DNA from: Tannerella sp.
Lineage (GTDB): Bacteria > Bacteroidota > Bacteroidia > Bacteroidales > Tannerellaceae
DNA: 37,888 nt
Direction: 5' to 3'
Assembly: GCA_031258835.1 (NCBI GenBank)
Contig: JAIRMH010000277.1
Coordinates: forward strand, 1 to 37,888
The position numbers and the translations under genes are program-made. The notes beneath the pieces were generated by a model. That model did no database searches, was not told the origin of the DNA, and saw only the letters and a program-made list of their open reading frames with translations. Positions 1 to 37,888 of this stretch are shown piece after piece (positions within the stretch are counted from its first letter, which is position 1; each line of letters begins with the position of its first letter).

Positions 1-1
1 T

Positions 2-829
2 TTTTCGACAAGCATGAATTATAATCTCGCCGCAGATTCCCTACGGTGGAGCGACATGAACGCAAGTCTGCGCCTTAAACTGACAAAAAGCTACACACTC
101 AATCTTAACGCCGTATTCGATACGTACACTTATGCTGTTAATGAAAGAGGACAACCCTATAAAATAGACAAACCAAGATGGAGCGTTGGCAAAGGCATCG
201 GACGACTCCGATCTACCGGGACAAGTTTTTCCTATACATTTAGTAACGACACATTTAAAAAATGGTTCGGAAAAGGTGACGATGAGAAAAAAAACAAAAG
301 AAACCGGGCATCGGATGATGATGACGATATGATGGGATCCGAAGAGGACGATCCCTACGCTTCCGATGACGAGATGATGACAGAGATGCAAAACAACGAA
401 GATGGAAGCCGTCTTAACAGGAAGAAAAAAACAGAAGGCGAATATGATGAAGACGGATACTACAATGCAACTATTCCATGGAGCCTGTCGTTCAACTATA
501 ACCTGTCATTTTCTTATGCGGATTTCAACCCCGACAAACTCGAATACAACCGTAAACTCACACACTCCTTTAGTTTCAACGGAAACATACAACCCACGAA
601 AAACTGGCGCATCACATTCAGCGGCACTTATGACTTCGACAATAATAAAATCGTAGGCGTGAGATGCAACTTATCACGAAGTATGCACTGTTTCCAGATG
701 TCGGCAAGTATTATTCCGATGGGACCTCTCAAATCCTACTCCTTTTCTATCTCGGCAAATTCATCCATGTTGAAAGACCTGAAATACGACCAAAGCAGTT
801 CCCAATATAACGGACAATCATGGTACTAG
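2..829 (+). CDS. C-terminal part of an outer-membrane beta-barrel protein, probably LptD-like (partial)
   Basis: The reading frame is open to the left edge of the window, so this is the 3' end of a longer gene; the first in-window ATG (14) is unlikely to be the true start. The visible ~275 residues are rich in alternating polar/aromatic strands (for example SLSFNYNLSFSYADF, NWRITFSGTYDF), typical of a transmembrane beta-barrel. A very acidic insert (DDDDDMMGSEEDD and following) lies at about residues 100-125, probably an exposed loop. The ending, with CFQMSASIIPMGPLKSYSFSISANSS, resembles the C-terminus of Bacteroidetes LptD/OstA-like lipopolysaccharide assembly proteins. In that family the protein inserts LPS into the outer leaflet of the outer membrane. 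The barrel nature is clear from sequence; the LptD assignment is recalled family resemblance and could be wrong. Confidence 0.55.
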   Translation, partial: FSTSMNYNLAADSLRWSDMNASLRLKLTKSYTLNLNAVFDTYTYAVNERGQPYKIDKPRWSVGKGIGRLRSTGTSFSYTFSNDTFKKWFGKGDDEKKNKRNRASDDDDDMMGSEEDDPYASDDEMMTEMQNNEDGSRLNRKKKTEGEYDEDGYYNATIPWSLSFNYNLSFSYADFNPDKLEYNRKLTHSFSFNGNIQPTKNWRITFSGTYDFDNNKIVGVRCNLSRSMHCFQMSASIIPMGPLKSYSFSISANSSMLKDLKYDQSSSQYNGQSWY

Positions 830-845
830 ATTGAAAAAATTCATG

Positions 846-853
846 TACATTTG
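846..853 (+). promoter_or_regulatory. Candidate Bacteroidetes -7 element before the sigma-factor gene
   Basis: TACATTTG fits TAnnTTTG, the -7 box of Bacteroidetes housekeeping promoters. No TTTG is seen 20 nt upstream, so support is partial. It lies 66 bases before the sigma-factor start. Confidence 0.25.
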
Positions 854-879
854 ACACGCCTAAAATGCAGTTCTATCGT

Positions 880-908
880 CGGAGAACTGATATTCGGAGA
901 ACTGATAT
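880..908 (+). repeat. Tandem duplication with 15-bp period in the sigma-factor leader
   Basis: The 14-mer CGGAGAACTGATAT occurs at 880-893 and again at 895-908, separated by one T. It lies in the untranslated leader 12 bases before the sigma-factor ATG. Probably replication slippage; no function is evident. Confidence 0.8.
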
Positions 909-919
909 AAAGATGACTT

Positions 920-1495
920 ATGATGAACAAACAAGATGAAACACACGGACGAGAACTGTGGAACAGTTTCCTGACGGGAGATAACGAAGCGTTTGGTTTG
1001 CTGTACACAATGTATGTAAATCAACTCTACGACTACGGCCTGCACTTTACCTCCGACAGCGAACGGGTGAAAGACTGCGTGCAGGATTTGTTCGTGAAAC
1101 TGTATGCGACCCGCAAGCGCCTGCCGGCGGTCGAGAATGTCAGGGTATATCTTTATCATTCCCTGAAAAACATCCTGTTCAACACATTAAAAAAGGATGC
1201 CGACTATGACCGGATCGACGCGCTCGACCCCATTTTTCATGTTGAACTTTCGGCGGAATCACAACTGATTGAGACGGAACAACTGACGGAACAACTGTAT
1301 GAACGAAAGAAACGGATTGCCCGGATGATGAGAAATCTCACGCCCCGTCAACAGGAAGCGCTGTACTACCGTTTTGCAGAAGAACTTTCGTATGAAGAAA
1401 TATGCCGGTTGATGCAGATGAATTACCAGTCGGTAAGGAATCTCATTCACCGTACGATACTGAAAATCCGCAACACCGCCACTGACGAAAGTTAA
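920..1495 (+). CDS. ECF-type RNA polymerase sigma-70 factor
   Basis: A 191-residue protein of the size and composition of Bacteroidetes ECF sigma factors. Region 2 spans about residues 15-85 (DNEAFGLLYTMYVNQLYDYG, then DCVQDLFVKLYAT, the -10 recognition helix region). Region 4 spans about 130-185 (LTPRQQEALYYRFAEELSYEEI, then NYQSVRNLIHRTILKIR, a helix-turn-helix for the -35 region). Two adjacent ATGs (920, 923) could serve as start. It is followed 67 bases later by a FecR-type anti-sigma gene and then by a SusC protein with an STN domain. This is the standard arrangement for cell-surface signalling, where ligand binding at the outer membrane releases the sigma factor to transcribe the adjacent susCD pair. 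Family assignment is firm; the ligand is unknown. Confidence 0.93.
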   Translation: MMNKQDETHGRELWNSFLTGDNEAFGLLYTMYVNQLYDYGLHFTSDSERVKDCVQDLFVKLYATRKRLPAVENVRVYLYHSLKNILFNTLKKDADYDRIDALDPIFHVELSAESQLIETEQLTEQLYERKKRIARMMRNLTPRQQEALYYRFAEELSYEEICRLMQMNYQSVRNLIHRTILKIRNTATDES

Positions 1496-1562
1496 AAAAA
1501 ACGGGAAAGTGAGTACAACAAAAAAATAGATTGTCTTTAATATAAAAGCGAAATTTGAAAGA

Positions 1563-2759
1563 ATGAAAGAAAACACGAAATATACGATTGCCGACTTATT
1601 GGAAGATGAATATTTTATCTCCTCCGTAAATAGTCCGACAGCCGAAAGCGAGGCGTATTGGGCTGCGTTACGGCAGAAAGGACGCGTCACAGAGGAAGAT
1701 TATGAGCTGGCAAGCTACTGCATCCGTTCGTTCCGGCAATCCGACAGACAGTTGACGAAGGAGGAAACGGGCGACATGTGGGCGAATATCCTGACGGCGT
1801 CCGTCTGTTCCAAATCCAACCGTCGCAGACATTTATATCTTTCGTTGGCGGCAGCTTGCGTATTAGCGCTGGCGGGATGGTTTGTATTTCATTTATTGAC
1901 TCCGGCGAACGTCATGGAGTCGGCAACCGCCATTATACCCCAAAAGATTGAAGACGTTGCCCGCCCCGACAGCATAGGCAAAGATATCCAAATTGTCTTT
2001 TCCGGAGAAGAACGCATGATGCTAAAAGAAAAAACAGCCGAAATAAAATACAATGAGAAAGGGGAAGCGGAAGTCAATTTGCAGGTCGTATCACCGACCG
2101 GTAAGCCGGAAGCGCAGGCAACGTACAACCAGGTGATCGTGCCGCAGGGACGGCATACGTCGCTGACTTTGAGCGATGGCAGCAAACTGTGGCTGAACGC
2201 ATCTTCGAGGGTAGTATATCCGCCCGTTTTCGACGGAAAGAAACGGGAAATATATCTGGAAGGCGAAGCCTACTTGGAAATAACACCCGATGCAGACAGT
2301 CCCTTTACGGTAAAAACCAGACAGATGGAAATACGGGTGCTGGGAACGTCGTTCAATGTATCAGCCTACGATGACGAACCTTCACAGACAGTTGTGCTGG
2401 TGACGGGGGCTGTGTCCGTTAAGGCCGGAACGCTGGCCGGGCAGAGTATAGAAATGACACCGAATCAACTGTTCCGGGTCTCCGGTACGGAAACGCAATT
2501 GCACAATGTAGAAGCAGAAAATTACATCTCATGGAAAGACGGTATTTTCCTGTACAAAGATGAAAAACTTGCCCTGATACTGAAACGGCTGGCACACTAC
2601 TATGGTGTGACGATTCATTTCACGCCCGAAGTGGGCGAGATGCAGTTCACCGGAAAATTAGATTTGAAAAACGATGCGGAACGGGTACTGAACGGACTGT
2701 CGAACACGGCGCCGGTACGCTGCCGCAAAGAAAATAACGAGACTTTTCACTTATACTAA
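1563..2759 (+). CDS. FecR-family anti-sigma factor (transmembrane)
   Basis: A 398-residue inner-membrane regulator. The N-terminal ~90 residues are cytoplasmic and would bind the sigma factor encoded upstream. One membrane segment lies at about residues 95-115 (LYLSLAAACVLALAGWFVFHLL region). The periplasmic part carries a FecR domain at about 190-285 (VPQGRHTSLTLSDGSKLWLN, IYLEGEAYLEI, MEIRVLGTSFNVSAYD). A C-terminal DUF4974-like domain follows at about 325-398 (KDGIFLYKDEKLALILKRLAHYYGV, LDLKNDAERVLNGLSN). In this family the periplasmic region senses the STN domain of the partner TonB-dependent receptor, here the next gene. The architecture is complete, with no sign of damage. Confidence 0.93.
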   Translation: MKENTKYTIADLLEDEYFISSVNSPTAESEAYWAALRQKGRVTEEDYELASYCIRSFRQSDRQLTKEETGDMWANILTASVCSKSNRRRHLYLSLAAACVLALAGWFVFHLLTPANVMESATAIIPQKIEDVARPDSIGKDIQIVFSGEERMMLKEKTAEIKYNEKGEAEVNLQVVSPTGKPEAQATYNQVIVPQGRHTSLTLSDGSKLWLNASSRVVYPPVFDGKKREIYLEGEAYLEITPDADSPFTVKTRQMEIRVLGTSFNVSAYDDEPSQTVVLVTGAVSVKAGTLAGQSIEMTPNQLFRVSGTETQLHNVEAENYISWKDGIFLYKDEKLALILKRLAHYYGVTIHFTPEVGEMQFTGKLDLKNDAERVLNGLSNTAPVRCRKENNETFHLY

Positions 2760-2811
2760 CCCTTAAAACCAATTAGCCTATGGAAAACACATCATGAAAC
2801 AAACATAAAAA

Positions 2812-2840
2812 ACCGGAAAACAGAGGGGCTGTTCTCCGGT
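2812..2840 (+). promoter_or_regulatory. Strong hairpin between the anti-sigma gene and susC
   Basis: ACCGGAAAACAG (2812-2823) and CTGTTCTCCGGT (2829-2840) form a 12-bp stem with one A-C mismatch and an AGGGG loop. No T-run follows, so it is not a classical terminator. It sits 58 bases before the susC start. Plausible roles are partial attenuation, or 5'/3' mRNA protection that allows higher expression of susCD than of the regulators. Confidence 0.55.
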
Positions 2841-2898
2841 CAAATCGACTTTAAGTCTTAAAATATCATTCAGTATAACTTAAAATCAATGCAAAAGT

Positions 2899-5800
2899 AT
2901 GACAAAAAAAATAATTAATGACATAAAAAATGTCAAACTTGAGAAACTAACAAGAATCATGAGACTGTCCGTATTTTTCCTGATAACGGGAATAAGTATA
3001 GCGAGCGCTCACAGCAGTTATTCGCAGGAAATGCTTTTATCGCTGGACATAAACAACAAAACCGTGCGGGAAGTGTTTAACGAAATTGAGCGTAATAGTG
3101 AATTTGTTTTCTTCTATTACACAAATGCAGTAGATGAAAACAGGAAAGTACGCATCCATGTAAAGGACCTGACGATCGACAAGATCCTTGACCGGCTGTT
3201 TAAGAACACGGATAATGTATATACAATTGACGGGCGGCAGATCTACATCGCCCGCCGGGAGGCATCGCCCGAACCCGAACCCGAACAAGTCAAAACGAAT
3301 ATCACCGGCACGGTAGTCGACCCTGCCGGCGAGCCGCTTATCGGCGCCAATGTCGTGGAGAAAGGTGTTGCCACCAACGGGACGGTGACCGATGCTGAAG
3401 GGAATTTTTCGATCAGCGTGCAGGAGAACGCCGTGCTGCGAATATCTTATATCGGATACATCACGCAGGAAGTCGCGGTCGGAAACCAAACCCATCTGCA
3501 AGTCACCTTAAAGGATGATGCACAGAGCTTAGACGAAGTGGTGGCCGTGGGCTACGGCATACAGAAGAAGGTTAACCTGACAGGCTCGGTGGCGACGTTG
3601 AAAGTGGAGGAACTCGGCAACATTCCGGCAAGCAACCTGTCGAACGCCTTGGGAGGCCGGCTTGCGGGCGTGTATATCTCCGGCGGAATGGGCGGGCGAC
3701 CGGGTAACAGTTCGGCTATCGTGATCCGGTCGAAAGGTACTTGGAACAATGCCGATCCTCTGTATGTCATCGACGGCGTGGTGAGAGATAAGTTCGCGTT
3801 CGACGGAATCGATGCCAACGATGTGGAGAATATCTCTATCCTGAAAGACGCCGCTTCGACGGCTATCTACGGCTCGCGTTCGGCAAACGGCGTCGTGCTG
3901 GTGACAACCAGAAAGGGACGCGAAGGGAAACCGGTGATCACCTACAACGGCTCGGTCGGCCTTTCCGACGCGACGCGTATCCCGACGATGCAGAACGCTT
4001 ACGAACATGCCACGTTCATCAACGACGGACTGAGGGTCGGCGGCGCGGATGCGACCAATGCCAACTGGTTTACTAACGACGAACTGGAGTATTACAAAAC
4101 TCATTCGTATAACTGGATCGACGAAGCATGGCGAAATCCGATGCTCACGCAACATGCAGTAAACGTGAGTGGCGGAAACCAGCATGTCCGCTATTTCATC
4201 GGAGGCTCGGAGTATTACGAAACCGGCGGATTCGATAATATGACCTTCAACAAATACACACTCCGTGGAAATATTGAAGCTAATATTACCAAAAACCTGA
4301 TTGCATCACTGAATCTGAATCTGGATAACCGCAAAGACCATAAACCATATTGGGTGAACGACCAGGACAGAGACGGTATGGACGATACATGGAGCTCGTT
4401 CCTTACACTGACCTCCGCGTTTTTCCCGCCGTATATTAACGGTTTGCCGGTACGTCCTGCCGCTTTTGCGCAGACTGCGCACATCATGGAAGTAATCAAT
4501 CGGGGCGGAGAGGTATATAACAACAGGAAATATACCAATCAGGAAGCCAACATTGCGCTGCAATACAATGTAGCGGCGGTAGAGGGATTAAGCCTCAAAG
4601 CGCAGTACAACCTCTACAACCGGCAACAGTTTACCAAAAGGTTCAATATTCCACAAACATTGTATCTTTTCAAAACAACCGGAGAGCATGGGCATATTGT
4701 TACCGACGAACCGACGGGCGCAACATGGACCCGGGGAAGCGACGGGAACCTGCTGTATGAACAATATAACAACAGCGACAGCTATCAATTCAATGCGTTC
4801 GTGAATTACGACCGGACATTCGGCAAACACAGCGTCAACGCAGTACTTATCTATGAACAGTCGGAAGGCACATCGGACTGGTTCAGCGCATCGACAAAGA
4901 ATTTCATCAACACGGCGATCGACCAGTTCCCTGCCGGAAGTAAAAACACCGCCGATTTTGGCGTCGACGGCAACGGCTCCGAAGACGGACGGCAATCATA
5001 CGCCGGACGTATTCACTATGGATATGACAATAAATATCTGCTGGAACTGTCGGCTCGTTACGACGGCTCAGTGAAATTCGCCCCCAGTCGTCGCTGGGGA
5101 TTTTTCCCTTCGGCTTCGGCGGCGTGGCGCATTTCGGAAGAAAACTTCTTCAAGGATAATGTTTCGTTCATCAATATGTTGAAGCTGAGAGGTTCGGTCG
5201 GATTGCTGGGAAATGACTTTGTCGACGTCAACGGCGACGGCGTTGCGGACGGCTGGCAGTGGATGTCAACTTACGCTTTCGCCGACGGAGCGGAATACGG
5301 CGGAGCGGCAAGCGGATTGCAGGCCGGCGTGATTGCCAATCCCGAAATCACATGGGAAAAATCGCTGACCTACGACGGCGGACTGGATTTGGCCTTCCTC
5401 AACAATCGTTTGACCGCATCATTGAACCTTTTCTACAAGCATACATACGATGTTTTAGGCAGTCGCGCCAGAATTATGCCCGTCACTTTCGGCGGCATCA
5501 TGCCGGCAGAAAACTACGGAGTAGTCGATTCGCACGGCTATGAACTGGAGCTTGCTTATACCAACCGGATCGGCAATGATTTCGCTTGGCATATAGGCGG
5601 AAACATTGCATATGCAACCAATGAATATGTGGAATTGGACGAGGCGGAAAATATTCGTCCTTATCAATCGAAAAAGGGGTTGAATCTTGATCGCGGATGG
5701 GGATATGTCTATTCGGATATCATCCGTACACAAGCCGACCTGGATGCACTGCCCGAAGGATATACGATCAACGGCGATACTCCGCAACTCGGCATGTTGA

Positions 5801-6387
5801 ACTATAAGGATCTTCGCGGAGTTACCGGCGATGAACCCGATGGTAAAATTACAGCAGAAGACCAGGACTGGATCATAAAGCACACTTTACCTCCGGTGAG
5901 CTACGGTATATACCTTGGCGCCGAATGGAAAAATCTATCTTTGGAAGTACTTTTCCAGGGCTTCGCCGGACACGAGGTGATCTACGAACAACGGAAAGTA
6001 TCGGGCGGTACAAACTTTAAAAACTACGCTTTCTGGAACGACCACTGGACGCCGGAAAACCCCAATGCCAAATATCCCCGTGCAGAATCGAGCCGTTACA
6101 TGTGGGGCGATATGCCAGCCTCTTCATTCTGGGTAAAGAACGGCTCGTTCCTTCGTTTAAAGAACATCAACCTCTCGTATTCGCTCCCCAAATCATTCTT
6201 GTCGAAAATGAACATTTCGCAGGCAAAAGCGCTGCTGACGGCAACGAATCCCTTCCTTCTGGTGGACCACATTAAGGATTTCGACCCCGAACTGGGTATT
6301 AACAGCGGAGTAGCGGTGGGCAATGGAAACATTACGCGCTATCCGCCGATGAAAAGCATTTCTTTAGGTCTGAATTTTAGTTTTTAA
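2899..6387 (+). CDS. SusC-family TonB-dependent outer-membrane transporter with N-terminal STN signalling domain
   Basis: A 1162-residue protein. A signal peptide covers about residues 1-42 (hydrophobic RLSVFFLITGISIASA). An STN (secretin/TonB short N-terminal) domain lies at about 45-123 (LLSLDINNKTVREVFNEI, LTIDKILDRLFKNTDNVYTI). A carboxypeptidase-D regulatory-like beta-sandwich lies at about 134-210 (ITGTVVDPAGEPLIGANV, SYIGYITQEV), and the plug begins at about 212 (LDEVVAVGYGIQKKVNLTG). The 22-strand barrel runs to the terminal aromatic residue (LNFSF). The STN domain marks it as a transducer that contacts the FecR protein encoded upstream, besides importing its ligand with energy from TonB. 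It forms a complex with the SusD lipoprotein encoded 15 bases downstream. The substrate cannot be read from the sequence. Confidence 0.95.
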   Translation: MTKKIINDIKNVKLEKLTRIMRLSVFFLITGISIASAHSSYSQEMLLSLDINNKTVREVFNEIERNSEFVFFYYTNAVDENRKVRIHVKDLTIDKILDRLFKNTDNVYTIDGRQIYIARREASPEPEPEQVKTNITGTVVDPAGEPLIGANVVEKGVATNGTVTDAEGNFSISVQENAVLRISYIGYITQEVAVGNQTHLQVTLKDDAQSLDEVVAVGYGIQKKVNLTGSVATLKVEELGNIPASNLSNALGGRLAGVYISGGMGGRPGNSSAIVIRSKGTWNNADPLYVIDGVVRDKFAFDGIDANDVENISILKDAASTAIYGSRSANGVVLVTTRKGREGKPVITYNGSVGLSDATRIPTMQNAYEHATFINDGLRVGGADATNANWFTNDELEYYKTHSYNWIDEAWRNPMLTQHAVNVSGGNQHVRYFIGGSEYYETGGFDNMTFNKYTLRGNIEANITKNLIASLNLNLDNRKDHKPYWVNDQDRDGMDDTWSSFLTLTSAFFPPYINGLPVRPAAFAQTAHIMEVINRGGEVYNNRKYTNQEANIALQYNVAAVEGLSLKAQYNLYNRQQFTKRFNIPQTLYLFKTTGEHGHIVTDEPTGATWTRGSDGNLLYEQYNNSDSYQFNAFVNYDRTFGKHSVNAVLIYEQSEGTSDWFSASTKNFINTAIDQFPAGSKNTADFGVDGNGSEDGRQSYAGRIHYGYDNKYLLELSARYDGSVKFAPSRRWGFFPSASAAWRISEENFFKDNVSFINMLKLRGSVGLLGNDFVDVNGDGVADGWQWMSTYAFADGAEYGGAASGLQAGVIANPEITWEKSLTYDGGLDLAFLNNRLTASLNLFYKHTYDVLGSRARIMPVTFGGIMPAENYGVVDSHGYELELAYTNRIGNDFAWHIGGNIAYATNEYVELDEAENIRPYQSKKGLNLDRGWGYVYSDIIRTQADLDALPEGYTINGDTPQLGMLNYKDLRGVTGDEPDGKITAEDQDWIIKHTLPPVSYGIYLGAEWKNLSLEVLFQGFAGHEVIYEQRKVSGGTNFKNYAFWNDHWTPENPNAKYPRAESSRYMWGDMPASSFWVKNGSFLRLKNINLSYSLPKSFLSKMNISQAKALLTATNPFLLVDHIKDFDPELGINSGVAVGNGNITRYPPMKSISLGLNFSF

Positions 6388-6402
6388 TCCGCAAAATAGA
6401 AA

Positions 6403-8118
6403 ATGATGAAAAAGATAGAATATAATATACTGACAATTGTTTTGTGTATGTTGTTATGCACAAACTGCTCCGATGTACTGGATAAAAACGATTTGGGTTC
6501 GATGTCGGATAAAACCGTATACGACAATGCCCAATTTACTTTAATGGTTTTGGACAAACTGCATCGTGACATTGTCCCGGGCTGGGATGCCGGAAACGCC
6601 GAAAAATGCGACGAAGCTGGCCCCGACCGTACTCCAAAATATCCATGGGGACAGGCAAGTTCGGATGATTTCGGTTCGCTGGAAGACCCGTACAAAAATA
6701 TCCGCAGAATAAATATGTTCCTCGAAAATCTTGCCGCAGGTTCGCTCAACCAGGAAACAAAAGACCTGTACAGCGCTCAAGCCTTGGTTATGCGTGCATG
6801 GATTTATTTCGACCTGACGCGCAACTACGGAGGCGTCCCGATAGTCAGTACCGTCTGGAATCTGTCGGACGATTTATTGACGCCGCGCAATAAAACTTCG
6901 GAATGTATCCAATTTATCGTTCAGGATCTGGACAACGCTATCGCCGTCGAAAATTTCCCGTATTCATGGTCAGGTGTCGATGCCGGACGTCTTTCCAAAG
7001 CGGCGGCGCTTGCGCTGAAAGGACGGGTATTGCTCTACTGGGCAAGTCCGCAGTTCAATCCTGACAGCGACCAGAGCAGGTGGACGGCGGCTTACAACGC
7101 CAACAAAGAAGCAAAGGAAAAATTAGAAGCGAATGGCTACGGTTTGTATGACGATTTCTACCGCCTTTGGTTTGATGAGATGAACAAAGAGGTCATTTTT
7201 GTAAAACGTTATCAGGAACCTAATCTCGGACATTCATGGGAAGCAGGCACCCGTCAGCCGACACGCTCGACCGGGATGGACGGATGGAACAAACCGACCT
7301 GGCAAATGGCTAAGGCTTTCCCGATGATAACCGGCGAACCGATCTCCGAATCGACTCTATACGACGATGTGTTTTTCTGGAAAAACCGCGACCCGCGTTT
7401 TACGCAGACCATCGCATGGAACAGTTGCACGTGGGCGCAATACGAAAATATCGAAGAACGCCTCTGGACTTATCCTCCCGAACCTTGCGACAATCCTTCG
7501 AGTACGCATCTGTATTGCCGTAAAGCGATCAATCCTGCCTCAACCGAATATCAGGCTTATATAGGACGAAACAGTGCGGACTGGATTGAAATCCGCTTCG
7601 CCGAAACGCTGATGAATTACGCGGAATGTGCCGCCGAACTCGGCAACAACGACGAGGCTTACTCCGTATTGAAACAGATTCGCGCGCGTGCAGGCATCAC
7701 CGCCGGTGCAAGCAATATGTATGGCTTGAAAGCCGGCATGTCGAAAGCCGAAATGACACGCGCTATCATGCTCGAACGACAGATAGAGTTTGCTTTCGAA
7801 AACAAGCGCTTGTGGGATTTACGTCGCCGAAGGATGTTACAGGAGCTAAACGGCATGCGTCGTGAAGGTCGTCTGGCCACGCTGAAAATGACGGAAGAGG
7901 AATTTGCCGCCTACAAAAATATGGAAACGGACTTCGAAAATCAGTATGACCTGTATTTTACCGACGTTGTCGACATTGCCGGTGAAGACAGGGTAAACGT
8001 ATTGAATTTCCCCGAAAACTACTATTTCTATCCTCTTCACAGCAACGATTTGGTTACCAACTCCAAATTAGAACAGACACAGGGCTGGGACAACGGTACG
8101 TTTGACCCGCTGCAATAG
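6403..8118 (+). CDS. SusD/RagB-family nutrient-binding outer-membrane lipoprotein
   Basis: A 571-residue protein. The lipoprotein signal peptide ends at Cys22 or so (LCMLLCTNCSDVLDKND), followed by an Asp-containing stretch typical of surface-exported lipoproteins. The SusD alpha-helical TPR core is visible (AQALVMRAWIYFDLTRNYGGVPIV; LSKAAALALKGRVLLYWASPQF). The C-terminal family signature is also present (LMNYAECAAELGNNDEAYSVLKQIRARAGI; MLERQIEFAFENKRLWDLRR). SusD proteins act as a lid over the SusC barrel and bind the substrate at the cell surface. It follows susC by 15 bases and is the last gene before a strong terminator, so the sigma-controlled unit appears to end here. Confidence 0.95.
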   Translation: MMKKIEYNILTIVLCMLLCTNCSDVLDKNDLGSMSDKTVYDNAQFTLMVLDKLHRDIVPGWDAGNAEKCDEAGPDRTPKYPWGQASSDDFGSLEDPYKNIRRINMFLENLAAGSLNQETKDLYSAQALVMRAWIYFDLTRNYGGVPIVSTVWNLSDDLLTPRNKTSECIQFIVQDLDNAIAVENFPYSWSGVDAGRLSKAAALALKGRVLLYWASPQFNPDSDQSRWTAAYNANKEAKEKLEANGYGLYDDFYRLWFDEMNKEVIFVKRYQEPNLGHSWEAGTRQPTRSTGMDGWNKPTWQMAKAFPMITGEPISESTLYDDVFFWKNRDPRFTQTIAWNSCTWAQYENIEERLWTYPPEPCDNPSSTHLYCRKAINPASTEYQAYIGRNSADWIEIRFAETLMNYAECAAELGNNDEAYSVLKQIRARAGITAGASNMYGLKAGMSKAEMTRAIMLERQIEFAFENKRLWDLRRRRMLQELNGMRREGRLATLKMTEEEFAAYKNMETDFENQYDLYFTDVVDIAGEDRVNVLNFPENYYFYPLHSNDLVTNSKLEQTQGWDNGTFDPLQ

Positions 8119-8145
8119 GAGACAAATCTCCCGCCATTGAGATGC

Positions 8146-8198
8146 GAAGCAATCCGGATGACCACCGAGTGGCCCGGATTGCTTCATTTCTTTTTTTT
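8146..8198 (+). terminator. Intrinsic terminator after the first susCD pair
   Basis: GAAGCAATCCGG (8146-8157) pairs perfectly with CCGGATTGCTTC (8174-8185), and an inner CCAC/GTGG pairing extends the stem. A T-rich tract (ATTTCTTTTTTTT) follows at once. Confidence 0.9.
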
Positions 8199-8296
8199 CG
8201 TTTATGGGTCGGGGCTGTTTCAAGGAACTGACCATAATCCTGCTATTAAGCCGCAATAGTCAATTATCGGTTATTAATAGTCAAAAATGTTAAGAT

Positions 8297-8329
8297 CTTG
8301 TTTCGTTATCGGATAGTTTTTTATTTTTG
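8297..8329 (+). promoter_or_regulatory. Candidate Bacteroidetes promoter for the PfkB-type kinase gene
   Basis: TATTTTTG at 8322-8329 fits the -7 box TAnnTTTG. CTTG at 8297-8300 is a one-mismatch -33 box, 21 nt upstream. The implied transcription start near 8335 lies just before the ATG at 8346. This argues against the longer frame starting at 8298. Confidence 0.55.
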
Positions 8330-8345
8330 CGTAAAAAAACAGACG

Positions 8346-9278
8346 ATGAAATACGAATTATGCTGTATCGGACACATCACGTTAGACAAGATAACAACAC
8401 CACAGAAAACAATACAGATGCCGGGCGGGACGTCTTTTTACGTTTCGCATGCAATGAATAATTTTAACGATATAAACTATACTTTAGTCACCGCAGTAGG
8501 CGACCAGGAACGCCATGTGCCGGAAAAAATGCAGTCGCAGGGGATGAATATAACCATATTACCCAGTAAACATTCCGTCTATTTTGAAAATATATACGGA
8601 GAAAATTCCAATGAACGCAAACAGCGTGTAAGGGCGAAAGCCGACCCTTTCAATATCGAACAATTACAAGACATTGACGCGAAAATATTTCATCTCGGTG
8701 CGTTATTGGCCGATGATTTTCCATTGGATATAATCCGTCATCTTGCAGGTAAAGGCCGTGTATCGGTAGATTCGCAGGGATATCTCCGGGAGGTGCGCGA
8801 TACGCATGTTTATGCCGTCGACTGGGACAATAAACGGGAAGCGTTACAATATATCCATTTCCTGAAAGCGAATGAATATGAGATGGAAGCACTGACGGGA
8901 TATAAGGAGATGCAAAAAGCGGCAAAGACACTCTACGAATGGGGAGTAAAAGAAGTGATCCTTACATTCGGCAGCACAGGCTCCCTGATCTACGACGGCC
9001 ACCGTTTTTATCGCATACCGGCTTATATGCCTAATGCAGTTATAGATGCAACCGGATGTGGAGACACTTATATGGCCGGATATCTGTACCGGCGGGCAAA
9101 AGGTGCATCCATAGAAGAAGCCGGGAACTTTGCCGCGGCGCTGTCCACACTCAAAATCGAACGTTCGGGGCCTGTACAGGCTTGCATGGAAGACGTCATA
9201 AATGTTTTGAGAAATAAGGATACATGTCCTGTTACGCCTTCTTTCTCCGGCAAACGACCGCTGCATAAACGAATATGA
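8346..9278 (+). CDS. PfkB-family carbohydrate/cyclitol kinase
   Basis: A ribokinase-fold protein of 310 residues from the preferred ATG. The frame is open back to 8298, but that extension would overlap the promoter and is not ribokinase-like. The N-terminal substrate-binding motif GGTSFYVSHAMNNF is at about residues 27-40. The C-terminal PfkB signature DATGCGDTYMAGYL starts at D234, with D240 as the expected catalytic base in the anion hole. The family phosphorylates a hydroxyl of sugars, nucleosides or, in some archaea, myo-inositol, using ATP. Its neighbours are an opposite-strand sugar-type permease and a nucleotidyltransferase/CDP-alcohol transferase group, so the product may feed nucleotide activation. 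The 3' end overlaps the convergent permease gene by 47 bases. Substrate is unknown. Confidence 0.88.
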   Translation: MKYELCCIGHITLDKITTPQKTIQMPGGTSFYVSHAMNNFNDINYTLVTAVGDQERHVPEKMQSQGMNITILPSKHSVYFENIYGENSNERKQRVRAKADPFNIEQLQDIDAKIFHLGALLADDFPLDIIRHLAGKGRVSVDSQGYLREVRDTHVYAVDWDNKREALQYIHFLKANEYEMEALTGYKEMQKAAKTLYEWGVKEVILTFGSTGSLIYDGHRFYRIPAYMPNAVIDATGCGDTYMAGYLYRRAKGASIEEAGNFAAALSTLKIERSGPVQACMEDVINVLRNKDTCPVTPSFSGKRPLHKRI

Positions 9279-10485
9279 CGACGAATGCCGAAAGAGGCGT
9301 CAGAAATGAAAACGTCATATCCCGATAATCGGCAGCCATTCCCATCAACACCGTGCCGGCAGCGCCGCCTATCGGCGTCATCATAAGCACGGCGGACGCT
9401 TTTTGTGTAAGAGACCCTAACCCTTTTATCGACAGCGCAAAAATCGTCGGGAACATAATCGATTCGAAAAGAAATATCAAAACAGACGCGACGAACGAGA
9501 CTAGATGAAGATCAAGAACAACCAGCGCCGTCATCAGTACCGTACTCGCGGCACAACAAAGGAGTACGATCTCGGCACGGACAAAACGCATTATCCAACT
9601 GCCGGCAAAACGACCGCACATAAACAAAAACAAACCTGCGGAAAGAACGATCGAGGATATAAGATTATGATTCAACGTCATATTAAATACGTCGATAATA
9701 AACGTATTAATCCATTCCGCCATACGATTTTCCGTCGCATAATTAATAAAGAATGAGTTAATGGCAATCTCTGCAATCTCATAACAAAACAAAGCAAAAA
9801 GCCCGAACATGAACATCGGATGCCGTAAAAGATTCCGAGACTTAGCCGCCGGAGTCCCATCATCTTTACTGCCCACAACAATTTCCGGCAATTTAACGCG
9901 CGAGAACAGCGCGGCGATGAGAAGGACGACGATACCGATAAATATATATGGCACAGAGATATTCGGAGTGTCGCTCGAAAAACAATAGACACCTCCGAGC
10001 AAAGAGCCGAATATACAACCCATCCCATTAAACGATTGCGCTCTGTTTATACGGCTGGCGGCAGTCTCCGGCCTGCCAAGCAGCGTAACATAAGGATTTG
10101 CCGCCACTTCAAGGCATGCAAGTCCACAGCCTATGACAAAAAGTAGAAACAGGTAATATCTGAATATAAAATTCCCGAAAAACCGGCTCAACACAAATGC
10201 CAGCGCCGCTCCCCCAAAAGCAACAAGACCGACGACGACGCCACGCCGCGTACCAAACTTACGAATCAGCATACCGGCAGGAACAGCCATCAGGAAATAA
10301 GCCAAATATGTCACAAACTGTATCCATGACGCCTGCGTCTTGTTAATTTGAAAAGTCTCCTGGAAAAACGGATTCAACACATCCAGTATTGCGCGTGTAA
10401 ATCCCCAGAGAAAGAAAAAAAATGTAATAAGGACAAACGGCAACCAATACCCATCTCCTACCAACGAATGTTTCTTATTTTTCAT
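9232..10485 (-). CDS. FucP-type major facilitator sugar/H+ symporter
   Basis: A polytopic inner-membrane protein of 417 residues with about 12 hydrophobic segments. The FucP/GluP/NagP subgroup is indicated by FFLWGFTRAILDVLNPFFQ at the first helix and by the motif ANPYVTLLGRPETAASRINRAQSFNGMG after helix 4. An in-frame GTG at 10491 would add two residues; the ATG at 10485 is preferred. It would import a monosaccharide or similar polyol with protons. Transcription is convergent with the kinase gene, with overlapping 3' ends, and divergent from the nucleotidyltransferase gene. A palindromic promoter lies in the gap between the last two. The link to the kinase's substrate is inferred from position only. 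Confidence 0.88.
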   Translation of the reverse strand: MKNKKHSLVGDGYWLPFVLITFFFFLWGFTRAILDVLNPFFQETFQINKTQASWIQFVTYLAYFLMAVPAGMLIRKFGTRRGVVVGLVAFGGAALAFVLSRFFGNFIFRYYLFLLFVIGCGLACLEVAANPYVTLLGRPETAASRINRAQSFNGMGCIFGSLLGGVYCFSSDTPNISVPYIFIGIVVLLIAALFSRVKLPEIVVGSKDDGTPAAKSRNLLRHPMFMFGLFALFCYEIAEIAINSFFINYATENRMAEWINTFIIDVFNMTLNHNLISSIVLSAGLFLFMCGRFAGSWIMRFVRAEIVLLCCAASTVLMTALVVLDLHLVSFVASVLIFLFESIMFPTIFALSIKGLGSLTQKASAVLMMTPIGGAAGTVLMGMAADYRDMTFSFLTPLSAFVVIFVYAAVVCRRKKA

Positions 10486-10576
10486 ACGCACATTAATCCA
10501 ATAAATTAAAAATTCAATTAATCATTAACAACTAATCTCTATTCGACGCAAAGTAAATATATTTTTTTGACGGAAT

Positions 10577-10588
10577 CAAATATATTTG
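10577..10588. promoter_or_regulatory. Palindromic -7 element reading as a promoter on both strands
   Basis: CAAATATATTTG is a perfect 12-bp palindrome between divergent genes. The plus strand reads TATATTTG (10581-10588) and the minus strand reads the same box (10584-10577). On the minus strand a TTTG -33 box (CAAA at 10603-10606) lies 18 nt away. No good -33 box is seen for the plus strand. It could drive the permease, the nucleotidyltransferase gene, or both in competition. Confidence 0.5.
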
Positions 10589-10621
10589 TATTTTTACGCC
10601 TTCAAATTCGGATATTATAAG

Positions 10622-11404
10622 ATGAATTATGCTATTATTGCAGCCGGCGAAGGTTCACGATTAGTGAACGAAGGTATATTTACACCCAAGCCATTGATTT
10701 GTATCGGAGGTGAACGAATGATCGACCGCCTTATCAGGATTTTCATGGCAAACGATGCGGAATCCATAAACGTCATCGTAAACCTTGAAATGCGGGAAGT
10801 ATACGAACATCTCCGCCTGCTCCGGGTACCCGTCCCACTGAATATCATACATAAAAGCACCCCAAGTTCGATGCACAGCTTTTATGAACTGTCGCCGGCG
10901 CTCGGAAACGCCCGTTTTTGCCTTACAACCGTCGATACGATATTTCGCGAAGAGGAGTTCGCGCAATATATCAGGGCTTTTAAACATGCCGACATAGATG
11001 GTTTAATGGCTGTCACGGATTATATCGAAGACGAGAAACCGCTCTATGTAGAAACCGACGAACACATGACAATTCATGGTTTTCACGATGAGAACTGCAC
11101 AGGTTCACACTATATATCAGGAGGCATATACGGCCTTAACAACAAATGTTTGCCGATCCTGAGAGACGCTGTCGCAGAAGGAATGTCAAGATTACGCAAC
11201 TATCAGCGACAACTTGTCAAATGCGGATTAAAACTCAAAGCATGGCCATTTTCAAAAATAATTGATGTCGATCATCCGGAAGATATCCGTAAAGCTGAAG
11301 ACTTCCTGAACTCAACAGGAGCATCTCCGGAAACAACAAATAAAGACAAAAATGACAAAAAAAACGATTACAGGGATCCGGCGTGCATCGATTTTTTCTC
11401 CTAA
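10622..11404 (+). CDS. Nucleotidyltransferase (sugar-1-phosphate / polyol-phosphate type)
   Basis: 260 residues from the ATG at 10622. An upstream frame extension to 10586 exists but begins within the promoter. The N-terminal Rossmann-like signature AIIAAGEGSRL with TPKPLICIGGERMIDRLI (about residues 4-40) is the NTP-binding GxGxR...PKP motif of NTP-transferase enzymes. These join NTP and a phosphorylated sugar, choline or inositol to give an NDP-activated product. TTVDTIF at about residue 103 fits the metal-binding Asp region. It overlaps the next gene by 53 bases. With a CDP-alcohol transferase encoded two genes downstream, a cytidylyl product is an attractive guess, as in the inositol-phosphate cytidylyltransferase pathway. 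The nucleotide specificity is not visible. Confidence 0.85.
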   Translation: MNYAIIAAGEGSRLVNEGIFTPKPLICIGGERMIDRLIRIFMANDAESINVIVNLEMREVYEHLRLLRVPVPLNIIHKSTPSSMHSFYELSPALGNARFCLTTVDTIFREEEFAQYIRAFKHADIDGLMAVTDYIEDEKPLYVETDEHMTIHGFHDENCTGSHYISGGIYGLNNKCLPILRDAVAEGMSRLRNYQRQLVKCGLKLKAWPFSKIIDVDHPEDIRKAEDFLNSTGASPETTNKDKNDKKNDYRDPACIDFFS

Positions 11405-12215
11405 TCACATAGGTAACGATGCGGCAATATTTACAGGTACGGCAGATTATCTTCGCGAAAAAGGATATGAGGTAACTGTTTACACGGAACAATCTTTTCT
11501 TTCAATGCAAAAAAAATCGGAACGCGTATTTACCATGTTGCGAAACAGGCAGGCAATACACCGGTTGCAACAATGGGAAACGGAAGGATGTAAATCCGTC
11601 AATTCCGCATATGGAATAGAAAATGCCGAACGCGAACGGATGACAAAACTTCTTACTGAAAATAACATCCCATATCCCGACAGTATGATCGTCAACACAC
11701 ACGACAATGTCATTCCGTTGCTCGAACAGCGGAAATACTCGTCGTGCTGGCTTAAACGCAGTGATTTTCATGCTATTCACCGGGAAGATGTCACCTATGC
11801 GCGACATCCTGAAGAGGTACAGGAGATGCTATCCGAATATGCGTTGCGCGGCATAGAAAAAGTTGTTATAAACGAACATATCGAAGGCGACCTTGTAAAA
11901 TTCTACGGCGTCGCAGGGTCTTCTTTTTTCTATTGGTTTTATCCTTTTGAAAACAGTCATAGCAAATTCGGCCTCGAAAAAATCAATGGAGAAATACGCG
12001 GCATCCCGTTCAAAGAAGACGAACTCCGCGATATCTGCCTGAAAGCGGCTAAAATACTAAATCTGGTCGTTTTCGGAGGAGACTGCATCATTTCGACCGA
12101 CGGCGTAATACGTGTCATCGACTTCAATGACTGGCCGTCATTCGCTCCATGCCGCAGAGAAGCGATACCGGCTATCGGCGATATAATTATAAAAAACACC
12201 TCGGACAGGCGTTAA
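11352..12215 (+). CDS. ATP-grasp-like protein of unknown substrate
   Basis: 287 residues. The N-terminal segment RRASIFSPNHIGNDAAIF resembles the pre-ATP-grasp strand-turn. The central part has WLKRSDFHAIHREDVTYA and GIEKVVINEHIEGDLVKFYGV, fitting the ATP-binding strands (WLKR lysine, VINEHIEGD hinge). The C-terminal GGDCIISTDGVIRVIDFNDWPSF supplies acidic/amide metal ligands (D257, N259). ATP-grasp enzymes ligate a carboxylate to an amine or thiol, and a few are inositol-phosphate kinases. The start overlaps the nucleotidyltransferase gene by 53 bases, implying translational coupling. Fold assignment comes from motif reading only; a role in modifying the headgroup made by its neighbours is inferred. 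Confidence 0.65.
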   Translation: MTKKTITGIRRASIFSPNHIGNDAAIFTGTADYLREKGYEVTVYTEQSFLSMQKKSERVFTMLRNRQAIHRLQQWETEGCKSVNSAYGIENAERERMTKLLTENNIPYPDSMIVNTHDNVIPLLEQRKYSSCWLKRSDFHAIHREDVTYARHPEEVQEMLSEYALRGIEKVVINEHIEGDLVKFYGVAGSSFFYWFYPFENSHSKFGLEKINGEIRGIPFKEDELRDICLKAAKILNLVVFGGDCIISTDGVIRVIDFNDWPSFAPCRREAIPAIGDIIIKNTSDRR

Positions 12216-12240
12216 GTAAATAATTTAGTAATAATCAAAA

Positions 12241-13152
12241 GTGGAAAAAAAAATAACATTACAGGACACTCTTAAATCGCAGGATACGGAAGAATGGATA
12301 GACCTCGTTTTTTACCGTCCGATAGGTTATCGATGGGCGCTGTTTTTCAGGAAGATAAATGTCCGTCCGAACACTGTCACTATAATGTCCATAATATTAG
12401 GCATGACAGCAGGCGTTATGTTTTATTTTACTGATTTACGCCTGAATATGATCGGTATGCTCCTTCTCGTATGGGCAAACTCCCTCGATAGCGCAGACGG
12501 CCAACTGGCGCGCATGACCGGACAGTATTCGCGCACAGGACGCATACTCGACGGCGCCGCCGGCGATTTATGGTTCTTCTCTATCTATGCCGGTATATGC
12601 CTGCAACTTACACCGGCGTGGGGCTTATGGATCTGGATACTTGGCGCCGCCGCCGGCTATTTCCATAGTAAACAGGCGGCCATGGCCGATTATCTGCGCA
12701 ATTTTCATCTGTTGTTTGTTAACGGACGAAACGGAAGCGAACTTGACGATTCTAAGGATCTTAAAGAACGCGCCAAAGCTATCTCATGGAAAAACGACGG
12801 CGTCGAAAAACTTTTCATGCTTTTTTATATCCCGTATACAAAAGGACAGGAAGATTGGATACCGGAAGTCCGGAAACTGAAAAACGCAATGAAAAAAGAT
12901 GACGGTAATATGGAAATACCTGTCGGCTTCAAAGATGACTTCCGTCGGGAGAGCAGGCCGATGATGAAATATACGAACATATTATCCTTTAACACCCGTG
13001 TAATTGTAATGTTTATCACCATTTTTGCACATCTCCCCTGGATATATTTCGTGTTCGAACTGACGATTATGAATATCGTACTTGTTTATATGTTGCATAA
13101 TTATGGAAATATCTGCAAAAGGTTTAATCTTCGACTACGGGGGGACAATTGA
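12241..13152 (+). CDS. CDP-alcohol phosphatidyltransferase family protein (GTG start)
   Basis: 303 residues, starting at GTG; a stop codon lies just upstream in frame and no nearby ATG fits. The family motif is present: D83-x2-D86-G87-x2-A90-R91-x8-G100-x3-D104, then D109. The last spacing is x4, not the canonical x3. Several membrane helices follow (TIMSIILGMTAGVMFYF; MIGMLLLVWANSL; WGLWIWILGAAAGYF; IVMFITIFAHLPWIYFVF). The insertion of about 90 residues before the last helices is rich in charged residues. The family moves a phosphorylated group from a CDP-linked donor onto an alcohol within the membrane, for example phosphatidylinositol-phosphate synthase or di-myo-inositol-phosphate synthase. 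With the encoded kinase and nucleotidyltransferase, a CDP-polyol donor and lipid-alcohol acceptor are plausible. The downstream gene overlaps by 50 bases. Confidence 0.87.
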   Translation: MEKKITLQDTLKSQDTEEWIDLVFYRPIGYRWALFFRKINVRPNTVTIMSIILGMTAGVMFYFTDLRLNMIGMLLLVWANSLDSADGQLARMTGQYSRTGRILDGAAGDLWFFSIYAGICLQLTPAWGLWIWILGAAAGYFHSKQAAMADYLRNFHLLFVNGRNGSELDDSKDLKERAKAISWKNDGVEKLFMLFYIPYTKGQEDWIPEVRKLKNAMKKDDGNMEIPVGFKDDFRRESRPMMKYTNILSFNTRVIVMFITIFAHLPWIYFVFELTIMNIVLVYMLHNYGNICKRFNLRLRGDN

Positions 13153-13798
13153 CACAAACGGCGTTCATTGGGGAGAAGTCTTCCGAAGCGTTTACGAACG
13201 ATACAGTGTACCCGTAACGCTTGATGAATTTCGTAACGCATACGTGCAGGTCGAACGGGCATTGGGTAACGGGCAGGTGATACATCCGGATCACACATTC
13301 GAAGAAACGCTTCACATAAAACTGAAACTCCAGTTCGAGATCCTGAAAATAAATGATTTATCCTTAGCCGGGAAAATAGCGGAGGCCTGCTATTCGGAAA
13401 CCCGGCAGACGACGCTTCGGGCGGCGAAAATATTAGACGATCTGAAAAAATGCTACCCGATCGTTCTGGCGTCGAATTTTTATGGAAACCTGCGAACCGT
13501 ACTCGACGAATTCAATCTCAGCAAATACTTCTGCCATGTAATCGAATCCGCCGAAGTCGGCATACGAAAACCGAACCCGGCCATATACGCATTGGGAATA
13601 AAAGCGCTCGAATTACATCCCGAAGAGGTAGCGATCATCGGAGATTCATACAAAAACGATATTCATCCCGCGAACCTACTCGGCTGTCCCTCGATATGGC
13701 TAAAAGGCAAAGGATGGGACAACGAAGACGACGCGATCGAACATCCATGTATAATAAAAGACTTTGCAATGCTAAGAAATTTGTATCCACGGCACTGA
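13103..13798 (+). CDS. HAD-superfamily hydrolase
   Basis: 231 residues from ATG 13103; a longer frame from 13082 is possible but lacks fold support. Motif I is LIFDYGGTID with nucleophile D11; the usual second Asp of DxDxT is Gly13. Motif II is PIVLASNF. Motif III is VGIRKPNPAIY (Lys). Motif IV is VAIIGDSYKNDIHPA. The alpha-helical cap between motifs I and II marks subfamily IA. It probably removes phosphate from a small molecule or lipid intermediate of the cluster. The altered motif I leaves the exact chemistry open. It overlaps the CDP-alcohol transferase gene by 50 bases and is the last gene of the group. Confidence 0.85.
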   Translation: MEISAKGLIFDYGGTIDTNGVHWGEVFRSVYERYSVPVTLDEFRNAYVQVERALGNGQVIHPDHTFEETLHIKLKLQFEILKINDLSLAGKIAEACYSETRQTTLRAAKILDDLKKCYPIVLASNFYGNLRTVLDEFNLSKYFCHVIESAEVGIRKPNPAIYALGIKALELHPEEVAIIGDSYKNDIHPANLLGCPSIWLKGKGWDNEDDAIEHPCIIKDFAMLRNLYPRH

Positions 13799-13815
13799 CA
13801 AAACAACATTCTCTT

Positions 13816-13847
13816 TTTGCGAGTATAACATTATATCATTATTTTTG
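13816..13847 (+). promoter_or_regulatory. Bacteroidetes promoter P1 upstream of the AraC regulator
   Basis: TTTG at 13816-13819, a 20-nt spacer, and TATTTTTG at 13840-13847 match the consensus exactly. The implied start is near 13853. Confidence 0.75.
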
Positions 13848-13876
13848 CATCCACAAATATTTTTCTTTTTGAATTA

Positions 13877-13908
13877 TTTGAAACTGTGTAGGAAAATATA
13901 TAAATTTG
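13877..13908 (+). promoter_or_regulatory. Bacteroidetes promoter P2 upstream of the AraC regulator
   Basis: TTTG at 13877-13880, a 20-nt spacer, and TAAATTTG at 13901-13908. This is a second exact match, 61 bases downstream of the first; the implied start is near 13914, about 38 bases before the ATG. Confidence 0.78.
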
Positions 13909-13951
13909 TAGCGTTATTAGAGATCGGATTTGTTCTTAAAATATTCCGTTT

Positions 13952-14860
13952 ATGTTGGACGAATACAATGACTTGGAAACTCGGTTTAAATATCTTATCT
14001 CGAACGATAAAGATAAGAAATTCGGCTTGTGGGTAAATACTGTGGGCTTTGAGTGTATTCTGCCCAATTCGCACTATCCGTTGAAAACCCATCCTTCGGG
14101 CTATTTTTTTAATCCCCTCAAGGGACGTACCTTGCACGAGTACCAGTTGCTTTATATTACAAAAGGCAAAGGTATGTTCGCTTCGGAAAACATGCCCGAA
14201 AAACAGGTCGGCAAAGGCTCGTTATTCATTCTTTTCCCCGGTCAGTGGCACACGTTCCACTCTTTGAAGGAAACGGGGTGGAACAGTTATTACATTGGTT
14301 TTGAGGGAACGGTGATTGATAATTTAGTGAAAGAAGGTTTTCTTTCCAAAGAAAAACCCTTGCTCGAAGTGGGGCTAAACGAGGAACTGGTATCCCTGTT
14401 TTCGCGGGCTCTTGAAGTTGCCAAAGCCGACAAAATGTCGTCGCAACAGTATTTGGCAGGCATTGTGCTGCTTTTGATTGGAACTATATTGTCTATCACA
14501 AAAAACAGCAATAACTATGTTGACCAAAAAATTGAACAGGCAAAAATCATTATGACCGAAAATGTTTTGGATAGCATTGACCCCGAAAAACTTGCTACCG
14601 AGTTGAATGTCAGCTACTCATGGTTTCGCAAAACATTCAAGGATTACACAGGCTTCGCTCCCGCCCAATACTTTCAAATACTGAAACTCCGGGAAGCCAA
14701 ACATTTATTGATAGAAAGTCCTTACAATGTGAAGGAAATTTCTTTTATGCTGGGCTACAAATCCACAAATCATTTTTTCTCTTTGTTTAAAAAGCACTTC
14801 GGGACTACTCCTTTGGAATACCGTCGCTCTACGGCAATACAAAAAAACAAACCCGCATGA
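13952..14860 (+). CDS. AraC-family transcriptional regulator
   Basis: 302 residues. The N-terminal half (about 30-135) looks like a cupin sensor domain (LHEYQLLYITKGKGMFASEN, GSLFILFPGQWHTFHS). The C-terminal ~100 residues hold the double helix-turn-helix: LATELNVSYSWFRKTFKDYTG and VKEISFMLGYKSTNHFFSLFKKHFG, then the conserved TPLEYRR. These proteins bind a small ligand and activate nearby genes. It is transcribed from two consensus promoters and precedes the secreted LRR protein and tandem susCD genes, so it is the likely regulator of the large locus. Ligand is unknown. Confidence 0.93.
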   Translation: MLDEYNDLETRFKYLISNDKDKKFGLWVNTVGFECILPNSHYPLKTHPSGYFFNPLKGRTLHEYQLLYITKGKGMFASENMPEKQVGKGSLFILFPGQWHTFHSLKETGWNSYYIGFEGTVIDNLVKEGFLSKEKPLLEVGLNEELVSLFSRALEVAKADKMSSQQYLAGIVLLLIGTILSITKNSNNYVDQKIEQAKIIMTENVLDSIDPEKLATELNVSYSWFRKTFKDYTGFAPAQYFQILKLREAKHLLIESPYNVKEISFMLGYKSTNHFFSLFKKHFGTTPLEYRRSTAIQKNKPA

Positions 14861-14907
14861 CGGCGTAATCATACCGTGTTCCACCTTCCCTGCAATGCAA
14901 ATTAAGC

Positions 14908-14946
14908 ATAAAAAAACGGTTTTGTCAAATTGCGACCTTTTTTTAT
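14908..14946 (+). terminator. AT-rich hairpin, possible bidirectional terminator after the AraC gene
   Basis: ATAAAAAAACGG (14908-14919) pairs with CCTTTTTTTAT (14936-14946) with one bulged base. The T-run itself forms the right arm. Confidence 0.4.
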
Positions 14947-14979
14947 CAAAACGAATATCCAGAAAGAAAATATTCCATC

Positions 14980-14987
14980 TACCTTTG
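14980..14987 (+). promoter_or_regulatory. Candidate -7 element before the LRR protein gene
   Basis: TACCTTTG fits TAnnTTTG and lies 41 bases before the ATG. No TTTG is found 20 nt upstream. This would suit an activator-dependent promoter, for example one served by the adjacent AraC protein. Confidence 0.4.
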
Positions 14988-15027
14988 CGCCATGAATTAT
15001 AAACACCCATTTTAAAACATTATTATC

Positions 15028-16614
15028 ATGAAAAAGATTATATCTTTAATTTTTACAGTATTATGCCTTTGCCTCTTAGTTGGCTCGGCAAAAGCCCAAA
15101 CCGCTGCCGACTGGAGCGAAGACGGCATTTGGTACAAAGTCATCGGAGACAGCAAAGTTGCTGTGTGCCGGAATCCCGATGGACAGGATTACACAGGTAC
15201 GGTTACTATTCCTGCCACCGTAACCCACGAAAGCGTTACTTACACAGTTACCGCTATCGGAAACCGCGCTTTTGCGTATGAAGGAGACGCAGAAACGGTA
15301 GAACATGTTAATTTGCCCGGCACTATTGTTTCTTTCGGCAGTTGTGCTTTTCAATTTTGTAGCGGACTAAAATCTATTGTAATTCCAAATTCGACAGTCG
15401 CTCTTTGGGACAACGATTTTGACGGTACTGACGATGACGAAGGCGCTACTTTTATGGGTTGCACCGGCCTGGAAGAGGTAACTATCGGCTCCGGCATTAC
15501 GAACATGGCTGCTCCCAACGGTCTTTTTAACCCCGTAGGATCAAAGTTGAGAAAAATTATCTGTTATGCAACTACTCCGCCTGCAGTGGATTGGGCAACC
15601 TTTCTCGGAGATGTGTCAAACGTCGCCCTTATGGTACCCGCCGAATCAATTAACGACTATCTTATCGATTACTGGTGGAACTTTGCATCAGCAGAGCAGA
15701 ATGAAGGAAGTCACGGCGTTGGTATTTATCCTATCGGTACTTGTCTGCCGCCAAGGAATTTGAACGCGACCATGGATGGCATAGTGACATGGACAGGCGA
15801 CGCGAGCGCGTACAATCTAATTGTTTCACGGACGGAACTTGACAATGCCGCCCTTGACGCTTATTCGGATCTTATCCGTGTCACGGACACCGAATACGAC
15901 CTCTCGCGAGCGCTGGAAGCTGAAAACGTACCGTATTACGTTTATCTGCAAGGCGAGTGCGGAAGTGAAAGCAAAAGTACATGGACAAGTACTTCGTTCT
16001 ACTACTACTCAGGAGATCTGTGCAATTATACCGTATCGGGCGCAAGTCTTTACTATCTGTCTGATCCTGACGACAACTATACGGAACCATACAAGTGGGG
16101 ATATAGCGTCCCTGTGACGCTGGAATTTTGGCAGGCAGGCGCGCTTATGGCAACAGTGGATGGCGACGCCGCTTTTGAAGGCACAACCGTATCTTTGATA
16201 CCCGGAATTACGGCTACATTAGAATGGAAGGGCACCGGCACATATGGTGACGTTTGCGATCTCTTAATAAAGAACGAGAAGGGAGAAACCGTTCTATCTA
16301 GAGATAATTTAATGGATAATGAGCCTGAAACTTTAACGATAACTGTTAATTGCGGTGACGACGACGATGCAAATGAAACGCTTGATATAAATAATGTAAG
16401 CGTAACACCTACCCTAAGCGACGGATTTGTAATCGTAAAAGCCGAAGCGGGCAGCATAGTAAAAGTAATGGATTTGGCAGGACGCCTGCTGAAACAGGGA
16501 ACAATTACCCGCTCAACCCAAGAGGTGGAACTGAATTATACAAACGGTATCTATCTGATTATAGTGGAAAACGGCAATTCACGATTCGTACAAAAAGTGA
16601 TATTAAAAAGATAA
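15028..16614 (+). CDS. Secreted BspA-like leucine-rich-repeat protein with T9SS sorting domain
   Basis: 528 residues. A signal peptide covers 1-23 (LIFTVLCLCLLVGSAKAQ). LRR_5/BspA-type repeats lie at about 55-175 (VTYTVTAIGNRAFAYEG, VNLPGTIVSFGSCAFQFC, LEEVTIGSGITNM). The middle ~180 residues contain fibronectin-like strands (TWTGDASAYNLIVSRTELD). The C-terminal ~75 residues form a type A T9SS sorting domain (GSIVKVMDLAGRLLKQG ... YLIIVENGNSRFVQKVILKR). The protein should be exported to the periplasm by Sec and then moved across the outer membrane by T9SS, being released or anchored on the surface. BspA-like LRRs often mediate adhesion. Its place between the AraC gene and susC suggests a substrate-contact role, which is inference. 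Confidence 0.85.
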   Translation: MKKIISLIFTVLCLCLLVGSAKAQTAADWSEDGIWYKVIGDSKVAVCRNPDGQDYTGTVTIPATVTHESVTYTVTAIGNRAFAYEGDAETVEHVNLPGTIVSFGSCAFQFCSGLKSIVIPNSTVALWDNDFDGTDDDEGATFMGCTGLEEVTIGSGITNMAAPNGLFNPVGSKLRKIICYATTPPAVDWATFLGDVSNVALMVPAESINDYLIDYWWNFASAEQNEGSHGVGIYPIGTCLPPRNLNATMDGIVTWTGDASAYNLIVSRTELDNAALDAYSDLIRVTDTEYDLSRALEAENVPYYVYLQGECGSESKSTWTSTSFYYYSGDLCNYTVSGASLYYLSDPDDNYTEPYKWGYSVPVTLEFWQAGALMATVDGDAAFEGTTVSLIPGITATLEWKGTGTYGDVCDLLIKNEKGETVLSRDNLMDNEPETLTITVNCGDDDDANETLDINNVSVTPTLSDGFVIVKAEAGSIVKVMDLAGRLLKQGTITRSTQEVELNYTNGIYLIIVENGNSRFVQKVILKR

Positions 16615-16639
16615 TTTGACGAACTGATGCAAAATAAAT

Positions 16640-16683
16640 AACATGTAATTACGGGGTTTTCTAAAAATCTCGGATTACATGTT
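16640..16683 (+). terminator. Hairpin between the LRR gene and susC, possible terminator
   Basis: AACATGTAAT (16640-16649) pairs perfectly with ATTACATGTT (16674-16683) around a 24-nt loop. The T-rich stretch after it is short, so termination would be partial. Confidence 0.4.
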
Positions 16684-16713
16684 GTTTATTCCATCTCACA
16701 TAATGTATTATAC

Positions 16714-19700
16714 ATGAAAAAACTAAAACTTCAGAAAGAAAACAACAACGTTCGCAATGATCGCCGGATGTTGAAAACAGTTCTGCTGTTGCTGTTGTGC
16801 TGTATGCTACCCTTATCGAACATACAGGGACAGAATACAGCCCCGACAGCGAAACAAATAATTCGCGGAACAGTGCTTGATACAGATGGAATGGGCGCTA
16901 TCAGCGCAACAGTAGCGGAAAAAGGCACAACCAACGGTACGGTTACCGACCTTGACGGACAATTCTCAATAACCGTCGCCCCAGGCGCCACGCTGCAAAT
17001 TTCCTATATAGGATATGTAACACAGGAAGTAGCCGCCGTCGACGGCGTTCAAATCATACTGCAGGAAAACGTCGCCGCTTTGGAGGAAGTGGTGGTAGTG
17101 GCATACGGACAGCAGAAAAAAGTCTCCGTAACAGGATCTATTGCTTCCGTACAAACCAAAGAACTCAAACAAAGTCCTTCAGCCAACCTCTCGGCTTCAC
17201 TGGCAGGGCGTCTACCTGGCTTAACGGCCATACAGACCACAGGACAACCCGGAGCACAGAACGCCGTAAACCTGTATCTGCGCGGCGTAGGAACTACCAA
17301 CGGCGCAACACCGCTCATCATGATTGACGGCGTACCCCGCGATGCCAGTCTGCTCTCTACGCTCGACCCCAACGAAATATCATCCCTTTCTATTCTGAAA
17401 GATGCTTCGGCAACCGCCGTTTTCGGCGTGCGGGGCGCTAACGGCGTGATCCTTATCTCTACGCGGCGCGGACAGACAGGCAAAATGGAACTCAGCGTTT
17501 CTGCCGATTACAGCTTGCAGCAGTTTACCGTCATGCCCCAGCATTTACATTCATATACTTATGCCGAACTGCAAAACGAAGCGTCGCGAAACAGTAATAT
17601 GGATTTGCCTTATACCGACTATATGATTCAGAAATACCGCGATGGCAGCGATCCCGTGTTCTATCCCGACCGCAACCTGATAAAAGAATTTTATAAACCC
17701 GCTGCACCGCAAACCCGCCTTAACGTTAATATGAGCGGCGGTACGGGAAAACTCAACTACTTTGTCAATGTAGGCTACATCGGGCAGGGCAGCAACTTCA
17801 AAACCGTGAAAAACACGAAATACGATTTCGACCCTGCATTTAAAATGGATCGCTATAATTTTCGCGCGAATCTGGACTTCGAGGCGACAAAAAACCTGAA
17901 AATATCGTTGAATCTTGCCTCATACCTGCAAAAAGCCAATTCGCCTAACCTCTCGAAAGTGGGATTTGGCAATGTAGAGGGATTGACCAACGAGGTGCTT
18001 GGCTTTATCCTCGGCGGCGATCCCACGCAGCCGGGACCGCTTACCGTCGAAGGATATACGGGACCTGACGGAACGCCTGTTCCTGCCGGATTGCCGATAC
18101 TGCAAACTCCAAGTTCCCGAAGTGCATGGGGCGACCTCAATGGATATGGTTATCAGCAGGAATCAACGGCGGTATTAAATTCTTCGGTTTCTGTCGATTG
18201 GGCATTGCCTTTTATTACCAAAGGGCTGAGTGTCAAAACCATTATTTCATACGACTCGGAAGGATACGAAATGCAGGATGGATCGCTGTTTGTAAACTAC
18301 GTCAATTACCAGATAGGGCGCGAAGCCGGCGCTGCCTCCTATTACACCATGCCCCAAGTGGACAGGTTCGACCCGCTTGAACTGTACAAATCTTCTTCAG
18401 CGAAATATTATACAAACATGCAGTTTTCGCTTAACTATGACCGCGTTTTCGACAAACACGCCGTAACGGGAATGGTGTTGGCGCAACGTGATAACTGGGA
18501 CGATCGGGGCGGCGCTTTGCCCTACAATATTCTCGGCATATCGAGCCGCTTTACCTACGCTTACGACTGGCGTTACCTTGCCGAAGTCAATTTGGGTTAC
18601 AACGGCTCCGAGCAGTTTGCACCGAATAACCGTTTCGGCTTCTTCCCTGCGGTTTCCGCCGGCTGGGTGGTGAGCAACGAACCTTTCCTGCGTGATAATC
18701 GCACGCTTACCAACTTGAAACTTCGCGCCTCTTACGGCGAAGTGGGCAACGACAAACTGGCGACTGAAGAGCGCTTTCTTTACATCAGCAAAATTTATCA
18801 GGGAGGGGGCGCTTACACGCCGTCGCTCGGACGGGGAACTACTATCAACCAGCAATTGATTGGTAACGAAAAAATGAAATGGGAAGTGGCAAAAAAACAA
18901 AATTACGGCCTGGATTTGCAACTATTCTCGGTGCTTTCGCTCACTGCCGATATATTCCATGAAAATCGCAGCGATATTCTTATCAACCGCGGCACCGTAC
19001 CTAACTTGCAGGGAGTTCCCTCTTCTTATTTGCCGAAAGTGAACATGGGGATAATGAAAAACAGCGGCTACGAATTGGAACTCACTTACCAGAAAGTATT
19101 CAACAAGGATTTTTCGGTCAATGTTCGCGGGAACTACGCTTTCAACCGTAACAAAGTGACTTTCTACGATGAAGCACAGTTGAGCGAAGACTATGCATAT
19201 CGTTACCGTACAACCGGGTTTTCGCTGGGACAACCTTTCGGCTATGTAATAGATTACGGCAACGGAAGCGGTTACATTACCACGCAGGAAGAGTTGGACT
19301 ATGCAACCGGCGCATATAACATCGGCGGAACTCCGCGCCTGGGCGATTTCCTGTATAAGGATATGAATGAGGACGGAGAGATCAACGATGAAGACAAGGC
19401 GCCGATAGCTTATTCGGGAGTTCCCGAAATCGGTTACGGATTTTCGGCGGCCGTCAACTGGAAAAATCTCGACTGTTCTTTCCTCTTTTCGGGTATCGCA
19501 CACGTTTCGATGGCTTACCCCGGATTCCGCTACAATGAAGATGCGGTACAGCATGCATGGACACAGGAACGCTGGGATAATGGCGAAAAGATTGAATACC
19601 CGGCTCTGTCGGCGAACAATGCAGGCCCGAGCTATTTGACGAATTCGTTCTTCTTGCTCGACCGCTCTTTCCTGCGTTTGAAAACAGCTGAAATAGGCTA

Positions 19701-19881
19701 CACGCTGCCTGCAGAATGGACAAAAAAAGCAAGCGTCGGCAGAGTACGAGTATATGTCAACGGAAACAACTTGTTGACTTTCTCTAAAATGAAGACAAAA
19801 TACTTTGACCCCGAACAGGACAGCCCCGCAAAATTCCCGCTGGCGAAAATGGTGAATTTTGGCGTCAACGTTGTCTTCTGA
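16714..19881 (+). CDS. SusC-family TonB-dependent outer-membrane transporter (pair 1 of the large locus)
   Basis: 1055 residues. The signal peptide ends at about residue 40 (LKTVLLLLLCCMLPLSNIQGQ). A carboxypeptidase-D regulatory-like domain lies at about 48-118 (IIRGTVLDTDGMGAISATV, SYIGYVTQEV). The plug starts at about 125 (EEVVVVAYGQQKKVSVTG), and the barrel closes with VNFGVNVVF. There is no STN domain, so unlike the transporter at 2899 it should not signal to an anti-sigma factor. This fits control by the AraC protein instead. It imports oligosaccharides with the SusD protein encoded 160 bases downstream. Confidence 0.95.
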   Translation: MKKLKLQKENNNVRNDRRMLKTVLLLLLCCMLPLSNIQGQNTAPTAKQIIRGTVLDTDGMGAISATVAEKGTTNGTVTDLDGQFSITVAPGATLQISYIGYVTQEVAAVDGVQIILQENVAALEEVVVVAYGQQKKVSVTGSIASVQTKELKQSPSANLSASLAGRLPGLTAIQTTGQPGAQNAVNLYLRGVGTTNGATPLIMIDGVPRDASLLSTLDPNEISSLSILKDASATAVFGVRGANGVILISTRRGQTGKMELSVSADYSLQQFTVMPQHLHSYTYAELQNEASRNSNMDLPYTDYMIQKYRDGSDPVFYPDRNLIKEFYKPAAPQTRLNVNMSGGTGKLNYFVNVGYIGQGSNFKTVKNTKYDFDPAFKMDRYNFRANLDFEATKNLKISLNLASYLQKANSPNLSKVGFGNVEGLTNEVLGFILGGDPTQPGPLTVEGYTGPDGTPVPAGLPILQTPSSRSAWGDLNGYGYQQESTAVLNSSVSVDWALPFITKGLSVKTIISYDSEGYEMQDGSLFVNYVNYQIGREAGAASYYTMPQVDRFDPLELYKSSSAKYYTNMQFSLNYDRVFDKHAVTGMVLAQRDNWDDRGGALPYNILGISSRFTYAYDWRYLAEVNLGYNGSEQFAPNNRFGFFPAVSAGWVVSNEPFLRDNRTLTNLKLRASYGEVGNDKLATEERFLYISKIYQGGGAYTPSLGRGTTINQQLIGNEKMKWEVAKKQNYGLDLQLFSVLSLTADIFHENRSDILINRGTVPNLQGVPSSYLPKVNMGIMKNSGYELELTYQKVFNKDFSVNVRGNYAFNRNKVTFYDEAQLSEDYAYRYRTTGFSLGQPFGYVIDYGNGSGYITTQEELDYATGAYNIGGTPRLGDFLYKDMNEDGEINDEDKAPIAYSGVPEIGYGFSAAVNWKNLDCSFLFSGIAHVSMAYPGFRYNEDAVQHAWTQERWDNGEKIEYPALSANNAGPSYLTNSFFLLDRSFLRLKTAEIGYTLPAEWTKKASVGRVRVYVNGNNLLTFSKMKTKYFDPEQDSPAKFPLAKMVNFGVNVVF

Positions 19882-20041
19882 ATGTAAAAAGAAACGCGCT
19901 ACTGGCTTCGTCTGCTGAAGACGACGGACTATATAGAGAATAAAATATTTGAATCAATGCTTGCCGACTGTAATGAAGTGATTGCTATCGTAACATCTAT
20001 CATTGTGACGGCAAGAAAAAATATAAAAAATAATACGACCA

Positions 20042-21994
20042 ATGAAAAATAGATTATTTATGAAACAAAAAAAATATTATACGCAATATCTCACATTCTA
20101 CATTCTACATTTTACATTCTACATTTCCCTTGTAGGTTGTACCGATGTTTTGGACGTTGCCCCCGACGGAAATCTGACAATGGAAGATGTCTATAAAGAC
20201 CCTGTGAAAGTGGAAGGCTTGCTGGCAAGCATTTATAGCGGATTGCCGCAAAAGGGATTCAGTTTTAGCGAATTCACACCCCTGTTCCCGGCTATCACCG
20301 ACGATGGCTGGGAAGCTAACGGCGAACATAGTGGACTTGCTACTTATCCGGTATATCATAGCACCAACACTGCCGAAAATCATTCGGTAGCCAATGCGCA
20401 TAACGGCTGGAATAAAAATTATTGGGCTGATTTTTATACTTCTATCCGCCTGTGTAATCAATTTTTGCAAAACGCCGATAAAATGACTTTTGCAAACACG
20501 GAAGCGAAAAACCGCATGATTGCCGAAGCGCATGTTTTACGCGCTTATTATTACACAGATTTGATAAAACTTTTCGGTGCTGTACCGATTATTGATGAAA
20601 TATTGCCTTTGGATTTCGACTTCTCCGTTATTGTTCGTGATCCCGTATATGATGTGGCTAAATTTATCGCCGACGACTGCGACATTGCTATTGCTACGGC
20701 AGAACTCCCCTGGCGTATAACGAACGGCGCAGTATTGCAGCCGAACGGCTCGCCGATGTCGCCTGCGGGAGATGCTTGCCGCGTTACCAAAGCCTTAGCG
20801 TATACACTGAAAGCTACGGCTATGCTCTTTGCAGCAAGTCCTTTGCACGACGGAAGCGGCGCGCATTGGGAAGAGGCCTATCAATTTAGTAAACAGGCCG
20901 TGAATGCCTTGAGGTATCCGAACAATTCATCCGGATATGAACTGTTTGGCATTTGCACGCAACCAAACATATTCGGTACAGGAGGCGCGGCAGCTTTTCA
21001 CGAAATGATGTGTAAGGTGGCCGACTACAGCCCCGCACCGCGCGACCGTGAAACGATTTATCAAACGGTTTCCGCGAACTGGGTAGGCTCGTTGCTGTGG
21101 CATGTTAACTATGTCGGCACTCAGCTGCCGGGCAATGCTTACGTGGGAACTACGCCTACGCAGGAATTGGTGGACGCCTTTGAAACAACAGACGGACAGC
21201 CGGTGCTTGACCTGGAAAATCCGTATAACGACGAAAGACATTTAAGTCCGAACTATAATCCTGCCAATACGCTTTACGACAGAGAGAATCCTTACAAAAA
21301 CCGCGACCCGCGCTTGCATGCTACCATGTTGGTGAACGGCGACATAATCGACTACCCAGGCGCTAAAAACCCGGTTGTGTCGATCGATATATATGTAGGC
21401 GATTCGTTACAGGGTGTGGAAAACGGATTGTTCGCCATAAGTACCGACCCGAAAGACCGAGGGCGTACCAAAACAGGTTATTTATTCCGCAAAATTATTA
21501 CGCCCGGTATGTCGGCTTCCGCCGGCCTGGGAAACCCCCACACGCCGACGTACAAGCATTACCGTTTTGCAGAATTACTGCTCGACCTGGCAGAAACGGC
21601 AAACGAAGCAGGACATACGGCCGATGCACTGGCGGCGCTTAACGAAGTGCGTGCTCGCGTGGGTATGCCGCCTGTGACGGAAACAGGTAAAGACCGCCTG
21701 CGCCTGCGCATCCACAACGAACGCCGCGTGGAATTTGCCTTTGAAGAAAACCGTTACTACGATCTGCGCCGGTGGAGCAAACCGAATGGGGATTTGGGGA
21801 AATATCAAAAATACCTGACGGCAATGTGGATTACCAAGCACGACGACGGCAGTTTCTCTTACGAACGTAAAAATATTTGGGACGCAGAACGCGGCGGATG
21901 GACTAACCGCGATTTGCTGCTGCCGATCCCGCTCTCCGAAGTCTCACGTATGGAACCGCTGACAGGCGTAAAGTGGCAAAATCCGGGATGGTGA
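20042..21994 (+). CDS. SusD/RagB-family lipoprotein (pair 1)
   Basis: 650 residues. An alternative ATG at 20060 gives a shorter signal peptide. The lipoprotein Cys is C33 (SLVGCTDVLD). The hydrophobic core before it (LTFYILHFTFYI) is encoded by a tandem heptanucleotide repeat at 20094-20128. SusD features are present: AEAHVLRAYYYTDLIKLFGAVPI, AKALAYTLKATAMLFAASPL in similar form, and the C-terminal LDLAETANEAGHTADALAALNEVRARVG with NERRVEFAFEENRYYDLRRW. It is the surface glycan-binding lid for the SusC protein encoded upstream. Its stop codon is followed three bases later by antisense heptad repeats. Confidence 0.95.
   Translation: MKNRLFMKQKKYYTQYLTFYILHFTFYISLVGCTDVLDVAPDGNLTMEDVYKDPVKVEGLLASIYSGLPQKGFSFSEFTPLFPAITDDGWEANGEHSGLATYPVYHSTNTAENHSVANAHNGWNKNYWADFYTSIRLCNQFLQNADKMTFANTEAKNRMIAEAHVLRAYYYTDLIKLFGAVPIIDEILPLDFDFSVIVRDPVYDVAKFIADDCDIAIATAELPWRITNGAVLQPNGSPMSPAGDACRVTKALAYTLKATAMLFAASPLHDGSGAHWEEAYQFSKQAVNALRYPNNSSGYELFGICTQPNIFGTGGAAAFHEMMCKVADYSPAPRDRETIYQTVSANWVGSLLWHVNYVGTQLPGNAYVGTTPTQELVDAFETTDGQPVLDLENPYNDERHLSPNYNPANTLYDRENPYKNRDPRLHATMLVNGDIIDYPGAKNPVVSIDIYVGDSLQGVENGLFAISTDPKDRGRTKTGYLFRKIITPGMSASAGLGNPHTPTYKHYRFAELLLDLAETANEAGHTADALAALNEVRARVGMPPVTETGKDRLRLRIHNERRVEFAFEENRYYDLRRWSKPNGDLGKYQKYLTAMWITKHDDGSFSYERKNIWDAERGGWTNRDLLLPIPLSEVSRMEPLTGVKWQNPGW
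20094..20128 (+). repeat. Heptanucleotide (CATTYTR) array inside the signal-peptide codons
   Basis: Five consecutive units: CATTCTA, CATTCTA, CATTTTA, CATTCTA and a variant last unit. They encode most of the hydrophobic segment of the SusD protein at 20042. Confidence 0.9.
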
Positions 21995-21996
21995 TA

Positions 21997-22010
21997 CAGA
22001 ATGTAGAATG
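21997..22010 (-). repeat. Antisense heptad repeats just after a stop codon
   Basis: CAGAATG followed by TAGAATG (reverse complement CATTCTA, CATTCTG), starting 3 bases after the SusD stop at 21994. Confidence 0.7.
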
Positions 22011-22078
22011 CATGTTATTATGAAAGAGAATATCATATCGAATAAGAGTCAAGAAAATTATTAAAAATAATATCATCA

Positions 22079-25078
22079 ATGAAAATCAGAATATTATCAC
22101 GAACATACAGCACTTTGCAGTTTGCATTTTGCACTAAATTGGCGTCATACTGCATCTTGCTTTTTGCATTTTGCACTTGTTTGTACGCGCAAAACAATAC
22201 GCCGGCGGACGTTGTCGCCGATTCGTTGTCGCTTGAAGACAACCGGACGACAGACGACCGCATCAGTATGGGATACTACGCTACACCGACCGCAGCAATA
22301 ACTGGCGCCATAGAAACGGTGTCGGGCGCAACGCTCGAAAAAACGCCTGTGGCGGACTTGGGACTGTCGCTTGCCGGACGCCTCAACGGACTGACGACTA
22401 TTGAACTGACGGGAAACCTTACCAATTCGTCCGTATACAAACTTATCCGCGGCGTGTCAACCGCTAACGGTACCGACCCGCTGGTGATTATCGACGGTGT
22501 TATATGCCCTACCTCGAATTGGGATTATCTTACCGCCCACGAAATCGAAAACATTTCTATCCTCAAAGACGGCTCGTCAACAGCCATTTATGGTATGCAG
22601 GGTGCGGGAGGAGCAATTATTATTACCACCAAACGCGGTTTTGAAGGAAATGCGAAAATAGAAGGGTATTTCGACCAGTCGTTTCAGCAGAATGTACGCC
22701 GACCCAAGTTTATTACTTCGGCGCAATATGTGAAAATGCGAAACCAGGCGGCATTCAACGACAGTTATACCCTTGAAAAAATCAACAAAGGCGAAACAGT
22801 AGGACTTTATACTCAATTCAGCGAAAGTGCGGTTGCCGGTTTTGAGCAGGGGAACAACCCGCTTTATCCGAACAACGACTGGTACTCCATGGCGGTAAAC
22901 GACTGGGCGCAAATGCAACGCGCAGGCACGAACATCATGGGCGGAAAGGAAAGCATAAAGTACTTCATCAACCTGAATTACATGCACCAGTCTTCGCCCT
23001 TGAAAGTAACACCCAATGATAAATTCGATGCTACGCCTTCGGTAAACAGCGTTAATTTCCGTTCCAATATCGACTTGCATCTCAACCGTTACTTGTCGGG
23101 ATTCCTGCGCTTGAGCGGGAATGTAAACCTGCAAAAAACCCCTGCCGATTATACTTCCAATGAAGCGGTTTATTCGACTGTTTTCGAACTTCCACCGACG
23201 ATGTATGGGCCACTGACCGGCGATGCTCCATTGTTCAATGCGGCAGGAACGCTATTGGAAGGAAGCAACCAGGTAGTGACGACAAACGCTGTGGATAAGC
23301 CTGTTTACGGCATTCTGAACCGTTCGGGGTATGACAAACTGCTGCAAACAAGTATTGTGGCGCAGTCAGGGTTGACATTGGACATGGAGTTCCTTACCAA
23401 AGGGTTGTCGCTTTCGGCATTGATGGCGTATCAAACGTATGCCAACAGTTCGACGGCCACCGTGCAAACTTTTAAAAGCTATGTGCGCGATCTTTCACAG
23501 GGCTACGAGACGCTTCGATTTATACAGAAATTAGACGATAGAAGCACCGACGACGTGCTGACTTACGGTAAGTATTCACAGTTTATGTACTCCCTGAACC
23601 TGTTTGCCCATGCGGATTATAACCGTACATTCGGCGACCACAGCATTGACGCGATGGCTTACATAACGTCTATGACACATGACAAAGAGATACCCCTGAA
23701 TGATGTTTCCGCTTATGGCTACACACGCATAGGCGCCTATATTTTACCTTACAAGCGATTGGATATGGGGGTAACGGCAACTTACGGCTACAAAAATCGT
23801 TATTTCCTGAAAGGAGACCTTGGTTATACCGGCTCCGACCAGTTTGCGCGCGGCTACCGCTATATCACAACGCCCGCCATTTCGGCTGCATGGGTTGCCT
23901 CGGAAGAAGATTTCCTGAAAGGACATGATATCCTTACTTACCTCAAACTGCGGGCGTCGTACGGCTTAAATGCCAACGACCAACTCGGCGGCTATCGCTT
24001 TATGTATCTCGACGAATACTCCTCCGACGGTACGGAAAAGGCGATGGGGAATCCCTTTGTTACCGCCGAAAAAGTCAAAAAGCAGAACTACGGCATCGAT
24101 TTAGGCTTGATAAAGGACTTTACGCTTCATTTCGACTATTACCGGGCGCATACCGGCAATATGTTGATAGACGGCGCTATTCCCATGCCTGTTTATGGGG
24201 GTATCCCCAGCCATCCGAAACTCAACGAAGGCAAAATGGAAAACCACGGCCTGGAAGCATCGCTTATGTACCAAAAGCAACTCAACAAGGATTTTTCATT
24301 GTTTGCCGGAGCTGGACTTGCCTTCAATAAAAACAAAGTGATTAGTATCAACGAAGTTCCGAAAGGCGAAGGCTACAAATATCAATATAGAACCGAAGGA
24401 TTCTCCGCAACACAATCTTGGGGATATTTGATTGATTACAGCAATGGCAACGGTTATATTAACACGATCGAAGAATTGGAAAAAGCAACCGAAATGTACA
24501 TAGGCGCCGCACCGCGTTTAGGTGACTTCATGTATCAGGACATCAGCGGCGACGGAAAAATAGATACAAAAGATTACGCTCCTATTGGATACGGCCGTAT
24601 TCCTGAAATTTACTACAATGTAAACCTGGGCTTTGAATACAAACGCTTTGAATTTAGTGCGCTTTTGCAAGGTACCGCCCGCTCATCGATGTTCATTAAC
24701 GACTTGGGCGTAGACGAGGCTTATAGTCGTGCATCCGACGGATATTATACCGATATACACATGAATGCGTGGACGCCTGATAATCATAACGCGGATTTCC
24801 CGGCGCTTTCCAACGCCACTTCCATTAGTCATCAGGCTAATGATTTCTTCGTTATGAATACGGCTTACTTGAAATTGCGTAATTTGGAAGTGGCTTATAC
24901 TTTGCCCGAAAATCTTTCACGCTTGGTAGCCGCGGAGAAAATCCGCATCGCTTTCAACGCGCAAAACCTTTTCACCTTCGACCATATCCGCACAAAATAT
25001 ATTGACCCGGAAACGGTAGATATGTCGGTTTTCCAGCCTTATCGGGTGTTGAATGTCGGTATAAAGGCAACGTTTTAG
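22079..25078 (+). CDS. SusC-family TonB-dependent transporter (pair 2), lacking the N-terminal beta-sandwich domain
   Basis: 999 residues. A long signal region (1-38, ending CTCLYAQ) is partly encoded by heptad repeats at 22111-22180. There is no STN and no recognisable carboxypeptidase-D-like domain; after a 30-residue linker the plug begins at about 75 (TGAIETVSGATLEKTPVADL; LVIIDGVICPTSNWDYLTA; NISILKDGSSTAIYG). The barrel ends LNVGIKATF. The stop codon TAG at 25076-25078 begins an antisense heptad array. It pairs with the SusD protein encoded next. Reduced N-terminal architecture and moderate similarity to the pair-1 transporter suggest an old duplication with specialisation. Confidence 0.93.
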   Translation: MKIRILSRTYSTLQFAFCTKLASYCILLFAFCTCLYAQNNTPADVVADSLSLEDNRTTDDRISMGYYATPTAAITGAIETVSGATLEKTPVADLGLSLAGRLNGLTTIELTGNLTNSSVYKLIRGVSTANGTDPLVIIDGVICPTSNWDYLTAHEIENISILKDGSSTAIYGMQGAGGAIIITTKRGFEGNAKIEGYFDQSFQQNVRRPKFITSAQYVKMRNQAAFNDSYTLEKINKGETVGLYTQFSESAVAGFEQGNNPLYPNNDWYSMAVNDWAQMQRAGTNIMGGKESIKYFINLNYMHQSSPLKVTPNDKFDATPSVNSVNFRSNIDLHLNRYLSGFLRLSGNVNLQKTPADYTSNEAVYSTVFELPPTMYGPLTGDAPLFNAAGTLLEGSNQVVTTNAVDKPVYGILNRSGYDKLLQTSIVAQSGLTLDMEFLTKGLSLSALMAYQTYANSSTATVQTFKSYVRDLSQGYETLRFIQKLDDRSTDDVLTYGKYSQFMYSLNLFAHADYNRTFGDHSIDAMAYITSMTHDKEIPLNDVSAYGYTRIGAYILPYKRLDMGVTATYGYKNRYFLKGDLGYTGSDQFARGYRYITTPAISAAWVASEEDFLKGHDILTYLKLRASYGLNANDQLGGYRFMYLDEYSSDGTEKAMGNPFVTAEKVKKQNYGIDLGLIKDFTLHFDYYRAHTGNMLIDGAIPMPVYGGIPSHPKLNEGKMENHGLEASLMYQKQLNKDFSLFAGAGLAFNKNKVISINEVPKGEGYKYQYRTEGFSATQSWGYLIDYSNGNGYINTIEELEKATEMYIGAAPRLGDFMYQDISGDGKIDTKDYAPIGYGRIPEIYYNVNLGFEYKRFEFSALLQGTARSSMFINDLGVDEAYSRASDGYYTDIHMNAWTPDNHNADFPALSNATSISHQANDFFVMNTAYLKLRNLEVAYTLPENLSRLVAAEKIRIAFNAQNLFTFDHIRTKYIDPETVDMSVFQPYRVLNVGIKATF
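22111..22180 (+). repeat. Degenerate CATTYTR heptads inside signal-peptide codons
   Basis: Two blocks keep a 7-bp period: CACTTTG-CAGTTTG-CATTTTG at 22111-22131, and CATCTTG-CTTTTTG-CATTTTG-CACTTGT at 22153-22180. A 21-bp stretch separates them. Confidence 0.8.
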
Positions 25079-25118
25079 AAATGTAAAATGGAAAATGTAG
25101 AATGGAAAATGTAGAATG
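25076..25118 (-). repeat. Antisense heptad array containing a susC stop codon
   Basis: Units of form YARAATG/GAAAATG: TAAAATG (25084), GAAAATG (25091), TAGAATG (25098), GAAAATG (25105), TAGAATG (25112). The TAG at 25076 that ends the transporter gene lies in the first degenerate unit. Confidence 0.9.
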
Positions 25119-25172
25119 TATAGTAATGGGACTATATCAAAATATGAAACAGTCAAAAATAAGTTTAAACAC

Positions 25173-27449
25173 ATGAAGAATAATAAATTAATACACAAAA
25201 TACCTTGCATTGTGCATCTTGCATTATGCATTATGTTTACGTCCTGCTCCGATTATTTGGATATGCCGTCGGACGGACGCGTGGAGTTGAAAGATGTTTT
25301 TGCGCAACGGAACACCATTGTCAATTATTATAACTCCCTGCTGGGAATAATACCGCAGACAGGCTTTACCTATACGAGCGGGTCAGATGACGCTCCTCTT
25401 TTGCCGCTTGCCGTTTTCTGCGACGAAGCCGAAGATGTGAACAACCAGGTCAACGGCTCGGCATACGACTGGTACACAGGCGCCGCATCCGCCCTTAGCT
25501 ATCCGCTAATGGGCAAATACAACAGCATAGACTGGAACTATTATTTCGCGGCTATCCGCCGCTGTAATACTTTCTTGCAGCAGATCCCCGACAACACGGC
25601 TACGGATATAAAAGACGTCGAAGTGGAGGGTATGACGGCCGAAGTGAGAACGCTTCGCGCTTTCGCCTACCTGCAACTGATGAAGCGCTACGGCAGCGTA
25701 CCGCTGACCGATACGCCCTTCGACGTTACGCACGATTATTCACAGGATAAACGCGCTTCGATAGAGGAAATCGCCGATTTTATCATTAGCGAGTGTGATG
25801 CAGCTCTGGAAACTCCCGAAAACGAAAATCAGGATATGGCCTTTCTTTGGATGCTCAGAAGCGAAGGACAACGCGGGAAAATACCGCGCGCTTTTGCTTT
25901 GGCGGTTAAATCGCAAACAGCACTCTATGCCGCAAGTCCGCTCTCTAACCCGGATAATAGCGGGAAATACACTTGGGCAAAAGCGACCGAAATTACCAAA
26001 GAGGCGCTCGACCAGTGTAGGAATCACGGGTACGAACTTTATAACCGCTCTATGAACGACGATATGAACGCTAAAACGCTGAATGTTTACGGCTATTATT
26101 TCATTCAACGTTCCGATCCGACCCGCGCACTCGATAAAGAAACCATCTTTGAATCGTCACTGCAAACAAGCATTTGGACGGATGCGGCCTTACCGATATG
26201 GCAAGGCGGGCTGACGGCAGGCGCTTGTCCTTCGCAGGAACTGGTGGATGCTTACGAAATGCAGGAAACGGGAGAACCGCCTGTTTTAGGCTATGAAAAT
26301 GGAGACCACCTGAAACCGATTATCAATCACGCTTCAGGTTACGACGAAAATGATCCTTACGAAGGTCGCGACCCCAGATTCTATACTTCTATTTATTACA
26401 ATGGAGCGTTGCGCAAATGGACACCGGGCGTTTCAAATTATCTCACACCTCAATTTTCGTCGAACAGCAGGTATTATAAATACTTGACACGGACAGGAAA
26501 CGCAGACGGCTCGGTGACTTTGACCACAATTGACAGGAACCCGTATATCGAAACAGGAAATATCGGCGGAAAAATCGAAGGAAATACCGCATATCTTATT
26601 TTTGAATACAAAAGCAATAATACGGTCAACGATGCTTATTTTTATGCATTGACGGATACAAAAAAATCGGAAGCGCTTACCATTCCGCAAGCCGACAGTT
26701 GGAGGGAATTTAGATATGACCTGGATGATTTCCGTCAAAATTTCAATTTCGGCGCGAGTTCAAACGACTACTACGGTTTTATTCCTTCGGAAAACACGGT
26801 CGGTTACGAAATTACAGTTCGTAATATGAGAATAGAAATAGCGACGCCACCCGTACCGTTGCAGTCGGTAGAAACTTTCATGGGTGGAAACTGCGAAATT
26901 TCGACAAACACCAGCAACATACGCAACACGCGCACCGGTTATTATATGCGCAAATTCAACAGCTCAGTGTCGGAAACAGGCTCTAACGATGACGGCTATT
27001 TCAAAATATTCCGCTTGGCGGAACTTTATTTGAATTTTGCCGAAGCTGCATATAATACCACAACTCCCGATACAAAATACGGCGACTTGTCGGCTCTTGA
27101 TGCGGTGAATGCCGTCCGCATCCGCGCCGGAATGCCCGCATTGCCTGCCGGAATGGATAAAGGCGCGTTCGAAAAGCGTTATCGCAACGAACGTCGGGTG
27201 GAACTGGCGTTTGAAGAACACCGATTCTTCGACGTGCGCCGCTGGAAAATTTTGAATGAAACCGATGGTGGCGTTACAGGTATGGAAATCACCAAAAAAG
27301 ATGACGGTACATTCAACTATAAACGTGTGAAAATGGTAAACCGCGCCACAGCCGCCGAAAAATATCTGCTGTTTCCCATTCCGCAAGCCGAAGTTGCTAA
27401 AATGTTTCAATACACAGGAACAAACTGGCAAAATCCGGGATGGGAATAG
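25173..27449 (+). CDS. SusD/RagB-family lipoprotein (pair 2) with a large insertion
   Basis: 758 residues from ATG 25173. A longer frame begins at 25116 inside a repeat array and adds a non-signal extension. The lipoprotein Cys is at about residue 25 (ALCIMFTSCSDYL); the hydrophobic core (CIVHLALCIM) is encoded by heptads at 25208-25235. The SusD N-terminal half is clear (AEVRTLRAFAYLQLMKRYGSVPL, AFALAVKSQTALYAASPL). So is the C-terminal signature (AELYLNFAEAAYNTT, AVNAVRIRAGMPALP, NERRVELAFEEHRFFDVRRW). Residues about 430-555 are an extra beta-rich segment (AYLIFEYKSNNTVND, WREFRYDLDDFR, YEITVRNMRIEIA) not found in ordinary SusD proteins of 500-650 residues. It resembles a small carbohydrate-binding sandwich. 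Confidence 0.93.
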   Translation: MKNNKLIHKIPCIVHLALCIMFTSCSDYLDMPSDGRVELKDVFAQRNTIVNYYNSLLGIIPQTGFTYTSGSDDAPLLPLAVFCDEAEDVNNQVNGSAYDWYTGAASALSYPLMGKYNSIDWNYYFAAIRRCNTFLQQIPDNTATDIKDVEVEGMTAEVRTLRAFAYLQLMKRYGSVPLTDTPFDVTHDYSQDKRASIEEIADFIISECDAALETPENENQDMAFLWMLRSEGQRGKIPRAFALAVKSQTALYAASPLSNPDNSGKYTWAKATEITKEALDQCRNHGYELYNRSMNDDMNAKTLNVYGYYFIQRSDPTRALDKETIFESSLQTSIWTDAALPIWQGGLTAGACPSQELVDAYEMQETGEPPVLGYENGDHLKPIINHASGYDENDPYEGRDPRFYTSIYYNGALRKWTPGVSNYLTPQFSSNSRYYKYLTRTGNADGSVTLTTIDRNPYIETGNIGGKIEGNTAYLIFEYKSNNTVNDAYFYALTDTKKSEALTIPQADSWREFRYDLDDFRQNFNFGASSNDYYGFIPSENTVGYEITVRNMRIEIATPPVPLQSVETFMGGNCEISTNTSNIRNTRTGYYMRKFNSSVSETGSNDDGYFKIFRLAELYLNFAEAAYNTTTPDTKYGDLSALDAVNAVRIRAGMPALPAGMDKGAFEKRYRNERRVELAFEEHRFFDVRRWKILNETDGGVTGMEITKKDDGTFNYKRVKMVNRATAAEKYLLFPIPQAEVAKMFQYTGTNWQNPGWE
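25208..25235 (+). repeat. Heptad array in signal-peptide codons
   Basis: CATTGTG, CATCTTG, CATTATG, CATTATG: four consecutive 7-bp units, more degenerate than the arrays at 20094 and 35290. Confidence 0.75.
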
Positions 27450-27469
27450 GAAATGTAGAATGTAGAATT
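27450..27469 (-). repeat. Antisense heptad repeats directly after the susD stop
   Basis: The TAG stop at 27447-27449 is followed at once by a degenerate GAAATG, then TAGAATG (27456-27462) and TAGAATT (27463-27469). Confidence 0.75.
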
Positions 27470-27512
27470 TATTGATATGATGTACGATACAGTTAAAAAC
27501 AGGTTTAAATAC

Positions 27513-28892
27513 ATGAAAAATAAAAGATTAAGATACGGCACTGGTTGCATTTTGCTCGTCGCATTTTGTATTTTACTTTCATTTCCGTCATGTAAAGAAG
27601 ATAAAGACGTGGTAGAAGAAGAAGAGGAAGAGGAGGTGGTGGCTACTGTGCGCGTAACCGGCGTAACATTAGACATAAACGACTTATCACTCGCATCCGA
27701 CTCTACGGTACAACTTGCCGCTACGATAATGCCGGAAAATGCCGATTCTCAAGGAATAACATGGCTTTCGACCAGTGAAACCGTTGCCTCGGTGAGCCAA
27801 ACAGGACTTGTTACCGCTGTAGCCGAAGGTGCAACATCAATTGTTGTTAAAACTGTCGAGGGCGAATTTACCGATACATGCACAGTAACGGTTTTTGTTG
27901 AAAACAAATACAAACTTATCGCCGACCTCGACCCTTCCGCCACTCCTGAACTGCTTGACCCTACGCCGGCAGACGGCGAGTATTGGGAACACAAAAGTTC
28001 TTTCAAACTGTGGGAACACAAGGAAGGCTATGGACACGGCGTCAAAATAGTTATTGTGGGAGAATCTTTCAGCCGCGAGGACAATAAAAACAACGGCGTT
28101 TATGAAACATGGTGTAAAAAAATGGCTTTGGAATTATTGAAAAATGACATTATCCGTAATTTCCGCAACTATATAGATATTTATGTAGCCGTGGCGGAGT
28201 CGCCTGTAAGCGTCATCAATGGAACAACTCCCGGCTTTTTCGGCACAACAACTACGATCGGAACTAATTTCGACAAGGCGAACGCGTTTACCGCAGAGGC
28301 AATTCCCGAATTGGCAGGCGTTCTCAACCGTTCTTATATTCTCATAGCCAATGGAATGATGGGCGGATGGGCTAACTTCGGATGGCCTGCAGGCAATGGC
28401 GGAAGTGCGTGGTGGAGTACGGCAATGGCCAATGGTCGTGATAACGATATAGGCGCCTATTGGATGATGCACGAATTTATTGGACATGGTTTCGCTTCGC
28501 TTGCTGATGAATATCCGGGCGCCACTGGCTCGTATGATTTCACTTGGCAAAGAAGCGGAATGGCTTGCAACGTTTCAAACACTAACGACCCTGACAAACT
28601 ACCATGGAAACGATTTGTCGGACTTGCCGGCTACCGAGAAGTAGGAGTATTTCCGGTAGAAAGCGGAGTATGGAAATCCGAATCACATTCTATTATGGTG
28701 GACGATTCTCAAGGTTTTTATTACAATGCACAGTCGCGCTGGCTAATTTATAAGCACATTTACGATTGTTCAAAATTTCTCGACAACCAAAGCGGCAACA
28801 GCACCAATAAACCGAAAAAGTATGAGTCTGGCGAAGAAGCAGCTTTGTTTGAGGCATTTTTGGAATTTGACAAACTATACAATGTGAAATAA
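27513..28892 (+). CDS. Lipoprotein with Ig-like (BIG2) domain and M64-type (IgA peptidase) metallopeptidase domain
   Basis: 459 residues from ATG 27513; an upstream in-frame ATG (27477) is not signal-like. The lipoprotein Cys is C27 (LLSFPSCKEDKD), with an acidic export-type stretch after it. An acidic linker (EEEEEEE) follows. A BIG2 Ig-like domain lies at about 44-130 (VTGVTLDINDLSLASDSTVQL, ITWLSTSETVASVSQTGLVTAV). The M64-type peptidase domain starts at about 175 (VKIVIVGESFSREDNKN; YIDIYVAVAESPVSVI). The zinc motif is HEFIGHGFASLADEY (H320, E321, H325). M64 enzymes cleave host or other glycoproteins at the cell surface. In this glycan locus it could expose glycans by cutting the protein backbone, which is inference. 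Confidence 0.85.
   Translation: MKNKRLRYGTGCILLVAFCILLSFPSCKEDKDVVEEEEEEEVVATVRVTGVTLDINDLSLASDSTVQLAATIMPENADSQGITWLSTSETVASVSQTGLVTAVAEGATSIVVKTVEGEFTDTCTVTVFVENKYKLIADLDPSATPELLDPTPADGEYWEHKSSFKLWEHKEGYGHGVKIVIVGESFSREDNKNNGVYETWCKKMALELLKNDIIRNFRNYIDIYVAVAESPVSVINGTTPGFFGTTTTIGTNFDKANAFTAEAIPELAGVLNRSYILIANGMMGGWANFGWPAGNGGSAWWSTAMANGRDNDIGAYWMMHEFIGHGFASLADEYPGATGSYDFTWQRSGMACNVSNTNDPDKLPWKRFVGLAGYREVGVFPVESGVWKSESHSIMVDDSQGFYYNAQSRWLIYKHIYDCSKFLDNQSGNSTNKPKKYESGEEAALFEAFLEFDKLYNVK
27548..27575 (+). repeat. Degenerate heptads in signal-peptide codons
   Basis: CATTTTG (27548), CTCGTCG, CATTTTG (27562), TATTTTA (27569) in register at 7 bp, encoding the hydrophobic core of the M64 lipoprotein. 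Confidence 0.7.
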
Positions 28893-28917
28893 ACTGATGT
28901 TAAGTTAACTTTCTTTT

Positions 28918-29000
28918 GTCATTGCGGGCTTGCGACCCGGTTCAATCCCCTGCAATTAAACGCATTTAACAGGGATACACGGTTCGGAGGCCGCAATGAC
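28918..29000. repeat. 83-bp imperfect inverted repeat (MITE/REP-like element)
   Basis: GTCATTGCGG at 28918-28927 and CCGCAATGAC at 28991-29000 are perfect outer arms. Imperfect pairing continues inward (CGACCCGGTTCAATCCCCTG against CAGGGATACACGGTTCGG), leaving a 17-nt AT-rich loop at 28953-28969. It lies alone in the gap between the peptidase gene and the next gene. The outer arms resemble short palindromic elements scattered in many bacterial genomes. Confidence 0.7.
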
Positions 29001-29057
29001 GGAGTTGACATAACGCTAAGGGATGATAAGAAAGATAAACGTATAACTAAATAGTCT

Positions 29058-30290
29058 ATGAAATACTTATTCTGCATTTTACATTTTGCAATCTGCATTT
29101 TCTTATGTTCTTTCATCGAAATGCCGAATACGGTTCCCGCTGGGGAAAATCCCGACGAGTTCGATGAGTTCGGCATACGAAACGACAAACTTCGCCTCAT
29201 TCAAGATACCACCCGCGGCGGAGCTATCTCGTATATTTCACTTGCCGGCAACAAACGGAATCTGGTAAACATTGCCGACGAAGGACGTTATATTCAGCAA
29301 TCCTATTATGCCGGGAACTCGGTGAACAGGCAGAAGGACGGACAATCGCCTTCATGGTCGCCGTGGTCGTGGAATCCCATTCAATGTGGTGACTACGCCC
29401 GTCATCGCGCCCAAATTCTCGAAACCCGCCAGACAGCCGACAGTACATACATAAAGTGTATCCCCATGCAATGGGATATGAACAACATGCCTGCCGAGGC
29501 GATTATGGAACAATGGACTTCGCTCTGCGACAATGTAGTGAGCGTACGATGCCGCTTAACCTGCCATCGCACCGACGACATTTACGGCGAGGGCGTCCTG
29601 AACGACCAGGAAATTCCGGCGGTGTATCCGATTTCTGCACTCAACAATCTCTATTCTTATTTTGGCGATGCACCTTTTACCGGCGCGGCGATTGTAAAAA
29701 CCGAAGTCATCCAGCTCGAAAGTGGCTTTTGGGGAAGGTATATGACCAACAACGGCAATTTCCCTGCCGAAAAATGGATGGCTTTTGTCGACAACAATGG
29801 TTGGGGCCTTGGCGTTTATTCGCCGCAGGCAACCCAGTTTTTGGCAGGTCGTTACGGAAGGGCGGGAGGAGAATCAACATCGCCTTATACCGGCTATATT
29901 GCGCCCTTGAGGGTTGAAGCATTGATGAAAAACTATGTGTCAGAATACAGTTATTATTTAATTGTCGGAACTTTAGACGAAATCCGTGCGAAAATATACC
30001 AAATTCACAATTCGCTTACCACTTCAAATACAACTGTGAACAAAGACGAAAACAAGTTGAAAATTTGCCCGAATCCGGCAAACGCACAGATTCAAATTAC
30101 AAATTGCGAATTACGAAAAGGGGATAAAATTGAAATTTTTGATTTGGCAGGCAATTTGCGAGAATCATTATCAGTTGCCAATTATCAATTATCTTTTAAT
30201 TTTGACATTTCAAGATTGTCACAAGGGATGTACTTCGTATCGGTAAATTCAGCCAAAAGAAAATCAGCCACTTATTTTATAAAAAAATGA
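29058..30290 (+). CDS. Secreted protein of unknown function with T9SS sorting domain
   Basis: 410 residues. The signal peptide (YLFCILHFAICIFLCSF) is encoded by heptad repeats. The middle ~300 residues are a beta-rich domain with motifs RGGAISYISLAGNKRNLVNI, GRYIQQSYYAG, WSPWSWNPIQCGDYARH and FAEKW-like NFPAEKWMAFVDNNGWGLGVYSP. The composition suggests a galactose-mutarotase-like or lyase-type sandwich, but no family is recognised with confidence. The last ~75 residues are a T9SS type A sorting domain (LKICPNPANAQIQI, KIEIFDLAGNLRESL, GMYFVSVNSAKRKSATYFIKK). The protein should reach the cell surface or medium. Position next to glycosidase genes hints at a carbohydrate-active role. Confidence 0.6.
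   Translation: MKYLFCILHFAICIFLCSFIEMPNTVPAGENPDEFDEFGIRNDKLRLIQDTTRGGAISYISLAGNKRNLVNIADEGRYIQQSYYAGNSVNRQKDGQSPSWSPWSWNPIQCGDYARHRAQILETRQTADSTYIKCIPMQWDMNNMPAEAIMEQWTSLCDNVVSVRCRLTCHRTDDIYGEGVLNDQEIPAVYPISALNNLYSYFGDAPFTGAAIVKTEVIQLESGFWGRYMTNNGNFPAEKWMAFVDNNGWGLGVYSPQATQFLAGRYGRAGGESTSPYTGYIAPLRVEALMKNYVSEYSYYLIVGTLDEIRAKIYQIHNSLTTSNTTVNKDENKLKICPNPANAQIQITNCELRKGDKIEIFDLAGNLRESLSVANYQLSFNFDISRLSQGMYFVSVNSAKRKSATYFIKK
29068..29102 (+). repeat. Heptad array in signal-peptide codons
   Basis: TATTCTG, CATTTTA, CATTTTG, CAATCTG, CATTTTC: five units at 7-bp spacing starting 10 bases after the ATG. Confidence 0.88.
30093..30120 (+). repeat. Second-type heptads (CRAATTR) within the T9SS sorting domain codons
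   Basis: CAAATTA, CAAATTG, CGAATTA, CGAAAAG run in tandem at 7-bp period inside the coding region. Confidence 0.65.
30172..30199 (+). repeat. Second heptad block within the T9SS sorting domain codons
   Basis: CAGTTGC, CAATTAT, CAATTAT, CTTTTAA at 7-bp period, 52 bases after the previous block. Confidence 0.6.
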
Positions 30291-30295
30291 AACGC

Positions 30296-30391
30296 CAATT
30301 TACCCCCACCGATAGCTGTCGAATTTACTTTTTCGCTTCGCTCAACATTTGTTCAAATTCAAATGCCGAAACAGAATTATGGGGGGAAATG
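30296..30391. repeat. Imperfect inverted repeat in the gap before the GH106-like gene
   Basis: CAATTTACCCCCA (30296-30308) faces TGGGGGGAAATG (30380-30391), pairing with mismatches around ~70 bases. It could be a decayed small mobile element or just a folded spacer. Confidence 0.35.
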
Positions 30392-30438
30392 TTACGATAT
30401 AAAAATAAATTACAATAAATACAATAAAAATAAATACA

Positions 30439-33400
30439 ATGAGAAACTTTAAATTTTCAATTATCTCGCTTTTTGTTGCAGGAATTATGTCCGCATTTTG
30501 TGGCGCACAACAAAAAACAGTTCGTTTCGACGAGTTAAAAGCAAATTTTAAAACGCCGCCTGCCGATGTGCGCGTAGGCGTTTACTGGTATTGGATGAAC
30601 GATAATATTTCTGTCGAAGGCGTTCAAAAAGACTTGGAAGCGATGAAAGCCGCAGGCATTACCAAAGCCTTTATCGGCAACATTGGCGGAGAAACGCAAT
30701 TTCCACAGGGGAAAGTGAAAATTTTTACCGACCAGTGGTGGGAAGTGATTCATGCCGCACTGAAAAAAGCCTCCGAATTGAATATTGAAATCGGCATGTT
30801 CAACTGTCCGGGCTGGTCGCAGAGCGGCGGGCCATGGATTAAATCCTCGCAGGCAATGCGTTACTTAGCTTTTACCGATACAACTGTTGCAGGAAATCAA
30901 CATTTTTCAGGAAGATTAATTCCCGCGGAAAAAGATTTCCAAGACGTGAAAGTGTTGGCGTTCCCGACAAATAACGAACCGGACGCTGTAACTCAAATCG
31001 GCCTCGTTCCTGCTCATTCAAAAGCCGAAATCGTGCTTTCGTTACCAAAACCTGAAAAAATACGCACACTCACAATTCTTCCTAACAGTTATTTCTTTGG
31101 CGAATGTGAATTGCAGGCAAAAACAGGAACAGAATATCAAACAATTAAGAAATTTGCAGTTGACCGCTCAAACAATATGCTCAACGTTGGCTGGGATAAA
31201 CTGGCAAAAGTGCAAATCACGTTTCCCGCTGTCGAGGCACAGGATTTTCGCCTCATCTTCGATAACAAACGGCACGTAGACGCTCATTTTTTGCTTACCC
31301 TTACCGCTACACAAAGCATTGAACGTTATCCTGAAAAATCATTGGCAAAAATGTTCCAAACGCCCCTTCCGCAGTGGGATTCTTATATATGGGAAAAGGA
31401 AAGCGCAGACACGGCTCTTTCCGTTAACCCTACAAACGTAATTGATATTTCGGACAAATTAGCCGCAGACGGTACGATAACCTGGGACATCCCTGAAGGC
31501 AATTGGGTGATTATGCGCACAGGAATGGCGCCCACAGGCATAATGAACGCACCCGCGTCGCCCGAAGGCAAGGGACTTGAAGTGGATAAAATGAACAAGG
31601 ACTATGTTGCTTACCATTTCGACCGTTTTATGGGCGAAGTGCTGCGCCGTATTCCCGAAGCCGATCGTAAATCGCTGAAATATGTAATTCAAGACAGCTA
31701 CGAAATGGGCGGACAAAATATGACCGACGGCATTCTCGAAGAATTTCAAAAACGCTACGGTTACGACCCCGCGCCATATTTACCTGCTTTACAGGGCTTT
31801 TCAATCGGAAGTCCCGATCAATCGGACAGGTTCCTGTGGGATTTGCGCCGCCTGATTGCCGATAAAATTTCCTATGACTTTGTAGGCGGCTTTGCCGAAG
31901 TGAGCCACAAGCACGGTTTAAAAGTATGGCTCGAAAACTACGGACACTGGGGCTTCCCAGGCGAATTTCTGCAATACGGCGGCCAATCTGACGGTATTGG
32001 CGGCGAATTTTGGGCCGCACAGGGCAACGACCGCTACGAACCGCGCATTGCTGCCTCCTGCGGACACATTTACAACAAAAACGTAATTTCCGCCGAATCG
32101 TTTACAAGCGGCGGCGTTGGCTACAAAATATCTCCCAGGGATTTGAAATTCCTGCTCGACTGGTCGATGACGGAAGGAATTAACGAAACGTTACTGCATG
32201 TCTATATCCAACAAGCCTACGATAACGAATTTCCAGGTATTGATGCATGGTTCGGAACGGAATTTAACCGCCACAACACTTGGTTTTCACAAATCGATTT
32301 GTTTACCGATTACATCCGCCGGTCTAATTATATGCTCCGTCAGGGCTTACATGTAGCCGATGTAGCTTATTTCATAGGCGAAGACGTTCCGAAAATGGTG
32401 GGAATCCGCCAGCCCGAAATCCCGCGCGGCTACGATTTCGACTATATTAACGCCGAAGTAATTGAGCGTGATTTGCAGGTGAAAGACGGTTTGCTGACAT
32501 TGCCTCACGGCGCTTCGTACCGTGTTCTTGTATTGCCGCCGCAAACCACCATGCGTCCCGCGCTTTTGAAAAAAATAGAAAAACTTGTTGCGCAAGGTGC
32601 AGTGATTGTCGGCACACAAACGCCCGACCGCTCGCCGAGTTTGGAAAATTATCCCAAAGCAGACGAAGAAGTGAAGAAAATTGCAAATAAAATGTGGGGA
32701 AACGCTGGGGCGGGAAATTTTTCGTCCGGTAAAAAAATCCAATACGGCAAAGGCCGAATTTTCCACAATACAACATTAGAAGAAGTTTTTGCTGAATTGA
32801 ACCTGAAACCCGATTTCCTGACGGAAGGAGTACCCGACAGAGAGGTCTCCAACACTGTCTTTGACAAAACCGTGGTTAGTAAACTTCCTTCAGTTCTCTA
32901 TAACCACCGCACCGACGGTGATCGCGAGATTTTTTTCGTTGCCAATCAAACCGAAAAACCAATCGAAATCAACGCCGCATTCCGCGTGCAGGGCAGGCAA
33001 CCTGAACTTTGGAACGCAACGGACGGCTCAGTACGTTTGCTGCCCGACTTTTCGGAAAAAGACGGGATTACAACGATTCCGTTGAAACTCGAAAAATTGG
33101 AAGGATATTTTGTTGTATTTAATGCAAAATCGAAAAATTCCGGAGTATCGAATTTGGCTGCAAATTTCCCAGCGCCTAAGAAAAGCGCCGATATTTCTAC
33201 CAACTGGACAGTTACATTTACCGCGAACAACATTCTCCGCGGCCTCGAAAATGTCACATTTACCGAATTAAAATCGTGGGCGGAAAATGAAAATCCGCAA
33301 ATCAAATATTATTCGGGAACAGCAGTATATTCCAAGAAATTCAATTATCAAATTACCCCTAAATCCTCTGAAGGAGACAGTAAGGTTTTTGTCGAATTTG

Positions 33401-33684
33401 AAAATGTCGCGGATATGGCAAAAGTGAAAATAAACGGACAATATGCAGGTGGCTGTTGGACTGCGCCTTACCGCGTAAATATCAGTGGATTGCTGAAAAA
33501 AGGCGAAAATTTGATAGAAGTAGAAGTCGTCAATAAATGGGGTAACCGTTTGATTGGCGATTCTTTCCTGCCTTTCGAACAGCGAAAAGTGCGCTCATAC
33601 AGTACGCAGTGGAAGCCCGACATGCCTTTGCAACCATCGGGGTTGATCGGACAGGTGAAGATTGTAGAATATCGTAATTTGTAA
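30439..33684 (+). CDS. GH106-like glycoside hydrolase (probable alpha-L-rhamnosidase)
   Basis: 1081 residues. The signal peptide ends at about residue 24 (FVAGIMSAFCGAQQ). The N-terminal segment PPADVRVGVYWYWMNDNISVEGVQ then LEAMKAAGITKAFIGNIGG and CPGWSQSGGPWIKSSQAMRYLAF are hallmarks of GH106-type enzymes. A (beta/alpha)8-type catalytic region follows (YVIQDSYEMGGQNMTDGILEEF; KVWLENYGHWGFPGEF; ISAESFTSGGVGY). The C-terminus has a GH2-like sugar-binding sandwich (VEFENVADMAKVKINGQYAGG; GENLIEVEVVNKWGNRLIG). GH106 enzymes remove terminal rhamnose from plant or bacterial glycans in the periplasm or at the surface. Family placement is by recalled motifs; substrate is not proven. Confidence 0.78.
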   Translation: MRNFKFSIISLFVAGIMSAFCGAQQKTVRFDELKANFKTPPADVRVGVYWYWMNDNISVEGVQKDLEAMKAAGITKAFIGNIGGETQFPQGKVKIFTDQWWEVIHAALKKASELNIEIGMFNCPGWSQSGGPWIKSSQAMRYLAFTDTTVAGNQHFSGRLIPAEKDFQDVKVLAFPTNNEPDAVTQIGLVPAHSKAEIVLSLPKPEKIRTLTILPNSYFFGECELQAKTGTEYQTIKKFAVDRSNNMLNVGWDKLAKVQITFPAVEAQDFRLIFDNKRHVDAHFLLTLTATQSIERYPEKSLAKMFQTPLPQWDSYIWEKESADTALSVNPTNVIDISDKLAADGTITWDIPEGNWVIMRTGMAPTGIMNAPASPEGKGLEVDKMNKDYVAYHFDRFMGEVLRRIPEADRKSLKYVIQDSYEMGGQNMTDGILEEFQKRYGYDPAPYLPALQGFSIGSPDQSDRFLWDLRRLIADKISYDFVGGFAEVSHKHGLKVWLENYGHWGFPGEFLQYGGQSDGIGGEFWAAQGNDRYEPRIAASCGHIYNKNVISAESFTSGGVGYKISPRDLKFLLDWSMTEGINETLLHVYIQQAYDNEFPGIDAWFGTEFNRHNTWFSQIDLFTDYIRRSNYMLRQGLHVADVAYFIGEDVPKMVGIRQPEIPRGYDFDYINAEVIERDLQVKDGLLTLPHGASYRVLVLPPQTTMRPALLKKIEKLVAQGAVIVGTQTPDRSPSLENYPKADEEVKKIANKMWGNAGAGNFSSGKKIQYGKGRIFHNTTLEEVFAELNLKPDFLTEGVPDREVSNTVFDKTVVSKLPSVLYNHRTDGDREIFFVANQTEKPIEINAAFRVQGRQPELWNATDGSVRLLPDFSEKDGITTIPLKLEKLEGYFVVFNAKSKNSGVSNLAANFPAPKKSADISTNWTVTFTANNILRGLENVTFTELKSWAENENPQIKYYSGTAVYSKKFNYQITPKSSEGDSKVFVEFENVADMAKVKINGQYAGGCWTAPYRVNISGLLKKGENLIEVEVVNKWGNRLIGDSFLPFEQRKVRSYSTQWKPDMPLQPSGLIGQVKIVEYRNL

Positions 33685-33778
33685 CTTTCATAAAACGCAT
33701 AGCATTTATTCTCTGTTTTTTCCTGTAAATTTCGCCGGACATTTTTATCGGTATGTGTGGAATGTCGAAAGTTTCATG

Positions 33779-33786
33779 TATATTTG
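33779..33786 (+). promoter_or_regulatory. Candidate -7 element before the GH30 gene
   Basis: TATATTTG fits TAnnTTTG; the -33 position holds TGTG, not TTTG. It allows separate transcription of the last two glycosidase genes. Confidence 0.4.
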
Positions 33787-33816
33787 CATTTTACTGTTCG
33801 TGTAAAATGATTTTTT
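33787..33816 (+). promoter_or_regulatory. Short hairpin with T-run in the GH30 leader
   Basis: CATTTTAC (33787-33794) pairs with GTAAAATG (33802-33809), followed by ATTTTTTA. It could be a weak attenuator, and its arms also match the heptad motif in opposite orientations. Confidence 0.35.
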
Positions 33817-33847
33817 AGGAACATAACTATTTATAAATTTTGTAATT

Positions 33848-35272
33848 ATGATGAAACGCATATTATTTGTTTTTTTTATTGCCTCAGCAATCACTTCCTG
33901 CGACAAAAAAATGGTTGCAGAGTGGGTCGCAACAACTCCCGACGCTCCGTGGCAAACACAGAACACGAGTGGGATTAAACTGGTGAAAACCGCTTCCGCT
34001 GATGTGGAAATCCTGACCGGCAGCACATTGCAAACTATTGACGGTTTCGGTGCATGCTTCAATGAACTGGGTTGGACTTCTCTCGCCCTTTTGCCCGACG
34101 CGGAACGCGAAACGGTTTTCAAAGAACTGTTTACCGCTGAAGGAGCGAATTTCACCATTTGCCGTATGCCTGTCGGCGCAAATGATTTTTCGCGCGACTG
34201 GTACTCCTACAACGAAACGGACGGCGATTTTGAGATGAAAAATTTCAGCATTGAAAACGACAGGGAAACGCTGATACCGTTTATCAAATCGGCGCTAAAG
34301 TATAATCCTGGTCTGACGCTCTGGGCTTCGCCGTGGAGTCCGCCAACGTGGATGAAAGAAAATAAATTTTATGCTTGCGCCGTAATGGATACGACTTTTT
34401 TCGACGCCCGTTACAACAACCACATAAAACCCGAACAAGTGCGCCGCGAAGGAGTAAATATGTTTATAACGGAAGATAAATATTTTGCCGCCTATGCGCT
34501 TTACTTTCAGAAATTTATTGAAGCCTACCGCTCCGAAGACATCAAGATCTCGATGGTGATGCCACAAAACGAGTTTAATTCCTGCCAGCCGTTCCCAAGT
34601 TGTACATGGTTGGCAGCTGAATTAGCCGAATTTACAGGAAAACACCTCGTTCCGACGATGAAAAAACTCAATGTTGAAGTGGCCTTCGGCACTATGGAAC
34701 GTCCCAATCCTGCACTCGTTGATACCATTCTTAATGCCGAAGGCGGCGACCAAATTACGGGAGTTGGTTTTCAGTGGGCCGGCCGCGATGCTCTTCCAAG
34801 TATTCACGACCGTTATCCGAATTTGAAACTTTACCAAACCGAACAGGAGTGCGGCAATGGTCGTAACGACTGGAATGGCTGCGCCTATTCGTGGAAGTTG
34901 ATGAAGCACTATTTTACTTACGGCACAAACGTATACGATTACTGGAATATCTCGCTGCTCGAAGGCGGCATGAGCCGTTGGGGATGGACTCAAAACTCGC
35001 TCGTGACGGTAAATGAACAAGATAAAACCTGCCGTTACACTTACGAATATTATTTGCTCAAGCATTTCAGCCATTATGTTTTGCCCGGAGCACAAAGGCT
35101 CAAAACAGCAGGAAATTTCGATAATATACTATCATTCAAAAATAAGAACGGGAAAATCACAGTCGTATTTTATAACGCCGAACAAACAGAAACAACAAAA
35201 ACCGTAAAAGTCGGCAAAAATGTTTTTGAATTAAAACTTAAACCTCAATCAATCAATACAATAATATTATAA
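33848..35272 (+). CDS. GH30-family glycoside hydrolase lipoprotein
   Basis: 474 residues; ATG at 33848 or the adjacent 33851. The lipoprotein signal ends at Cys18 (FFIASAITSCDKK). The GH30 catalytic barrel starts with TIDGFGACFNELGW, and ICRMPVGANDFSRDWYSYNE is a typical strand. WASPWSPPTWMKEN follows. The acid/base Glu is E242 in MPQNEFNS. The nucleophile is E332 or E334 in YQTEQECGNG. A small beta-sandwich closes the protein (ILSFKNKNGKITVVFYNAE). GH30 members cleave beta-1,6-glucans, xylans, or glucosylceramides; the subfamily cannot be decided here. The stop codon overlaps the start of the next gene by one base (TAATG), indicating coupled translation. Confidence 0.9.
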   Translation: MMKRILFVFFIASAITSCDKKMVAEWVATTPDAPWQTQNTSGIKLVKTASADVEILTGSTLQTIDGFGACFNELGWTSLALLPDAERETVFKELFTAEGANFTICRMPVGANDFSRDWYSYNETDGDFEMKNFSIENDRETLIPFIKSALKYNPGLTLWASPWSPPTWMKENKFYACAVMDTTFFDARYNNHIKPEQVRREGVNMFITEDKYFAAYALYFQKFIEAYRSEDIKISMVMPQNEFNSCQPFPSCTWLAAELAEFTGKHLVPTMKKLNVEVAFGTMERPNPALVDTILNAEGGDQITGVGFQWAGRDALPSIHDRYPNLKLYQTEQECGNGRNDWNGCAYSWKLMKHYFTYGTNVYDYWNISLLEGGMSRWGWTQNSLVTVNEQDKTCRYTYEYYLLKHFSHYVLPGAQRLKTAGNFDNILSFKNKNGKITVVFYNAEQTETTKTVKVGKNVFELKLKPQSINTIIL

Positions 35273-37089
35273 TGAAACGATTATTTTCCCATTCTACATT
35301 CTACATTCTACAATTTACATTTTGCATTTTACATTTTACATTTTGCATTTTCCCGCTTTCCATTTCCGCACAGCAGCAAGTCGATGGCTATCCTCTGGCA
35401 AATTTCGGCCTGACGATAAATGCTTCTGCCGACGGCTCAATGTTCGGCGATGTGTTGCAAAACACAGGCGTTCTCGGTGAGTGGCTGATAGACAGAGGCG
35501 GCGTGCAATTTTCCATTGAAAAACAAGGCAAAATCCATTCTTTTGCCGGTTTTGCAGAGAAAAACGTGGAAAGGAAATTCCCTTTTGTACGCGGCAGTTA
35601 TGCCCAATCGCCGTTGATTCAATCGGAAATGAAAACGCTGGCTTTCTGTCCGATGGCAGTGGAAGACACCGAAACGTCGGCTTTGCAGGTGATTATGCTT
35701 GAATTAATTTTAAAAAATCAAGGTAAAAAGACGGATGAGTTTTCAATATCCATTCTTCCCAATTCAGTTGCTTTCGACAATAATTGCGCGTTAAACGCCT
35801 CCGAAAAATTTATTTTAAAAGGCAATAAAATTTCTATTCCGCTAAAACTATTACCCAACGAAGAAAAAACACTCCGTCTTTCGATCGCTTTTTATGACGC
35901 CGAATGGATTACGGCAAAAAACTATTCCACGGCAAAAGAAATTGCAAATTTTGCTTACGAAAATTGGGATAATCTGCTTGTCAAAACCCAACAATTTGAG
36001 AATCTGCTTCCTGAAACCGACGATGCGGAACTCGACGAATATCTGCGTTGGTACATGATTCCAGCCGTTTCACTTACGCGCATTACCAAAAACAATGAAG
36101 TGCTGACAATGGGTTACCGCGAACTCAATCAACGTGACAGTTACTGGACTTCGTGGCTGCATTTGGTTTTTTATAAGGATCTGGAAAAGAAAATGATAGA
36201 GGAAAGCATCGAGTGGATGCAGCCTTCGGGCAAAATCCCCACCACCATTTTACCGTTGATTGAGCGCGAAGACGATTTGGATATAAACGCATTCTTCATT
36301 CTCAGGGCTTGGCGCTACTTCCAATATCACCATGATAAAGAAGCGTTGGCGGCATGGTGGATGCCTTTGCAAAAAGCGATGGATTGGCTCATTTCGCGCG
36401 ATACAAATAACAATGGAGTGCCTGCGCAAATTTCATTCTGGGGCGACTGGAAAGATGTTCCGGGCATTGAAGGTAGAATTTATTCTCCCTTTTCGGTGAT
36501 GACCTACTTAGCTTCACTGGATAAAATGGTGCAAGCGGCTTACTGGCTTAATGATTTGCAAGCGGCTGAAAAATACAAACTTGCCGGGCGGAAAGCATCC
36601 GATTTCCTGAATAAACCTACAAGCGACGGCGGTATGTGGAACGGCAATTATTACTGCCAGATTTGGAACGACGGCAGCGTGAACGAACGCCTGCTGCAAG
36701 ACCAGATGATTGGCGTGTTTTTCGATGTCGTACCGCAAGACCGTGCTGAGAAAATCGTAGAATCGCTTAATAAACAAAGTCTTACCAAGTGGGGCATTGC
36801 CGAAACGACACCTTATTATCCTGACGGATGGGGTTATAAGGAGGCCACTTACCACAACGGCGGCGTGTGGCCATGGCTGAGCTTTATGGACTGCTGGGCG
36901 AGGCTTAAAATGGGACGAAGGGACGAGGCGATTTCGCTTATCAAGCGCGTAGCAAAAGCCGATTTAAAAGATTCGGGCGACTGGTCACCAAACGAACATA
37001 TCAACAGCCTGACCGGTAAAAACCTCGGCTATCATATTCAAGGATGGAACGCAGGATTGTTCGGATTGGTATATTTTGGATTGAAATGA
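35272..37089 (+). CDS. (alpha/alpha)6-barrel glycosidase (six-hairpin, glucosidase-like)
   Basis: 605 residues. The signal peptide (about 1-36, ending SISAQQ) is almost entirely encoded by the longest heptad array of the window. The N-terminal ~200 residues form a beta-sandwich. The C-terminal ~370 residues are a helical barrel with MGYRELNQRDSYWTSWLHLVFY, WMQPSGKIPTTILP, DINAFFILRAWRYFQYHHD, SFWGDWKDVPG and YHNGGVWPWLSF. The last is typical of glycogen-debranching/GH63/GH94-type six-hairpin glycosidases. The acidic residues in RELNQRD and GDW are candidates for catalysis. No exact GH family could be assigned. It follows the GH30 gene with a one-base overlap, so the two enzymes probably act on the same glycan. 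Confidence 0.75.
   Translation: MKRLFSHSTFYILQFTFCILHFTFCIFPLSISAQQQVDGYPLANFGLTINASADGSMFGDVLQNTGVLGEWLIDRGGVQFSIEKQGKIHSFAGFAEKNVERKFPFVRGSYAQSPLIQSEMKTLAFCPMAVEDTETSALQVIMLELILKNQGKKTDEFSISILPNSVAFDNNCALNASEKFILKGNKISIPLKLLPNEEKTLRLSIAFYDAEWITAKNYSTAKEIANFAYENWDNLLVKTQQFENLLPETDDAELDEYLRWYMIPAVSLTRITKNNEVLTMGYRELNQRDSYWTSWLHLVFYKDLEKKMIEESIEWMQPSGKIPTTILPLIEREDDLDINAFFILRAWRYFQYHHDKEALAAWWMPLQKAMDWLISRDTNNNGVPAQISFWGDWKDVPGIEGRIYSPFSVMTYLASLDKMVQAAYWLNDLQAAEKYKLAGRKASDFLNKPTSDGGMWNGNYYCQIWNDGSVNERLLQDQMIGVFFDVVPQDRAEKIVESLNKQSLTKWGIAETTPYYPDGWGYKEATYHNGGVWPWLSFMDCWARLKMGRRDEAISLIKRVAKADLKDSGDWSPNEHINSLTGKNLGYHIQGWNAGLFGLVYFGLK
35290..35352 (+). repeat. Nine-unit CATTYTR heptad array encoding a signal peptide
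   Basis: Units in order: CATTCTA three times, CAATTTA, CATTTTG, CATTTTA twice, CATTTTG, CATTTTC. It is uninterrupted for 63 bp, giving the seven-residue cycle F-Y/C-I-L-H/Q-F-T in the protein. Confidence 0.95.
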
Positions 37090-37110
37090 ACAGGAGTTCA
37101 AAAGCAAACA

Positions 37111-37215
37111 ATGTCACTCCAACGGCAGGAATTAGGGCTGAATGAAAGACAGATAAAGGCATATGCGGAAAAGATTAAGTCAGTTTATTTTCATAAACTA
37201 ACGGTCTGTCCTTAA
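37111..37215 (+). pseudogene. Truncated fragment with LNERQIKA motif
   Basis: A 34-codon frame carries ELGLNERQIKAYAEKIK. This motif is typical of the C-terminal region of large AlbA/AAA-4-type putative DNA-binding proteins in Bacteroidetes. Nothing of the rest of such a gene is present, and the frame runs into the transposase remnant. Probably a relic of a disrupted gene. Confidence 0.4.
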
Positions 37216-37574
37216 TCCTGAAATTGTGCAGCGCAGGAGGAAAAGTTTCTCTCCGCAAAAAGATTCCTTCTCCGTTGACATTCGTCTTTGACAGTCCGGT
37301 AACGCTTAATGCTCCCGATGGCATGTTCTACTCTGACGTTATCTCCTTTACTTTTGGCTTTTTCACCGGTTGAATGACGGCAAACACCTTCCGGACGGTA
37401 TCCCTGATAACCGGTGTCCTGAGCCAATGTAAAACCGGGAGGAATACGGTAAGCCAAATGTAAATGTTCCAAAACATGCGCCGGAACAAGCATATTGCTT
37501 ATTGTCGAAAATAAGCCTTCTATGGATGGTCGTGTTAATTTTTTGAGTCCCATAATTCTTCTGCGTTTTTCCAT
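37212..37574 (-). pseudogene. Degenerate IS5-type DDE transposase
   Basis: The reading frame holds a short N-terminal piece (MGLKKLTRPSIEGLFSTI), then FTLAQDTGYQGYRPEGV around a DDE-type Asp, and the C-terminal VRVEHAIGSIKRYRTVKDECQRRRNLFAER. Full-length relatives are about 250-300 residues; here the catalytic middle is missing, a further short gap lies before VRVEHAIG, and the usual ending CAALHNFR is altered. No terminal inverted repeats could be identified. The element is inactive. It sits at the right border of the glycan locus. Confidence 0.7.
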
Positions 37575-37684
37575 TTGACAAATGTACGCAAAAAAAATCA
37601 ATAGCACCTCAAAAAAAGAATTAACCGATTTTTCTTTGATTTTCAGCAAAATGCTGTTTAATTTCAAAAATAATCTTTAAATAA

Positions 37685-37716
37685 TTTGGTTGTGACCTAA
37701 TAGTTACTTAATTTTG
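37685..37716 (+). promoter_or_regulatory. Bacteroidetes promoter for the TetR-family gene
   Basis: TTTG (37685-37688), a 20-nt spacer and TAATTTTG (37709-37716) match the consensus exactly; the implied start is near 37722, 27 bases before the ATG. Confidence 0.75.
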
Positions 37717-37748
37717 TGCCCATTCAGTCACATTAATAGTTGTAAAAT

Positions 37749-37888
37749 ATGGTAAAAGAAAGAGACAGGCAGTTGTCGGAAGAAAAACTGATTAAAGCGG
37801 TCGGAGAAATGATACAGGAAACGGGCTTTGAAAATCTTGGAGTTAATCAGGTCGCCAAAAGAGCGGGATTCTCCAAAAATCTTATTTA
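37749..37888 (+). CDS. TetR-family transcriptional regulator, N-terminal part (runs off the window)
   Basis: Only the first 46 residues are in the window. EKLIKAVGEMIQETGFENLGVNQVAKRAGFSKNLI is the typical TetR DNA-binding start: helix 1, then the helix-turn-helix with the conserved Gly-Phe and Ala-x-x-Ala-Gly pattern. The ligand-binding domain lies beyond the right edge. It has its own consensus promoter and is separated from the glycan locus by mobile-element debris, so it is probably unrelated to it. Confidence 0.8.
   Translation, partial: MVKERDRQLSEEKLIKAVGEMIQETGFENLGVNQVAKRAGFSKNLI

Follow-up and report, generated by a model that had tools for sequence, protein, structure and literature searches.

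Tandem CATTYTR heptamers in the signal-peptide coding regions of six genes of a Tannerella locus

In the opa genes of Neisseria a tandem pentamer repeat encodes the hydrophobic core of the leader, and in Haemophilus the 7-bp repeats of HMW1A sit in the promoter, outside the coding sequence. In published accounts the opa pentamers (CTCTT) are placed within the stretch that encodes the leader peptide, in several surface-protein genes of one genome (PMC3745409, PMC5354566), and the HMW1A repeats are tied to surface-protein phase variation (PMC8262952). Passages on TAACTGA direct repeats, which occur in Beggiatoaceae, Cyanobacteria and Bacteroidetes, place them mostly in intergenic DNA at gene borders, and note that one strand has stops and the other is open, the same reading-frame argument that is made below (MacGregor 2015, PMC4679880); the term 'signal peptide' is missing from the main text of that paper. 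The repeats GGGAATC and GGGGA(C/T)T of Xanthomonas and Nostoc are described as lying for the most part no more than 50 bp from an ORF end, with an orientation bias (PMC4692102). The heptamer of the present study, CATTYTR, matches none of the published units TAACTGA, GGGAATC and GGGGAYT, and literature searches by repeat sequence string and by terms found nothing on it.

Forward and reverse arrays in the window

The window (the whole 37,888-nucleotide stretch of Tannerella sp. DNA that was analysed) was scanned for three tandem CATTYTR units matching at no fewer than 17 of 21 positions. All 25 forward places fall within the coding regions of six signal peptides (SPs), and all seven reverse places fall at three stop codons (21997, 25077–25125 and 27449), with no further match of this kind in the window; ten dinucleotide shuffles gave 0–1 matches on one strand. 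A two-unit pattern with up to two mismatches gave 39 matches against 5.9 expected. Six of these lie outside both the SP arrays and the stop-codon arrays; four of the six fall in the first 20 kb, a region that the original prediction had called array-free and that is so for three units at 17/21 or better. Tandem Repeats Finder reported period-7 arrays at 20093–20125, 22110–22135, 22151–22175, 25206–25235 and 35290–35351, the arrays at 27548 and 29068 being absent from its output, and a criterion of three exact units leaves two arrays in the window, both of them in SPs.

The six genes and their arrays are all on the forward strand, and each array forms the h-region of its SP. SusD1, a SusD-like lipoprotein gene (20042–21994), has four perfect units and one decayed unit at 20094..20128 (...LTFYILHFTFYISLVGC); the SusC-like receptor gene (22079–25078) has a degenerate array in two blocks at 22104..22180; SusD2, a second SusD-like gene (25173–27449), has a degenerate array with the units CATTGTG, CATCTTG and CATTATG at 25208..25235; and a gene for a lipoprotein with Big_2 and M64-like parts (27513–28892) has another degenerate array at 27548..27582. 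The Por_Secre_tail gene (29058–30290) carries five mildly decayed units at 29068..29102, and the GH116/GH78-like gene (35272–37089) nine units, seven of them perfect, at 35290..35352. SusD domains were found at both SusD-like genes and a Plug domain at the SusC-like gene. Two genes in between, GH106 (30439..33684, forward) and GH30 (33848..35272, forward), have ordinary SPs without arrays and serve as internal negative controls. Read by eye, the array SPs have a basic n-region, an h-region and a lipobox or A-X-A-like site, with putative ends (for genes other than that at 29058) of LVGC, FTSC, FPSC, LYA-Q and ISA-Q. The scan thus bears out the prediction that tandem CATTYTR supplies the hydrophobic core in six genes. 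The arrays at 20094 and 35290 are near-perfect, that at 29068 is mildly decayed, and those at 22111, 25208 and 27548 are degenerate.

The reverse arrays begin at a stop codon or within 3 bp beyond it, and had been overlooked in the original prediction. That at 21997..22017 starts 2 bp past the SusD1 stop (21994), roughly 85–100 bp upstream of the SP array of SusC; that at 25077..25125 comprises about six units from the SusC stop (25078), roughly 80–90 bp 5' of the SusD2 SP array; and that at 27449..27469 is at the SusD2 stop (27449), about 80 bp upstream of the SP array in the M64 gene. Read as CATTYTR, all frames are open and hydrophobic, as had been predicted, and the YARAATG strand gives a start codon and, when CATTYTR ends in A, a stop in every frame. 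These opposite properties of the two strands may allow the same DNA to be tolerated both between genes and within export signals. Together the data support a repeat at the DNA level that, read in its stop-free orientation, forms the hydrophobic core in six SPs.

The repeat elsewhere and its inverted pairs

The genome of the window holds eight exact three-unit matches; with one mismatch allowed there is a clear excess, 18 against two for the reversed pattern, and with three mismatches 66, barely above the 58 of the reversed pattern. The three-mismatch scan gave 42 places outside the window, of which 32 lie in ten arrays that were inspected, and one of the other ten was viewed. None of the ten inspected heptamer arrays, some with related units, is an SP, and nine are intergenic and near gene ends. 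Further arrays were taken from the matches listed for other loci (205 arrays, loci L020–L049 left out), several of which share a locus or genome, five loci (L115, L120, L143, L151 and L157) being from the Prevotellaceae bacterium Cd354_bin66. For the 203 used in position statistics (two in short loci were dropped), 60% are intergenic compared with 16% of random positions, ORF interiors hold 13% compared with 62%, and within 50 bp past a stop there are 46 reverse and eight forward arrays. Gene models here are longest ORFs, and some of the 23 arrays classed as N-terminal and sense precede the true start (e.g., L066).

By eye, 11 of the 205 listed arrays were judged to be SPs (L062, L063, L072, L080, L083, L094, L109, L121 and three in L157), and one batch held no such case. 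A general link of the repeat to secreted-protein genes is therefore not borne out, with 0 of 10 other arrays in this genome and 11 of 205 elsewhere being SPs; a Fisher test of 6/9 against 7/203 was dropped, as it used an earlier SP count and mixed loose and strict array criteria. SP cases in other genomes include L062, L072, L080, L094, L109 and L121, together with G169, G472 and the pair G383/G291, in which the array is kept in one orthologous SP and the downstream DNA is 82% identical. ATGAAR followed by arrays occurs at nine places in eight of 393 genomes (two of the places are the window's own) and a scrambled start followed by arrays at three places in three of 393. Four of the seven foreign ATGAAR places run into ORFs of 208 aa or more, the other three into short ones, so that an enrichment behind start codons is suggestive only.

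An inverted partner lies on the 5' side of 66 of the 205 listed arrays and on the 3' side of three (with single-base shuffle controls). This fixed order across phyla is a regularity, and the portions of the literature searched held no account of it. In 55 pairs from other genomes, the two arms of a pair were more alike than arms of different pairs (0.75 versus 0.48 identity at variable sites), a comparison that mixes genomes, so that each genome's own unit preference could explain the likeness; in-register order of the arms was slightly above that of within-pair shuffles (10 of 1000 reached the observed value). Tentatively, CATTYTR may form one arm of an inverted-pair element that spans phyla, 5'-[YARAATG]n-spacer-[CATTYTR]n-3'; such an element would sit at gene borders, and its forward arm could be caught and retained as an SP core. 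If so, a repeat-rich genome such as Cd354_bin66 would rewrite export signals across entire operons. That an SP array was copied from an adjacent intergenic one was also considered and is unsupported in the window, where the unit types of the two differ.

Probable origin and retention of the array signal peptides

Within the genus, the orthologues of SusD1, SusC, SusD2 and the GH116-like gene carry ordinary, array-free SPs, a comparison that covers four of the six genes, those at 27513 and 29058 lying outside it. Twenty stretches from relatives (125,457 bases) gave three matches at 17/21 and none above, and SusC is flanked by gaps of about 49 and 15 bp in one relative (G086) versus 84 and 94 bp in the window. 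It follows that the arrays took over pre-existing SPs in these four genes. The repeat had been proposed as a source of ready-made SPs; the SPs are instead older than the arrays, and the signal regions of relatives are equally hydrophobic without the 7-bp period in those four genes, an outcome named beforehand as counting against the proposal. Peak SP hydropathy was higher than in the window protein for 10 of 20 measured relatives and lower for the other 10.

Cd354_bin66 (G900), a closer relative, has the same locus at 74–81% DNA identity across the main pieces, and 366 exact three-unit matches (12 for the reversed pattern) against the eight of the window's genome. Its SPs of SusD1, SusD2, the M64 protein and the GH116-like protein contain arrays with best scores of 21/21; the Por-like gene has a weak array (18/21) and an N-terminus that fails to align with that of the 29058 gene; the SusC SP has no array (best score 14), so that the SusC array was either gained later here or lost in Cd354_bin66. 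GH106 and GH30 have array-free SPs in both genomes, two further array SPs adjoin the GH116-like gene of Cd354_bin66, and reverse arrays lie at its SusC stop and about 20 bp past its SusD2 stop. SP lengths differ between the two species. From these sequence matches, the arrays probably predate the split of the two genomes and were then kept, and such persistence makes it very probable that the array SPs work in export.

The most probable account, which we favour with some confidence, is that an intergenic repeat entered one locus, took over the h-regions of existing SPs, and then persisted. CATTYTR/YARAATG would be dispersed, mainly intergenic heptamers that, in the lineage of this genome and Cd354_bin66, entered one polysaccharide-utilisation locus, where reverse copies would have lodged behind stop codons and forward copies in the 5' ends of secreted-protein genes. 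There, the stop-free hydrophobic reading would have replaced the existing h-region, leaving the basic start in place together with the lipobox or cleavage site. We infer both the route by which copies arrived and selection as the filter: within coding sequence only the stop-free strand would survive, and an h-region could tolerate changes of sequence and length. The arrays would then have persisted since before the split, with turnover of units and length.

That selection for hydrophobic, AT-rich codons gave period-7 strings by chance, with no shared repeat, is scarcely credible. Two-unit matches do occur in other parts of this genome, within apparent membrane segments (L184, L186), but the locus also has three reverse arrays in its non-coding DNA, shuffles yield almost none, array-free SPs in the window and in relatives lack the period, and the repeated His codon (CAT) is unexpected under such selection. 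Convergence is effectively refuted for 20094, 29068 and 35290, and is conceivable only for the weakest array, 27548, and the orthologue of that one scores 21/21. Parallel gain of single-gene arrays in two array-bearing genomes is another way to read the sharing. It is unlikely that the window's contig was wrongly binned: Cd354_bin66 does match the locus more closely than same-genus genomes do, but the locus is also present in the latter, and the contig's GC of 0.457 is within the range of other sampled contigs (0.365–0.507).

Other alternatives concern why the arrays were kept. Retention as phase-variation switches, as in gonococcal opa, where gain or loss of one 7-bp unit would turn a surface protein off and three units would restore it, is a doubtful alternative. 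In silico, one- or two-unit changes cause frameshifts in all six genes, with products of 14–78 aa, and three-unit changes keep the frame with a nearly full-length product; the genes specify surface glycan-uptake proteins, arrays persist in a second genome, and the near-perfect arrays at 20094 and 35290 could slip. A long uninterrupted tract is present at 20094 and in part at 35290, and not at 22111, 25208 or 27548. Three of the six SP arrays, however, are degenerate and a fourth is mildly decayed, which makes them poor substrates for slippage; no ATG in the 60 nt upstream leads to more than 16 aa in the other frames, and three of the nine arrays are non-coding. The slippage-driven variation of export that had been proposed needs correction, as a one-unit slip would truncate the mature protein rather than tune its export. 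Less likely again are regulatory hairpins, in which a reverse array past a stop would pair in the mRNA with the next gene's SP array and so control translation across the junction. For three of the six SP arrays a reverse array is located roughly 80–100 bp upstream, and the predicted fold pairs the two; two of these three junctions have reverse arrays in Cd354_bin66 also, and inverted pairs of the same order are general, but folding energies at the three junctions are no better than those of dinucleotide shuffles (z –0.92 to +0.98), and the other three SP arrays in the window have no reverse partner.

Comparison with known repeats

If repeat takeover of existing SPs is correct, the locus is a clear-cut natural example of repetitive DNA turned into a functional segment of a protein, flanked by array-free same-genus orthologues and a relative that keeps the arrays, and since that relative keeps them in no fewer than four of these genes, it would represent a rare reuse of such DNA that has lasted. 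It also suggests that the entry of a repeat into genes can depend on its orientation and frame-independence. CATTYTR resembles TAACTGA in being a heptamer that is scattered across phyla and mostly intergenic, with a different unit. The repeats GGGAATC and GGGGA(C/T)T differ from it in being G-rich and quadruplex-forming, and no hydrophobic reading is discussed in the sections of that account that describe them. The HMW1A repeats share its unit length but are located in a promoter and hence are not SPs. The known precedent is opa, where the leader-coding region of surface-protein genes likewise contains tandem units whose length is no multiple of three. Compared with opa, switching in the window is in silico only, the unit has seven bases, the genes are those for glycan uptake in a Bacteroidetes-group genome, half of the arrays are degenerate, and CATTYTR is also an intergenic repeat elsewhere.

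Signal-peptide arrays of the locus

The window is the complete contig C151 of a draft genome of 4.2 Mb that is 86% complete, and it carries on its + strand a polysaccharide-utilisation locus (20042–37089) encoding SusD-like (SusD1), SusC-like, second SusD-like (SusD2), Big_2 + M64-like, Por_Secre_tail, GH106, GH30 and GH116/GH78-like proteins. Scored as three CATTYTR units with at least 17 of 21 matches, the + strand has 25 array places, all falling within roughly 35 codons of the start in the six genes that the original prediction names: SusD1 (start 20042), SusC (22079), SusD2 (25173), M64-like (27513), Por_Secre_tail (29058) and GH116-like (35272). Seven further places, on the - strand, lie at three gene boundaries, where the reverse arrays (YARAATG orientation) start at the stop codon or within 3 bp of it. 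Ten dinucleotide shuffles gave 0 or 1 array place, on a single strand.

Translation bore out the claim that all three frames of CATTYTR give the same stop-free cycle, H-F/S-T/A-F-Y/C-I-L; the reverse complement has a stop in every frame if the unit ends in A. Freedom from stops is shared by 11,260 of the 16,384 heptamers when repeated, among which the four CATTYTR variants rank between the 76th and 96th percentiles of hydropathy, so the encoded peptide is hydrophobic without being extreme. Judged by eye, the array occupies the h-region in all six genes, with a basic start before it and a lipobox or cleavage-like site after it (a putative site at 29058). It is this position, together with a stop-free hydrophobic cycle in any frame, that makes the array legible as a signal peptide.

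Three other features of the window were seen. Ahead of the 29058 gene lies a gap with an inverted-repeat-like unit (28917–29002; CATTGCGGGCTTGCGACCCGG...CCGCAATG) that is unlike the heptamers. About 75 bp between GH106 and GH30 (33717–33793) have copies, 90–94% identical, on three further contigs of this genome. The segment 37174–37667 is also repeated, at about 79–93% identity, on further contigs both here and in other genomes, and its ORF looks, by eye, like the end of an insertion-sequence transposase.

Orthologues in relatives

In a DNA search of the genus, 39 of 41 genomes (the window's own counted) gave matches, mostly at 65–75% identity, and 20 stretches (125,457 bases) were compared. 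Those that include the N-terminus (SusD1, 3; SusC, 8; SusD2, 8; GH116-like, 5, some with uncertain starts) all encode ordinary signal peptides with no array, the only three matches of at least 17/21 in these bases lying elsewhere. Peak hydropathy in the relatives was 2.85–2.98 for SusD1 (window, 1.85), 1.92–3.01 for SusC (2.74), 1.66–2.81 for SusD2 (2.65) and 1.41–3.28 for GH116-like (2.28); among the 20 relatives measured, 10 were above the window's protein and 10 below. The original prediction, that the repeat supplies ready-made signal peptides, is not supported by this comparison, in which the relatives' period-free signal peptides are overall equally hydrophobic for these four genes. Because of this even split and the ordinary signal peptides of the orthologues, the arrays appear to have replaced signal peptides that were already working, without generally raising hydropathy.

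A closer relative proved to be Prevotellaceae bacterium Cd354_bin66, where a GH116-like orthologue (locus L157; 75% protein identity) has an array as its signal peptide, as do the two genes after it. A DNA search recovered the entire locus over three contigs, its main pieces 74–81% identical. SusD1, SusD2, M64 and GH116-like have array signal peptides in both genomes (best score in Cd354_bin66 21/21 each), and the Por-like gene scores 18/21 with an N-terminus that cannot be aligned to the window's. In a protein-by-protein comparison the SusC signal peptide of Cd354_bin66 lacks an array and is similar to those of same-genus SusC proteins; the GH106 and GH30 signal peptides are array-free in both genomes and can be aligned gap-free. 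Both genomes have a reverse array after the stops of SusC and SusD2, and Cd354_bin66 has others after the stops of GH106, of GH30 and of the preceding SusC gene; a reverse array follows the stop in five of seven cases examined there and three of eight in the window. Altogether Cd354_bin66 is very rich in arrays, with at least six genes with array signal peptides, over three contigs, and 366 exact three-unit matches (12 for the reversed pattern) against 8 in the window's genome. The simplest reading is that most of these arrays are older than the split between the two genomes, and were retained while units and signal-peptide lengths turned over. Judging from the sequences, lasting, working use of the arrays as signal peptides is rather likely. 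Cd354_bin66 also has a 132-aa ORF (L391, 2253–2648), flanked by a post-stop reverse array on one side and the array signal peptide of SusD1 on the other, which resembles, by eye, the S23/four-helix-bundle proteins of rRNA intervening sequences.

Distribution and placement of the repeat

With the window's own genome counted each time, arrays of three exact units are present in 2 of 123 genomes of the family and 12 of 395 of the phylum, and arrays of four exact units in 9 of 393 of the order. A scan of named genomes gave at least 119 stretches in Clostridia, Bacteroidetes, Planctomycetes, Cyanobacteria and others. With up to three mismatches allowed, the window's genome has 66 places, 24 of them on C151 (0.9% of the genome); the reversed pattern has 58, so that a clear excess over background is seen only at one mismatch (18 against 2). 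Of ten further heptamer arrays inspected in the window's genome, some with related units, nine are intergenic and one is antisense at a gene end; none is a signal peptide. Arrays of [AG]ATTYTR and CATTCAA lie between genes of this genome (L329–L335), several spanning the whole gap from stop to next start. Another genome of the phylum set (G670) shows 86 three-unit matches, grouped into about 20 arrays of which one is 34 units long; these arrays are mostly intergenic and none was judged a signal peptide. Three loci (L243, L245, L253) have heptamer arrays within ORFs of 457–492 aa, in both orientations with the frame intact.

Among the matches listed, 205 distinct arrays came from other genomes. 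Of the 203 classified by position, 60% were intergenic (16% of random positions) and 13% lay inside ORFs (62% of random positions), and by eye 11 of the 205 were judged signal peptides; a targeted search added cases in two genomes (G169, G472). A reverse partner at 20–350 bp was present on the 5' side of 66 of the 205 listed arrays and on the 3' side of 3, compared with 0.75 and 0.1 with shuffled flanks. Cross-phylum inverted pairs (L050–L168, L238–L305) almost always have the reverse array 5' of the forward one, with a median spacer of 39 bp (range 6–134 bp; 55 distinct pairs), and three of the six signal-peptide genes of the window show the same order.

Slippage and comparison with known systems

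Slippage had been expected to vary export. In silico, each of the six genes yields a product of only 14–78 aa after gain or loss of one or two units, whereas a three-unit change keeps the frame, so slippage would turn the protein off or on without tuning export. Two reports on the opa genes of Neisseria (PMC3745409, PMC5354566) describe a non-triplet repeat within the signal-peptide coding regions of several surface-protein genes, and it is this principle that the present arrays share. Intergenic heptamers with a reading-frame bias have likewise been described (PMC4679880, PMC4692102), and the likeness there is in the intergenic habit and the bias. What is new is an intergenic heptamer family turned signal-peptide core in six genes of one locus, a second genome that retains array signal peptides in at least four of the six, and the inverted-pair order of the CATTYTR family.
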